This document shows positions 1-64,000 of a DNA stretch of 64,000 nt, piece after piece. Origin of the DNA: Corallium rubrum (lineage: Eukaryota; Cnidaria; Anthozoa; Scleralcyonacea; Coralliidae); contig OZ035997.1 of the NCBI GenBank assembly GCA_964035015.1, forward strand, positions 17,509,923 through 17,573,922, written 5' to 3'. The notes beneath the pieces were generated by a model. That model saw nothing but the letters and a program-made list of their open reading frames with translations, was not told where the DNA came from and did not search any database. Position numbers and translations under genes: made by a program. The stretch's first letter is position 1, and every line of letters starts with the position of its first letter.

Positions 1-679
1 ATTTTTTATTTATTTTTACTCTAGATAACAATTCTTAATTGTTATATATTAGAACTGTGGTTTAATTAATATTAGAACTTAAACTATAACTATCCAAAGA
101 CTTCTTAGTGCCTTAAGATGCTTTAAATTAAACTGTTGACATTTTCTGCTTTTCTTCAGGTACAATGTAATATTCCTTTTGACAAAGATGATTCTGTGCA
201 TCCCCAAGCATTGTCATAGAACATAAAAGAACCAATCCCAATTCAACATATACATGTGCATGTACCAACTGTTTTATATAAAATAATATGGTGTACAGAA
301 CATTGAAGTAACCAAATAAAAGTCAAAATTGAGGGGTGTCTGAGTGTATCTACAGTATCACAAACAGTGTATAATATATAATGACAAAATAATTTAGAAG
401 AGGGCTGTATTCAGGTGATTCAAAATATGGTTTAGGCATGAGTAATAACAACCTAATGTACAATATAGATGTATTTCTGCATCATAAAGTCATTAAAACT
501 ATCCCAGTAAGCCCATTGGAATTTTACACTGGCCAATGCCAGAATGCTTTGCTTCCAAGAAAAAAATGTTAAAAGAAGCAAACTTGTAAACCATTGTTCA
601 ACAGCAGAGTAGGGTGATTTAGCACTGACTGCGGCAACCGATCTCATCCAAAATAATTTTCTTCAACATGAGTAAATAA
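1..679. other. AT-rich flank without recognisable gene
   Basis: No long reading frame, RNA gene or element terminus is recognised here. The stretch is AT-rich and differs in base composition from the RNA-gene array that begins near 3,020. It may be ordinary intergenic DNA outside the array, or an unrecognised old transposon. Confidence 0.4.
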
Positions 680-1285
680 TAGTAGTCAGGTGGCAGAATC
701 AGCTGAAAATTATCTTAGCAAAGCAAAGTAATTGTAGCCAGGAAGCAAAATCAGCTCAAGATAATCTTGATAAAGCACAACAATGCTAGTCAGGAGGCAA
801 AAATAAATTCAAAATCATCTTGGCAAAGCAGAATATTGGTAGTCAGGAAGTAAAATCATCTTATAAAAGCAGAATAATAGTACTCAGGAGGCAAAATCAA
901 TTCAAAATTATCTTGGCAGAGCAGAATAATAGTAGACATGAGGCAAAATCAATTCAAAATTATCTTGGTAGAGCAGAATAGTAGTCAGGAGGCAAAATCA
1001 ATTCAAAATTATCTTGGTAGAGCAGAATAATAGTAGTCAGGAGGCAAAATCAATTCAAAATTATCTTGGTAGAGCAGAATAATAGTAGTCAGGAGACAAA
1101 ATCAATTCAAAATTATCTTGGTAGAGCAGAATAATAGTAGTCAGGAGGCAAAATCAATTCAAAATTATCTTGGTAGAGCAGAATAATAGTAGTCATAGAA
1201 GTCAGGAGGCAAAATCAGTTCAAAATCAGAGTATTAATGGTATTAAAAGACAGCTATGAAAATTATCTTGGTTTGGCAAAGCAGT
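680..1285. repeat. minisatellite, about 50-58 bp period
   Basis: About ten to eleven direct repeats carry the recurring words AGTAGTCAGGAGGCAAAATC and TCAAAATTATCTTGGTAGAG. The copies between about 930 and 1,200 are nearly identical. Those toward 680 and 1,285 are diverged and vary in length, which is the usual pattern of a tandem repeat homogenised in its centre. There are no unique spacers between repeats, so it is not a CRISPR-like structure. Confidence 0.9.
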
Positions 1286-2009
1286 TTCACTTCGTACATG
1301 TATTCCTTTGATGATTCCTTCTCAAAATCTCACTTATTACAATATTAGATAATAAAACTTATGCAAATTATAAAACATATTTGCATAAAGAGACGAGCAT
1401 GAATCAAAATCTAATATTCTAATCAGCGATCACCTGATTATACGGAAAGCCGCTGAACAAATGTACTTTGGTTTCGTCGAAAGAAATGGCGAATGGCGCT
1501 TACCTTCTCTTAGCAATAAACTTGAACTTCGATCGCGTTGCGCGAAAGGTTTTCTTCGCACAGCACAAAGCATTTTACGCTATATTGGTAGACTATAGCC
1601 TCAACTTTCTTACTCAAACTTTAAATGTGACATTTCTATCCCGTAAATAACTCTAAACTAGAGAATACGTAATATTTTTGTCGAGTTTGATGTTAATGTC
1701 GTTAATACGCGTGATTTATGAAGAAATAGCAACATTTAAAGTTTGATTGTATTAGTACTAGTTGGTATCTGAAACATTAACAAGAAACTAGCTTTCGGGG
1801 AAGTGATTTTCCTTTCGCGCAGGGCGCGTTTGTTGATGGCCAATCTTTGTCGATCGTTTTATGCTTATAATTAATCACGTGACATTGCTTAAATAAACTA
1901 AAATTTTTTAAAAAATTCGCGTGGTCAATATGTATAACATTAACTTCTATACCAGTCATTTCCGTGTCGTTTCTCACCTAAAATGACGTTTCTTTTGCAT
2001 CTCATCAAT
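1286..2009. other. AT-rich stretch, nothing recognised
   Basis: No element end, RNA gene or convincing reading frame was found. A 60-codon frame at 1,468-1,650 shows no recognisable domain and is treated as chance. The right edge is where similarity to the retrotransposon ORF1 of 2,010-3,020 starts. It is therefore the approximate outer boundary of the U1-5S-U2 array. Confidence 0.4.
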
Positions 2010-3020
2010 TCATGCCGCGTTAGAGGCTGGACCCAGGCATTAAGATACCTGAGTGGTGACCAGGTACCCCACACCTAAAACAGGTACGAACCTGGCCTTT
2101 GTAAAAAATAGGGCACAAATGCCATCTGATCCGAACCTGGGAAGGTATGGGTGCATTTATTTCCATATGGACGGATCTCGTTCCAATAGGTAACCCATGG
2201 AAAACCTCCTGCTTGACACTGAAGATCTTGCCATAGGCCCCCAAAACTAATTTAATATCTTCGTCCGGGATTCCGTACGGAAGACGAAGAACGGTTACCC
2301 ATTTGGAACTGGACAGAGGGGCAAACGTGACCATGACCTCTAAAAGTGAGGCCAGCACTAGTAACCTCCTCCATTAAGGCAGGGGAGGGAAAGGTGACAC
2401 GCACCTTGTTAGCAGAAATGAGCTGCAAACACGAAAAATTGGTCAATAACCCCTGCACCTGCCGCTCAAATTCAGCAACCACCTGAGCGATCGTCGCTGG
2501 TGCGTCCTTTAAGGACAATTCCGGCAGGGTTATAAACCCGGAACGATTAGTGTATGGCTAAGCCATCACTGCAAACACACAAAATAGAAACAAGATAATC
2601 AGTACAAAACAACGGAGAAAACTCACGTCCCTCCACAGCCCAGGTGGAGGACTTCCGTGTAACACGCAGCGACGTCCCAAGGAGAGACATCCACACACGG
2701 TGCCGAACAGGGCACCAGAAAGCCAAGGCCGACGAGACCAATGACAGTCACCGAACAAGGCACCGGAAAACCAAGGTCAACAAGACCAACCACCGAACAG
2801 GGCACCAGAGAACCACGAGTCCACCACACGAACGAGGTGCAAAGGCTCCAAAAAGAGCCACCAGAAAGGCACGGTCTTGCACCAGGATGAACAGCAGGCG
2901 TTGAATAGCTCGTAGACGGAGCAGTAGTGTTACTAGGAGTAGCACTCCTAGAGCATGGATCCACCACAGTCTCTAATACTGAAACTAACAAGTAGAATCA
3001 GAGATCGCTAAGACTCAATT
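2010..3020 (-). mobile_element. diverged Tx1-type ORF1 element fragment in U2 (element E)
   Basis: Its 5' end abuts U2 nt 22 (GGCT) at 3,021, the same site 1 used by the elements at 23,366, 41,115 and 43,519. It encodes, in broken frames, the same protein layout: an N-terminal region with the VDPCS motif, an RRM-like segment and a CCHC knuckle. Similarity stops near 2,010-2,050, just after the knuckle, and no U2 3' half follows. The element and its U2 gene are therefore truncated at the edge of the array. Confidence 0.75.
2020..2991 (-). pseudogene. ORF1 nucleic-acid-binding protein fragment (Tx1-type), frameshifted
   Basis: The minus-strand frames 2623-2991, 2252-2518 and 2020-2358 together give pieces of an ORF1 protein. 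They hold the VVDPCS N-terminal motif, an RRM-like stretch containing VTVLRLPYGIPDEDIK, and a zinc knuckle CFRCGVPGHH (C-x2-C-x4-H), after which the frame leaves the family. At least two frame changes separate the pieces. In functional relatives such proteins bind the element RNA. Here it is decayed and has no ORF2. Confidence 0.7.
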
Positions 3021-3043
3021 AAGCCGATAGGCCGAGAAGCGAT
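3021..3043 (-). ncRNA. U2 snRNA gene copy 1, 5' fragment (nt 1-22)
   Basis: Read on the minus strand it begins ATCGCTTCTCGGCC, the invariant U2 5' end, and then reads TATCGGCT before switching to retrotransposon sequence. Metazoan U2 continues AAGATCAAGTGTAG at this point. No matching 3' half exists to the left, so this copy is destroyed. Its candidate PSE is at 3,094-3,101. Confidence 0.93.
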
Positions 3044-3156
3044 AACAACCAATAAAAAAGTTATGTTTTGCCTGGGAAGAAGCTGAAGCAACGATGTGGT
3101 TCGGCCCAGGTCAGCCCACGTGCTCGAAGCGTCTGAAAGAAAAAAAAAAGAAAAAG
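3044..3156 (-). promoter_or_regulatory. U2 promoter region with proximal sequence element and 5S terminator
   Basis: This 113-bp gap separates the 5S 3' end from the U2 start. AACCACAT (sense) lies at 3,094-3,101, that is -58 to -51 of U2, exactly where the same octamer sits upstream of U1. A T-rich run TTTTTTATTGG is at about -20. Next to the 5S end, sense TTTTTCTTTTTTTTT is a typical RNA polymerase III terminator. The layout repeats in every unit (25,184-25,295; 30,595-30,706; 42,466-42,578; 52,084-52,195; 63,831-63,944). Confidence 0.7.
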
Positions 3157-3276
3157 GTGTCTACGACACGGGGTATTCCCAGCCGGTCACCCATCCAAGT
3201 ACTAACCCCACCCGACTGGGCTTAACTTCGGTGATCAGACGAGAACCGGTGCTTTCCCGGTGGTATGGTCGTAGAC
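3157..3276 (-). rRNA. 5S rRNA gene copy 1
   Basis: This is a 120-nt gene beginning GTCTACGACCATACC and ending GTCGTAGACACC, so the terminal stem closes. It includes the internal control region words GATCACCGAAGTTAAGC and TTAGTACTTGGATGGGTGACC. Compared with the other copies, GACCGCCTGGG is GACCGGCTGGG here, a one-base change in the 3' domain. TATAAAAG lies at -30 to -23 and a T-run follows the 3' end. Confidence 0.96.
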
Positions 3277-3298
3277 ATTCGAGGAGGTGAAAATGTCG

Positions 3299-3306
3299 CT
3301 TTTATA
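3299..3306 (-). promoter_or_regulatory. TATA-like box of 5S rRNA gene
   Basis: Sense TATAAAAG occupies -30 to -23 relative to the 5S start at 3,276. The same octamer is at the same distance upstream of 5S copies 2, 3 and 5 (25,438-25,445; 30,849-30,856; 52,338-52,345). In copy 4 it is TACAAAAG (42,721-42,728). An upstream TATA-like element near -25 is known to support pol III transcription of 5S genes in several invertebrates. Confidence 0.65.
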
Positions 3307-3424
3307 GCGGTTGTTCGGCGTTGTGGCACGAGAGGCCGACGAGGAACAGAAGAACGGTGAAATCGAATGATCCACGAAGTTGTGTGCTCGCGTTGGATGA
3401 GTTTCCTTTCGATTGGTTTGTTGT

Positions 3425-3589
3425 AAGGGGACGAGCGCGAACACAGGTCCCCACTACCAGAAGTTATACGCTCGAGTTACCCACATTTGGAGTAATTGCA
3501 GGAGTCAACCCAGTCGAAGTGCAATGAGAGGGCCTCATCCTGAGAGGACTTCCTTGTTGATCAAAGTACCTCTCGCGTCAGGTAAGTAT
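3425..3589 (-). ncRNA. U1 snRNA gene copy 1
   Basis: About 165 nt. The 5' end ATACTTACCTG is the 5' splice-site-recognition sequence. Stem-loop II carries ATTGCAC (U1A loop). Stem-loop III is followed by the Sm site and the final hairpin GGGGACC...GTCCCC. In this copy the Sm site reads AACTTCTGG rather than AATTTCTGG in the other four copies, and loop III has two further changes, so this copy may be impaired. Its upstream PSE-like octamer is at 3,640-3,647. Confidence 0.95.
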
Positions 3590-3863
3590 GCATGTGTTTG
3601 TCGCAGAAAGCCTATGACCGGGTACCACGAGTCAGTGGCATGTGGTTAATAGGGTAATTTGTCAGCAACTTCATTTCGGCAGCCAGAATGTGGAGTAAAC
3701 AAAACTGACGAAAGAAACGTGCTTACCCCTCTCGGTCTTTAACAACGGTGTTGTCGTACGGCGTCGAACCCGATGTGTGCGTGGGTAGACTGAAGCGGCG
3801 GCGGTGAGGCGCTGGATCGTTGGTGGTTTTTGTTAATATAAACAATTGATGTGCAGAATTAGT
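3590..3863 (-). promoter_or_regulatory. U1 upstream region and U2-U1 spacer
   Basis: Sense AACCACAT at 3,640-3,647 is -58 to -51 of U1 and matches the U2 upstream octamer in sequence and distance. Further left (upstream on the minus strand) is the non-coding spacer shared with the other units. It ends at GCAGAATTAGT, where a CR1-type LINE has inserted. No other gene was seen in it. Confidence 0.65.
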
Positions 3864-4164
3864 ATTTTTGTATTTTTGTATTTAAAATTTATTTAGACAC
3901 GGTAACCATTCAGCAATTACAGCTGATTTTCAATGGGCCGTGCTATTACAATAAAAATATAAAAAGAAAATTACAAAAGATGTGAAGCCTACTTACTAGT
4001 CAGCTTCACGCTATAGTAGGTACTTATTACAATTTTACAACTATTATAACTACATAAATATATATTAATAAACACTAAAATAAATACTTTGAAGCCTATT
4101 CACACATATTACATGCATACAGTTTTGCATGAATTAATTAAGGTAATCTGCCACTCCAGTGCTG

Positions 4165-7056
4165 TCAACTTCTCCCCAAAGCATTAAAGTAATTATTAAT
4201 TAAGGTTTTGAAACTTCTTGTGGAGAGTTCATTATAGCAATTGACAGCATTGTTTGGCAGTTCATTCCATGCAGAAGCCCCCCGATACGAAAAAGATTTT
4301 TTCATGAAGTCAGTATTAGGTTTTCCTAAGTAGAGTTTACAGTCGTTGCTCCTTAACTGATACATATCATGGTTAAACTTAAACATTTCTGACATGTAAC
4401 CTGGTAGCTCGTCTTGGATGGCCTTAAATGTCGTCATAATTTCACGTTTCTTAAGTATGTTTTCAATTGGTTCCCAGCCTAAGCGTTCAAAGATTTCCCT
4501 AGATCTTATCTCATAGCTTGATCCGGTGATCACTCGAGCAGCTCTTTTTTGCATTTTATAAAGTTTATTAATATGTGTACAACTACCATCACTCCACACG
4601 GTAGAACAGTATGTGAAGTGAGGTAAAACTAATGAGTTATACATAGTAATGACCGTATCCAAGGTTACAAAACTTTTCGCGCGTCTTAATAATGCAATAG
4701 ATTTAGAGATCTTTTTACGTTGTGCATCAATATGCTCTCTGCATTTTAATTCTTCGTCCAGAATAATCCCTAGTACTTTCTTGTTTGTGACCTGTTTAAT
4801 GTTATAGCTACCAATTGTTATGTTGGGGTTTCCTGAAAATTGTTTCAATTTCCTCTTTGACGCTATTAACATAAATTCTGTTTTTTCTGTGTTAAGAGTT
4901 AGCTTGTTTGTCTCTAGCCAGATATTAACATTATGCAGATCATTGTTTATCTTATTTTCAATCTCTAAAAGCGAAGTACCAGAGCTTGATATACTGGTAT
5001 CGTCTGCAAACATTGAGGCCTGGGTTTGTTCCAGGCAATTTGGAAGATCATTAATATATACTGAGAATAATAATGGACCTAAATTAGAACCCTGCGGTAC
5101 TCCGCATGTTATTATATTCAGCTGTGAATCAATTCCTTGTATCGAGCACTTTTGCATTCTATTACTTATGTATGATTTAAAAAGATTCAGAGCTACTCCT
5201 CCAATTCCATAAATCTTTAGTTTTGATATTAAAATTTGGTGATCAACCGTATCGAACGCCTTTTTAAGATCAATGAACAAGACACCGTTTAGTATGCCTT
5301 TATCCATGTTCAATAGATATTGATCTGTTATTTGCAAGAGAGCAGTTTCTGTGGAATGGCACTTTCGAAAGCCAGATTGTTGTTTGACAATGATATTATT
5401 GTCATTTAAATAAAGAGCTAATTGATCTGAAATGAGCATTTCTAAGACCTTTGCAATTGCCGATATTACGGAGATTGGTCTATAGTTTCCACTTTCACTT
5501 TTATCTCCGTCCTTGAAAATTGGAGTTACTCTAGACTGTTTTAAATCGTCTGGGAATATACCAGTTACCAACACCAAGTTAAATATATAGAGCAATGACT
5601 CATATATAGTGTATCCTGCAGCCTTCAACAATTTATTTGTGATTTTATCAAGTCCTGCTGCTTTGTTTGTTTTCATCCTATTTAAAACATGAGTTAAATC
5701 CTCGACAGAGATTTGTTTAAACTCAAATCGGCTAGTACAAGGAGTAATGTATTGTAGGTGATCAACATTATTTGTTGGAATTTTTCCAGCCAATTTAGGT
5801 CCTATCTCACAGAAAAACTTATTGAACTCATTGGCAATGTTTTCATTGCCAGTAACGGTTTGTCCATCAACTTTAAGTTGGTTCAGTGCTGTTATTTTAG
5901 GTTTCCTTTTAAGTAATTCATTTATATACTTCCAACTGTCTTTACTATTTTTGCTATTCTCGAGCTTTGTTTGATAATAATGTGTTTTTGAATTCCTTAT
6001 TAACTTAGTAACTTGGTTTTTGCATCTTTTATAAGCCTCGTGATATGTAACAGAATTTAATTTCACTGCTTGTTTCTTAAGGTAATCTCTATGGTAACTT
6101 AGCTTTTTAATATCATTGTTAAGCCATGGGCAGCTTTCATTTCTTATTTTCCTAGATCTATATGGCGCATGAATATCTGCAATTTGATAAAATATTTCCT
6201 TCCACTCATGCAATGCAGTGTTCGGATCTGAATGTAACGTAAAGTATCTGAACGCTTCTGATAAGTCATGCTGGAAATCGCCTATATTAAAGTTTTTAAA
6301 TTGCCTTGTTTCTATAAACTTTGGTTCCTGCTTAGGAATTCCTATTTTTCTACAAATATATGCCAAGTTATGGTCACTTATACCCAATTCCATGACACCC
6401 GATCGAATAGTTTTAGTATCATCAATTTTCGTGATTATGATGTCTATCAATGTTTTTGTGTTAATGGTAGTTCTGGTTGGCATGTTAATATGTTGTTGTA
6501 ATTGGTAGATGTCTATTAGGTCCTGAAGTGTCCTAGTATTAGCATTATTATTACTATGGCTATTTAACATATTGCAGTTGAAATCACCTGTTATGACCAT
6601 CTCTTTATTTTCATTGTCGATATTTTTAAGGAAAGTTTCGAATTCATTGAAAAATTGCGGTTTTGATCCTGGAGGGCGGTACCAAGTAGAAACTAATAAT
6701 GGTTTACTTTTTGGCTTTCTTATTTCGAGACAAATTGCCTCAGCAGTATCAGGAGACAAATCAGTCCTATTTATGTATGGAATTATACTCCTTACATAAA
6801 CAGCTACTCCACCTCCATTTCGATTTCTGTCTTTCCTTATCAAGTCATAACCAGCTATTTCAACTTCAGAATTATATATAGAGCTATCAAGTCTTGTTTC
6901 ATTAATACAGAGTACATCAAAAGGTTGCTTAGATATAAATATAGACAATTCATCTATGTGTTTCATTAAGCTAGCAATATTTAAATGTCCAACCCTGAAG
7001 CCCTTAAGCTTGGGATAAGTCACTTCACACTCGTTTAAACTATTAATTGATGTCAA
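4165..7056 (-). CDS. CR1-type ORF2: APE endonuclease and reverse transcriptase
   Basis: 963 codons, uninterrupted. The first about 240 residues form an AP-like endonuclease with HLNIASL, NETRLD, TGDFNCN and SDHN, the conserved catalytic blocks. The reverse transcriptase follows at roughly 430-720, with NYRPISV, an FRKCHSTETALL segment, KKAFDTVDH, GVPQGSNLGPLLF and the catalytic FADD. A basic C-terminal region containing RAARVITGSSYEIRS, common in the Jockey/CR1 group, ends the protein. It nicks target DNA and primes reverse transcription of its own RNA. It differs from the second copy (33,521-36,415) by few residues and one missing Asn. All catalytic motifs are intact. Confidence 0.95.
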   Translation of the reverse strand: MTSINSLNECEVTYPKLKGFRVGHLNIASLMKHIDELSIFISKQPFDVLCINETRLDSSIYNSEVEIAGYDLIRKDRNRNGGGVAVYVRSIIPYINRTDLSPDTAEAICLEIRKPKSKPLLVSTWYRPPGSKPQFFNEFETFLKNIDNENKEMVITGDFNCNMLNSHSNNNANTRTLQDLIDIYQLQQHINMPTRTTINTKTLIDIIITKIDDTKTIRSGVMELGISDHNLAYICRKIGIPKQEPKFIETRQFKNFNIGDFQHDLSEAFRYFTLHSDPNTALHEWKEIFYQIADIHAPYRSRKIRNESCPWLNNDIKKLSYHRDYLKKQAVKLNSVTYHEAYKRCKNQVTKLIRNSKTHYYQTKLENSKNSKDSWKYINELLKRKPKITALNQLKVDGQTVTGNENIANEFNKFFCEIGPKLAGKIPTNNVDHLQYITPCTSRFEFKQISVEDLTHVLNRMKTNKAAGLDKITNKLLKAAGYTIYESLLYIFNLVLVTGIFPDDLKQSRVTPIFKDGDKSESGNYRPISVISAIAKVLEMLISDQLALYLNDNNIIVKQQSGFRKCHSTETALLQITDQYLLNMDKGILNGVLFIDLKKAFDTVDHQILISKLKIYGIGGVALNLFKSYISNRMQKCSIQGIDSQLNIITCGVPQGSNLGPLLFSVYINDLPNCLEQTQASMFADDTSISSSGTSLLEIENKINNDLHNVNIWLETNKLTLNTEKTEFMLIASKRKLKQFSGNPNITIGSYNIKQVTNKKVLGIILDEELKCREHIDAQRKKISKSIALLRRAKSFVTLDTVITMYNSLVLPHFTYCSTVWSDGSCTHINKLYKMQKRAARVITGSSYEIRSREIFERLGWEPIENILKKREIMTTFKAIQDELPGYMSEMFKFNHDMYQLRSNDCKLYLGKPNTDFMKKSFSYRGASAWNELPNNAVNCYNELSTRSFKTLINNYFNALGRS

Positions 7057-7119
7057 GCTGTTCGGAATTGTAGAATTTTCATCAGTGTTACCTACTATGG
7101 GACTTTCATAATGAGGCAG

Positions 7120-8808
7120 TCAATACTTAATTTTTAAAGTGTCAATAATATTTTTTGCAAAAGTTGCAGTCCCTTGATTATTAAGGTGAACCCCATATGG
7201 ATTTAAGTGCTTTCCAAGGATATTTTTGTGAGATATAAGACCCCAATTATTATTGGTGCATACCTGTGATAACTTCGTATTGACTTGTTTAACTTTAGTA
7301 TTAATTTGTGGGTCATCGTTCCTTGTTATCAATTCTGAGATGATTAGCTTCGTTGTTGGGAATTTCTTGTTAATCTCTTGCCCAAGGTTAGCTATTGATG
7401 TTGATATTTGGTGTGGGGAACTTTGCTTTAAATCATTCGTTCCGACATGCATGATCAAATAATCAGGGGCATAATTCAGCGTTGGCTTAACGTAGTGATG
7501 CATATCTGCCACTATTGCTCCAGGGAAAGTTTTAACATTGACATTTCGCTTGAGACTTTTTCGGAGCTTTGCCGGATTGACGTATTTAATCATCGAGTCT
7601 CCGACAATGGCTACATCAACGTGACGGTCCAGTTTCGAGCTCTGCTGGCTTTTTGACTCATCTTTATTGACTTGTTCTTGGTTTGGTTTGCTTTTGGACC
7701 TAAGTGGTCCTTTATTGCGGTTTAATTGGGTGTTGTTGGATTGAATACATTTGTCCTTGCTACTAGAGGATCCATCTTGGCCTTGAGTTGTTATGGTCAT
7801 TTCATTATCGTCATCAATACACGTGTTTTTCCTGGTAGAAGATCCATCTTGGCCTTGTGTTGTTATGATCACTTCATTATCATCATTAACATCACTTAAA
7901 ATTGAGTAGCGATTATTTTTTAATTGATTACTACTATTGTATTCCGTTTCACCTGACTTGATTTGAGACCCTGATGGAGTGTTCTTTTGTTGATTCGCAA
8001 CATTCCACAGCATAGATTTATTACATTTTTGATCTTCTTGTAAAATTTTTATAACTGTGATTAGGCTATTTTTCTCGTCTTCAAGATCTTTAGTTTTGGC
8101 AGTCATATCCGACACTATAAGTTTGTAATTATTCAACTGCTGTGTCAGTGCTGTATTTTCTTTCTTCAGCGAAATATTTTCAGTCCTAAGAAGTACTTTA
8201 TATTCATCTTGTTGTGACGCTTCGTTGCGGCTTACATTAGCGTCGCTCGTATTAACAGATTTCAACTCTTGAAATTCTTGCCGAAGCTTCTCGAATTTGT
8301 ATTCTAGCCGCTCTTCGAGACTTCTCATTTGATTAAGAGCTGCTGTTACTTTCATCTCTTCGCTCGAGTTAGAAGTAATTCCGCTTTCTATGTTTTCTTT
8401 ATCGCCATACCCGTCGCTAGAATGTGTTAAAGCTTCGCCGTACTCGTCGCTAGGGTGTAATAAGGTTTCGTTCATCGAGTTGTTGTAATTCACCATAGTT
8501 CTTAGTTGAGATTTAAGGTCGTCGCTTTCTTCTCCAGATATTGTTAGAGAATTGTTCTTATAATACCATCTTATTATACCATTATCCAGCTCGAGTTGTT
8601 TACAGTCACCGCCTGGCGATGTCCATGATGTTTTCTTTTCGAACAATTTATCCATGAAAGCTGTTAGATTTTCGAACGAGCCATTCCATTTAAGCTTTCC
8701 TTTATCGGTTATGCTTAAATGTTCAACGATGCTGTTACTGTACATACAGCTATTTTCCAAATTAGTAAGAGAAATATCGGAGCTATCAAACAGACGTCCT
8801 TCCGCCAT
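7120..8808 (-). CDS. CR1-type ORF1 with coiled coil and SGNH-hydrolase-like domain
   Basis: 562 codons, open. Residues roughly 150-260 are heptad-rich and charged (coiled coil; likely multimerisation). From about residue 400 the protein resembles the SGNH/GDSL esterase domain known from ORF1 of some CR1/L2 elements: block I VAIVGDSM, block III HVGTNDLK, and a C-terminal PYGVHLNNQG corresponding to block V. The Asp normally three residues before the block V His is Tyr in both copies, so catalysis is uncertain. It lies 63 bp upstream of ORF2 on the same strand. Its role is probably RNP assembly, membrane association or both. Confidence 0.88.
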   Translation of the reverse strand: MAEGRLFDSSDISLTNLENSCMYSNSIVEHLSITDKGKLKWNGSFENLTAFMDKLFEKKTSWTSPGGDCKQLELDNGIIRWYYKNNSLTISGEESDDLKSQLRTMVNYNNSMNETLLHPSDEYGEALTHSSDGYGDKENIESGITSNSSEEMKVTAALNQMRSLEERLEYKFEKLRQEFQELKSVNTSDANVSRNEASQQDEYKVLLRTENISLKKENTALTQQLNNYKLIVSDMTAKTKDLEDEKNSLITVIKILQEDQKCNKSMLWNVANQQKNTPSGSQIKSGETEYNSSNQLKNNRYSILSDVNDDNEVIITTQGQDGSSTRKNTCIDDDNEMTITTQGQDGSSSSKDKCIQSNNTQLNRNKGPLRSKSKPNQEQVNKDESKSQQSSKLDRHVDVAIVGDSMIKYVNPAKLRKSLKRNVNVKTFPGAIVADMHHYVKPTLNYAPDYLIMHVGTNDLKQSSPHQISTSIANLGQEINKKFPTTKLIISELITRNDDPQINTKVKQVNTKLSQVCTNNNWGLISHKNILGKHLNPYGVHLNNQGTATFAKNIIDTLKIKY

Positions 8809-8830
8809 GACTGCCTGCCTGTGGCCGTCA

Positions 8831-8912
8831 TGGAATCAAGTAAGCCGTGAATGTTACTTGTGCTGTTGATGAGTTTTTGCTTTATTTTCGATGGTGATGT
8901 TCTTCCCCGAAG
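8831..8912 (-). promoter_or_regulatory. U2 3' flank with UUCG hairpin
   Basis: Downstream of U2 the sense strand reads TCTTCCC-TTCG-GGGAAGA (8,901-8,918), a 7-bp stem with a UUCG tetraloop overlapping the mature 3' end. It is preserved in U2 copies at 26,138, 31,465, 43,338 and 52,954, and with one end change at 10,309. It could be a 3'-end formation or stability element. The rest is the spacer interrupted by the CR1 insertion. Confidence 0.55.
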
Positions 8913-9081
8913 GGAAGAGGGCCGTACTCGGAGGTAGTGCAATACCGAGACAACCCATGGCCAGGGCGAAGCAAGCTTCAATCCCATGGCCGAAGCCCAA
9001 AAATCAGTTTAATATATGAGCCAGGCGTTGCCTGGCATATCAGATATTAAGCTGATAAGAACAGATACTACACTTGATCTT
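8913..9081 (-). ncRNA. U2 snRNA gene, 3' part (nt 23 to end)
   Basis: Sense AAGATCAAGTGTAGTATCTG starts the fragment. It continues with the stem-loop IIa/IIb region, the Sm-type site GATTTTTGGG, and stem-loop IV CTCGGTATTGC...CTCCGAG. The 3' end position near 8,913 is by alignment to metazoan U2 and uncertain by a few bases. Upstream it is joined to the 3' end of an ORF1-only element (9,082), so nt 1-22 are missing and the gene cannot give normal U2. Confidence 0.93.
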
Positions 9082-10172
9082 GTTTTGAAGTTAAGCCCCC
9101 TCAGGACATAGAGATGCTCCTCGGTGCAATGGCATCGTGGGTCCCTGAGTGCAAGGGACTATTCTGCGGAGGTGGCTTACGCTTGCCACTCAGACCAAAA
9201 GAGGATGCGACCCTCTCTCCGTTGCGCCAGAAACGACAAAAATGGTCACCCAGGACCGATCCACTTGAAGCGGACCAGCCGAGGGAGTTGGAAATGACTG
9301 AAAATTAGGGAGTGACCATGAAATGGCCAACACCACCTAATCCACATGAGCAAACGATAGTGCGAGTTTCCAATGTCACGAGGGAAATCCCGGTCGAATG
9401 CCTCGCGAGATTCCACATGGAGCTCGTGAAGTGCTTGCACAGCCTCCGGAGCGAAAGCCATGCAGACCCTGTCATTTCCAACAGGCTCCTCTATGACCTC
9501 CACTTCTGGTGCCGAGTCCAGGTGGATCCGAAGAGCCACCCGTCGCAGGGTCAACGTCCAAGGCATGTTTCTTCGCAAGTGGCTCAGAGCCACCCGACGA
9601 ATCCTCCATCACCTCGACTGGGGCCCCTGGCTGGGATGAAGAAGGGGCATCCGAAGGGGCCACGGCCTTCTTTGACTTCCTCCTACGGTTACGCTTGCAC
9701 TTACGCTGAGGCCCCGGAGGGGCCACGTCATCCGCACCGGCCCCCGAAGAAGGATTCACCTTCGTCTCCGTGACAGTGTCCTGCTTCTTAGGGCAGCGGC
9801 GAGACTCATGTCCAGCCACTCCTCAATTGAAACAGGTGCGAACCTGCCCCTGGTGGTAGACCAGCCCAGCATGACCGCAGATACGAACTCGCGTCGGGAT
9901 GGCCTCTCGCAGCTCCATCAGAATCTTGACTGTCCCAGTCCTCACGTTCCGGAACAGCACATAGACGAGCTTACACACCTCCCCATAGCGACCGAAGAAT
10001 ACTTTTAATTCCTCCTCCGGTATGCCATAGGGCAGGTGTGTTACGGTGATCCAACTCCGATTCTTATAAGAATAGGGCCGGATCGTGCACGGAAAGCCAC
10101 GGATGGTGATACCAGCCGCGATGACGTTTTCCAAAATCTCCGGCGACGTGCCCCAGAGATGGAAGCGGTCAG
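9082..10172 (-). mobile_element. ORF1-only Tx1-type element, partial copy (HAL-like a)
   Basis: The 3' end joins U2 nt 23 (sense ...CTTCAAAAC then AAGATC), as at 23,366. The roughly 230-bp 3' UTR is shared with the complete copy at 23,366-25,161 and directly follows the ORF1 remnant, with no trace of ORF2. An internal deletion of about 215 bp removed the end of ORF1. The 5' half is missing: at about 10,172 the sequence jumps into the U2-U1 spacer of another unit, an apparent deletion by recombination. Confidence 0.8.
9313..10172 (-). pseudogene. ORF1 (RRM-like plus zinc knuckle) remnant
   Basis: It encodes, from the right, SDRFHLWGTSPEILENVIAA, an RRM-like stretch with VTHLPYGIPEEELKVFFGRYG, and then VRTCFN followed by a stop where the intact copy has CFHC of the zinc knuckle. 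The frame resumes as GHESRRCPKKQ, a Lys/Arg-rich tail and an acidic Ser-rich tail. A premature stop and a C-terminal deletion make it a pseudogene of the family whose best copy is 23,613-25,040. Confidence 0.78.
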
Positions 10173-10321
10173 AGGCGCTGGATCGTTGCTGGTTTTTGTT
10201 GATAGCTGTAAAATATAAACAATTGATGTGCAGAATTAGTGGAATCAAGGAAGCCGTGAATGTTACTTGTGCTGTTGATGAGTTTTTGCTTATTTTCGAT
10301 GGTAATGTTCTTCCCCGAAGG
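10173..10321 (-). other. U2-U1 spacer fragment at recombination junction
   Basis: The sequence from AGGCGCTGG through GTGGAATCAAGG to the UUCG hairpin matches the normal spacer downstream of U2 (compare 25,999-26,155). The spacer is cut at about 10,172, where ORF1 sequence begins. The U1 gene, the 5S gene and the U2 5' end expected to the left are all absent. Confidence 0.8.
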
Positions 10322-10472
10322 GAAGCGGGCCGTACTCGGAGGTAGTGCAATACCGAGACAACCCGTGGCCAGGGCGAAGCAAGCTTCAAGCCCATGGCTG
10401 AAGCTCAAAAATCAGTTTAATATATGAGCCAGGCGTTGCCTGGCATATCAGATATTAAGCTGATAAGAACAG
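10322..10472 (-). ncRNA. U2 snRNA gene copy 2, 3' part (from nt 40)
   Basis: It begins, in sense, CTGTTCTTATCAGCTTAATA and runs to the U2 3' end. Changes relative to other copies include GGAAGCGGGCC near the 3' end. Upstream (right) it joins the 3' end of Utopia-1. The corresponding U2 5' end is at 25,162-25,183, some 14.7 kb away behind three Utopia elements and one ORF1-only element. Confidence 0.9.
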
Positions 10473-10817
10473 AGTTCTTTTATTAAAACCTAAATGTATT
10501 TCCTATGTTTTGATGTGTGTGGTGGTCGAAAAGAGGTCGCATACGCTCATTTACGTCGTAGCTTCCTGAGTAAGGCATGTGTCCGATTGACATCTTATAT
10601 CTTGTTTTTATTAGTTTTGGGTGTCTGCAGTTTGAAATGAGGAGAGTTAAGCTCATAGTGGGTTGGGCTGTCATAACCTCCTGTATCCTATAGCATGAGT
10701 CCTAGTGACTACTATGTATGCGTTTAAATTACGTTAGGTGCCATGAGTTGGCAAATTAAAGTTTAAAGTGTGTGCAATTGTGTACGCCTAATGCGTTAAA
10801 AGAAAGGTTTTGTCGCC

Positions 10818-13800
10818 TCAAGGGCAGCTATTGAAGAGATGGTCGACGTAGATGTTACGTGAGCCCTGGATCACATCTGTACAGCAGAGTTTTCGGAAGA
10901 GTGTCCGGTACCGTTGGCTGATTCGAAGTGCATTGAGGACCTTTTCGTTATCTGGGTACCATGATCCAAGCAATCCAACGATAAAGCCATAGACGGTAGC
11001 AGTTAGCCCACGGGATTCGAAGTGAGGGATTAAGTATGAGCATTTCTCGATCTTTTGGGTGGCTGCTGTGGTCAAGGCGTCGGTATCGTTCTCGAAAGGA
11101 CAGGCTATGTCGATCATGTGGACTCGGTTTTCGTCTTTAACGTTTATGTCAGGGCGATCTCGGGCAGGAGCATCAGGAATCGTTAGGTCAAGTGAGACTT
11201 CTCCACGGTATATTGCGGCTGATAGGCGTTTGGCGACGCGGTCGTGGCGTTCGCTGATTGAAACCGTGTTTGGTCGGCAGTGGCATATGATGTGCGGTAA
11301 TGTTTCTGTCTGGTTGGGATCATGACAAAGACGACAGGTAGGGTTGGTGTTGGACCATCGGCTCTTGTTGGCGTTGGTTGGAAGGGTGTTGGTGCGTGCT
11401 CGATGTATGAAGCGCCAGTCACATAAGCGTATCCCTTTGCCCGTGAATAGCCAATCTGAGCTGGTGGCGAAGCGGTCATGTTGGATGCACCGGGCAACTT
11501 TGCCTTGGTCAGGCTTGGATTTGTATAGTTCTGCGTGACGATCTTGACACATCTTATGGAGATAGAAAGCAGCAGTGCGTGGTTTGGCTGAGGAGTCTGC
11601 ATCATGGGAGATGGTTGGATCATCGGTGGTGGCATCGGTGAATCGAACTTTAAGTTGTCGGCTGGCTTTTCAGGCTCTGGACCATAGTGTGGCACTATTG
11701 TTCGCACGGCTGTGGTTAGCGAAGGGACCTTCTAGGGAGCCAGAGAGGAAGGTGTCTATTTCTGCGGACGTCGGTTCCTGATGGAGGTATCTTCGTACAA
11801 TGGATTGGAGTTGGCCACGGGCAAGTGCAAGGATTATTGGATCTGATGAGTTCAGGACCTTCAAAGCATGAACAACAGCTTGGAGATGACGTTCGTCAAA
11901 AGGATCTTGGAGGCCAAGTCCTCCGACGGATTTTGACGTGAAGAAGTAATCGGTGGTGGCACGTTTTGGTAGGCAACAGATAGTGCGGAGGACATTGACC
12001 AGTTTGCTGCGGTACGACGTAAGGGATGTCCGGGTGACAGAGCATGCTCGCAGAGCATAAGTGAGGCAAGGCTGAATAAATGTTCGAATGGCATAGAGTT
12101 TCTGCCAAGGTGCCAGGAGTGAGTCGCTGATCTTCTGGAGGTCTTCTGAGAGTCAGTCAGTGATGGTTGTCATGCCGGAGGCAGTGTAGAGCAGGCTGAT
12201 GGGTACTCCGAGGTATTGGTATGATTCATCACGAGCGAGGACTGAAATGGGAGTGCCTTGAATGGAGAATATTGTGTCACCAACACGAGAAGGCTCCAAG
12301 GGGCGACAGGTTAGGGAGAGTCACGCACATTTGTCAGGACGGAAGGAGAGGTTGAGGATGTCAGTGGCCAGAGCTGTTGCATCGAGGAATTGTTGTGGAC
12401 CTTCCTTAGTACGACTAACAAGGACGAGGTCGTCTGCATACGCGAGGACCGATATCGACTGACCATAAAGTTTGAATGGTAGTTGTGGATTATCTTCTGG
12501 GTGTTGGAGTACTGCGCGGATTAGGATTTCAGATGTAAGGTTGAACAGGATTGCACTGAGTGGACATCCTTGCTTGACGCCGGCGCGTATTGGAATGGAG
12601 GTGGTGGTTTCGGTCTGGGAAGTGCGGACGGTGGTGTGAGCATCGGAGTAGATGTTGTTAATGATGGAGATCAGACCAGGAGGAAAGCCCATATGTTCAA
12701 GTGTGGCATATATGGCATCGTGTGGAAGGCTTCCAAATGCGTTACGCAGGTCGAGCCATGCAAAGAAACAGTTTTTCTGGTTACGTTTGCAAAGAGATTC
12801 TATTGTTTGTAATGTAAATGTGTGTTCGTGACAGCCTTCCGAGGGACGAGCACTTTTCTGGTTTGGTGACATGAGCTGTTTATCAATAGCAAAGGACGAG
12901 ACACGTGAGGTGAGGAGAGCAGCATACAGTTTATAGAGACACGACATGAGGGCTATCGGCCGGAAATTGCCAGGGTCATCGCTGGGACCTTTCTTGTGGA
13001 TCAGGATGGTTGTCGACTCTTTCCATATCTTGGGAACTTTCTGGGCCAGAAGACACCGGTTGAAAATGGTTTGTAGCACCGTAGCATGGGGGTCGATTAA
13101 TCATAGGTGGCGATACTCCACTCGGTCTTTTCCAGGGGCAGAGTTTGCCATTGAAGACAGTTTTTGTCGGATTTGGTGGGTTGAGAGAGGTTCGATAAGG
13201 GAAATGTCAGTTTCAGCTGGTGGGACTAGGGTGTGGAGGATTTGATGGAGCTCTTCGTGGTTGATGTGTTTTTCGGCGTTGATATCTGTAAAAAACGTTT
13301 GGGCATCTTCCGTTGTTCCGGAATAGTTAATTTGCGAGTCGGAGAGGATTTTTCTAGCTGCATGTTTCTTCGAGAATCGGTATAGACCTTGTAGACGACT
13401 TGCTTTGATTGGATTGACGGTTAAGCGTCGACGGTTGTGGTTCGGTTGCCGATTGTTTGGGCGATTAGGAATTGCAGGTCGAGGTCGACGTGGACGATAG
13501 GTTTGGGCATTTGTTAGTCTGGTACCTTCTTGTACGGCCGCCGTCGCAAAATCTTCGCAGATCTGCTCGAATTCATCGAAGGTGGCTGTGGAGGTAATTC
13601 TGCTCGTCCAGGTGGTGGTAAAGGTCGGAGTATCTTCGATGTCAGGGTTTGGGTTAAAAGGAATGTCTTCGAAGGTGGAGGGTTCAGGTTGGTGTTCCTC
13701 GCGAGGTTGTGTGGAGAGATGTGGTGGTGACGGATGAGGGTTGATTTGCGAGGATGTGGGTCGTGGAGGTTGAGATGGAGTGACTAGGTCATCTTCAGAG

Positions 13801-14896
13801 GTAATGTTGTCTAGGATAGGGTAGGTAGACACATTTGGATCAGTAGTGGTTGGTTGTGGGAGTCTTTTTGGTGGAGGTGGAGTATGGATAGGAGATAGAG
13901 GAACATTAGAGCCAGTTGTTATTGAGTCCGGAGTGTCTCCAAGCAGTGGGAGAAGTTGGCGTTGTGGGGTGTTGAGAGGCCGTGAGCCCGGGTGTTGTTG
14001 TGGTGTTGTAGGTTGATAAGGAGAACTTGGGGCTTGATGTGGACCAAAGAAGTCGGCCGCCGTTGGACGTCCAAGGCGACGCTGGAACGATCGTGGCGCA
14101 GGTAGTGGCGGGTGTCGTGTGGAGGAGACTAGTACTTGGGTATATGTACTGTCGAACGCTGTGGTGGTCGCAGGGGTGGTAGTAGGAATTGAGGGAGGTT
14201 TTGAGGAATAGGTAGTTGTTGTGGTAAGGATTTTTTGTATTTCAGCTAGGGATCGAGGAAGGTGAGGTGATAACTTCGTCGTGGGAGGGCTAGGGATAAG
14301 GCAGTTTGTATCTTGTGAAGAGGGACTGAGGAGTAGAGGTGGTGACTGGGATATAAGGAGGCTTTGAGTGGGACTTGGTGGTGTATTCATAGTGGTGGTG
14401 GATAGGGTTAGTGCTTGAGGTTGCGTGGTGGAAACTGGTGGTAAGGTAGGACATTCGGCTACATCAGACATTGGACTCTCAGATATTCGTAGCGATGAAG
14501 GAGACTGGATGTTGGGTGAAGCTGTACTGGTGGGTGACATGGCCTGCGATGAGCTGCTTGGCGAGGAGTCATTGGACTTAGTGTCAGTGTTCATAAAAGG
14601 CAAGGCGAAGTTGGCTGAGGTCGACTAGTATGGTCATGTCCATCTTGGATGTAGTTGGGTACGCGTTCATTGCATATCGAGCAAAAGAGTTCAATGGCCA
14701 TTTGTCCGGTAGAATGTTTGTTGGCGAAATGTTTGTGTAGACCGCCATTGCTGGTGACTGTGCGTGAGACAAACGGGCAGCTAGTATAAGGGCACGCATA
14801 GACTTGAGCCACTTCATCGACGTATTCGCGGAAATAGGAGTCAGTGGGCGAAATCTCTTCATTGGCACCAACGTATCGCCAATTTGTCCCAGACAT
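10818..14896 (-). pseudogene. Utopia-1 polyprotein: zinc fingers, RT, restriction-like endonuclease
   Basis: The start MSGTNWRY at 14,896 matches the Utopia-2 start. Order of parts: a C2H2 finger CPYTSCPF...HKHFANKH, a second cysteine cluster CSICNERV, a long Pro/Ser/Thr-rich linker (13,101-14,603), and a thumb-like region before RT with NPIKASRLQGLYRFSKKHAA. Then RT (12,321-13,079, with NFRPIALMSCLY, QGCPLSAILFN and LAYADDLVLVS) and a C-terminal CCHC (CRLCHDP...HIICHC) with RPDI...HMIDIACPF of the PD-(D/E)xK nuclease (10,818-11,552). A frameshift near 14,600, a stop before RT at about 13,100 and decay at 11,700-12,320 inactivate it. Confidence 0.87.
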
Positions 14897-15140
14897 CGGT
14901 GTAGTGGGAAGAGGAGAAAGAGAGAGAGAAGAAAAGGGAACAACAAGAGAAGCAAAAAGAATAGAGCGTATACGGGCCGTGATGAAAATCACAGAACAAG
15001 ATAGCCACAATAAAAACGAGTGAACGAAACAAACCCATGTTCGAACGCCCACAAAAAAGTACAACTTAACATGCAAATCACAGTGAGAGTCACTGCCCGT
15101 GACGGAAAATAGTATTTAATTAACAATAACACTAAACTAT

Positions 15141-15330
15141 ACAGATTCCAACTAGCTCGGTACTTGGCTCGTAATCGTGCTGTAGTCCTCGCTAGCCGGG
15201 GAAATAATAAGTATAATATCAAATAATAATGGAACGACTCACAAGGTATACTTATGTGAGCCGCAAAAGCGAAAGAAGAGCCTACTCACAGGAATAAAAA
15301 CAAAGAGCGAAATAATAAAGCGGGGGCTGA
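15141..15330 (-). repeat. Utopia 5' UTR structured repeat unit (Utopia-1)
   Basis: The unit contains a long-range 9-nt pairing (sense CCGGCTAGC...GCTAGTTGG, 15,149-15,199) and a bulged hairpin CTCAC-AT-AAG-TATAC-CTT-GTGAG at 15,238-15,260. Homologous units are at 20,010-20,180, 20,310-20,480, 20,540-20,715, 22,850-23,050 and 29,480-29,680. Stem bases differ between copies in a compensatory way. Confidence 0.75.
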
Positions 15331-15524
15331 ACGAGGCGAACTCACTATAATCAGACTGAAAACTACTGACTAGCAAGCACCCTAACTAACTAAGCGAGCG
15401 AGGCAAGGTCACAGTGGGATCGCTGGTGGTTGAAAACCGGTCAACGTATGTCGGGAGGCAAAGCGCAAACGACGTTAAACACCCGAGGACCTGATCAACT
15501 TCTCGACAGCGAAATAGTAAACCT

Positions 15525-15542
15525 TTAAGCTGATAAGAACAG
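15525..15542 (-). repeat. U2 target-site duplication between Utopia-1 and Utopia-2
   Basis: Sense CTGTTCTTATCAGCTTA (U2 nt 40-56) stands alone between two head-to-tail elements. It is the 5' flank of Utopia-1 and the 3' flank of Utopia-2. The expected last bases ATA are changed. Confidence 0.85.
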
Positions 15543-15914
15543 AGTTCTTTTATTAAAACCTAATTGTATTTCCTATGTTTTGGTGTGTGTGGTGGTCGAA
15601 AAGAGGTCGCATACGCTCATTTACGTCGTAGCTTCCTGAGTAAGGCATGTGTCCGATTGACGTCCTATTTCTTGTTTTACTAGTTTTGGGTGTGTGCAAG
15701 TTGGAAATGAGAAGGATTAAGCTCATTGAGGGTTGGGCTGTCATAATCTCCTGTATCTTATAGTATGAGTCCTATTGACTACTATGTATGATAATAAATT
15801 ACATTAGGTGCCATGAGTTGGCAAATTAAAGTTTAAAGTGTGTGTGAACATGTGTACCTAATGTACAAATGGAATGGCATCAAGCAGTTCCTTTGGTGCC
15901 AATGGCACGTTGTC

Positions 15915-18900
15915 TCACTGACAACCGTTGAGCAGGTGTTCAGTGTAGATATTCCGTGATCCTTGGATGACATCCGTACAGCACAGCTTGCGAAAGAGGG
16001 TACGGTATCGGTGACTGATACGGAGGGCGTTGAGTACTTTCTCATTCTCGGGATACCAGGATCCAAGGGAACCAATGATGAACCCATAGACGGTGGCAGT
16101 TTGACCTTTGGCTGCGAAGTGTGGGATTAGGTACTTGTACTTCTCGAGCTTTCGGTTCGCTGCATTGGCTAGGGCATCGTTGTCGTTCTTGAAGGAGCAG
16201 ACAACGTCAATGATATGGATGCGGTCTCCGTCTTTAATGAGGATGTCTGGTCGGTCGCAGCCTGGGGCATCAGGGACTGTGAGATCTAGAGAGACTTCAC
16301 CTCGATATATGGCATTGGAGAGTCGTTGCGCTACTCAATCGTTTCGCTCTCGTATGGCCACCATATTTGGTCGGCAGTGGCAGATAATATGTGGAAGCGT
16401 TTCGGGCTGGGTGGCGTTGTGGCATTGGCGGCAGGCAGGATTAGTATCTGACCAGCGGATTTTGTTGGCATTGGTTGGTAGCGTGTTCGTGCGAGCTCTG
16501 TGTATGAAGCGCCAATCGCAGAAACGGATGCCTTTTCCTGTAAACAGCCAGTCGAAGCTTGTTGCGAAACGGTCGTGCTGGATGCATCGCGCTACTTTGC
16601 CTTGGTCGGGTTTGTCCTTGTATGCTTGGGTGTGTCGGTCCTGGCAAAGCTTATGGAGGTAGAAGGCAGCAGCTTTGGGTTTTGCGGTGGAGTCAGCGTC
16701 GTGGGAGATGGTCGGTTCGTCTGAGGTGGCACCGTTAAACCGTACTTTCATTTGGCGGCAGGCGATGCGTGCTCTGGACCACAAGGTGGCACTGTTGCTT
16801 GCTCTGCTATGGTTGGTGAACGGGCCATCAAGTGAACCAGTGAGGAAGGTGTCAATTTCTTCAGCGGTGGGTTCTCGATGGACACATCGGCGGACGATTG
16901 ATTGCAGTTGACCACGTGCAAGAGCCAAGATGAGGGGATCAGAGGACTGCAGAATTTTGGTGGCGTGGACTATCGCTTGGTGATGGCGCTCGTCAAATGG
17001 GTCTTGGAGGCCTAGACCACCTACCGATTTCGAAGCGAAGAAGTAGTCGGTAGTGGCTGTCTTTGGAAGGCAGCAGATAGAGCGTAGCATGCTGGTTAAC
17101 TTGCTTCGGTAAACGGCCAATGAGGCGCGCGTGATACTGCAGGCTCGGAGGGCGTAGGTGAGGCACGGTTGGATGAAGGTGCGAATGGCGTCGAGTTTTT
17201 GCCATGGAGCCAACAGCGAGTTGTTGATCTTGTCTAGGTCGGCGGTGAGTTTCTGTGTGATTTCTGTCATGTCTGTGGCAGTGTAAAGCAAACTAATCGG
17301 AACCCCGAAGTATTTGTACGCTTCGTCTCGGCCTAGTACTGGTATATCTTCACCTTGAACCAAGAACAGTGTATCACCAACACGGGACGGTTCAGTGGGA
17401 CGACAGGTCAATGATAGGGACGAACACTTGTCAGGACGAAAGGAGAGGTTGAGAATATCGGCTGCTAATGCTGTCACGTTGAGGAAGTCTTGTAGGCCTT
17501 CACGTGTGCGGCTGATGAGGACGAGGTCATCGGCGTAGACGAGGACTGAGATGGACTGACCGTACAGCTTGAACGGTAGTTGAGGATGTTCTGCTGCGTG
17601 TTTTAGGACGGCTCTGATGAGGATTTCGGAGGTGAGGTTGAAGAGGATGGCGCTGATCGGACAGCCTTGCTTGACCCCAGCTCGGACAGGAGTAGGGGTG
17701 GTGGATTCAGTTTGGGAGGTGCGGATGGTGGTGTGAGCGTTGGTATAAATGTCTCGGATGAGGTTGATGAGGTCGAATGGAAACCCCATGCGTTCCAGCG
17801 TGGTGTAGATGGCTTCATGTGGAAGACTGCCAAATGCATTGCGTACGTCGAGCCAAGCCATGAAGCAGTTCTTCTGATTGCGTTTGCAGTCAGCAACTAT
17901 CGTTTGTAGCGTAAAAGTATGTTCATGACACCCTTCGGAGGGTCGTGCACTCTTCTGGTTCGGCGACATTAGGTTGTTGTCAATGGCGAAGGTCATAACT
18001 CGGGATGACAGGAGGGCCGTGAAGAGTTTGTAAAGACAGGACATGAGGGCAATTGGGCGGAAATTGGCAGGGTCGTCGCTCGGGCCTTTCTTGTGGATGA
18101 GGATGGTTGTAGATTCTCTCCACTGCTTGGGCACGCGTTGTGCGAGGAGACATCGGTTATATATAATTTGTAAGATCGTGGCGCTGGGATCAATCATTCG
18201 GAGGTGGCGATATTCGATGCAGTCTTTACCAGGGGCGGAGTTCGCCATTGAAGCGAGTTTTTCTTTGATGTGCATGGTGGAGAATGGGTCGGCTAGTGAG
18301 TTATCAGTGGTTGCTGGAGGGACGAGGTCATGAAGGATTTGGTGGAGTTCATCATGGTTGATGTGTTGTTCCTCATTAACCGCGGTGAAGAAGTCTTTTG
18401 CTGTGTCTGTTGTACCAGTGTAGTTTATTTGGGAGTCGGAAAGGATCTTTTGTGCCACACGTTTTTTGGAGTATCGGTAGAGGCCTTGGATGCGACTGGC
18501 TTCGATTGGGTTAAAGGTCAGACGTTGTCGGTTGTGGTTTGGCTGACGGTTGTTTGGGCGGTTGGGAATTGCGGGCATTGGGCGAGGTCGGTATGACTGT
18601 GCTTGGGTGAGCTTTCAGCCCTCCTCCAACGCTGCAGTGGCGAATTCCTCGCAAACCTGCTCGAACTCAGTGAAGGTGGCGGTGGAGGTGATTCGGCTGG
18701 TCCAAGTGGTCACGAAAGTTGGGGTATCTTCGATGTCGGGGTTGGGGTTATATGGGATTTCATCAAACGCGGAAGGTTCGGGTTGTATGTTGTTATCTAG
18801 TGGTGTTTGCGGTGATGGTGGTGACGTGGGAATGTCTTCCAATGGAGAGGCAGGCCGTGGTGGTTGTGAGGGGTGTTCAGGGTCTCGTTACTGGAAAGGT

Positions 18901-19990
18901 CATCGATAATAGGCTATGTGGAGATATTGTGGTGGGTCGTGGGTGTCGGTTGGGGGATACTGGTTGCTGTGGTTCGCCTCGGCAGTGGTGGTGTGGGTAC
19001 AGGGGATAGTGGGATTTCGACTTCGCTGGGTTCTGGCTCTCCAAATAGCGGCAGACGTTGTCGCTGAGGAGTGGGGAAGGGATTTGAGAAGTCTCTCTGC
19101 GGATGGTCTGATGGGGCATGTTGCGGTGGTGGGTGGTTTGGGAAGAAGTCACTAGCGGTAGGTCGAGGTGCTCGGCGTTGGAATGACCGTGGTGCTGGTA
19201 GTGGTGGATGTCTGCACGAAGAGGTTGTGGCAGTAGAGGCACTTGTGGTGGAGGCAGCTGCAGTGGAACAGGTTGGTCGAGGAGTCTGGGGAGAGCATGA
19301 GTTTGTACTCATCGGGTTGTTTTCAGGTGACTGCGTAAGAGATGTTAGTAGGTCACGCCGGATGTCACGTATTCGGCTGATCAGTGATGGCGCAGGTGCT
19401 TCTTCAGGGGATTTCGATCTGGAAGTGGCATGGGTTGGCTGTGCTCGTTGTGTTGACTGGCGGTCACATTCATTTGGCTCAAGGAAGTTTGCCGGCTGGG
19501 ATGAAGGGCTGAGTAGCAGTGGCGGTGATTGGGAAGGAGGGAGGTCGAGATCGTCTTTGGACTGCGTTGCTTCGGGGTGAAGATCAGTGTTCATTTGTTG
19601 TTGTGGTGGACTGTCTGATATCCGAAGAGAGGCCGGTGATGTGGTGTTGGAAGAAACTGCGGTGTCGGATGACGGTGACGGACGGGAGCTCGTTGGTGAC
19701 GATTGAGGCGATTCATGTCTGTGGCCATCTTGTGCGTGAAGTGGGACGCGTTCGTTGCAGTTCTGGCAATAGTGTTCAATTGCGGGGTGCGATGTTTGGT
19801 GTTGTCTGGCGAAATGTTTGCAGAGGCCTTTGCAATCTGTTCTGCTCGTGGAGACGAAAGAGCATCTCGGATGCGGACATCGATATGTTTGGCGATTGGT
19901 GTCCGTGTAGACGCGGACGATGATTTCATTACTCGCTATGGTAGAGTCCGGGTCAATATGTCGCCAGTTTAGCGGCATGTTGTGGCTCAT
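15915..19990 (-). pseudogene. Utopia-2 polyprotein, nearly intact
   Basis: It starts MSHNMPLNWRHID. A C2H2 finger CPHPRCSFVS...CKHFARQH and a second cluster CQNCNERVPLHAQDGH are followed by a Pro/Ser-rich linker. The 747-codon stretch 16,335-18,578 is open and holds the pre-RT region, RT (NFRPIALMSCLYK, QGCPISAILFN, LVYADDLVLIS), the thumb and the CCHC CRQCHNA...HIICHC. The frame ends at a TGA at 16,335 where the homologous Utopia-1 codon is Arg, a CGA to TGA change. The PD-(D/E)xK core continues beyond it (DRPDI, IHIIDVVC) to 15,915. Also present are a stop at about 18,912, a frameshift near 18,850 and a stop near 18,613. Confidence 0.87.
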
Positions 19991-20009
19991 CGTGTCGGAA
20001 AGAAAGACA

Positions 20010-20760
20010 AATTACACTGGACAGATTTCGACTAGCTCGGTACGTGGCTCTCAACCTTCGTCTTCACTAGTCGATGAAATAATAAGTTTAATGTTAAATC
20101 ATAAAAGGAACGACCCAGAAGGTATACTTATCTGGGCCGCGAAAATTGTGGAAGAGCCTATTTATGAGAGTTTGGAAAACAAAGCGTGTAGGTCAGATGG
20201 GAGGCGACCGAAACGAAAAGCACGTTTGCGAACTCCGCGAAGGAGTTAAAAATAGCGATGATAAAAATGCAGATTTCGTCAGAAATCACATGTCGTAGCG
20301 ATAATAACTAAGCTAAACAGATTCCAACTAGCTCGGTACTTGGATAACCCCTAGTCTTCGCTAGTCGGGAAATAATAATATAATGTCAAATAATAAGGGA
20401 ACGACTCACAAGGTATACTTATGTGAGCCGCAAAAACGAAAGAAGAGCCTAGTTACGATAATAAAACAGAGAGTGAAAATAATAAAGCGGGGCTACACGT
20501 GGCGATGTGCAACGACCGTGACGGAAAGTTTTTTATTATTAATAATAAGACTAGTCTAAACAGATTCCGACTAGCTCGGTACTTGGCCCGTACTCGTGCT
20601 GTAGTCTTCGCTAGTCGGGAAATAATAAATATAATGTCAAATAGTAAAGGAACGACTCAGAAGGTATACTTATCTGAGCCGCAAAAGCGAAAGAAGAGCC
20701 TACTTACAGGAGTAGAAACAAAGAGAGAAATAATAAAGCGAAGGCTAAACGAAGCGAAGT
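20010..20760 (-). repeat. three tandem structured units in Utopia-2 5' UTR
   Basis: Three head-to-tail copies, spaced about 250-290 bp, each with the long-range stem (for example 20,028-20,075 and 20,324-20,368) and the bulged hairpin (20,114-20,136; 20,405-20,427; 20,656-20,678). The hairpin stems read CCCAG/CTGGG, CTCAC/GTGAG and CTCAG/CTGAG, so pairing is kept while sequence changes. Tandem 5' UTR units often serve as LINE promoters, but the base-pair conservation also suggests an RNA role. Confidence 0.8.
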
Positions 20761-21248
20761 CACCGTGAACCGGCGAAGTCGTCTCGCGTAGAATTCACTG
20801 CGAAGACAGAGAATAGACGCCTATCGCTATAAGCGTTAGACTAGCGTCTTCTCAGCGGTGTCAGGGTAGGCAGCACGCGTTCTTAAGAGAACGGCCAGGC
20901 CCTGAGGCGCGTACAAGAAGAGCTAACGACAGTCTTCTTCCGAGGAAGTCGACCGCCGCTAACGCGTATAGCGAACAAAACTATAGCACCGGGGAAGAGG
21001 CAATTGTTTGAGCCGTGCTCAAACAAGTGCCTAGACACCTGTACTGCGTCGCGAACCTTACTAGCTTTCGAGATCAGTCCGAAGACTGAAAACTACTGAC
21101 TAGCAAGCGCCCTAACTAAGCGAGCGAGGCAAGGTCACAATGGGATCGCTGGCGGTTGAAAACCGGTCAATGTATGTCGGGAGGCAAAGCGCAAACGACG
21201 TTAAACACCCGAGGACCTGATCAACTTCTCGACAGCGAAATAGTAAAC

Positions 21249-21267
21249 TATTAAGCTGATAAGAACA
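21249..21267 (-). repeat. U2 target-site duplication between Utopia-2 and Utopia-3
   Basis: Sense CTGTTCTTATCAGCTTAATA (U2 nt 40-59) is the exact duplicated target. The upstream side of Utopia-2 shows where the top-strand cut falls (after nt 59). Confidence 0.88.
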
Positions 21268-23350
21268 GATATTGCTTATCAGTCATCTAAGTGTCGAGGT
21301 AGATTTTAGGTGTGTGCATTTCGAAAGAGGTCGCGTACGCTCATATATGTCGTAGCTTCCAAACTGGGCATGTGTCCGAGTGACGTCTTATATCCTGTTT
21401 TCCTAGTTTTGGGTGTCTGCAGATTCAAATGAGGAGAGTTAGGCTCATAGTGGGTTGGGTTGTCAGAACCTCCTGTATCCTATGGTATGAGTCCTAGTGA
21501 CTACTATGTATGATAATAAATTACGTTACGTGCCACGAGTTGGCAAATTAAAGATTAAGGTGTGTGCACGCTTGTCCGCCTATTGCGGGTAAGTTCACTT
21601 CCAAGTCACATCCAAGGTGTTGACGGTATATGTCGGTCGAGACTGGCGTTGGTGTCCCCGTCGATGTCGACCAGGACCGGGTTTCTTGCTGCATGGTCAG
21701 GCTGGTTCGCAGTATCATGGCGGGCGGCAACTGGTGTGGAGATGACCATTGGTGATCCATCAACGTTCTCGAGTGAGGTGTCCCCCAGGAGGTGGAGTAA
21801 GTTTTGCCGGATGTGGTGGATCAATGGAACCGAGGATACGGTTTCAGTGGCGGGAAGTGGGGGTGTTGGAGGTGGGCTGATCTGAGGAGACCGAGGCGTT
21901 TCATCATTAAAATAGTCACTTGCCGTCGGTCGTTGGCCATGTGTAGCGGTGAGTGGTTCACTGGCCGAGGGGCTGGCGGAGGTGGTGTTAGCGTTGACTG
22001 GACCTGTTCCCGTATGGTTCTGATCTGGTCTATTATAGGTGAACCGTTACCAGGTGATCTTCGCGTGTTCTCGGTGGAGGGTGCGGTGGGCACAGTGACG
22101 TCGCTTTCAGTGAGAAACCGGCGTAACATTAGCTGGTCTGGCTCGGTTTGGCTGAGGTAGGTGGGATTGTATTGTGGGGAGCAAGGTGGAAGTGAGCACA
22201 GTGGTGGTGAGTAAGGTGGTACTGGGTTGTTACTGGTGGGTTCCTCCGTTGATGGTATCTCTGGTATGGTGGGTAAGGTAGGTACCGGTTCAGGACTGCA
22301 AGTAGGAGCACTCGGTGAGTTCGAGGCACTGGATCTAGCTGGCTCGGTGTCGGATTTTGAGTTTGTTGGCGATAGCGTTAGAGTTGTTGAGGGCCTGTCG
22401 TTGGCGAGTCTAACTTGACAACGGGTGTAATGTGTTGAGCCCTTGTGGAACGACTCAAACAAGCGGCCACAGGCAGAGCAAGTCGAGGGTGTCTCTATGT
22501 TCGTAGTTTTATGAACCTTCCGAGCGTGTTCTTTGAACGACGAAGTTCTGCATTGTGGCTTTTGGCACAGTGGACATGGGATGCCATTAGTCGGGAAAGG
22601 GACGACGCATTCCATCCTGAGCGACGTCATAGTCACCCGATGTAGTGGTAGGTTATGATAGCGCAATATTGGGATAAACAATAATGAGATAATAAAAGGA
22701 TTGACAGTAATAAAGAGCAGTTAAAACCCGTGAAAAGAGGAGCGAGCGAAACAGAACTCACGTTCAAACGCCCACAGAAAGAAAAGTACAATATTAAGTT
22801 AAAAAATGGAAATTCGCCCCGTAAGCACTGACCGTGACGGAAAGTTTTTATTATTAATTATAAGGTTAGACTGAATCAGATTCCGACTAGCTCAGTACTT
22901 GGATAACCCCTAGTCTTCACTAGTCAGGAAAAGTAAAAAGTTAATGTCAAATAATAAAGGAACGACTCAGAAGGTATACTTATCTGAGCCGCAAAAACGA
23001 AAGAAGAGCCTACTCACAGGAATAAAAAACAAAGCGTGCAAATAATAATAATAAAGCGGGCGCTTAGGACCGCTGCGAGAGAAGAGGAAAGTTATTAGTA
23101 GCAGTTTATGGCGCACTGGCGTTGGTATACGGCCGAGAGGAGGGTTCCAGAAGGACCTTGCTCTGCGGCTAGTATCTGCCTCCAGTGCACACTATTGAGC
23201 ACTCGTGACAGTGGGCCACTAAGCTTTGTTCATCCACCAATTTGCCGTAGCTATGGTGGGAAAAACCAGGCTTTACAGCTCTAGTTTGGTCTGAAGACAG
23301 ACCGGCAGAGAGTGTGATTGCTTCTCTGAAAGTGCAGAGGTGCTGCACTT
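21268..23350 (-). mobile_element. Utopia-like element 3, internally deleted
   Basis: The 3' UTR (21,268-21,547) shares the conserved core of the family (TAGTTTTGGGTGTCTGCAG, GACTACTATGTATG, GTGCCACGAGTTGGCAAATT on +). Coding sequence keeps the zinc-finger N-terminus and the last about 25 residues only. RT and nuclease are deleted, so it could move only in trans. One structured 5' UTR unit is at 22,850-23,050. The outermost 5' part, 23,060-23,350, does not match the 5' end of Utopia-1, -2 or -4. Confidence 0.82.
21548..22681 (-). pseudogene. Utopia-3 truncated protein: zinc fingers fused to C-terminal tail
   Basis: The 286-codon frame 21,821-22,681 has CPLCQKPQCRTSSFKEHARKVH (C2H2-like) and CSACGRLFESFHKGSTHYTRC, then a Pro/Ser-rich linker. 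Past a frame change the frame 21,548-21,763 ends TDIYRQHLG, matching the extreme C-terminus of Utopia-4 (TDIYRQHLGLDND). The deletion junction is near 21,640-21,800. The protein lacks RT and endonuclease. The N-terminal fingers differ markedly from those of Utopia-1 and -2, so it is a separate subfamily. Confidence 0.78.
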
Positions 23351-23365
23351 GATACACTTGATCTT
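23351..23365 (-). ncRNA. U2 fragment nt 23-39 with 3-nt deletion
   Basis: Sense AAGATCAAGTGTATC, where U2 has AAGATCAAGTGTAGTATC. One GTA of the branch-point-recognition GTAGTA is missing. It separates the ORF1-only element (right) from Utopia-3 (left). Confidence 0.75.
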
Positions 23366-25161
23366 CTTTTGAAGTTAAGCCCCCTCAGGACATAAAGATG
23401 CTCGTCGGTGCAATGGCATCGTGGGTCCCTGAGTGCATGGGACTATTCCGCGGAGGTGGCTTACGCTTGCCACTCAGACCAAAAGAGGATGTGACCCTCT
23501 CCGTTGCACTGGAAACGACAGAAATGGTCACCCAGGACCGATCAGCTAAAAGCGGACCAGCCGAGGGAGTCGGGAAAGAATGGTATTATAGAATGCGCAT
23601 GAAATGGCGACCCTAATCCTCCACAAACGAGTACTCCCGGCCATACCGCAGAGTACATCGAGCCACCTCCGAGCCGTCCTCTCGATAGAGGACAACCGAA
23701 TTGGAAACAATCCCATACTCGGAGTTATCTACCGACCCCAAAAACGCGCGGATCTCATTCCCCCGTTTCCGGAGGTGGAGCCGCGAGGCAGGCGACATAG
23801 GAACCGCAGGGTCCACATCGTCACCAAAAATTTCTCCGTCCTCAACGTAGATGTGGGATCCAGCAATCCAACGATAGTCGGAGTTTCCCACATCACGAGG
23901 GTAATCGCGGTCCAAAGCTTCACGAGATTCCACATGGAGCTCGCGAAGTTCTTTCATAGCCCGTGGTTCGAAACCCGTGAAGGGACCGTCATCAACAACG
24001 GCCGTCTCCATGACCTCGACCACAGGCTCCGAGTCCAGAGGTGGATCCGAAGAGCCACCCGTCGCAGGGTCGACGTCCAAGGCGGGTCTCTTCGCAAGTG
24101 GCTCAGAGCCACTCGACGAATCCTCCATCGCCTCGACTGGGGCCCCTGGCTGGGACGAAGAAGGGGCGTCCGAAGGGGCCACGGCCTTCTTCGACTTCCT
24201 CCTACGGTTACGCTTACGCTTACGCTTTGACCCCGGAAGGGTCGCAGCGTCCGCGTCGGCAACCGAAGAAGGCTTCGCCGTCTTCTTCGTGGCAGTGACC
24301 TGCTTCTTCGGGCAACGGCGGGACTCATGTCCAACCGCGCCACAATGAAAACAGGTGCGAACCTGCCCCTGGTGATAGACCAGCCCAGCATGACCGCAGA
24401 TGCGAACACGCGTCGGGATGGCCTCTCGTAGCTCCATGAGAAGCTTCACTGTCCCAGTTCTCACGTTCCGGAACAGCACGTAGACCAACTTACACACAAC
24501 CCCATAGCGGCCGAAGAATACTTTTAATTCCTCCTCCGGCAAGCCATAGGGCAAGTGTGTCACGGTGACCCAGCTCTTCTTCTTGTATGAATAGGGCTGG
24601 ATCTTGCACGGGAAACCACGAATGGCGATACCAGCCGCGATAACGTTTTCCAAAACCTCCGGCGACGTGCACCAGAGACGGAAGCGGTCAGTGCGCAGAG
24701 ACTGGATCTGGGCAAAGTACTGGGCCGCAGGAGAGAATTCCTTCTCTAAAGCGTCCCAAACTTCCCCCGGCGACAGCTTCGGTTTCCCCGCCAGGGCCAA
24801 CGAAGGAACGGTGACCACGGCGCAGCGTTCAGGGTACGGAACTACGAGCGACGGGGCTGGAAGGTCCTGAGAAGGACCACTACTGGGAGTACTCCCAGTA
24901 GCACGGTCACCAACCACATCGGCCATAGTCCGCACCGGCGTTGTAACTCTCGAAGAGGGCGAGGCAGTGTTACCAGCCTGTAAGCTGGAGCATGGATCCA
25001 CCACCTGCGCCCTAACAGCACTCGAACTCGTAGAGGCCATAAGAACTGTTTAGTCAGCCGGGCCTGTTGGGGGTGCAAAGCGTCCTCTACCAACAGGTGA
25101 TCAACTGACAATGAGAACAGAACCAACTGAAACTCGTAACATCACGAACCTACTGACAAAA
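23366..25161 (-). mobile_element. ORF1-only Tx1-type element, complete copy (HAL-like b)
   Basis: 1.8 kb between U2 nt 22 (25,162) and U2 nt 23 (23,365), with no clear target duplication. The 5' UTR is about 120 bp, followed by one open ORF1 and a 247-bp 3' UTR. The same 3' UTR, again next to ORF1 without ORF2, ends the copy at 9,082. The organisation is therefore a family trait rather than a single deletion. It parallels 'half-LINE' families that depend on a partner for RT. Confidence 0.85.
23613..25040 (-). CDS. ORF1 nucleic-acid-binding protein (RRM-like, CCHC knuckle)
   Basis: 475 codons, open. VVDPCS at residues 13-18 is shared with other site-1 elements. Residues about 115-225 form an RRM-like domain (VTHLPYGLPEEELKVFFGRYG). 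A canonical retroviral-type knuckle C230-x2-C233-x4-H238-x4-C243 (CFHCGAVGHESRRC) follows, then a nuclear-localisation-like basic run (KRKRKRNRRRKSKK) and an acidic Ser/Pro-rich tail. It probably coats element RNA and may aid target recognition. No ORF2 lies downstream, so any mobility would need RT from another element, for example the family of element D. Confidence 0.85.
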   Translation of the reverse strand: MASTSSSAVRAQVVDPCSSLQAGNTASPSSRVTTPVRTMADVVGDRATGSTPSSGPSQDLPAPSLVVPYPERCAVVTVPSLALAGKPKLSPGEVWDALEKEFSPAAQYFAQIQSLRTDRFRLWCTSPEVLENVIAAGIAIRGFPCKIQPYSYKKKSWVTVTHLPYGLPEEELKVFFGRYGVVCKLVYVLFRNVRTGTVKLLMELREAIPTRVRICGHAGLVYHQGQVRTCFHCGAVGHESRRCPKKQVTATKKTAKPSSVADADAATLPGSKRKRKRNRRRKSKKAVAPSDAPSSSQPGAPVEAMEDSSSGSEPLAKRPALDVDPATGGSSDPPLDSEPVVEVMETAVVDDGPFTGFEPRAMKELRELHVESREALDRDYPRDVGNSDYRWIAGSHIYVEDGEIFGDDVDPAVPMSPASRLHLRKRGNEIRAFLGSVDNSEYGIVSNSVVLYREDGSEVARCTLRYGREYSFVED

Positions 25162-25183
25162 AGCCAATAGGCCGAGAAGCGAT
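25162..25183 (-). ncRNA. U2 snRNA gene copy 2, 5' fragment (nt 1-22)
   Basis: Sense ATCGCTTCTCGGCCTATTGGCT. Interrupted at nt 22 by the ORF1-only element. Its PSE-like octamer is at 25,235-25,242, one base further than usual because of an extra A in the A-run. Confidence 0.93.
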
Positions 25184-25295
25184 AACGAGCAATAAAAAAA
25201 GTTATGTTTTCCCCGGGAAGAAGCTGAAGCAACGATGTGGTTCGGCCCAGGTCAGCCCACGCGGTCGAAGCGTCTGAAAGAAAAAAAAGAGCAAG

Positions 25296-25415
25296 GTGTC
25301 TACGACACGGGGTATTCCCAGGCGGTCACCCATCCAAGTAGTAACCCCGCCCGACCGTGCTTAACTTCGGTGATCAGACGAGAACCGGTGCTTTTCCGGT
25401 GGTATGGTCGTAGAC
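25296..25415 (-). rRNA. 5S rRNA gene copy 2 (variant)
   Basis: 120 nt, start GTCTACGACC. Differences from the other copies fall in functional places: GGTTACTACTTGG for GGTTAGTACTTGG in the 3' internal control region, a G to A in the CCGGGAAAGC region, and a terminator in which the T-run is broken (sense CACCTTGCTC before T8). It may be a weakly expressed copy. The TATA-like box at 25,438-25,445 is intact. Confidence 0.94.
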
Positions 25416-25494
25416 ATTCGAGGAGGTGAAAATGTCGCTTTTATAGCGGTTGTTCGGCGTTGTGGCACGAGAGGCCGAGGAGGAACAGAAGAAC

Positions 25495-25597
25495 GGTGAA
25501 ATCGAATGTTCCACGAAGTTGTGTGCTCGCGTTGGATGAGTTTGCGGTGAAATCGAATGTTCCACGAAGTTGTGTGCTCGCGTTGGATGAGTTTGCT
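25495..25597. repeat. 51-bp tandem duplication in U1-5S spacer
   Basis: The segment from GGTGAAATCGAATGTTCCAC to GGATGAGTTTGC occurs twice in direct succession with a 51-bp offset. The other four units have it once (for example near 3,356). It lies between U1 copy 2 and 5S copy 2. Confidence 0.9.
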
Positions 25598-25614
25598 TTC
25601 GATTGGTTCATTGT

Positions 25615-25783
25615 AAGGGGGGGGACGAGCGCAAACGCAGGTCCCCACTACCAGAAATTATATCCTCGAGTTACCCACATTTGGGGTAATCGCATGAGTC
25701 AACCCAGTCGAAGTGCAATGAGAGGGCCTCATCCTGAGAGGACTTCCTTGTTGATCAAAGTACCTCTCGCGTCACGTAAGTAT
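25615..25783 (-). ncRNA. U1 snRNA gene copy 2 (5' splice-site-binding variant)
   Basis: About 169 nt. The 5' end reads ATACTTACGTG instead of ATACTTACCTG. Nucleotide 9, which pairs with the last exon base of 5' splice sites, is G instead of C. The final hairpin is extended by four extra C residues (CCCCCCCC), and GCAGG in stem III is GCATG. The Sm site AATTTCTGG is intact. PSE-like octamer at 25,834-25,841. It is either a decaying copy or a variant U1 with altered splice-site preference. Confidence 0.92.
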
Positions 25784-26149
25784 GCATGTGTTTGTCGCAG
25801 AAAGCCTATGACTGGGTACCACGAGTCAGCGGCATGTGGTTAATAGGGTCATTTGTCAGCAACTTCATTTCGGCAGCCAGAATGTGGAGTAAACAAAACT
25901 GACGAAAGAAACGTGCTTACCCCTCTCGGTCTTTAACAACGGTGTTGTCGTACGGCGTCGAACCAGATGTGTGCGCGGGTAGACTGAAGCCGCGGCGGTG
26001 AGGCGCTGGATCATTGCTGGTTTTTGTTGATACCTGTAAAATATAAACAATTGATGTGCAGAATTAGTGGAATCAAGGAAGCCGTGAATGTTACTTGTGC
26101 TGTTGATGAGTTTTTGCTTTATTTTCGATGGTGATGTTCTTCCCCGAAG
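25784..26149 (-). other. U1 upstream region and U2-U1 spacer, uninterrupted
   Basis: This is the insertion-free spacer (about 365 bp) that shows the native unit. From the U1 side it holds the PSE-like AACCACAT (25,834-25,841), then non-coding sequence and the U2 3' flank with the UUCG hairpin at 26,138-26,155. No reading frame or element end was found in it. Confidence 0.7.
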
Positions 26150-26300
26150 GGAAGAGGGCCGTACTCGTAGGTAGTGCAATACCGAGACAACCCGTGGCCA
26201 GGCGAAGCAAGCTTCAATCCCATGGCTGAAGCCCAAAAATCAGTTTAATATATGAGCCAGGCGTTGCCTGGCATATCAGATATTAAGCTCATAAGAACAG
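26150..26300 (-). ncRNA. U2 snRNA gene copy 3, 3' part (from nt 40)
   Basis: Sense CTGTTCTTATGAGCTTAATA to the U2 3' end. It carries copy-specific changes: C to G in the first line, a one-base deletion in the GCCCTGGCC region and CTACGAGT in stem IV. It is the most degraded U2 3' part in the window. It joins Utopia-4 on its upstream side. Confidence 0.9.
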
Positions 26301-26630
26301 ATATTAATTCCTACCATGTGTGCAGGTGATGGGTCTGGTGAGTGTGGCCTAGCTAATGACAAAGTCTTGCCATTTATGGTTGTTCCTAACTGCTTTTTGT
26401 AAGTGTCCTGGTGACGTCCTATTTCATGTTTTACTAGTTTTGGGGTTCTGCAGTTTGAAATGAGGAGGATTATGCTCATAGAGGGTTGGGTTGTCATAAT
26501 CTCCTGTGACTTATAGTATGAGTCCTAGTGACTACTATGTATGATTATAAATGAAATAAAAAGGTGCCATGAGTTGGAAAATTAAAGTTTTAAAGTGCAT
26601 GTACGCTTGTCCGCCTAATGCGGTGGTCGT

Positions 26631-29230
26631 TCAGAGGACTGGGTCTGGAATAGCGTTGTCGTTGTCTAGCCCGAGATGTTGGCGGTAGATGTCCGTGGAT
26701 CCTTGAATGACATCTGTGCAGCAGAGCTTTCTAAACAGCGACTTGTAACTCTTGGTCATACCAAGTTTTCGGAGGGTGATCTCGTTAGGAGGGTACCAGG
26801 AGCCAAGGGCGCCAATGATTAAAGGGAGGACTTCGCATTGGATTCCTTTGCCAAGAAAGAATTGCTTGAGTGGTTCGTATTTGGCCAGCTTTAGTTGGGC
26901 TGCGTCCTGTAGTGCTTCGGTTGAGTTGTCGAAAGGGCAGCATACGTCAATAATGTGGACTCGTTGTTGCTCGAAGATGACAATGTCTGGCCGGAGGTTC
27001 AACTGGGACTCAGCGATAGTGCGGTCGGTGATGACTTCGCCTTGGCGGACTGCGTTGACCAGGTGGTTGACCACTTCGTTGTGCTGGGACCGGATGGCTA
27101 CCATGTTCGGAAGACAGTGGTTGATAACGTGCGGCAACGTTTCATCATCGATACAGTGCCGACACTGTGGGGAGGTACCCGACCATCGGCTTTTCACGGA
27201 ATTCAGTGGAATAGCGTTGAGTCGGGCGCGGTGGATGAATCTCCAGTCTCTGAAGCACATGTTGAGGCTGGAGAACTGCCAGGTGGAACCGTTGGCGTAA
27301 TGGTCACATTGGAGAGCCCGGGCTACCTTTCCTTGGTCAGGGAATTCCATGAGTTTTGTTGCGAATTCGTCTTGGATGTGGAAATGGAGAGCTCGACAGG
27401 CTTCGTGAGCAAGGATTGGACCAGAGTCTGGCGTTGCGATGGTGGGTGGATTGGCATCCTGGATGTGGAATTTTAAACGGAGGCACTTGGCTGCTTTCCG
27501 AGCACGGGTCCAAAGTGACTGGGCTCTGTACCGCATGTTTGGAAGGCGCTCGTCGGGCTCGTCCGAGAGGTAGTTGGATGTCAGCACGGCTGTTGGATTC
27601 CACCGGGCAGCGTGTGTGATGGTTTGTTGGAGCTCCAGCCGTGCGATGTTGGCCACGGACTGGTCAGAGGAAGATAGCATTTTCAGCGCGTGAATGACTG
27701 TTTGCGTGTCGGCCTCTTTGAGTGGGTCTTGCAACCCAAGACCACCAGCACGTTTGTATGCAAAGAAATAAGCCCCGGTAGCTCTTGTGGGTAGGTTGCA
27801 GATAGATCTGAGGGTGCTGACAAGACAAGTACGGTACGTCTCGAGCGTTTTCTTGAGAGGGTTGCCTGCCCGTAGAGCGAAAGTTAGACACGGTTGGATA
27901 AAGGTGCGTATTGCATCTTGTTTCTGCCATGGAGCCAGCAGTGATTGTTCTATGCGCTTTAAGTCTTTTATGAGATCTTCCACGAGAGATCCGATGTTGT
28001 CGCAGTTCTGGATCAGGCCAATTGGGACTCCCAATTGGGACTTCTCCTTGGACACGGAAGTCATTCAACTCTAGACGGTTTTCAGCACGCTTGCTGTTGG
28101 TGAACGAAAGTGAGGCCGATTTATCTGGGCGAAAGATTAGGCCTAGTGCCGTAGCAGCATCGGAAGCCACCTTTAGGAGAGCTTGCAGCGTTTCCTTGCT
28201 GCGCGCAATGAGAACTAAGTCATCTGCGTACGCGAGAATTGAAAGTAGGATACCATGGTGTTTACCTAAGCCTGTGGAGCATGTGGATGCTTTGGCTTTG
28301 ACCATGCGTAGGATTAGCTCAATACAAAGATTGAAAAGGATTGGACTAAGTGGACAGCCTTGCTTTACTCCAGCATTAACTGGAATCGGTTGGGTAAGGC
28401 CAGCAGGTGTGCGAATGTCTGTGTATGAGTTGGTGTATGCATTCATGATAAAAGAGATGAGAGTGTCTGGTAAACCTATGTGTGTAAGGGTGGTCTCAAT
28501 TTCGTCGTGTGGAATGCTACCAAAGGCATTTCTTAAGTCCAACCACCCCAGGAAAATATTTTTCTGATTGCGCCTCGCATCGCCAATGAGGGATTGGAGG
28601 AGAAAGGAATGTTCGTAGCAGCCTTCGTTTGGTCTCGCACTTTTCTGCTTATTGGATAGGATTTGGTTGGAGATGGCCCAGGAAGAGATGCGCTTAGCCA
28701 GAACCCCCATCAACAGTTTGTATAAACATGACATCAGAGCGATTGGACGGAAGTTGGATGGGTTGTCGGTCGAGCCTTTCTTGTGGATCAAGACTGTCGA
28801 AGCAGATTTCCAGGCTGGAGGAACGTCTTGTTGACGAAAACACCGGTGGATAATGTAGGAGAGTATGGTACAGGAAGGGTCAATTTTCTTTAAATGGTGA
28901 TACTCTATACGGTCCGGGCCAGGGGCAGTGTTTGCGTTGGTGCGTAACTTTCTTTTGATCTCCTCAGGTGATGGTGAGTCAAACAACGGAAGCTCAGCGG
29001 GAGCCGAAGGAATATGTTCGTTCAGAAGCCTTTTGAGGTTGTCGGTGTCACTCTTTCTGGGCAAAAGTTTTGGTGAAGAATGCTTCAACATCCGCGATCG
29101 ACCCCGAGTAGGATGGTGACTCATCTGCTAGAATCTTTCCAGCAGCCCGTTTCTTTGAGTGCCTGTAGAGACTTTGCAGTCGTTGTGCTTCTCTCGGATC
29201 AGGACGACATGGAGGACGGCCGTGTGGTTG
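26631..29230 (-). pseudogene. Utopia-4 protein: RT and restriction-like endonuclease
   Basis: It begins in the pre-RT region (REAQRLQSLYRHSKKRAAGK near 29,200). Frame changes near 29,110 and 28,050 follow. RT (27,664-29,124) has NFRPIALMSCLYKL, QKSARPNEGCYEHSF, QGCPLSPILFN and LAYADDLVLIA. The C-terminal frame 26,631-28,064 has CRHCIDDETLPHVINHC (CCHC), LRPDIVIFE and HIIDVCCPF of the PD-(D/E)xK nuclease, and ends TDIYRQHLGLDND. The zinc-finger N-terminus is absent. Confidence 0.86.
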
Positions 29231-29479
29231 ACGACGAGCTGTTGGTCAGTCATGGTTCCGAGGTTGAGGTCTGCGGATCGGATCGGAGCGGTGGCGGCGG
29301 CTAGTGTTTTGCCTTCGGTAGCGAAGATCTCGACTTGATCGCAGAAGGTGGTGTTTGCAACATAGAGTTCCCGCCAAAACGGGCTTGTGGCGCCCACGTG
29401 TTCGATAATTATTCACCGGGATGATTCGGACCGAAGGCACTGACCATGACGGAAAGTATTTTTATTATTAATAATAAGG

Positions 29480-29680
29480 GTAAACTAAACCGATTCCGAC
29501 TAGCTCGGTACTTGGATAACCCCTAGTCTTTGCTAGTCGGGAAATAATAATATAATGTCAAATAATAAGGGAACGACTCACAAGGTATACTTATGTGAGC
29601 GGGGAAAACGAAAGAAGAGCCTACTCACAGGAATAAAAAAAAAGAGCGAAAATAATGGAGCGAAGGCTAAACGAGGCGAA
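29480..29680 (-). repeat. Utopia 5' UTR structured repeat unit (Utopia-4)
   Basis: Long-range pairing CCGACTAGC...GCTAGTCGG (29,496-29,540) and the bulged hairpin CTCAC/GTGAG (29,577-29,599). It is closest to the second unit of Utopia-2. Confidence 0.75.
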
Positions 29681-30164
29681 GTCGCCGTGAACCGGCGAGG
29701 TCGTCTTGCGTAGAATTCGCTGCGAAGGCAGAGAATAAATGCCTATCGCTATAAGCGTTAGATTAGCGTCTTCTCAGCGGTGTCAGGGTAGGTAGCGCAC
29801 GTTCTTAAAAGAACGGCCAGGCCCTGAGGCGCGTACAAGAAGAGCTAACGACAGTCTTCTTCCGAGGAAGTCGACCGCCGCTAACGCGTATAGCGAACTA
29901 AACTATAGCACCGGCGAATAGACAATTGCTTGAGCGGTGCTCAAACAAGTGCCTAGACACCTGTACTGCGTCGCGAACCTTACTAGCGTTCCGAAGACTG
30001 AAAACTACTGACTAGCAAGCGCCCTAACTAACTAAGCGAGCGAGGCAAGGTCACAATGGGATCGCTGGCGGTTGAAAACCAGTCAACGTTTGTCAGGAGG
30101 CAAAGCGCAAACGACGTTAAACACCCGAGGACCTGATCAACTTCGCGACAGCGAAATAGTAAAC

Positions 30165-30201
30165 TATTAAGCTGATAAGAACAGATACTACACTTGATCT
30201 T
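30165..30201 (-). ncRNA. U2 fragment nt 23-59 between two insertions
   Basis: Sense AAGATCAAGTGTAGTATCTG continuing to CTTAATA. Its left end is the 5' flank of Utopia-4 (site 3) and its right end the 3' flank of the short site-1 element. It shows that two unrelated elements occupy the same U2 gene. Confidence 0.9.
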
Positions 30202-30569
30202 GTATTGAAGGGACAAGATCTGGTGCCCCGCACCCCCATAAGGGAGCCACGTTAGTGGGATCGACTCTTCCACCGAGCCTTTACACACTCGCCAGCCACC
30301 CGTCGGGCCTCTGGAACGCCATAGGGATTTGCAGTGGTGTCATACGGGAGCAGTGGGTTCCCTCAACAGACCGTCTGTTAGGACTGCCTACGCTTAGTGC
30401 AATCTCGGGCTCCCTAAAGCCGAACCTCTTGCCGTCACTAGTAGTCCGAAGATTACATCATAGATCATAGGCGAGGCTAGTCTTGCCATCACTAGTAGCC
30501 GAGGAGCATGCGAGCTACATCATAGATCATAGGCGAACTGGTATTCCATCACCGGAATCCGTTCATGGA
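30202..30569 (-). mobile_element. short 368-bp non-autonomous element in U2 site 1
   Basis: The insertion lies between U2 nt 22-25 and nt 23 (a 3-nt AAG is present on both sides). It has no reading frame. It contains two imperfect direct repeats of about 55 bp, each with CACTAGTAG and CATCATAGATCATAGGCGA (30,434-30,535). The same sequence is at the same U2 position at 63,101-63,806, there split by a MITE. Identical ends and target in two genes argue for a mobile unit. Its partner is probably a site-1 Tx1 element. No tRNA- or 5S-derived head was recognised. Confidence 0.75.
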
Positions 30570-30594
30570 CTTAGCCAATAGGCCGAGAAGCGAC
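30570..30594 (-). ncRNA. U2 snRNA gene copy 3, 5' fragment (nt 1-25)
   Basis: Sense GTCGCTTCTCGGCCTATTGGCTAAG. The first nucleotide is G instead of the invariant A. PSE-like octamer at 30,645-30,652. Confidence 0.92.
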
Positions 30595-30706
30595 AACGAC
30601 CAATAAAAAAGTTATGTTTTGCCCGGGAAGAAGCTGAAGCAACGATGTGGTTCGGCCCAGGTCAGCCCACGCGCTCGAAGCGTCTGAAAGAAAAAAAAAG
30701 AAAAAG

Positions 30707-30826
30707 GTGTCTACGACACGGGGTATTCCCAGGCGGTCACCCATCCAAGTACTAACCCTGCCCGACCAGGCGTAACTTCGGTGATCAGACGAGAACCGGT
30801 GCTTTCCCGGTGGTATGGTCCTAGAC
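30707..30826 (-). rRNA. 5S rRNA gene copy 3 (variant)
   Basis: 120 nt. The start reads GTCTAGGACC rather than GTCTACGACC, which weakens the terminal stem. GAAGTTACGCCTGG replaces GAAGTTAAGCCC in the first part of the internal control region. TATA-like box at 30,849-30,856 and a T-run terminator are present. It may be poorly transcribed. Confidence 0.94.
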
Positions 30827-30974
30827 ATTCGAAGAGGTGAAAATATCGCTTTTATAGCGGTCGTTCGGCGTTGTGGCACGAGAGGTCGACGAGAAACATA
30901 AGAACGGTGAAATCGAATGTTCCACGAAGCCAGTGTGCTCGCATTGGATGAGTTTGCTTTTGATTGGTTTATTT

Positions 30975-31018
30975 AAGGGAACGGGCGTGAACGCAGGTCC
31001 CCACTACCAGAAATTACA

Positions 31019-31050
<32 letters not shown>

Positions 31051-31139
31051 GGAGTCAACCCAGTCGAAGTGCAATGAGAGGGCCTCATCCTGAGAGGACT
31101 TCCTTGTTGATCAAAGTACCTCTCGCGTCAGGTAAGTAT
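30975..31139 (-). ncRNA. U1 snRNA gene copy 3
   Basis: 165 nt. 5' end ATACTTACCTG, U1A loop ATTGCAC and Sm site AATTTCTGG are present. Final hairpin GGGGACC...CGTTCCC has compensable changes. PSE-like octamer at 31,190-31,197. No obviously damaging change. Confidence 0.95.
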
Positions 31140-31476
31140 GCATGTGTTTGTCGCAGAAAGCCTATGACCGGGTACTACGAGTCAGCGGCATGTGGTTAAT
31201 AGGGTAATTTGTCGGCAACTGAATTCCGACAGCCAGCATGCCGATTAAGCAAAAATGAGGACAGAAACGTGCTGACCCACCCCTCTCGGTCTTTAACGAC
31301 GGTGTTGTCGTGCGGCGTCGAACTCGATGTGTGCGGGGCACTGGATCGATGGGTTCTGTTGATATCTGTAAAATATAAAGAATAGATGTGCAGAATTAGT
31401 GGAAGGAAGCCGTGTATGTACTTGTGTTGTTGACGAGTTTTTGCTTTATTTTCGATGGTGATGTTCTTCCCCGAAG
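31140..31476 (-). other. U1 upstream region and U2-U1 spacer
   Basis: Short spacer variant shared with the units at 43,013 and 52,630. It is diverged from the longer variant at 25,784 in the middle, where the stretch between GAACTCGATGTGTG and the GTTGATATCTGTAAAATATA motif is shorter. The U2 3' hairpin is at 31,465-31,482. No gene was seen. Confidence 0.65.
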
Positions 31477-31632
31477 GGAAGAGGGCCGTACTCGGAGGTA
31501 GTGCGATACCGAGACAACCCGTGGCCAGGGTGAAGCAAGCTTCAATCCCATGGCCGAAGCCCAAAAATCAGTTTAATATATGAGCCAGGTGTTGCCTGGC
31601 ATATCAGATATTAAGCTGATAAGAACAGATAC
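31477..31632 (-). ncRNA. U2 snRNA gene copy 4, 3' part (from nt 36)
   Basis: Sense GTATCTGTTCTTATCAGC to the U2 3' end. It joins the poly(A) tail of Keno-like element C at 31,633. Nt 23-35 are absent on both sides of this insertion. Confidence 0.93.
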
Positions 31633-31711
31633 TTTTTTTTTATCTTTAAAATTTATTACGATGTTCTGTAAGTATATACACAGGTTTCCTATTTACACAA
31701 CAGTTATGAAA

Positions 31712-33216
31712 TCAAATATGAATGGTTACATTATCATCAACAATGGTACATAGGATGTCTTTATACGACCAAAAACGTTCAATGTTAGAAAACTTATATG
31801 TCTTGTCTACTAAAATTCTGTTCTTCAGTTTCCGTACAGTCAGACCGTGCAAATCTACATCTTCGGTGGTCGGATAAAAAACACGCTTATTCCGTGTGGA
31901 CCATAAGACTGTCACAACAAGGTTGAGGATGAACCTGACTAGGAGTCTGGCCGGAGGGTCATCGGATAAGTTTTCGGCAAATAACACCGATCGAACAGAC
32001 GGATGCACATTACACCCTGCCAGAGTGTCAATGAGGACCTTCATGTCAAACCACAAGTTCACTGCCCGGTTGCAGGTAAAAATGGCATGATTCATATCTT
32101 CATGCGCCGTACAGAAGGGACATTTCTTTGAGATCTTGAGACCCCATTTGGCCATATAAACTTTCGAGGGAAGGACATTGTGGCTGAGTTTCCATATTGT
32201 TTCCCGTTCCTTGTTATCAGAGAGAGAGCCCCAGAGCTCCTCCCATACAACCGCAAAATCATCCTTCCACGCTACTTCCCTCCGCCAGAATTGGAGAACT
32301 TTTGGTGGGGAACCTTGGCCGCCAATGGCCTGTGCAATCTCCTTGGTCTTGAATTGGGACTGTTCACAAGAATGGGACTGTTCACAAGTTGCGATGGTGC
32401 TGAACGGAATCCTTTATCAGTTTGTAGAATCTCGGAACTGTTGAAGGATCCGCGTGTGGTTTTAAAAGTGATCTAAGCCACTGCCAATCATCACGCACCA
32501 TGCTCAAGATAGTGCCCAGCCAGTACCTTGCGTAGTGGACCCAAACCGCAGTGTAATTCTTGTTTGTGATCTGTTTCAACCATTTCAGTTGAACCGCTAA
32601 TGTGCGCGCCCGCACATTCGGGATAGCCAAATCTCCCTCGCTCCTTGGCAATCGGCAAGTTGTTCTCGCTACCAGCTCGTTCTTCCCCCACCACAAGAAT
32701 GTGAAAATGGCTTTGTTCAACCGAGTACAAACCGCGTCAGGCGCCGTAAATACAGTTGCCAAATACATGATATGAGCGAACAGAAAGGTCTGGATAAGAG
32801 TCATGCGTCCTACTATCGTCAGGGAGCGTTTGGACCAACGTTCTAAGGTTTTTTCGGTTTTGCGGACTTTACCGTCCCAGTCCTGAACACTCGTGTTGCC
32901 CATGTTAGTACCCAAAACTTCGATGCAATCAGTTTTCCACTTAATATGCAACCAGACCGTGATCGCGTCCAGCATGGAGTCCTACATATATCCCTTCAGT
33001 TTTATCCATGTTGAACTTGCTCCTGATGCCTTTTCAAACTTCTCGATAACTTCAAAGCTGCGCGCAATGGAATTGTCATCTTGAAGTGTCAATGTGCTAT
33101 CATCCGCATACTGGCTGATTTTACTTCTCTTAGCTGATCCTGGGACCAAGACTCATGCTATGTTTCTGTCATTCCGAATAGCACAGCGCAAGGCTTCACT
33201 TACGATTGCGTAAAGT
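31712..33216 (-). pseudogene. ORF2 of element C, C-terminal part
   Basis: It follows the RT core: QYADDSTLTL-like sequence at 33,060-33,120, the thumb region with VLGTNMGN and VGRMTLIQTFLFAHIMYLAT, and a C-terminal CCHC CPFCTAHEDMNHAIFTCNRA, all typical of Tx1/L1-group ORF2. Frame changes occur near 32,975 and between 32,382 and 32,155. It is separated from its N-terminal part by the CR1-type insertion. Confidence 0.83.
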
Positions 33217-33520
33217 AGGGGTATTTGTATTTTGTATTTAAAATTTATTGAGACACGGTAACCATTCAGCAATTACAGCTGATTTTCAATGGGCCGTGCT
33301 ATTACAATAAAAATATAAAAAGAAAATTACAAAGGATGTGAAGCCTACTTACTAGTCAGCTTCACGCTATAGTAGGTACTTATTACAATTTTACAACTAT
33401 TATATCTACATAAATATATATTAATAAACACTAAAATAAATACTTTGAAGCCTATTCACACATATTACATGCATACAGTTTTGCATGAATTAATTAAGGT
33501 AATCTGCCACTCCAGTGCTG

Positions 33521-36415
33521 TCAACTTCTCCCCAAAGCATTAAAGTAATTATTAATTAAGGTTTTGAAACTTCTTGTGGAGAGTTCATTATAGCCATTGA
33601 CAGCATTGTTTGGCAGTTCATTCCATGCAGAAGCCCCCCGATACGAAAAAGATTTTTTCATGAAGTCAGTATTAGGTTTTCCTAAGTAGAGTTTACAGTC
33701 ATTGCTCCTTAACTGATACATATCATTATGGTTAAACTTAAACATTTCTGACATGTAACCTGGTAGCTCGTCTTGGATGGCCTTAAATGTCGTCATAATT
33801 TCACGTTTCTTAAGTATGTTTTCAATTGGTTCCCAGCCTAAGCGTTCAAAGATTTCCCTAGATCTTATCTCATAGCTTGATCCGGTGATCACTCGAGCAG
33901 CTCTTTTTTGCATTTTATAAAGTTTATTAATATGTGTACAACTACCATCACTCCACACGGTAGAACAGTATGTGAAGTGAGGTAAAACTAATGAGTTATA
34001 CATAGTAATGACCGTATCCAAGGTTACAAAACTTTTCGCGCGTCTTAATAATGCAATAGATTTAGAGATCTTTTTACATTGTGCATCAATATGCTCTCTC
34101 CATTTTAATTCTTCGTCCAGAATAATCCCTAGTACTTTCTTGTTTGTGACCTGTTTAATGTTATAGCTACCAATTGTTATGTTGGGGTTTCCTGAAAATT
34201 GTTTCAATTTTCTCTTTGACGCTATTAACATAAATTCTGTTTTTTCTGTGTTAAGAGTTAGCTTGTTTGTCTCTAGCCAGATATTAACATTATGCAGATC
34301 ATTGTTTATCTTATTTTCAATCTCTAAAAGCGAAGTACCAGAGCTTGATATACTCGTATCGTCTGCAAACATTGAGGCCTGGGTTTGCTCCAGGCAATTT
34401 GGAAGATCATTAATATATACTGAGAATAATAATGGACCTAAATTAGAACCCTGCGGTACTCCGCATGTTATTATATTCAGCTGTGAATCAATTGCTTGTA
34501 TCGAGCACTTTTGCATTCTATTACTTATGTATGATTTAAAAAGATTCAGAGCTACTCCTCCAATTCCAAAAATCTTTAGTTTTGATATTAAAATTTGGTG
34601 ATCAACCGTATCGAACGCCTTTTTAACATCAAGGAACAAGACACCGTTTAGTATGCCTTTATCCATGTTCAATAGATATTGATCTGTTATTTGCAAGAGA
34701 GCAGTTTCTGTGGAATGGCATTTTCGAAAGCCAGATTGTTGTTTGACAATGATATTATTGTCATTTAAATAAAGAGCTAATTGATCTGAAATGAGCATTT
34801 CTAAGACCTTTGCAATTGCCGATATTACGGAGATTGGTCTATAGTTTCCACTTTCACTTTTATCTCCGTCCTTGAAAATTGGAGTTACTCTAGACTGTTT
34901 TAAATCGTCTGGGAATATACCAGTTACCAACACCAAGTTAAATATATAGAGCAATGACTCATATATAGTGTATCCTGCAGCCTTCAACAATTTATTTGTG
35001 ATTTTATCAAGTCCTGCTGCTTTGTTTGTTTTCATCCTATTTAAAACATGAGTTAAATCCTCGACAGAGATTTGTTTAAACTCAAATCGGCTAGTACAAG
35101 GAGTAATGTATTGTAGGTGATCAACATTATTTGTTGGAATTTTTCCAGCCAATTTAGGTCCTATCTCACAGAAAAACTTATTGAACTCATTGGCAATGTT
35201 TTCATTGCCAGTAACGGTTTGTCCATCAACTTTAAGTTGGTTCAGTGCTGTTATTTTAGGTTTCCTTTTAAGTAATTCATTTATATACTTCCAACTGTCT
35301 TTGCTATTTTTGCTATTCTCGAGCTTTGTTTGATAATAATGTGTTTTTGAATTCCTTATTAACTTAGTAACTTGGTTTTTGCATCTTTTATAAGCCTCGT
35401 GATATGTAACAGAATTTAATTTCACTGCTTGTTTCTTAAGGTAATCTCTATGGTAACTTAGCTTTTTAATATCATTGTTAAGCCATGGGCAGCCTTCGTT
35501 TCTTATTTTCCTAGATCTATATGGCGCATGAATATCTGCAATTTGATAAAATATTTCCTTCCACTCATGCAATGCAGTGTTCGGATCTGAATGTAACGTA
35601 AAGTATCTAAACGCTTCTGATAAGTCATGCTGGAAATCGCCTATATTAAAGTTTTTAAATTGCCTTGTTTCTATAAACTTTGGTTCCTGCTTAGGAATTC
35701 CTATTTTTCTACAAATATATGCCAAGTTATGGTCACTTATACCCAATTCCATGACACCCGATCGAATAGTTTTAGTATCATCAATTTTCGTGATTATGAT
35801 GTCTATCAATGTTTTTGTGTTAATGGTAGTTCTGGTTGGCATGTTAATATGTTGTTGTAATTGGTAGATGTCTATTAGGTCCTGAAGTGTCCTAGTATTA
35901 GCATTATTATTACTATGGCTATTTAACATATTGCAGTTGAAATCACCTGTTATGACCATCTCTTTATTTTCATTGTCGATATTTTTAAGGAAAGTTTCGA
36001 ATTCATTGAAAAATTGCGGTTTTGATCCTGGAGGGCGGTACCAAGTAGAAACTAATAATGGTTTACTTTTTGGCTTTCTTATTTCGAGACAAATTGCCTC
36101 AGCAGTATCAGGAGACAAATAAGTCCTATTTATGTATGGTATTATACTCCTTACATAAACAGCTACTCCACCTCCATTTCGATTTCTGTCTTTCCTTATC
36201 AAGTCATAACCAGCTATTTCAACTTCAGAATTATATATAGAGCTATCAAGTCTTGTTTCATTAATACAGAGTACATCAAAAGGTTGCTTAGATATAAATA
36301 TAGACAATTCATCTATGTGTTTCATTAAGCTAGCAATATTTAAATGTCCAACCCTGAAGCCCTTAAGCTTGGGATAAGTCACTTCACACTCGTTTAAACT
36401 ATTAATTGATGTCAA
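33521..36415 (-). CDS. CR1-type ORF2: APE endonuclease and reverse transcriptase
   Basis: 964 codons, open. The endonuclease blocks HLNIASL, NETRLD, TGDFNCN and SDHN and the RT motifs with FADD are all present. Compared with the first copy it has one extra Asn (HNDMYQL) and scattered substitutions (for example FLDVKKAFD for FIDLKKAFD, KWREHID for KCREHID). The tryptophan in KWREHID is the usual family residue, so this copy looks the more functional. Confidence 0.95.
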   Translation of the reverse strand: MTSINSLNECEVTYPKLKGFRVGHLNIASLMKHIDELSIFISKQPFDVLCINETRLDSSIYNSEVEIAGYDLIRKDRNRNGGGVAVYVRSIIPYINRTYLSPDTAEAICLEIRKPKSKPLLVSTWYRPPGSKPQFFNEFETFLKNIDNENKEMVITGDFNCNMLNSHSNNNANTRTLQDLIDIYQLQQHINMPTRTTINTKTLIDIIITKIDDTKTIRSGVMELGISDHNLAYICRKIGIPKQEPKFIETRQFKNFNIGDFQHDLSEAFRYFTLHSDPNTALHEWKEIFYQIADIHAPYRSRKIRNEGCPWLNNDIKKLSYHRDYLKKQAVKLNSVTYHEAYKRCKNQVTKLIRNSKTHYYQTKLENSKNSKDSWKYINELLKRKPKITALNQLKVDGQTVTGNENIANEFNKFFCEIGPKLAGKIPTNNVDHLQYITPCTSRFEFKQISVEDLTHVLNRMKTNKAAGLDKITNKLLKAAGYTIYESLLYIFNLVLVTGIFPDDLKQSRVTPIFKDGDKSESGNYRPISVISAIAKVLEMLISDQLALYLNDNNIIVKQQSGFRKCHSTETALLQITDQYLLNMDKGILNGVLFLDVKKAFDTVDHQILISKLKIFGIGGVALNLFKSYISNRMQKCSIQAIDSQLNIITCGVPQGSNLGPLLFSVYINDLPNCLEQTQASMFADDTSISSSGTSLLEIENKINNDLHNVNIWLETNKLTLNTEKTEFMLIASKRKLKQFSGNPNITIGSYNIKQVTNKKVLGIILDEELKWREHIDAQCKKISKSIALLRRAKSFVTLDTVITMYNSLVLPHFTYCSTVWSDGSCTHINKLYKMQKRAARVITGSSYEIRSREIFERLGWEPIENILKKREIMTTFKAIQDELPGYMSEMFKFNHNDMYQLRSNDCKLYLGKPNTDFMKKSFSYRGASAWNELPNNAVNGYNELSTRSFKTLINNYFNALGRS

Positions 36416-36478
36416 GCTGTTCGGAATTGTAGAATTTTCATCAGTGTTACCTACTATGGGACTTTCATAATGAGGCAG

Positions 36479-38167
36479 TCAATACTTAATTTTTAAAGTG
36501 TCAATAATATTTTTTGCAAAAGTTGCAGTCCCTTGATTATTAAGGTGAACCCCATATGGATTTAAGTGCTTTCCAAGGATATTTTTGTGAGATATAAGAC
36601 CCCAATTATTATTGGTGCATACCTGTGATAACTTCGTATTGACTTGTTTAACTTTAGTATTAATTTGTGGGTCATCGTTCCTTGTTATCAATTCTGAGAT
36701 GATTAGCTTCGTTGTTGGGAATTTCTTGTTAATCTCTTGCCCAAGGTTAGCTATTGATGTTGATATTTGGTGTGGGGAACTTTGCTTTAAATCATTCGTT
36801 CCGACATGCATGATCAAATAATCAGGGGCATAATTCAGCGTTGGCTTAACGTAGTGATGCATATCTGCCACTATTGCTCCAGGGAAAGTTTTAACATTGA
36901 CATTTCGCTTGAGACTTTTTCGGAGCTTTGCCGGATTGACGTATTTAATCATCGAGTCTCCGACAATGGCTACATCAACGTGACGGTCCAGTTTCGAGCT
37001 CTGCTGGCTTTTTGACTCATCTTTATTGACTTGTTCTTGGTTTGGTTTGCTTTTGGACCTAAGTGGTCCTTTATTGCGGTTTAATTGGGTGTTGTTGGAT
37101 TGAATACATTTGTCCTTGCTACTAGAGGATCCATCTTGGCCTTGAGTTGTTATGGTCATTTCATTATCGTCATCAATACACGTGTTTTTCCTGGTAGAAG
37201 ATCCATCTTGGCCTTGTGTTGTTATGATCACTTCATTATCATCATTAACATCACTTAAAATTGAGTAGCGATTATTTTTTAATTGATTACTACTATTGTA
37301 TTCCGTTTCACCTGACTTGATTTGAGACCCTGATGGAGTGTTCTTTTGTTGATTCACAACATTCCACAGCATAGATTTATTACATTTTTGATCTTCTTGT
37401 AAAATTTTTATAACTGTGATTAGGCTATTTTTCCCGTCTTCAAGATCTTTAGTTTTGGCAGTCATATCCGACACTATAAGTTTGTAATTATTCAACTGCT
37501 GTGTCAGTGCTGTATTTTCTTTCTTCAGCGAAATATTTTCAGTCCTAAGAAGTACTTTATATTCATCTTGTTGTGACGCTTCGTTGCGGCTTACATTAGC
37601 GTCGCTCGTATTAACAGATTTCAACTCTTGAAATTCTTGCCGAAGCTTCTCGAATTTGTATTCTAGCCGCTCTTCAAGACTTCTCATTTGATTAAGAGCT
37701 GCTGTTACTTTCATCTCTTCGCTCGAGTTAGAAGTAATTCCGCTTTCTATGTTTTCTTTATCGCCATACCCGTCGCTAGAATGTGTTAAAGCTTCGCCGT
37801 ACTCGTCGCTAGGGTGTAATAAGGTTTCGTTCATCGAGTTGTTGTAATTCACCATGGTTCTTAGTTGAGATTTAAGGTCGTCGCTTTCTTCTCCAGATAT
37901 TGTTAGAGAATTGTTCTTATAATACCATCTTATTATACCATTATCCAGCTCGAGTTGTTTACAGTCACCGCCTGGTGATGTCCATGATGTTTTCTTTTCG
38001 AACAATTTATCCATGAAAGCTGTTAGATTTTCGAACGAGCCATTCCATTTAAGCTTTCCTTTATCGGTTATGCTTAAATGTTCAACGATGCTGTTACTGT
38101 ACATACAGCTATTTTCCAAATTAGTAAGAGAAATATCGGAGCTATCAAACAGACGTCCTTCCGCCAT
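36479..38167 (-). CDS. CR1-type ORF1 with coiled coil and SGNH-hydrolase-like domain
   Basis: 562 codons, differing from 7,120-8,808 at only a couple of residues (DGKNS for DEKNS, VVNQQ for VANQQ). Same coiled coil and same SGNH blocks, including Tyr in place of the block V Asp. That the substitution is shared means it was present in the parental element. Confidence 0.88.
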   Translation of the reverse strand: MAEGRLFDSSDISLTNLENSCMYSNSIVEHLSITDKGKLKWNGSFENLTAFMDKLFEKKTSWTSPGGDCKQLELDNGIIRWYYKNNSLTISGEESDDLKSQLRTMVNYNNSMNETLLHPSDEYGEALTHSSDGYGDKENIESGITSNSSEEMKVTAALNQMRSLEERLEYKFEKLRQEFQELKSVNTSDANVSRNEASQQDEYKVLLRTENISLKKENTALTQQLNNYKLIVSDMTAKTKDLEDGKNSLITVIKILQEDQKCNKSMLWNVVNQQKNTPSGSQIKSGETEYNSSNQLKNNRYSILSDVNDDNEVIITTQGQDGSSTRKNTCIDDDNEMTITTQGQDGSSSSKDKCIQSNNTQLNRNKGPLRSKSKPNQEQVNKDESKSQQSSKLDRHVDVAIVGDSMIKYVNPAKLRKSLKRNVNVKTFPGAIVADMHHYVKPTLNYAPDYLIMHVGTNDLKQSSPHQISTSIANLGQEINKKFPTTKLIISELITRNDDPQINTKVKQVNTKLSQVCTNNNWGLISHKNILGKHLNPYGVHLNNQGTATFAKNIIDTLKIKY

Positions 38168-38180
38168 GACTGCCTGCCTG

Positions 38181-40143
38181 GTGCAAGGGACATCCTTGAC
38201 GAACGCCTCGTCGAAGGAATACAGGATCGGAAATCCACCCGTTGTTGGTTATATTACTGTACGCGTCTTTATATAAAACCGTGATCCAATGGCAGAAGGA
38301 ATAACCAAAGTTCATTTTCTTGTGTATCCGTAGCAAGAACTGCCTGTTAACTCTATCGAAGGCCTTTTCCTGGTCTATATTAATAAGTACGAGATTAGCA
38401 TTGTTGTTCTGTGCAGCGTAGGTCATGTCTCGTAAGCGCAGCAAGTTCTCAAAAATTGACCGGTCTTTGATCCCGCAGGTTTGGTCGTTGTCAATGACTG
38501 AAGGTAACACATTTTGCAATCTTGAGGCCAGGACCTTAGCGAGAATCTTGTAGTCCGTGTTGAGTAGCGATATTGGCCTGGAATTCCTGATGAGTGATTT
38601 CTCACCCTTCTTAAAAAGAAGCCGAGGCAGAGCTTGTCGTTGAGAGTCCGTCATTGCATTTCTGTCGTAATTGTTATTAAGCACCTCGAGTAAATCAGAT
38701 TCGATGTTAGAGAAAAAATCTTTGTAGAATTCCACGGGAAGTCCATCGGGTCCAGGAGCTTTGTTATTTTTCATGTCCTTAAGTGAGCGTTGAATTTCAG
38801 TTTCCGTTATTGGGCCTTCACAGAATGCCTGTTCACCGTTGGTTAAAGAACGATCTATTTGGCGGCAAAACCACTCTTGCATGTCTGAGTGAACCGGTTC
38901 GTCAGTATACAAGTCTTGATAAAATTGCCGCAGTTCTTCCAAGATGACAACGTCTGAGGTTACAGTGCCTCCGTCTGTCTTCAATTCGTCAATAGCGTTC
39001 TTAGGCTGTTTCCGTTTCTCCAAGTCAAAAAAATACTTCGTCGGCTTTTCCCGTTGCTCTATCCATTTAGCCCGACTTCGAATCTGCGCTCCTCTAGCCT
39101 TCGCGTTTGAAATGTCATTCAATTGTTGTTCTATTTGCCTGATGTCTTCCATACAAGGTAATAGTTGTTGTTTCAGCGTAGTAAGTTTATGTAACAGCTC
39201 TCTTTCTTGCTTATCGCGATTTCGGTTTTTCCGCACACAATGTTTTATTGTAATTGCCTTAATTTTAACCTTCCCTGCGTCCCACCAATCCGCTAAATCC
39301 CGAAAAGGCGTTTTCTGTGTTTTCCAGAAGGCAAGAAACGTAGTCATTTCACGTTTATAGTAGAAGTCTTTCAAGATGTTCGTGTTCATTTTCCAAAAAC
39401 CCTTGCCTCGTCTTCGTACCGGTTGTAGTGTGATAGTCGTTTCTACTGCGCTATGATCAGAATTAGGGCATGCTCGAATACATGCGTGCGCGCCATTAAT
39501 TAAAGTCTGTGGTATATACCACCTATCGAGTCTCGAGCGAAGCGAAAAGTTCTTGTTGTGCCACGTATACACTCTGACGGCTTGGTTCTGATAACGCCAG
39601 ACGTCAACAAGGTTAAGTGTCGTTAAAACGTCCCGTAAGTTCGTTGATCCCAATGTACCACTAGAGGGGTTACCTCCAAACTTGTCCAGGTCTGTGTTAT
39701 CCACGCAGTTGAAGTCACCGCCAAGAAGTAGGTTGTCTCGTCCCGTCATGTGTGACCAGATTTCGTCCAAAAAATCTCGTCGTAGCGAAGAAACAGTAGG
39801 TGCATATATTGTCATAACGTTGAAGGGGGTGTCTAAAACCGTTATACTAAGTGCCAAAACCCGACCATCCAAATCTCTTTTCTGTGCCTGAACGTCTACT
39901 TCCAGGTTACCCTTGAAAAGGATACCCACCCCGCAGCTCCGGTTACTCCCGTGGCTCCAAAAGGCAGCCACCCCATTCGGTTGACCATTTATCTGTGTCA
40001 TTGTCAGAGGCATTGTGTGTTTCTTGTAAGCAAAAAATGTCAGCATTAAGAGTCTTAAGATAATTAAAAATTTTCTGCCGTCTCTTTAATTCAGCTATCC
40101 CATTTACGTTTAACGAAATAAGTCTAACCTTTTTTTGCGCCAT
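38181..40143 (-). pseudogene. ORF2 of element C, endonuclease and N-terminal RT part
   Basis: It starts MAQKKVRLISLNVNGIAELK. The endonuclease blocks LNVNG, LQETH, GGDFNCVD and NSDHSAVE are visible, with a frame change near 39,960. RT motifs NSRPISLLNTDYKILAKVLA, DQTCGIKDRSIFENLLRLRD and INIDQEKAFDRVNRQF are followed by RRGVRQGCPL, where the CR1-type LINE interrupts. It nicks U2 DNA at site 2 in functional relatives. Confidence 0.86.
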
Positions 40144-40205
40144 TGAAAAAAGGGTTTCTGATCCGAGCCTGAGAGACTACAATCGGTGTAGTTCCACGTG
40201 GGCTT

Positions 40206-41115
40206 TTAGTAGAAACACGTGCTGGGCTCAATCGACCCATTGTTGGTCATCTCACCGACTGGCTGGTTTAAGCCGTGCGGGTTTTCCCTTGTGTCTGGAA
40301 GATTATTATTTTCGTTGTTGTGATCTTCGTTAACAGTTTCAGTTTCTATTCTTGACTCGTTGTTCGGTGGCGGATAAAAAGGGTCCGTGTCCATTCCAAG
40401 ATCATGTCCGAAGGATAGATCGTGGTGGCGAGATCCAGTCAGATCTCCATTTGTCTCGGTTTCGCCCAAGGTCGGGAAATCTTCATTATAGGTGGTACAG
40501 TCAACTCCTCGATGGCCAGGTTGGCCACAGTGATAACAACGTTGATTCGGGTATTCCCAATTTATTGTGGTCAGGTGAACCACACTCACGGCACACTTAC
40601 CCGGCTGTACAGTCTTTGGCCAAATGGCCAGAGCTGTGGCATTTACGACAAGTCTTGGTTTGTCCATCATAATCTACCCGTACTTGGCTTTTCCCCACAT
40701 ATATAAATGATGGTATGGCTTTCTTCAGGTGAACGTCAGCTACCCTCACACCTGTTTTAATATCACAGGTCCTGTCATATTGATCTCGAACGTACTTGAG
40801 TTCTCCATAGAATTTCAGGACCGTAGCTAACACATCAGCATCCGAGTCCAAGGGGAAACCAAAGATGCGAATCTTCGTGAAAGTCTTGACAGGTTTTGGC
40901 GGGTTCGGATGTGATAATGTCACCTCGTGGTTGTTGATTTTAAGCGATTTCCAACGTTTGCGTTTCTTTGGACTTGAGATTTCAATACTACAAACCATTT
41001 TCCTTTAGGCATTTTCTCGATACCCTCGATATCGTTTACCATAACTCCAATCTCCGCAAGGGCCGTAACGATTTCTAGATGATGGTTGACCAGACCAGCT
41101 TCGGTGGCCGCGTCA
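40206..41115 (-). pseudogene. ORF1 of element C, partial
   Basis: It contains DAATEAGLVNHHLEIVTALA, the conserved KWFVVLKSQVQRN segment, RIFGFPLDSDADVLATVLKF, VRVDYDGQTKTCRKCHSSGH (first CCHC knuckle) and RCYHCGQPGHRGVDC (last knuckle). Two frame changes are present. The first residues are replaced by ORF1-only element sequence (SPAS then ERDAATEAG), in frame. Confidence 0.82.
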
Positions 41116-42442
41116 CGTTCCGAGGCAGGTGACATACGAACCTCAGGGTCCAAATCGTCACCAAAAATTTCTCCTTCCTCGACGTGATGAAGGATCCACC
41201 GATCATGCGATAGTCCGAGTTTCCCACATCACGAGGGAAATCCCGCTCCAGAGCTTCACGAGATTCCACATGGACCTCGCGAAGTGCCTGCATAGCCGAT
41301 GGTGCGAAATACATGGAGGGGCTCTCGGTAACAACAGCAGCCTCCATGACCTCGACCACCGGCTCCGAGTCCAGAGGTGGATCCGAAGAGCCACCCATCG
41401 CAGGGTCGACGTCCAAGGCGGCTCTCTTCGTGAGTGGCTCAGAGCCACTCGACGAATCTTCCATCACCTCGACTGGGGCCCCTGGCTGGGATGAAGAAGG
41501 GGCGTCCGAAGGGGCCACAACCTTCTTCGACTTCCTCCTACAGGTACGCTTACGCTTACGCTTTGACCCCGTAAGGGTCGCAGCGTCCGCATCGGCACCC
41601 GAAGAAGGCTTCGCCGTCGTCTTCGTGAGAGTGACCTGCTTCTTCGGGCAGCGGCGGGACTCATGTCCAACCGCGCCACAATTAAAACAGGTGCGAAACT
41701 GCCCCTGGTGCTAGACCAGACCAGCATGACCGCAGATGCGAACACGCATCGGGATGGCCTCTCGTAGCTCCATAAGAAGCTTCACTGTCCCAGTCCTCAC
41801 GTTCCGGTACAGCACGTAAACCAGCTTGCACACCACCCCATAGCGGCCGAAGAATACTTTTAATTCCTCCTCCGGCAAGCCATAGGGCAAGTGTGTCATG
41901 GTGACCCAGCTCTTCTTGTATGAATAGGGCCGGATCACACACGGGAAACCACGAATGGAGATACCAGCCGCGATGACATTTTCCAAAACCTCCGGCGATG
42001 TGCACCAGAGGCAGAAGCAGTCAGTGCGCAGGGACTGGATCTGGGTGAAGTACTGGGCCGCAGGAGAGAATTCCTTCTCTAAAGCGTCCCAAACTTCCCC
42101 GGCGACAGCTTCGGTTTCCCCGCCAAGGCCAACGAAGGAACGGTGACCACGGCGCAGCGTTCAGGGTACGGAACTACGAGCGACGGGGCTGGAAGGTCCT
42201 GAAAAGGACCACTAGTCCGCACCGGCGTTGTCACTCTCGAAGAGGACGAGCCTGTAACCATCCTGTAAGCTGGAGCATGGATCCACCACCTGCGCCCTAA
42301 CAGCACTCGAACTCGTAGAGGCCATAAGAACTGTTTAGCCAGCTGCCTGTTGGGGGTGCAAAGCGTCCTCAACCAACAGGTGATCAACTGACAACGAGAA
42401 CAGAACCAACTGAAGCTCGTAACAACACAAACCTACTGACAA
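41116..42442 (-). mobile_element. ORF1-only Tx1-type element, 5' portion (HAL-like c)
   Basis: The 5' end abuts U2 nt 22 at 42,443. It encodes most of the ORF1 seen at 23,613-25,040 (VDPCS, RRM-like, knuckle, basic run, acidic tail) with an internal deletion near 42,215 and several frame changes (for example at 41,710 before the knuckle). The 3' UTR is missing: the copy is fused to element C at about 41,115. Confidence 0.82.
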
Positions 42443-42465
42443 AAGCCAATAGGCCGAGAAGCGAT
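42443..42465 (-). ncRNA. U2 snRNA gene copy 4, 5' fragment (nt 1-22)
   Basis: Sense ATCGCTTCTCGGCCTATTGGCT, then element sequence. PSE-like octamer at 42,516-42,523. Confidence 0.93.
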
Positions 42466-42578
42466 AACGACCAATAAAAAAGTTATGTTTTGCCCGGGAA
42501 GAAGCTGAAGCAACGATGTGGTTCGGCCCAGGTCAGCCCACGCGCTCGAAGCGTCTGAAAGAAAGAAAAAAGAAAAAG

Positions 42579-42602
42579 GTGTCTACGACACGGGGTATTC
42601 CC

Positions 42603-42637
<35 letters not shown>

Positions 42638-42698
42638 CTGGGCTTAACTTCGGTGATCAGACGAGAACCGGTGCTTTCCCGGTGGTATGGTCGTAGAC
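42579..42698 (-). rRNA. 5S rRNA gene copy 4
   Basis: 120 nt with closing terminal stem and consensus internal control region (GAAGTTAAGCCC, GGTTAGTACTTGGATGGGTG). The upstream TATA-like box reads TACAAAAG (42,721-42,728), unlike the other copies. T-run terminator present. Coding sequence looks functional. Confidence 0.96.
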
Positions 42699-42847
42699 AT
42701 TCGTGGAGGTGAAAATATCGCTTTTGTAGCGGTCGTTCGGCGTTGTGGCACGAGAGGTCGACAAGGAGCATAAGAACGGTGAAATCGAATGTTCCACGAA
42801 GCCAGTGTGCTCGCGTTGGATGAGTTTGCTTTTGATTGGTTTGTTGT

Positions 42848-42891
42848 AAGGGGACGAGCGCGAACGCAGGTCCCCACTACCAGAAATTATA

Positions 42892-42923
<32 letters not shown>

Positions 42924-43012
42924 GGAGTCAACCCAGTCGAAGTGCAATGAGAGGGCCTCATCCTGAGAGGACTTCCTTGTTGATCAAAGTACCTCTCGCA
43001 TCAGGTAAGTAT
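42848..43012 (-). ncRNA. U1 snRNA gene copy 4
   Basis: 165 nt. 5' end ATACTTACCTG, then ATGCGAGAGG where other copies have ACGCGAGAGG. U1A loop ATTGCAC, Sm site AATTTCTGG and final hairpin GGGGACC...GTCCCC are intact. PSE-like octamer at 43,063-43,070. Probably functional. Confidence 0.95.
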
Positions 43013-43349
43013 GCATGTGTTTGTCGCAGAAAGCCTATGACCGGGTACTTCGAGTCAGCGGCATGTGGTTAATAGGGTAATTTGTCGGCAACTGAATTTA
43101 GACAGCCAGCATGCCGATTAAACAATAATGAGGACAGAAACGTGCTGACCTACCCCTCTCGGTCTTTAACGATGGTGTTGTCGTGCGGCGTTGAACTCGA
43201 TGTGTGTGGGGCACTGGATCGATGGGTTCTGTTGATATCTGTAAAATATAAAGAATTGATGTGCAGAATTAGTGGAAGGAAGCCGTGTATGTACTTGTGT
43301 TGTTGATGAGTTTTTGCTTTATTTTCGATGGTGATGTTCTTCCCCGAAG
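43013..43349 (-). other. U1 upstream region and U2-U1 spacer
   Basis: Same short spacer type as 31,140-31,476. U2 3' hairpin at 43,338-43,355. No gene or insertion was seen. Confidence 0.65.
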
Positions 43350-43518
43350 GGAAGAGGGCCATACTCGGAGGTAGTGCGATACCGAGACAACCCGTGGCCA
43401 GGGCGAAGCAAGCTTCAATCCCATGGCCGAAGCCCCCAAATCAGTTTAATATATGAGACAGGCGTTGCCTGGCATATCAGATATTAAGCTGATAAGAACA
43501 GATACTACCCTTGATCTT
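43350..43518 (-). ncRNA. U2 snRNA gene copy 5, 3' part (nt 23 to end)
   Basis: Sense AAGATCAAGGGTAGTATCTG to the U2 3' end. GTGTAG is GGGTAG here, and there is a GTCTCATATATT change near the Sm site. It joins the 3' end of element D at 43,519. Confidence 0.93.
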
Positions 43519-43849
43519 GTTTTTATGAAACTCTCCCGGCTACGTCTCCCAAAAGTGCAATGGGGACTGGCGCTGCGTGCTAGAAAGAAACCCTGCGGAG
43601 GTGACATCAAGTCACATCGATCGCACATAAAGGTAGTGAACCTTTCTCCGTATGCCATGAACAGCACATGTGAATGGTAAAAGGAGAGAAAGTGCATCGA
43701 CGGCAGAGAGCCGATGGAATGGCTAAGATCAAAAAATTGGATGGAGAAAAGAAAGAAGAAAAGGGATGACAAAATGAAAGACAAACAGGAATGGTGGGAA
43801 GGCCGAGGCCCACCCACCAAACTACACCAAGGGAGGTGCAAAGGGCACC

Positions 43850-46800
43850 CAAACCCAAATTAATCAGATATTGCGTCCGAGAAATGGAGAGTGCCATGTA
43901 ACGACATGGAACCAAAAAAGCCAAACGCCAACCAGGTGGCATGGAAATCCGATGCGGACAATGACGTCGCTGGAGCTTCAGAGCAAACCGGAATGTGGAA
44001 CGAGCCTTACGGAGAACGTCGTCAAGATTAATTGGACTCAAGTCAAAACGGACGCTATTCCGATGAAGCCACAAACGATGTTTGAGGACATGAAGAAGGA
44101 TTTGGAAACCGGCCGGAACACCAGCGGACCGTGGAAAACCAAGAATAACATCCCGCAGCATGACGCGCGGTGAGTCGGTGTAGTAGCGACGAGTACCAAA
44201 ACAGGGCATGAGCAGCGACTGGGCAGTGATAAAAAAGATGTTCTAGAGTCTCTGTACCGGAACACAAGCAATGAGGCGAAACCACCATGCGGAAGCGAAG
44301 GAGACGGTCCGCAGTTGGGAGAACACCATGAGCTATTTTCCAGGCAGTATCAAGAACAGTTTGAATGAAACGGCACAGATGGATGGACGCCCAGACAGAT
44401 GGCCATGACACAGCACCAAAATGGCGAAACTTCTCGACACAGCGAGGCTCGGAGAAAGCATCATCCATGAGAATACGATATGACACACGCGTGGAAAGGT
44501 CATGAAGGGGAATAAGCGGACCGCCAGAGGGACCCGGAACGACTCACCAGGAGCAGACGGCACGCCAAGCACAGCACTAAGAACAAGGATCCGAAGCAGC
44601 GAGGGAAGCCCAAGAACACGTTGGAAAGGCACCGCGTGACGGAAAGAAAGACCACTTGCCAGGATCCGGGCGATGATAACGCTGACCCCAAAGCGCGTGA
44701 AGAGTTTGTACCTTGAGGGCGATGTTAACCACACCAAAACCACCACGGGATCGAGGCTGGTAGTCAGTCGCGTAGGAGACCAAAGGACGTTTGTTGTTCC
44801 AAAAAACCTCCAGATGGCTCGATTCTCGGATGCTAAAACAGTGTCGGGAAGCGGCAACACCGAAACGAGATGTCAAAGCTGAGAAAGGACTAACGAATTG
44901 ATGACCACGGACTTACTAGTAAACGAAAGAGAGCGTGAACTCCATGCCGCCAAAGTTAAATCAATTTTTCGAAGCAGCGGGCCCCACACAGTATCGACAG
45001 GCAGACCTGTTCCCAAATGCACGTCGAGGAGCCTTGAGGGCGATGTTAACCACACCAAAACCACCACGGGATCGAGGCTGGTAGTCAGTCGCGTAGGAGA
45101 CCAAAGGACGTTTGTTGTTCCAAAAAAACCTCCAGATGGCTCGATTCTCGGATGCTAAAACAGTGTCGGGAAGCGGCAACACCGAAACGAGATGTCAAAG
45201 CTGAGAAAGGACTAACGAATTGATGACCACGGACTTACTAGTAAACGAAAGAGAGCGTGAACTCCATGCCGCCAAAGTTAAATCAATTTTTCGAAGCAGC
45301 GGGCCCCACACAGTATCGACAGGCAGACCTGTTCCCAAATGCACGTCGAGGAGCCGGATAGATGAACTGAACCACAAAGTAGGGGCTGGAACATCAACAC
45401 GATGACGCCAAGAGCCGAGCCAGAGACCACGACACTTTCCCAAAATTAGCATGGCACCACTGGCACGCTCACATTCCGAGAAAATCTCAAATAAACGGGT
45501 GATAGAAGAGTCAGTAGATACCAAAGCGGAAGTATCATCAGCATACTGAGAGAGTTTGGCTTGGACATTGCTAGAAGGGAGAAAAAATCCCACGACGGTT
45601 GGGTCAGCACGAACAGAACAGGCTAGCGTCTCGGCAACCAGGACATACAGCAGTGGAGATAACGGGCAGCCTTGACGGACACCTCGTGAGACTGGAAAAA
45701 AAGCAGATAAAAAGCCATTCACCTGCACCGCGCTGCGAACATCAGTGTAGAGTAACTGCACCCAGCGAATGAAGGATGGACCAAACCCCATTTTGAGCAA
45801 AACGGAGTTGAGGAAGGGCCACTCCACGTGGTCAAAAGCCTTGGCTTGGTCAAAGGAAATTAAGGCAGCAGGAAGGTTGGTAAAATTGGCATACTCAATG
45901 CAAGCACGCAGCAAAGCAATGTTTTCTCCGATAAACCGACCAGGGTAACCACAGGTTTGGTCCGGGGAAATGACGGAATGTAGAACAAGTAACAGGCGGT
46001 GGGCCAAAGCCCCGGCGATAAGTTTGTAGTCCACGCATAAAAGCGATATAGGACGCCAGTTGGAGGCCTCGAGAACGTCACCTTTCTTGTAAAGTAGGCA
46101 GATGACGCCCTGGCGCTGAGTAGGACACAGCTTACCTGCATGGTAGGAGGAATTAGCGACAGCAGCAAAATCGTCGCCAAGGACGCTCCAAAAAGTACGA
46201 TAAAATTCGGCACACAACCCATCAATGCCTGGGGTCTTCCCAGAGGACATATTCTTCAGGACAGACTCACACTCGGATAATTCAAGTAAACCCTCGCATA
46301 AGGCAGCAGCCGAAACTGATAGACGACGCTCCAAAGAATCGATAAATTTGTTTTGAAGAACCGGGTCCAGGGACTGGCTACAGAACAAGGACTGATAATA
46401 TTCAGCAAACGTACGGACCACGTCAGGCATAGAGGAGGCGAGGGAACCATCAGGCCGGTAAACCGCGGAAATAAGGCGTTGCTGAGCACGTTTCCGCTCC
46501 AGGTTTAGAAAAAACTTAGACGAATTCTCGCCATCTTCAGCCCACTGGACACGAGCGCGAACTTTTGCGCCATTCGCCTGGTGGAGCAATAAATCGTGAA
46601 GATGCGAATTTAGAGAAAGAATATCCGCTGCAACAGTGGTATCACCATTGTTCTGAAGAGTGGTGAGCGCACTCAAGCGAGCCTGAAGCGCCCGAAAAGT
46701 TGCGTTACGAGAACGAGCTTTGTCAGCCGAATAGTTCTGGAGAAGACGGCGAAGGTGATACTTTCCCGCCTCCCACCAATTGCACAGATCACGAAAGGCC

Positions 46801-47287
46801 GAACGTTCTAACTGCCACCCACACCAAAACGTTTTAATAGTGGACTGGAGATCGGAGTCCAAAAGAAGCGAATTATTAAGCTTCCAGTAAGACCGAGTGT
46901 ACTGAATTCCAAACGGAAGGTTAATTTCCAAATGAACGTAAGAATGGTCCGAACGCAAAAAGGGCAGGATTTCACAAGAACGGACAAGACCCAACAAACG
47001 CTCAGTCAACCAAATCATATCAAGACGAGACCCTTGGGAACCATTCGGACGCCGCCAAGTCACGGCATGCTCCCGTGGATGTCAAGAGCGCCAGACGTCA
47101 AAAGAGGATGTGGCCGACATCAGGTTACTCAATGGCGCAGACCAATTATATGCCCACGGCGAGGAGTCCACAACAGTATTGAAGTCACCACAAAACAAGT
47201 TCGGCAGGATAGCATCAATGGTGGGGTAGAGGGACTCAAAAAACAAATCACCGTCTTTTTTATTGTTAGGGCCATATAAGTTAATAG
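43850..47287 (-). pseudogene. ORF2 of element D, main part (RT and C-terminus)
   Basis: After the inserted LINE it resumes INLYGPNNKKDGDLFFESLY, then FCGDFNTVVD and RSDHSYVHLE of the endonuclease. The 622-codon frame 45,195-47,063 carries the RT with NWRPISLLCVDYKLIAGALA, DQTCGYPGRFIGENIALLRA, RGVRQGCPLSPLLY and QYADDTSALVS. A TGA follows (VLSQL stop), and the segment containing it is duplicated. A C-terminal CCHC, CLCSGTETLEHLFYHC, is at about 44,270. Several frame changes follow 45,195. Confidence 0.83.
44711..45353 (-). repeat. 321-bp tandem duplication within element D ORF2
   Basis: 44,711-45,031 and 45,032-45,353 are almost identical, differing by one A in a run of A (6 versus 7). Each holds the codons for the end of the RT (including the TGA) and the WNNKRPLVSYATDYQPRSRG segment. 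The near identity shows that the duplication is recent relative to the element's decay. Confidence 0.93.
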
Positions 47288-50098
47288 TTTATTAAAAAAC
47301 TTTACTTAGCAGTTTACAAATAAACTGAATTGTGTGAGTTGTACAAGAATCGTAAGATTAAATGTATATACAAACTAAAATATTTTACAAGTTACAAATG
47401 AGATAGTAAACAAAATTTTAAAATAAAACACGTTCGCTAATGTGACTAATTACAATAAAATCGAAATTGTAGAATTAACTATTAGCTATGAATCACAAAT
47501 GACTGTGACTAAAACTTATATGACCTGTTTATTTCATTTGCGGTTGATATTACATAAGTGTTTAAAAATCTCTTGGTGTTCACACAGGGTACCGTGAACT
47601 CACGTTGCTTTCTCAAACAATGATGTTGGACAGTCCTTGCTGGAAGTAAGCAGTGAAGCTTATGATCTGGATTACCTTCAATGTTCTTAAACAGTTTTAG
47701 GCAGGCCTCATTTCGTCTGGAACGGAGAGTTAATAAATTGCTTTGTGTTAGACAGTCCATGTAGCGATTACCTGGGTAAATAATGGAAAGTACTCTTTGT
47801 TGCACTCGTTCTATAGCATCGCTGAGATAATTAGGTAGTGCATAATGGAAAACTTGGGTACTGTATTCAAGGATAGGTCTAACACATGTACAATAAAAGA
47901 GTAATATTTCCGATGCTGGAATTTTAGCCCGTTTGAGTTGGATAATAAAGTAAATTCGCTTGTTAGCTTTTTTTACAATGTTGTTAACGTGTTGGTTCCA
48001 TTTTAGGTCACTACTAATGGTTAGGCCCAAAATTTTAACATGTTCAACAATATCTAGGTCGCTGCCATTGACACGGATACTAGGGAATTCTAATTTATCT
48101 CTTCCAAAGTGTATTCTTAATTCTTTACATTTGGTACTATTAAGCTGCAAACGGTTATCTGTAGACCATTGTTGTATGTAATTTACACTTTCCTGCACGG
48201 TGGAACGGGCATGTTTTTTAACTACTTCTGAGATTGTTGTATCGTCAATGTATTTCCAGTTTTCAATTGCACGTGGTCTGAGATCATTGATCATCCAGAT
48301 GAACAACCAAGGGCCGAGTTTAGTGCCTTGTGGGACCCTTGACGGAACTCCACGCCATTCGGAGTAGCAATCCCTTGACAATTTAACCCTCTGTTCCCTA
48401 TTCGTCAGGAAGTTGATAATCCATTTCTTCACTGCGAGAGGGATACTAAGCTGAAACACTTTTCTTGCAAGGATTCGATGATCGATCAGATCAAATGCTT
48501 TCCGATAATCAAAGAGAACCACTCGAACAGCATCACCAGTACCGTCCGTAGCCTCGGCCCATTCATGAATCATGTTAATAAGAGCTAGTGTAGCTGAAGA
48601 GCGTGGTATACCTCCAAATTGGGATGGGTCAATGACACTCAGAATGGCAGGGGCTACATAGATTTCAACAACAAAATCTTCAGCAATTTTGGATAGTGCC
48701 GGAGTGAGTGATATAGGTCTGAGATGCTTATTAATATCAGTAATGGGTTTCTCTTTCGGGATTGGTGTAATGTTTGCGCGCTTCCAAGCCAGTGGTAACT
48801 TTTGTTCTATATACGAAGCATTTAGCAAATTTGAAATAGGTAAAGCTAGAATTTCTGCATACTCCTTTAGGACCCAGTTCGCTATACCATCAGGACCTGG
48901 TGCTTTGGCAGAGTTCAACGATTTCAATTTGTTGTATACAGACTTTGATGAGGTCATGTTCATGTCAGCGAGCAAGACACCTTCAGAACTTTCTATCAAA
49001 AGCTGTAGATCGTGGTCACTAAGAGGACTATATTCTGTCATTGGCTCCAAGAAACTATCGTTGATTAAATTGGCAATGTCAGATGCTGATATTTTGTCAA
49101 TATTTTCGATTTGTAATTGTGAAACTAAACTGTCAAGTCCCGAGGGCAAAGTTGCCCCACATATACGTTTAACTTCGGCCCACCATTCTTTGGGTTTCGA
49201 TTGTTTGAGGTGGTTAACTTTAGAGGCGTAATAATTAATACGGCATCTTTTCCTCATTTCGTTGACTTTGTTACGGTGAAATTTAAAGGCGATAGTGTTG
49301 CCTGATGAGAACGCCTGTTGCCGCTTTCGAATCTCGCGTTTGAAATTCTCGGTGATCCATGGAGGGTCATTATGGTGCAGCTTGATTTTTTTCTCAGGCA
49401 TGAGGAGGTCTAATCCTGTAGCGATGACATTAGTAAATACTTCGGTTTTTTCCTCACACGTTTCAGCCAGGTCAATAATACTCCAATCAACTTGATTTAG
49501 ATATCTACCAAGTTCCATCTTACGGGAGGGTCTCGTATCCCTCTTGTAAATGACACGATTACGTGAGTTATGTGATCTTTCCTGTGGGTGGATAACAATG
49601 GTGTTATGGTCAGACAGACCAAACGGTGGATGGGTCTCAACGGCATTTGTGTGGTAGAAATTGTGCAGATTGGTTAATACAAAATCGAGTGTAGTTGCCT
49701 CACGAGTTGGTACGTTTACCAACTGCTTAAGCCCAAATTGGCGACAGAAGTACTTGATTTCCAACTTATTAAAGTCACCTGCAATAATGATTCCACACCC
49801 AGGATACCTCCCTTCAACTTCAGTTACTGACTTTGTTAAATATTGCAGCATTTCATTGTTGTTTGCACTTGGAGGGTGATAAATCGTTGCGACGACCAGA
49901 CAGTGGTGGCCACGGGGGAGACGATGTGGCCGTGCCTGAACCCATAGTACTTCAAAATTGTCGTCTTCTAAATCACTTAAACGGTTAAATTTGATATTAT
50001 TGACCATGTAAAGACAAACACCTCCGTGTGAATCCTCAATGCGATCTCGTCTTAATGTATTATAATTATAATTTATTATATTATAATAATATAATGGA
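47288..50098 (-). mobile_element. 5'-truncated Jockey-superfamily LINE inside element D
   Basis: It sits between SELSKQNFSFQI and INLYGPNN codons of element D ORF2, which are contiguous in meaning. The inner reading frame begins midway through an APE endonuclease (RRDRIEDSHGGVCLYMVNNI), so the 5' end is truncated. An AT-rich filler (TATAAT-like, about 50,060-50,098) precedes it. The 3' end is AT-rich without a long poly(A) tract. It belongs to neither the U2-specific families nor the other CR1-type element of the window. Confidence 0.83.
47509..50007 (-). CDS. LINE ORF2 fragment: partial APE endonuclease and reverse transcriptase
   Basis: 832 codons, open. The endonuclease part has IIAGDFNKL and LSDHNTIV but lacks the N-terminal blocks because of truncation. 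RT motifs are KAPGPDGIANWVLKEYAEIL, HLRPISLTPALSKIAEDF, VLFDYRKAFDLIDHRIL, SRVPQGTKLGPWLFIWMIND and the catalytic YIDD in place of the usual YADD/FADD. The C-terminal part with QQRVLSIIYPG follows the CR1/Jockey pattern. Open for 832 codons, so insertion is fairly recent. It cannot be autonomous without the missing 5' part. Confidence 0.88.
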   Translation of the reverse strand: MVNNIKFNRLSDLEDDNFEVLWVQARPHRLPRGHHCLVVATIYHPPSANNNEMLQYLTKSVTEVEGRYPGCGIIIAGDFNKLEIKYFCRQFGLKQLVNVPTREATTLDFVLTNLHNFYHTNAVETHPPFGLSDHNTIVIHPQERSHNSRNRVIYKRDTRPSRKMELGRYLNQVDWSIIDLAETCEEKTEVFTNVIATGLDLLMPEKKIKLHHNDPPWITENFKREIRKRQQAFSSGNTIAFKFHRNKVNEMRKRCRINYYASKVNHLKQSKPKEWWAEVKRICGATLPSGLDSLVSQLQIENIDKISASDIANLINDSFLEPMTEYSPLSDHDLQLLIESSEGVLLADMNMTSSKSVYNKLKSLNSAKAPGPDGIANWVLKEYAEILALPISNLLNASYIEQKLPLAWKRANITPIPKEKPITDINKHLRPISLTPALSKIAEDFVVEIYVAPAILSVIDPSQFGGIPRSSATLALINMIHEWAEATDGTGDAVRVVLFDYRKAFDLIDHRILARKVFQLSIPLAVKKWIINFLTNREQRVKLSRDCYSEWRGVPSRVPQGTKLGPWLFIWMINDLRPRAIENWKYIDDTTISEVVKKHARSTVQESVNYIQQWSTDNRLQLNSTKCKELRIHFGRDKLEFPSIRVNGSDLDIVEHVKILGLTISSDLKWNQHVNNIVKKANKRIYFIIQLKRAKIPASEILLFYCTCVRPILEYSTQVFHYALPNYLSDAIERVQQRVLSIIYPGNRYMDCLTQSNLLTLRSRRNEACLKLFKNIEGNPDHKLHCLLPARTVQHHCLRKQREFTVPCVNTKRFLNTYVISTANEINRSYKF

Positions 50099-50411
50099 TC
50101 TGAAAAGAAAAGTTCTGTTTAGACAGCTCGGAACACACATAACGACCATCAGCATCACGCCAAGTATGGTCAATGGAAAAAGACGGGTGCACAAGGATGC
50201 CCACCCCACAACTACGCGCGGAGCCAGGCGATGACACAACATTATATGACGAAGCGGTGAACCATTGTTCAAATTCAGCGCACGACGTGGAATGGTTCTC
50301 CTGGACACAAACAATATCAGGCCGAAAACACGCTAACCATTGAATAAAAAGAGCACGATGAAGGTCTGCACGCAAACCCTGCACGTTTAGTGTTAAAATC
50401 TTGGTAGCCAT
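50099..50411 (-). pseudogene. ORF2 of element D, N-terminal endonuclease part
   Basis: It starts MATKILTLNVQGLRADLHRA 11 bp downstream of ORF1, with VCVQENHSTS (catalytic Glu block) and ARSCGVGILVHPSFSID, and ends at SFQI where the inner LINE begins. It joins 43,850-47,287 in meaning. Confidence 0.83.
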
Positions 50412-50422
50412 TGAAAAATAAA

Positions 50423-51727
50423 TTAAGAGTTATCATCCTCCCACTCTGCCTCGGAACCAGCGCCCGAGGACCCTTGGGAAATGTCATCGTCCGCATCAAA
50501 TGATGGAGGGAATGGTGGATTGGGGATGCGGGTACCAGAACGGGCAGCATCCGAATACAAAAGATTGCCTGAAGCCGAAAGCATCGGCATAGAATCAACA
50601 GCGGATCGGCCAACGCCAGGAGAAGAGGCTTCGGTAGAGGTGGGTTCACCAGCGGCGATCTTCGACCGCGTGGCACTGGGGAACGAAGACGCAATAGATG
50701 GAGCCGCGCGCTTACGCACCCAAGGTAAGGAAACATCGGAACCAGCAGCAGATGAAACCTGCTTACTTGGCACGGTCTTGTTGCGACGGCGAGTAACTAC
50801 AGTCCACGTATCCGCAGCGGGAGTATTATTCCCCCCGGATGACACCCCGGAAGGCGGAGGATGCAACCCTGCCGGGGCAGCACCAGAGCCAGCAGGAGGA
50901 CAAGGGGGATCCGAAGGTGGGAGAACACGCTGTGGAGGATTGGGGGAAGAGGACGCTGGAGGAGCAAGAGGACCAACCGTGGTACCAGCAGCGGGATCGT
51001 CTGGTGGAAGAGGAATGGAGGCGCCATCAGGGGAAACAGAGGACGAAGTCCCCGGGTTCCCAAGTGAAGCGACGGAGGTAACGGCTGGTACTGCAGTGGA
51101 TCCGGTGGCAGGCGGAACTGAACCCGGGGGAGGGTCACGAGCCGCAGTTTGACGATGAGGCCCAGCTGCTGCCGCGCGAGCAATGCGAGTAGGGCAATGC
51201 TTGTTCTCATGGCCGCGACTATTGCAAGTAAAACATGTACGTATTTGACCTTTGTAAGTAACGACGCCGGCTTGGCCCTTAACAACAATTTTAGAAGGGA
51301 TAGGAGTGGTAATACGCATAACTACTAAAGTAACACCAGTATAAAATTCATCAAACTCACGATCAATAGAGACCACAGTACCAAAAGCACCCAAAGCCAC
51401 ACGAACAGCATCCAAGCTCAGCTCCAAAGGAAGACGATGAACCCGAACAGTCCATTCAAACTTGGCCATAGTAAGCTCCACGAGAAAGCCATGAAAGGAT
51501 AAACCATGAGCCAAAACAATTGCAGCGGACTCCGCACTGGTGCACGACAGGTGAACACGGTAGCCAGGCAATAGCTGAATACCATAAACATGGAGAGAAA
51601 GGTCGGTAAACTGACCTTTAAACACGTCACCGACGTCACGAAAAGAATAGGTAGGCTGTTCCTGAACAGCTAACGGAGATAAGCGACCATACATGGTCCT
51701 CGGCGCAGAAATTTCGTCCATATCCAA
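50423..51727 (-). CDS. ORF1 of element D: RNA-binding protein with zinc knuckle
   Basis: 434 codons, open. Residues about 30-160 form an RRM-like domain (VRVHRLPLELSLDAVRVALG). A knuckle C165-x2-C168-x4-H173-x4-C178 (CFTCNSRGHENKHC) follows, then a Pro/Ser/Gly-rich low-complexity region and an acidic C-terminus. It has the same architecture as the ORF1-only proteins at the same U2 site. It likely coats the element RNA. ORF2 starts 11 bp after its stop. Confidence 0.87.
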   Translation of the reverse strand: MDMDEISAPRTMYGRLSPLAVQEQPTYSFRDVGDVFKGQFTDLSLHVYGIQLLPGYRVHLSCTSAESAAIVLAHGLSFHGFLVELTMAKFEWTVRVHRLPLELSLDAVRVALGAFGTVVSIDREFDEFYTGVTLVVMRITTPIPSKIVVKGQAGVVTYKGQIRTCFTCNSRGHENKHCPTRIARAAAAGPHRQTAARDPPPGSVPPATGSTAVPAVTSVASLGNPGTSSSVSPDGASIPLPPDDPAAGTTVGPLAPPASSSPNPPQRVLPPSDPPCPPAGSGAAPAGLHPPPSGVSSGGNNTPAADTWTVVTRRRNKTVPSKQVSSAAGSDVSLPWVRKRAAPSIASSFPSATRSKIAAGEPTSTEASSPGVGRSAVDSMPMLSASGNLLYSDAARSGTRIPNPPFPPSFDADDDISQGSSGAGSEAEWEDDNS

Positions 51728-52060
51728 AAATCAAAAATCCAGAGTCCAGTCCAAATTCCAAGTACCACGAAAAGATCAGTCCAAGAGTGGAGCCGGCTGG
51801 CAACCACACGAATCCGCCAAGGAATACGGCCAAGGGTCCTCACACAAACACACACAGAACTTGACCACAGCACACGACCAAGGAGATTCTGGTCCACCAA
51901 AAGACACCAAGAACTGACCAAACCAAAAGACGGCGTTGAAAACTCAGAGGTGTAAAAGTGTTACCACAGTAAAACTGCGGAGCATGGATCCACCTTAGTC
52001 ACCTTTGAAGCTCGTAGACTCTCGAAGACTCTCGAAAACTCGGGAACAGACCTATCGAAC

Positions 52061-52083
52061 AAGCCGATAGGCCGAGAAGCGAT
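52061..52083 (-). ncRNA. U2 snRNA gene copy 5, 5' fragment (nt 1-22)
   Basis: Sense ATCGCTTCTCGGCCTATCGGCT, with the TATCGG variant also seen in copy 1. PSE-like octamer at 52,134-52,141. Confidence 0.93.
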
Positions 52084-52195
52084 AACGACCAATAAAAAAG
52101 TTATGTTTTGCCCGGGAAGAAGCTGGAGCAACGATGTGGTTCGGCCCAGGTCAGCCCACGCGCTCGAAGCGTCTGAAAGAAAAAAAAAGAAAAAG

Positions 52196-52315
52196 GTGTC
52201 TACGACACGGGGTATTCCCAGGCGGTCACCCATCCAAGTACTAACCCCACCCGACCGGGCTTAACTTCGGTGATCAGACGAGAACCGGTGCTTTCCCGGT
52301 GGTATGGTCGTAGAC
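52196..52315 (-). rRNA. 5S rRNA gene copy 5
   Basis: 120 nt with complete terminal stem and internal control region (GAAGTTAAGCCC, GGTTAGTACTTGG). TATA-like box TATAAAAG at 52,338-52,345, T-run terminator. Probably functional. Confidence 0.96.
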
Positions 52316-52464
52316 AAACGAGGGGGTGAAAATATCGCTTTTATAGTGGTCATTCGGCGTTGTGGCACAAGAGGTCGACGAGGAACATATGAACGGTGAA
52401 ATCGAATGTTCCACGAAGCCAGTGTGCTCGCGTTGGATGAGTTTGGTTTTGATTGGTTTGTTGT

Positions 52465-52508
52465 AAGGGGACGAGCGCGAACGCAGGTCCCCACTACCAG
52501 AAATTATA

Positions 52509-52540
<32 letters not shown>

Positions 52541-52629
52541 GGAGTCAACCCAGTCGAAGTGCAATGAGAGGGCCTCATCCTGAGAGGACTTCCTTGTTGA
52601 TCAAAGTACCTCTCGCGTCAGGTAAGTAT
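52465..52629 (-). ncRNA. U1 snRNA gene copy 5
   Basis: 165 nt. 5' end ATACTTACCTGACGCGAG, U1A loop ATTGCAC, Sm site AATTTCTGG, final hairpin GGGGACCTGC...GTCCCC. It matches the consensus of the five copies throughout. PSE-like octamer at 52,680-52,687. Confidence 0.96.
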
Positions 52630-52965
52630 GCATGTGTTTGTCGCAGAAAGCCTATGACCGGGTACTACGAGTCAGCGGCATGTGGTTAATAGGGTAATTT
52701 GTCGGCAACTGAATTTCGACAGCCAGCATGCCGATTAAACAATAATGAGGACAGAAACGTGCTGACCTACCCCTCTCGGTCTTTAACGACGGTGTTGTCG
52801 TGCGGCGTCGAACTCGATGTGTGCGGGGCACTGGATCGATGGGTTCTGTTGATATCTGTAAAATATAAAGAATTGATGTGCAGAATTAGTGGAAGGAAGC
52901 CGTGTATGTACTGTGTTGTTGATGAGTTTTTGCTTTATTTTCGATGGTGATGTTCTTCCCCGAAG
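52630..52965 (-). other. U1 upstream region and U2-U1 spacer
   Basis: Short spacer type, nearly identical to 43,013-43,349. U2 3' hairpin at 52,954-52,971. No gene or insertion was seen. Confidence 0.65.
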
Positions 52966-53121
52966 GGAAGAGGGCCATACTCGGAGGTAGTGCGATACCG
53001 AGACAACCCGTGGCCAGGGCGAAGCAAGCTTCAATCCCATGGCCGAAGCCCAAAAATCAGTTTAATATATGAGCCAGGCGTTGCCTGGCATATCAGATAT
53101 TAAGCTGATAAGAACAGATAC
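52966..53121 (-). ncRNA. U2 snRNA gene copy 6, 3' part (from nt 36)
   Basis: Sense GTATCTGTTCTTATCAGC to the U2 3' end, joined to the poly(A)-like tail of element A. The sequence otherwise matches the copy consensus. Confidence 0.93.
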
Positions 53122-53174
53122 TTTTTCTTTCTTTAAAATTTATTCCTTTTATCTTTCTAATTACAGGTTACCGA

Positions 53175-56100
53175 TTAACAAAATTTGAATCTAATTACAT
53201 CGTTAGCTAAGTGACATAGTATGTTGCCATGTGTCCAGATTCGTTCTACATTCTGAGGCCTAGTTAACTTGTCAACTAAGATCCTATTTTCCAGTTCATC
53301 CTTAACTATCTCACGTGGGTCGCGTAAAACCAGGGTTGCCAGATTGCTGAATAAATAAGCCAAACATTGTTATAAGAGGCCCTTTGATTTCTTTGTTTCC
53401 AACAAAGAAAACAAAAGGTTATTATAATAATATTTGGCTTATTTATTCAGCAATCTACCAACCCTGCGTAAAACTACATGTGCGTCGAAAACTTTCTAGT
53501 TCCTAGTCTTCCAGAGAACTGAGATGACTAAGTTCAAAAAGTATCTCAACAGTCCATGGTTTGGTGAAGCCTTAGGAAGTCCATCTGAAAACAAAACCAT
53601 TCTCAGTGAAGGCTGGATTGCTGATGTCGCGATTCTGTTTATTACTGAGCCCACCGCCAGCCATAGGTCAATGGCTCGTTGGCATTCGAAAAGTGCATTG
53701 TTAATGTCCTCTCGTTTTGGGCAGAATGGACACCGTTTTGGGATGTTGAGACCCCTGCTTGCCAGTAGTGTCTTAGTGGGGAGTACATGGTAACTCAATT
53801 TCCACATGGTTTCTTTCTCCTTGTTCAGCGATAAACTCCCCCAGATCTCGGACCATACCTCCCTGAAGTCCCCTCTCCAGTGAAGTTCTTGTTTCCACTG
53901 ATTCACTGCTCTCGGTTGGGGTCCTGGTGACTCAAGCATCGCGGTAAAGGTTCGTTGCGTCTGCTTTGCCATGTCCATAGAGTGGAACACGTCGCGGTGA
54001 CTATTTATCGTTTCTTTAATCACCTTGTAGTGTTCAGGTAGCCTAGTCGGGTCCGCGTGGGGCTTAAGAAGAGATCTCGGCCACTTCCAGTCCTCACGTA
54101 CTGTGCTTAGGGTGACGCCCAGCCAATAGCGTGCGTAGTGTACCCAGGTGCTTGAGTATTCTGCTTTGGTCATATGTTTAATCCATTTAATCTGTGCGGC
54201 CTTAGTCCTAGCCCATATATCGGGTATTCCTAGTCCTCCTTTACGGCTCTGTCTACATGTTTCTCTAGAAACTAGTTCATTTTTCCCTCGCCAGAGGAAC
54301 TTGAATATAGCCCTGTCTAGTCGTTTGCACACTGCTCCTGGTACAGTAAAAACTGTCGCTAGGTACATGATGTGCGCCAGAACGAAGGTCTTAATGAGCA
54401 TTGTCCGGCCCACTACTGTTAACGATCGTTTCACCCACCTTTCCAAGGTCTTTTCCGTCTTGGTAACTCTCTTATCCCAGTCTTGTTCGTCCCGATGACC
54501 GATCTTCGATCCCAGGACCTCGATGTGGTTGGTTTTCCAGTTGATCGCTACTGGACCGTGGTCGTGACCGGCTTGAAGACCGATGTAAATTCCTTCTGTC
54601 TTGTTTGTATTAAGTTTGCTGTTCGACGCCTGTTCAAATTTGCTGATGATGTCAAAACTCTTCACCACCGAAACATCGTCGCGAAGCGTGAGCGTACTGT
54701 CGTCTGCGTACTGTGATATCTTACTCTGTTTCTGCGTTCCTGGTATCTTGATTCCCTTGATCTTGTCGTCCATGCGAATGGCGCATCCGATCGCTTCACC
54801 CACAATCGTGTATAACAAAGGGGATAGGGGACATCCCTGTCTCACTCCTCGTCGTAGGAGCACTGGATCTGAAATCCAGCCATTGTTCGTCAGTAAGCTC
54901 CGTTGTACAACACTTCGATCCAGTGTTGGAAGGAAAGGCCGAAATTCCTCATTTTCATTACTGCGTGTAAGAAGGATCGGTTAACTCAGTCGAATGCCTT
55001 TTCCTGATCGATATTAATCAAGATCAGGTCGTTGTTGTTCGTTTTGGCGTCGTGTATCATGTCCCTAAGTCGTAGTAGGTTCTCGTAGATTGATCGTTCG
55101 TTGATCCCGCACGTTTGGTCCTCATGGATTACCTTAGGCAAGACGGTTTTCAGTCGTGCTGCCATAATTTTCGCTAGGATCTTGTAATCTGCATTAAGAA
55201 GTGAAATCGGTCGCCAGTTTTTAAGGAGAGTGCGTTCACCTTTTTTGAACAAGAGTTTCAGAAGAGCTTGTCGTTGTGAGTCTGTCATCGTATTTCGTTC
55301 GTAGTTGTTTTTGAAAACTAACAACAGGTCTTCTTGAATTTCCGTCAGGAATACTTTGTAGAACTCCACAGGTATGCCATCTGGGCCAGGTGTTTTATTG
55401 TCTTTTGTATCTTTAATGGCCTGCTCTATCTCTTTATTTGTGATCGGTCCTTCACAGGATTCCCGATCCAGGTTCGATAGTTTTCTCTCTATTTGGTTGC
55501 AGAACCAACGTTGCAGTTGGTAGTCTACCGGTTCGTCTGTGTAGAGTTCTTGGTAGTATAGTCGCGTCATTTCTAGTATGTCAATGTCCGATTTTGTTGT
55601 TCCATTTCCTGTCGCTAGTTCAGTAATACAATGTTTAGATTGTTTAGCTTGCTCCAGATTGAAGAAATACTTTGTCGGTTTCTCTCCCTGCTCGACCCAC
55701 TTGGCTCGGCTGCGTACTTGAATGCCTTTTATTTTTGAATCCGCAAGCTCCTTCAGCTTTTCTTCGAGTCCCCGAATTGCTTCTTTGTTAGGCGTTATTT
55801 GTTGTTTCAGCGAGGTTAGTTTCCGTATTAAGTCGCGTTCAGTTTTATCTCGGTTCCTCACTTTCCGAATACAATGTTTGATAGTGATTTCCTTGATTTT
55901 CAGCTTCCCTTTGTCCCACCAGTCGGCCGTATCGGCGAATTCTTTCTGTCTCAGCTTCCATAGTGCAAGGAAGGATTTCATTTCACGTTGGTAGAATCTG
56001 TCTTTCAAGATGGTCACGTTCATCTGCCAATGGCCTTTGCCCCGTTTTCTGTTAGTTGTCATGTTAGCTTGTAGTTCCACTGCACTGTGGTCGGAGTGAG

Positions 56101-56774
56101 GACATGCTCTAACATGGGCATGCGTGTCGTTCACCAGCTCATCCGATATGTACCAACGGTCCAGTCGGGACCGTAGCGTAAAATCTTTGTTGTGCCAAGT
56201 GAAAACTCTCGTCGTCTGGTTAATGTGTCGCCAAATGTCCGTTAGTCTTAGTGGTTCTGTTAGTTTGCATAGCTCATCGACTCCGAGGGTTCCACTACCT
56301 GGGTTTCCCCCTAACTTATCAAGGGCTGGATCCTCGACACAGTTGAAGTCCCCCCCCCAGGAAAAGGTTGTCGTGTCCTGTCAGGTAAGTCCAAATGTCA
56401 TCGTAAAAGCGTTTCCGTTGCGTCGGTATTGTTGGTGCGTAGATGGTCATCACTGTGAATTCTACGCCTCTTGTCCTAATTCTCAGTGATAGTATCCTTC
56501 CGTCTGTATTACGTCGCAGGTCTTTAATGTCAAAGTTTAGTTTTGCGTTGAAAAAAATCGCCACCCCCCGGCTCCTGTTACTACCATGGCTCCAAAAAGC
56601 CTCACCACCCCATTCAGTAGTCCATGCGTTTGTTTGTAAATTGTCTGTGTTGTGTGTTTCTTGAAGGCAGTAAATGTCAGCGTCTATAGTGCGTAAGTAG
56701 TTAAATATCAATTGTCTTTTCTTGTGTTCGGCTATTCCATTAACGTTTAATGTGACAATTTTGATTTTAGCCAT
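53175..56774 (-). pseudogene. ORF2 of element A: APE endonuclease, RT, C-terminal CCHC
   Basis: It starts MAKIKIVTLNVNGIAEHKKR. Endonuclease blocks: LNVNG, LQETHN, then a frame change in a run of ten C (about 56,348-56,357) at the GGDFNC block, and HSDHSAVE. RT: NWRPISLLNADYKILAKIMA, DQTCGINERSIYENLLRLRD and INIDQEKAFD, followed by stops near 54,985-54,900. It resumes with RRGVRQGCPLSPLLYTIVGE and QYADDSTLTL. The C-terminal CCHC is CPFCPKREDINNALFECQRA. A MITE interrupts the end. Confidence 0.87.
53331..53466. mobile_element. 136-bp hAT-like MITE
   Basis: Terminal inverted repeats begin CAGGGTTG and extend over about 35 bp (TTGCTGAATAAATAAGCC... on the left, its complement on the right). They are flanked by an 8-bp direct repeat CGTAAAAC (53,323-53,330 and 53,467-53,474). 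The length, ends and 8-bp duplication are those of hAT-type non-autonomous elements. The interior is AT-rich and nearly palindromic. Confidence 0.9.
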
Positions 56775-57961
56775 TGATGTAAGGGTTCCGGTTCTTGGCC
56801 TCGGACATTACTACCGTTCTCTTTTTCGGTGGTTGTGGGGCCTCCGAGTCGGAGGTTCTTGTGCGTTTGCTGTTCTCCTTGTCAATATCCATTGTCTTGG
56901 GGTCATATCCCGCGGGGAAAATATCCTGTGTTGTCTTCTCGTTTTCGGTCGTTTCTGATTGGTTTCCCTCCATTCTTTCGATGGTAGTGGTTTCACCAAT
57001 ACCGTTTGAACTATGTTCTTTGGTTGTATTCGAATCAGAGTCTTTAGCGCCTTGCGTAGTCATCGCAATAAACTCGGTATTTTCTGTCTGGTTTATTAAC
57101 TGCGGGGTTTCCTCTGTGCCTGGGTTGGTTGGTGCGCTGTGGTTGTTAAAATCGCGATTATTTCCCAAAACCCTTCGATTCCCGTTACCAGAACCCCACG
57201 TACAGTTAAGAGGAAGTGTCGATCGAAAACCGTGTTGATCTTCCTCGTTTCGTTCAGTGATCTGTTCGTCAGAATTTTCACCCAAAGATGGGAAGTTATC
57301 TTGGTATGTTGTGCAATCAAATTCTCTATGGCCTTGTTTGCCACAGTGATAGCATCGTTGTTTTGGGCATTCTGCTTTGCCGTGGTCGGGAGATCCACAT
57401 TCTTTACACACCTTACCGGCTTGGCAGTCTTTGGCTAGATGGTCTGGGCTTTGGCATTTTCTACAAGTTTGAGTTTGTCCCTCGTAACTTACTCGAACCT
57501 GGTTCTTCCCGACGTAGACAAAAGATGGAATGGCGTGAATAATATTTACCTCGGCCACTTTGACTCCGGTCTTGAGATCACAAACTCTGTCCGTTTGATC
57601 TCTAACATATTTAACGTGTTCGTAGAAAGATAAGACAGTGTTTACCAGACGTGGATCAGAATCCAGCGGATAACCAAATAGTCGTATAAATCACTCGTGG
57701 TTTCGGTGGGTTCGGGTGGCATAATTTCACTTGTTTCCCTTCATATTGAATCTGTTTACCCGCGTGGCTGTTTCTGTTTACATTGGATGAGAATACTATA
57801 AACCACTTGGTTTTGTTTGCTCTCTCGATTCCTTCGAGTTCTTCTTTATTAATTCCAATTTCTAGGAGCGCTTTCAGTAAATCCAAACGTGTATTGACAT
57901 GACCATCTTCGGTGGCCGGGTCTGGTTCGAGATTTACGTACAGAGAGCGACTTCTGGACAT
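56767..57961 (-). pseudogene. ORF1 of element A: three-knuckle RNA-binding protein
   Basis: It starts MSRSRSLYVNLEPDPATEDG. It has the conserved KWFIVFSSNVNRN segment, a frame change near 57,690, and then three CCHC knuckles: CRKCQSPDHLAKDC, CKECGSPDHGKAEC and CYHCGKQGHREFDC. A Thr/Glu/Asn-rich tail ends NRNPYING. Its last codons overlap the ORF2 start (ATGGCTAA at 56,767-56,774), suggesting coupled termination and reinitiation. Confidence 0.86.
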
Positions 57962-58109
57962 CTTCGCATTGTTTTCTTCGCTACTTCTTAAAACTTCAGT
58001 ATTCTTCTGTCTTTTCCTTCTTTCCTATTAGCCGAAGCTACTAGGATTAAGCTGAAAATAACTTCAAAAGGAGCAAATTAGCGGAGCTCGAAAAGACACG
58101 TCTGTTCTG

Positions 58110-58124
58110 GATAAGAACAGATAC
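58110..58124 (-). repeat. U2 target-site duplication between elements A and B
   Basis: Sense GTATCTGTTCTTATC (U2 nt 36-50) stands between two head-to-tail Keno-like elements. Confidence 0.9.
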
Positions 58125-58210
58125 TTTTTTTTTCTCTTTAAATAATTTATTTCTCTGTAACTTTACATTAAATCAATCCCACCGGACATAATAACTTATC
58201 CGTTTCTAAT

Positions 58211-61200
58211 TTATATCTTAAGAACTAATTTTAAGTTGTCATATGAACAAAGAACATTTTTATAGTTCCATATATTCCGAATGTTACTAGGTCTTCGTTG
58301 TTCATCTATCTTTATCCTTTGCCGTCTTTCATACACGATGGTGTCGTACAGGTCACCTTCCTCAAAGGATTGGTTGAAAGTTCGTCTGTTTCTATTCTTC
58401 CAGAGCGTGAAAACCGTGAGGTTTAAGATATAACGAAGCAATAGTTGTGCTGATTCATCTGTCGGAAATCCGTCGGAAAAAACTAAGGAGTCAAAGGAAA
58501 CTACCAATTGTGATCCAGCTATCGCCCACAACGTGTTCCTCAAACGCACCCACAATTGTTTGGCGCGATCACAGTTTAGAAGCGCATGTAGCATATCCTC
58601 CGCTTGTGTACAAAACGAGCACGTCTTCGAAATTCTCAGTCCCCATTTCCTCAGATACATCTTGGTCGGCAGTACTCTATGAAAAAACTTCCAGATTGTC
58701 TCAGCTTCTTGACTTGTCGACAGTAGGTTCCAAATGCTTCCCCACACTTCGGGGGGCCAAAGCCTTTACTGCCTTCACTGTAGGTTCTTTATGCTGAATT
58801 AAGTTGTAGATGTTCTTAGACGTCATTTTTTGTTTCTCCATTGTCTCATATGCGTCCCGGTCTTGTTGAATGGTCGTCTTGACAGTCTTGTACCATATCG
58901 GTGTGGTCGTGGGGTCAGCGTGTGGTTTTAAGCTTGTCCTAAGCCAAATCCACTCCCTTCGAATTGTACTTAATTCCATTCCAAGCCAGTATCTAGCGTA
59001 GTGTAGCCATATTGTTTGTTTCTCCTCATCCGTAATTTGTCGGATCCACTTTGTTTTGAGTGCTTTGTTAATAGCATGGAAGTTGGGGATATCCAAGCCT
59101 CCTCTCTCTTTCGGTAGACTACATGTAGTTCTTGATACTAGTTCATTTTTCTTATCCCATAAAAAGGAGTATGTTAGTTTGTTTATCGCTGTGACAATCC
59201 TGTCCGGAATGTCGAAAACTGTCGTCAAATACGTTATGGTCGCTAGGGCATATGTCTTGATTAAAGTAGTTTTGCCGATCATTGTCAATGCTCTTGAAGT
59301 CCATCGATCTATTCTGTTCTCCAGTTTAATTAATTGGTTATCCCAATCTTGCTCCATTACATTCCCCATTTTAGTTCCCAAGGTCTCGATAGCGTCTGTC
59401 ACCCAGTGAATTGGTACCGGTCCGTGAATTCTGCCGGCTTGTTGCCCTACATAAATGCCTTTGGTTTTATCCATGTTCAGTTTGCTAGTCGATGCCGCTT
59501 CAAATTTGTTGATAATGTCAAAGGATCATGTGACCGACATATCGTCCTTTAGTGTCAGTGTACTATCATCTGCATATTGTGCAATCTTGCTCCGTTTAAT
59601 GCATCCTGGAATATGAATTCCGTGTATTCTGTCGTCATTGCGTATTGCATTTCCCAATACTTCTGCCACCACAGTATATAGTAGGGGAGACAATGGGCAT
59701 CCTTGACGTACTCCTTGTCTAAGATGAACTGGATCTGAAAACCATCCATTGTTAATAATCTGGCTGTTCGCTCCTTCGTACAATATTGCAATCCAGTGAC
59801 AAAAGGATTTGCCGAAATTCATTCGAGTCAGAATTTTATAGAGAAAGGTCCTGTTGATCCTGTCGAAGGTTTTTTCCTGATCAATATTTATCAAAATTAG
59901 GTTTGTATTATTCTTAGTTGTAGAGTAGATCATGTCGCGAAGTCTGAAAAGATTGTCGTAAATACTCCTATCTTGTATTCCGCAAGTCTGGTCTTCGTCT
60001 ATCACAGACGGAAGTGCTCGTTTAAGTCTCTTGGCCATAATTTTGGCCAAAATTTTGTAGTCTGTATTTAAAAGTGATATGGGTCTCCAGTTCTTTAGTA
60101 GTTGTTTGTTATCTTTTTTGAAGATCAGGCGCAATAAGGCCCTTTTCTGAGATTGGGACATTTCTCCTTGGTCATAGTTTTGGTTGTAGATATCTGTTAA
60201 AACGCCATTTAGCTCTCGTTGAAAAACTTTGTAGAACTCAGCAGGTATCCCGTCGGGTCCTGGTGCTTTGTTAGATGTAAGGTCCTTTATTGCTTGCTCT
60301 GTTTCCTGTAAGGTCACTGGGCCGTCACACTCAACCCGCTCGTTGTCTGTCAGAATCGCTTGTATCTGGTCAAGAAACCAGGCTTGTTGCGCGTTGTCTG
60401 TCTGTTCGTCTGTGTATAGTTCTTGGTAATATCTTCTCGTTTCTTCTAAGATTTCGGCATCGTCTGTCACTGTTTTGTTTTGTGGAGTGATTAATTCCGT
60501 AATAGTGTTCCGGGGTTGTTTCTTTGTTTCAAGTGAAAAGAAAAACTTCGTGGGTTTTTCTCCATCTTCAAGCCATCTTGTATTTGTGCCCCACGTAGTT
60601 GTTCGTCATCAGTCTCTCGTATTTGTGCTTCGATTTCAAGTATTTTCGCGATGTTTGGATTTAATTGTTGTTTCAAGGTCGTTAGTTTCTTAAGTAGCTC
60701 TTGTTTTAGCTTAAAACGTCTTCGTGATTTGGCCACACTATGCTTGATCGTTATTTCTTTCGTTCTTGTTTTGAAAATGTCCCACCACTCTGCCAAAGTT
60801 GGGTATTCTTGTTTCGTGGTTTTCCAGTAGGTTATGAATGCTCGCATTTCTCGTTGGTAATATTTATCACGCAAAATATTAACGTTCATCTTCCAAATAC
60901 CCGGTCCTGCCCGGCGTTGCTTTTTAATTATAAAGTCAAGATCTACTGCGCAGTGGTCTGTATACGGGCATGCTCTAATGTGTGTCTTGGCTCCAGACAT
61001 CGTGGAAATCGGTATATACCATCTGTCCAGTCTTGTTCGTATCGTAAAGTTCTTGTTATTCCATGTGAAAACTCGATCATCTTTGTGCAGTTGTCGCCAT
61101 ACGTCTGTCAGGTTTAATGTTTGTGTAAATCCGAGTAGTTCGTTGATTCCTTCCTTCCCACTGAGTGGGTTGCCACCTAATTTGTCCTTGGATGGGTCTT

Positions 61201-61651
61201 CAATACAATTGAAATCCCCTCCTATAATAACGTTTTTGTTTCCGGTATTAAAGTTCCATAAGTTATTAAAAAATTCTTTACGTTGTTTGTCTCCCGTAGG
61301 TGCGTAAACCGTCATTAAGTTTAGTTCTGACTCATTTATAAAGATTTTCATTGCTGTTATACGTCCTTCTGTATCCATGACCACTTTTTCCAGCTCGGCT
61401 TCAAGGTTTTCTTTCAAAAATATTGCCGTCCCGCAGCTTCTATTAGTGCCCAAGCTCCAAAAGCCCTTGCCACTCCACTCAGTTGTCCAATTTGTTGCGT
61501 TGCTTGACGTAGCGCAATGAGTTTCTTGTAAAAAAAATATATCAGCGTCAAATTGTTTTAAGTAATGAAATATTCTTGATCGTTTCGGTTGTTCTGCGAT
61601 ACCGTTCACGTTTAGGGTTAAGAGTTTTAATTTGAATGTTTGACCATATAA
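58211..61651 (-). pseudogene. ORF2 of element B: APE endonuclease, RT, C-terminal CCHC
   Basis: It begins KLLTLNVNGIAEQPKR. The codon corresponding to the usual ATG of relatives is not in this frame (ATGGTC lies in the ORF1 frame). Endonuclease: LNVNG, LQETHC, IGGDFNCIED and YTDHCAVD. A frame change occurs near 60,580. RT: NWRPISLLNTDYKILAKIMA, DQTCGIQDRSIYDNLFRLRD, RQGVRQGCPLSPLLYTVVAE and QYADDSTLTL. A TGA lies at about 59,526 and a frame change near 58,740. C-terminal CCHC CSFCTQAEDMLHALLNCDRA. Confidence 0.86.
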
Positions 61652-62943
61652 GGGTTTCTGACCTTGGCATGCGAGACCCTCGCTTTCTGTTTTTTGGCTG
61701 GTGGTTGTCGTTTAGGGCTCCACGGTACAGACTTGTCACGTCTCACCAGTGTTTTCCGTTTTGTTCCACCCTTCCCGGATGGTTTTGTGGTATTTACGTC
61801 GGTAGACAAATGATCTGATTCGGGGTTTCCCCCATCCGTCTCGCCGTCTTCGCTTTCGATATTATTCCCGTTGTTATTCTCCGCTGTGTTTACTTGATCA
61901 GTATTCTTCTCGGTTTCACTCGTTTCTGCTTTCTCTAACCCAGTTTCCATTTCCGTCTCGTGGGTTTTCTCTTTCTCTTCCTCTGTGTTGTTGACTGAGG
62001 TCTCTTCTATATTTATAGCAGTGTCGTCAGATGTCTGGGGTGTTAATGTAATTGGATCCGTGACAACAGCGTTGTCAACGACTGTCTGGTTTTGAAATTC
62101 TGTCTGGCTCTCTGAGGAGATATTTTCAGCCCCAATTTCAGTTTCGGTTGAAGTTGTTGATATCGTATTTGTTTGTCCCTCGCTTGAGCTTTCTCCGAAT
62201 GGGGGAGTAAGGTTACTAGCTCCACCGGAGTTACCTTCATTTGTGTCGGTTAAAGCAGGAAATTCCTCTAGAAATTTCGGGCAGTTCGTCGCCAAATGAC
62301 CTTGTTCTTGGCAATAATAACACCTTCGACTTGGGCAGTTCGGTTTGGCATGATCGGGCGATCCGCATTCTTTGCAGACTACCCCGGCTTCACAATCTAT
62401 CGCCAGATGACCTGGCTTCTTGCATTTCCTGCATGTTTTAGTTTGACCATAGTAATCAATTCGTACTTGATATCTCCCGGCATAAATATATGACGGGATT
62501 TCACGTGTTAATTCCATGAGAATTTCTTTTACCCCGGTTTTGACATCGCATGTTCTGTCAAACAAATCTCTCATTCCGGAAGATTTCCCATAGTAAACCA
62601 GCGCTTTGTCCAGCGCTTCTGTGTCGGCGTCTAAAGGATAGCCATATATTCCAACTTTTGTGAGTTTACGCGTTGGTCTGGCCGGGTTGGGATGTTGCAA
62701 TGTAAACACTTGGTCGTTGCCTTTTATCATTTTTCCAATGGCTTGATTTCGTTGAACTTGTGACTGGAAGACGACGAACCACTTCGTTCTAAGAGCAGTT
62801 TCGATTCCTTCGACTTGTTCTTTTGTAATTCCTGACTCTAACAGTCCGTTTAAGATCTCCAAACGAAGATTGACCTGGCCATCTTTGGTGGTCGCGTCAA
62901 AATTCCCTTCGTTGGACAGCACACACGAGCGTGCTCTACTCAT
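61627..62943 (-). CDS. ORF1 of element B: three-knuckle RNA-binding protein
   Basis: 438 codons, open. Residues 15-70 hold the conserved KWFVVFQSQVQRN segment. An RRM-like stretch is at about 95-165. Three CCHC knuckles are at C171-C174-H179-C184, C190-C193-H198-C203 and C208-C211-H216-C221. A long Thr/Glu/Asn-rich acidic region and a basic C-terminus (KRKTLVRRDK) follow. It probably forms the element RNP. The three-knuckle layout distinguishes site-2 elements from the single-knuckle site-1 elements. Confidence 0.88.
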   Translation of the reverse strand: MSRARSCVLSNEGNFDATTKDGQVNLRLEILNGLLESGITKEQVEGIETALRTKWFVVFQSQVQRNQAIGKMIKGNDQVFTLQHPNPARPTRKLTKVGIYGYPLDADTEALDKALVYYGKSSGMRDLFDRTCDVKTGVKEILMELTREIPSYIYAGRYQVRIDYYGQTKTCRKCKKPGHLAIDCEAGVVCKECGSPDHAKPNCPSRRCYYCQEQGHLATNCPKFLEEFPALTDTNEGNSGGASNLTPPFGESSSEGQTNTISTTSTETEIGAENISSESQTEFQNQTVVDNAVVTDPITLTPQTSDDTAINIEETSVNNTEEEKEKTHETEMETGLEKAETSETEKNTDQVNTAENNNGNNIESEDGETDGGNPESDHLSTDVNTTKPSGKGGTKRKTLVRRDKSVPWSPKRQPPAKKQKARVSHAKVRNPYMVKHSN

Positions 62944-63072
62944 CCTGTTTTTTCTACAGAATCTTCCTAAAGACTTTGATAACCCATAGCCAAAAGGCTA
63001 AAGTCGTTGTTAAACTTGTAGTACCTAAAAAGATGAATATTCGAGAGCGCCAAAAACGTCTTCACCGGAAGT

Positions 63073-63100
63073 GATAAGAACAGATATTACACTTGATCTT
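63073..63100 (-). ncRNA. U2 fragment nt 23-50 between two insertions
   Basis: Sense AAGATCAAGTGTAATATCTG then TTCTTATC. GTAGTA is GTAATA here. Its right end joins the short site-1 element and its left end is the 5' flank of element B. Confidence 0.9.
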
Positions 63101-63806
63101 GTATTGAAGGGACAAGATCTGATGCCCCGCACCCCCATAAGGGAGCCACGTTAGTGGGATCGACTCTTCGGCCGAGCCTTTACCCACTCGCCAGCCACCC
63201 GTCGAGCCTCTGGAACGCCATAGGGATGTGCAGTGACGTCATACGGGAGCAGTGCGTTCCCTCGACAGAACCGTCTGTTAGGACTGCCTACGCTTAATGC
63301 AATCTCGGGCTCCCTAAAGCCGAACCTATTGCCGTCACTAGTAGTCCGAAGACTACATTATAGATCATAGGCGAGGCTACAATCATAGAATAATTAATTG
63401 GGACATTTTCCGCGCGAGCGCGATTTCTGACGGCATCGTAAACTCTTTGAAAAAAAAAAATCCGTCGCCTGCTCCAAACCACCATCACAGGTCTTCCTCT
63501 ACCCTCACAAGTCTACCCTCCCCCCTTCCCCCCACCATGCAATGTTGGTCCCTGGGGGTAGGCCTTACCCGCACCTCATACCATGTTTCTGAACCAACAT
63601 TGTATGGTGGGGGAGGGGGGGGGGAGGAGGAGGATAACTTAACTGTGCAAAATGCATCTTTGCTTAGAAGTGACATTGTTGCAAGTTGTCCCAATGTAAT
63701 TATTCCATGATTGTAGTCTTGCCACCACTAGTAGCCGAGGAGCATGCGAGCTACATCATAGATCGTAGGCGAACTGGTATTCCATCACCGGAATCCGTTC
63801 ATGGAC
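63101..63806 (-). mobile_element. short site-1 element, second copy, split by a MITE
   Basis: Matches 30,202-30,569 at both ends and throughout, apart from scattered substitutions and a MITE of about 320 bp (63,389-63,707). The same U2 flanks (nt 25 on the right, nt 23 on the left) are kept. Confidence 0.8.
63389..63707. mobile_element. Tc1/mariner-like MITE with TA target duplication
   Basis: Left end CAATCATAGAATAATTA and right end, complementary, TAATTATTCCATGATTG form 27-bp inverted repeats. TA flanks each side, and the empty site GAGGCTAGTCTTG is seen at 30,466. An inner inverted repeat (CCCACCATGCAATGTTGGT against ACCAACATTGTATGGTGGG, 63,531-63,613) and a G-rich run lie inside. No transposase frame. 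Confidence 0.88.
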
Positions 63807-63830
63807 TTAGCCAATAGGCCGAGAAGCGAT
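63807..63830 (-). ncRNA. U2 snRNA gene copy 6, 5' fragment (nt 1-25)
   Basis: Sense ATCGCTTCTCGGCCTATTGGCTAAG, then the short element. PSE-like octamer at 63,881-63,888. Confidence 0.93.
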
Positions 63831-63944
63831 AACGACCAATAAAAAAGTTATGTTTTGCCCGGGAAGAAGCTGAAGGAACGATGTGGTTCGGCCCAGGTCA
63901 GCCCACGCGCTCGAAGCGTCTGAAAGAAAAAAAAAAGGAAAAAG

Positions 63945-63968
63945 GTGTCTACAACACAGGGTATTCCC

Positions 63969-64000
<32 letters not shown>
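63945..64000 (-). rRNA. 5S rRNA gene copy 6, 3' end only (window edge)
   Basis: Sense GGCGGGGTTAGTACTTGGAT to the 3' end CTGTGTTGTAGACACC. Two changes in the terminal stem (TGTTGTAG for CGTCGTAG) compared with other copies. The 5' part lies beyond the window. Confidence 0.92.

Follow-up and report, generated by a model that had tools for sequence, protein, structure and literature searches.

U2 has few copies, and a stretch of DNA in which every U2 gene is broken by foreign sequence raises the questions of how several retrotransposon lineages can share one gene and of where the host obtains working U2. The stretch considered here, a 64,000-nucleotide window of the Corallium rubrum assembly, carries U2, U1, and 5S genes in repeated units. 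Our reading, to which we give a probability of about 0.84, is that the window represents a decayed flank, saturated with insertions, of a tandem U2-U1-5S array, that working U2 comes from a nearby array, and that U2 is attacked at two sites, with the elements designated A2 and D probably moving by way of the element designated A. Ranges written in the form 63806..63830 are on the minus strand, so that a U2 piece starts at its higher coordinate and ends at its lower one.

The sequence-only reading had listed six U2 5′ ends and six U2 3′ parts in the 64-kb window, with none of the six 5′ ends contiguous with its own 3′ part, and all of this was confirmed. The pieces represent seven genes, five of which have both halves: U2-I (nt 1–25, 63806..63830; nt 36–192, 52965..53121), U2-II (nt 1–22, 52062..52083; nt 23–192 with an altered Sm site, 43349..43518), U2-III (nt 1–22, 42444..42465; nt 36–192, 31476..31632), U2-IV (nt 1–25 with the first base changed, 30569..30594; ~nt 37–192, 26149..26306), and U2-V (nt 1–22, 25162..25183; ~nt 39–192, 10320..10474). 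U2-VI has only its 3′ half (nt 23–192, 8912..9080), the 5′ half being deleted, and U2-VII only its 5′ half (nt 1–22, 3022..3043), the 3′ half lying beyond the window. Infernal matches that look full-length were rejected as intact U2 genes, since within their initial ~35 nt the model is aligned to foreign sequence. Where a single kind of target had been supposed, the pieces define two sites ~15 nt apart: all six 5′ pieces end at nt 22–25, and the 3′ parts resume either at nt 23 (site 1; two of six) or at nt 36–39 (site 2; four of six), every U2 gene in the window being broken at one or both. Site 1 lies exactly at nt 22/23, between T22 and A23, with no duplication and no loss; site 2, at nt ~36–39, is the target already known for Keno and Utopia and holds elements of two classes, APE-type (B) and RLE-type with R2-like proteins (C), which frequently stand in tandem. 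The presence of three reverse transcriptase-bearing lineages was borne out, as was that of both site-2 classes at this Keno/Utopia target. No earlier report of site 1 as a U2 target was found in a literature search that included the available sections of PMC4640811 and lay outside Repbase and the 2004 Keno paper.

Genome-wide, U2 5′ ends were defined as matches to a 21-base U2 5′ pattern with at most two mismatches in the 474-Mb assembly; there are 114, and a reversed control pattern gave 0. They divide into 30 intact stretches and 84 other U2 5′ ends. As had been anticipated, functional U2 is to be sought elsewhere: all 30 intact stretches found sit in C1:17132865-17188062, a homogeneous array on the same scaffold, 0.3 Mb from the window (prefixed coordinates of this kind are unrelated to the element C1 described below). 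Compared with one reference unit of this working array, 23 working units diverge by 0–1.3%, and five window units diverge by 1.7–2.9% in genes and 4.2–9.2% in spacers. A-type (site-1) elements interrupt 8 of the 38 U2 5′ ends in the working array, where the empty site 1 is also seen and where no B or C elements were found. The array is bounded by gaps of 200 and 5000 N, so that scaffolding underlies both the number of copies it really has and the way in which the arms are ordered and oriented.

The neighboring U1 and 5S genes had been described as free of insertions, which holds for the genes (five U1 and six 5S, of which five are whole and the sixth is truncated at the edge of the window) and not entirely for their neighborhood, since a CR1-type element with long open frames (3867..8821) occupies one U2-U1 spacer. 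The U1 genes (52466..52629, 42849..43012, 30976..31139, 25620..25783, and 3426..3589) score 134–156 bits with Infernal in the window, the one at 25620..25783 having a C9-to-G change where U1 base-pairs with the 5′ splice site; the whole 5S genes lie at 52197..52315, 42580..42698, 30708..30826 (the lowest-scoring among them), 25297..25415, and 3158..3276. Because the window genes diverge from the working unit less than the spacers do, some of these U1 and 5S genes could still be used by the host. Linkage of U1, U2, and 5S has been reported in Acropora (PMC8167085, available sections).

Lineage A occupies site 1. A1 (43519..52061), an APE-type element of the L1/Tx1 group, contains a nested EEP/RT element (about 47290–50100) and a 322-bp tandem duplication (44711–45355), and another A-type element begins at site 1 with a gag-like region and runs past the window edge (1..3021). 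A 6085-bp A element in the working array has both frames open, ORF1 of 466 aa (chosen start) and ORF2 of 1177 aa, the latter with EEP and RT domains closest to LINE-1. A combines an APE endonuclease and an L1-group RT with a CCHC ORF1, as in the Tx1 clade, the CCHC match being weak (E 0.061) and a zf-RVT match in ORF2 falling just under the cut-off. A copy 97.4% identical lies 59 Mb away with identical junctions and, taken with the open 6.1-kb element, marks lineage A as recent. Among 39 places with A ORF2, 22 start 1.8–2.7 kb past a U2 5′ end and 17 are unpaired with one, both counts being made among the 100 of 114 U2 ends listed and some copies being truncated. Nine near-full-length A ORF2s in the genome are without stops, and all but one of them lie away from the working array; these eight comprise six from the C1 clusters (17.4–17.6 and 76.0–76.1 Mb), a single one at C1:92.2 Mb, and another on C15. 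The element at C1:92.2 Mb has the site-1 5′ junction, and no U2 was recognized after its 3′ end in the bases read; viral contigs held neither U2 junctions nor A relatives. In a tree of selected protein matches longer than 600 aa (rows P0001–P0040 and P0121–P0163, six more, and four C relatives, with C2 lost at the length filter and no named Tx1 rows), A and B fall in separate clades.

Site 1 is also occupied by A2, an element with ORF1 only. The window holds a full-length copy in U2-V (23366..25161), a 5′ part in U2-III that has lost its 3′ end and is joined directly to B3 (41122..42443), and a 3′ fragment (9081..10173) that a deletion, with its breakpoint at 10173/10174, has joined to the spacer of U2-V. 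Fourteen full-length copies of 1.79–1.83 kb exist in the genome, and the 13 that were read all lack ORF2, so that A2 recurs as one structure in the manner of HAL1; no longer parent copy was found in the assembly. Among the U2 ends listed, a U2 5′ end adjoins all 14 full-length copies and 22 of the 23 A2 matches that start at its first base. The A2 CCHC match is over the cut-off, and the core of A2 ORF1 is under purifying selection: across 10 copies its pN/pS is 0.22, compared with values of 1.15 and 2.16 for the two remaining frames.

Deletions next to A2, in U2-III and U2-VI, could suggest that there is no distinct site 1, and that A and A2 went in at the Keno/Utopia site before deletions shifted the boundary. 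However, all seven working-array insertions with both ends visible lie exactly between T22 and A23 rather than at nt 39, and distant copies share the same junctions, which leaves this proposal a negligible chance; no young A copies were seen at nt 36–39. The same recurrence bears on whether the assembly joined unrelated repeat copies and so made intact U2 look interrupted. Repeats are hard to assemble and gaps adjoin the working array, yet junctions and duplications are clean, the site-1 junctions recur at C1:76.0-76.1 and C1:14.79 Mb (the 3′ junction also on C15), and spacers differ between units, which argues against collapse. Given the duplications, the identical junctions of the distant 97.4% copy, and the 14 of 14 full-length A2 copies at listed U2 5′ ends, chimeric assembly is unlikely, and artefact as an account of the locus is highly improbable.

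At site 2, lineage B is represented in U2-I by B1 (58125..63071; CCHC ORF1, EEP, and RT, frames broken) and B2 (53122..58109; A-rich end, frames broken), separated by a duplication of U2 nt 36–50 (58110..58124), and in U2-III by B3 (31635..41121), which is split by a CR1-type element at 33224–38180. The B endonuclease is of the APE type (Exo_endo_phos, 1.9e-15; LINE-1 endonuclease matches), and its 3′ flank reads (A)nGTATCTG, which places the cut between nt 35 and 39. Lineage C comprises C1 in U2-IV (26307..30163, frames broken) and, in U2-V, the tandem elements C2 (15544..21248) and C3 (10475..15524) together with a partial C-type element, X (21272..23352), that has no flanking duplication. 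U2 nt 23–35 (23353..23365) lies between A2 and X, ~nt 37–59 (21249..21271) between X and C2, and a duplication of nt 39–57 (15525..15543) between C2 and C3; most stacked site-2 elements have U2 duplications between them. C encodes an RLE-type protein related to R2 (C-terminal ORF of element C1, E 6.7e-16; C2 RT, E 8.7e-45), and the U2 3′ flank starts at nt 39 in C2 and C3 and within 2 nt of it in C1 and X. The start of C3 gave no Rfam match that would indicate a known ribozyme. Many C relatives (42–53% identity) lie on other contigs, and C at U2 is known from the window insertions; octocoral names among the relatives include Paramuricea, Dendronephthya, and Xenia, with hagfish and sea-spider further down. 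Protein relatives carry few names.

SINEs headed by snRNA sequence are known as SINEU, and D is a SINE-like element with a U2-derived head. Its bodies in U2-I (63100..63805, with an inverted-repeat insert) and U2-IV (30203..30568, 366 bp) are followed by U2 fragments, ~nt 23–51 before B1 (63072..63100) and ~nt 23–59 before C1 (30164..30202). Confinement of D to U2 is ruled out by dispersed copies: a U2 head is joined directly to the body at four of eight loci read (L032, L033, L038, and, with a single mismatch, L039), one locus present twice as L034 and L035 has the U2 start and the D body about 400 bases apart, and L036 and L037 have the body without a U2 head. Clear target duplications measure 15 nt at L033 and, with one mismatch, 16 nt at L038, and AAG stands at the 3′ junction in all six readable ends (five independent loci). 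D was also considered as a tRNA gene (no tRNA was found), as a known Rfam RNA (the microRNA-family matches are below cut-off and mark an inverted repeat), and as a Dada-type DNA transposon (PMC3706591, available sections), which was set aside because the U2 head and the AAG junction fit retroposition. Since D also lies inside U2 at site 1 and has an A2-like end, it appears tied to a U2-specific partner.

These observations would be accounted for by target-primed retrotransposition into U2 at two neighboring sites. Lineage A would insert at T22/A23 without duplication or loss, and A2 and D probably borrow its machinery; the 3′ ends on which this proposed mobilization rests are short and similar. 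B and C would insert at site 2, mostly with duplications of 15–23 nt that leave target sequence behind, so that site-2 elements could stack in tandem; each insertion would spare the other site, making occupancy cumulative. Interrupted units, presumably lost from concerted evolution, would no longer be homogenized with working units and would drift and accumulate as flanks.

The window had been proposed as a dedicated refuge. In that form the proposal is not supported, as site-1 elements also occur in the working array and the window arm has diverged from it; a weaker form, drawn from the open A ORF2s outside the working array, survives. Its fuller version, in which the host genome keeps up the arms as a reservoir so that target-specific elements survive there harmlessly and the working array stays nearly clean, would fit those eight of nine ORF2s, the B copies with open frames of 1152–1153 aa at C1:75.98 Mb, an open-frame C-type copy (46% identical) at C1:17575938, just past the window, and the lack of B and C finds in the working array. 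However, most U2-inserted elements of the window have broken frames, the working array is itself invaded by A-type elements (at 8 of 38 U2 5′ ends), and the arms may be tolerated, nothing pointing to maintenance; we consider such a reservoir doubtful and prefer the degenerate flank. Somewhat less doubtful, and still tentative, is the idea of a guild on the first 22 bases of U2, in which an autonomous site-1 LINE, a selected ORF1-only Gag producer, and a U2-headed SINE all use the nt 22/23 machinery beside independent site-2 lineages. On this view the Gag of A2 would be no leftover and would help all members of the guild to spread, a role that has been proposed for Gag in HeT-A at fly telomeres. 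ORF1-only A2 offers a test case for the long-term survival of a retrotransposon as a satellite that codes for protein, and a precise, duplication-free insertion site is relevant to research on targeted integration.

Among known systems, Tx1-clade elements are target-specific APE elements (PMC4640811); A resembles them in its weak CCHC ORF1, its EEP and RT ORF2, and its strict target, but differs in that this target is U2 nt 22/23, entered without duplication. A2 resembles HAL1, or half-L1 (PMC5753468), in having ORF1 only and having to borrow a reverse transcriptase, but is target-specific, without a longer parent in the assembly, and selected in its core. D shares with SINEU, named in the same source (PMC5753468), bodies joined to U2 nt 1–25 at dispersed sites with duplications, but it is found at site 1 within U2 genes as well, and its end resembles that of A2. 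Keno is a U2-specific APE-type element of the Tx1 clade (PMC4640811); compared by description, B agrees with it in APE endonuclease, RT, CCHC ORF1, and a 3′ junction in the same U2 stretch, whereas its flank, which follows an A-rich end, starts from G36; this is 3 nt short of nt 39, and those 3 nt may belong to the element. Utopia is a U2-specific, RLE-type element of the NeSL clade (Kojima and Jurka, 2015; PMC4640811), to which C is similar in its R2-like RLE protein, its U2 3′ flank from nt 39 (C2, C3), its ~20 nt duplications, as in reptile Utopia, and its tandem insertion, as in Nasonia (PMC4640811). Several families sharing U2 genes, with disrupted U2 outnumbering intact U2, are likewise described in Phytophthora and Nasonia, and the Utopia authors called it surprising that a single genome should retain several families specific to U2 (PMC4640811). 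For C. rubrum one assembly suffices to count that balance: 30 intact U2 stretches stand against 84 other 5′ ends, with recent insertions in a working array. Here, in distinction from Utopia, the array also harbors APE-type lineages and U2 is entered at a second site, and this two-site layout accounts for several lineages sharing one gene.

The minus strand of the window is a tandem array of U2-U1-5S units in which, as the sequence-only reading had claimed, none of the six U2 5′ ends runs on into any of the six U2 3′ parts, and in which U1 and 5S are free of inserts throughout. The seven broken U2 genes, all on the minus strand, hold the SINE-like element D with B1 and B2 (U2-I), A1 (U2-II), a piece of A2 with B3 (U2-III), D with element C1 (U2-IV), and A2, X, C2, and C3 (U2-V); U2-VI retains an A2 fragment left after a deletion, and U2-VII starts with an A-type element, which at the window edge includes a 52-bp tandem repeat (675–1195). 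One array spacer contains a CR1-type element (3867–8821), which is 99.4% identical over 4958 bases to a second copy within B3 (33224–38180); both carry a GDSL-domain ORF and an open EEP/RT frame of 984–985 aa, and the pair is a young, non-targeted family.

The B elements encode a CCHC ORF1 and EEP, RT, and zf-RVT domains, with an endonuclease that matches LINE-1; the C elements match R2 proteins in the RT and C-terminal region, and X is a partial C-type element. The RT of A1 has LINE-1 as its best match, and its endonuclease starts upstream of a nested element. In an RT tree of 90 rows, the others being a chosen subset of matches and mostly without names, A1 lies inside a 41-row clade (support 99/95) and B1–B3 in an 8-row clade (100/99) inside a 10-row clade (89/86). 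The A1 RT region includes a 322-bp tandem duplication (99% identical; 44711–45355). Element C1 (26307–30163) shares its 5′ end with C2 (15544–21248) and C3 (10475–15524; 90–96% identity among the three) and is 81–85% identical to them at the 3′ end, yet protein identity is only 45–54%; the ends have been either exchanged between elements or strongly constrained.

All six U2 5′ pieces in the window end at nt 22–25. The 3′ parts of U2-II and U2-VI restart at nt 23 (site 1), and the remaining four begin at nt 36–39 (site 2). Stacked site-2 elements are parted by U2 pieces in a pattern as from duplications: B1 and B2 have about 15 nt between them, C2 and C3 have 19 nt, and 21–23 nt lie around element C1 and ahead of C2. 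X in U2-V is an exception, with U2 breaking off at nt 35 and restarting at about nt 37 past it, and the upstream junction of B3 is lost.

A U2 count over the whole assembly (474 Mb), which the sequence-only reading had proposed as its own check, gave 30 stretches intact across both sites (≤3 mismatches), all in a working array on the plus strand (C1:17131840–17189722). This array has 38 U2 5′ ends: 8 genes are interrupted and 30 intact, 29 of the latter having the same 192 nt. The window itself lies at C1:17509923–17573922. The whole genome has 114 U2 5′ ends at ≤2 mismatches (100 listed), many of those outside the working array being grouped in the minus arm that surrounds the window and at C1:75.99–76.11 Mb, a second cluster with none intact across both sites and several A elements with an open ORF2. 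The working array is followed by gaps of 200 and 5000 N, so the order and orientation of the arms rest on scaffolding. Against one working unit as reference, five window units differ at 14/808 (U2), 14/820 (U1), and 17/595 (5S) gene positions and at 144/1558, 50/750, and 24/566 positions of the three spacers, the genes thus being less changed than the spacers, while 23 working units differ by 0–1.3%; because the window units are the more diverged, the arm is not homogenised with the working array. One window U1 carries C9→G, and one U2 3′ part an altered Sm site.

In the working array, site 1 is where all eight interrupted genes are broken. Seven have both ends visible, exactly at T22|A23 with no duplication or loss, and contain six A2 elements (1.79–1.82 kb) and one 6085-bp A element; the eighth extends into a gap. 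The 6085-bp element has an open ORF1 frame (466 aa from a start codon chosen by the analyst) and an open ORF2 (1177 aa) that codes for EEP and RT, zf-RVT being slightly below cut-off. A copy 97.4% identical to it, with both junctions equal, lies at C1:76.00 Mb; a 64–67% identical family at C1:76.10 Mb is also at site 1, as is the 5′ junction of a further relative at C1:92.2 Mb, beyond whose 3′ end no U2 was recognised within the bases read. The 50 genomic matches to A ORF2 are all on contigs C1 and C15, the latter with a third cluster of A and A2 elements (C15:16.32–16.43 Mb); nine rows are nearly whole and stop-free. Among 39 matches counted (the 11 lower-scoring ones left out are mostly extra pieces of the same copies), 22 start 1.84–2.65 kb beyond a listed U2 5′ end; the other 17 lack that spacing.

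A2 codes for ORF1 only. Its search (39 candidates, 46 matches) gave 14 full-length copies of 1.79–1.83 kb, every one next to a listed U2 5′ end and none split by ORF2, and 22 of the 23 matches beginning at the first base of the element abut such an end; broken copies with both ends listed have them close together (several 5′ fragments may be of either kind). The sequences of 14 copies were examined, 13 from the full-length set plus one from C15 without its first 162 bases; a motif filter that required a 199-codon core without interruption kept 10 and left out 4. Pooled over 45 pairs, the core has a pN/pS of 0.221 in frame, compared with 1.15 and 2.16 for the two alternative frames; codon positions 1, 2, and 3 have 30, 18, and 68 variable columns. 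Whole-ORF dN/dS for four copies is 0.40–0.55 and higher C-terminally, which places the strongest constraint in the core; this constraint could in principle stem from selection in an unseen autonomous parent.

The search for D (23 candidates, 29 matches) found copies at dispersed loci, so D is not confined to U2. At four of the eight loci read (L032, L033, L038, and, with one mismatch, L039) the D body directly follows U2 nt 1–25; L034 and L035, a single locus represented twice since their flanks are common, have the U2 start about 400 bases ahead of the body, and L036 and L037 lack the head. Six 3′ ends, from five independent loci, are readable, and each shows CAAAAC or CAATAC followed by AAG, like U2 site 1. 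The D tail resembles those of A2, CTTCAAAAC, and A, CCCAAAAC, from which we infer that the three would use shared machinery. The L038 copy sits in an apparent tRNA gene (judged by eye) with a 16-base duplication (one mismatch). Inside the D of U2-I, an insert with an inverted repeat (63380–63713), whose several microRNA-family matches are all below cut-off, is perhaps a short DNA transposon.

Copies of C at ≥78% identity comprise those in the window and a single one on contig C192; others are in the arm (46–52%) and on many contigs (42–53%). B relatives at ≥46% are mainly at C1:17.25–17.62 and 75.98–76.12 Mb, a few others being scattered over C8, C15, and the rest of contig C1. Queried with one B relative, one C relative, and the ORF1 of B1, the working array as far as the gap gave no match to either lineage.

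Linkage of U1, U2, and 5S is known in Acropora (PMC8167085), and HAL1 (half-L1) and SINEU (snRNA-headed SINEs) are described or named in PMC5753468. According to PMC4640811, an nt-39 flank is common to the U2-specific retrotransposons Utopia and Keno, and in Phytophthora and Nasonia the arrays house several Utopia families, with disrupted U2 genes outnumbering intact ones. Relative to these systems, and as far as the literature searched extends (PMC4640811 in part), what appears new in Corallium rubrum is a second U2 site, an occupancy of U2 that is both mixed and cumulative, and satellites tied to site 1, one ORF1-only (A2) and one U2-headed (D).
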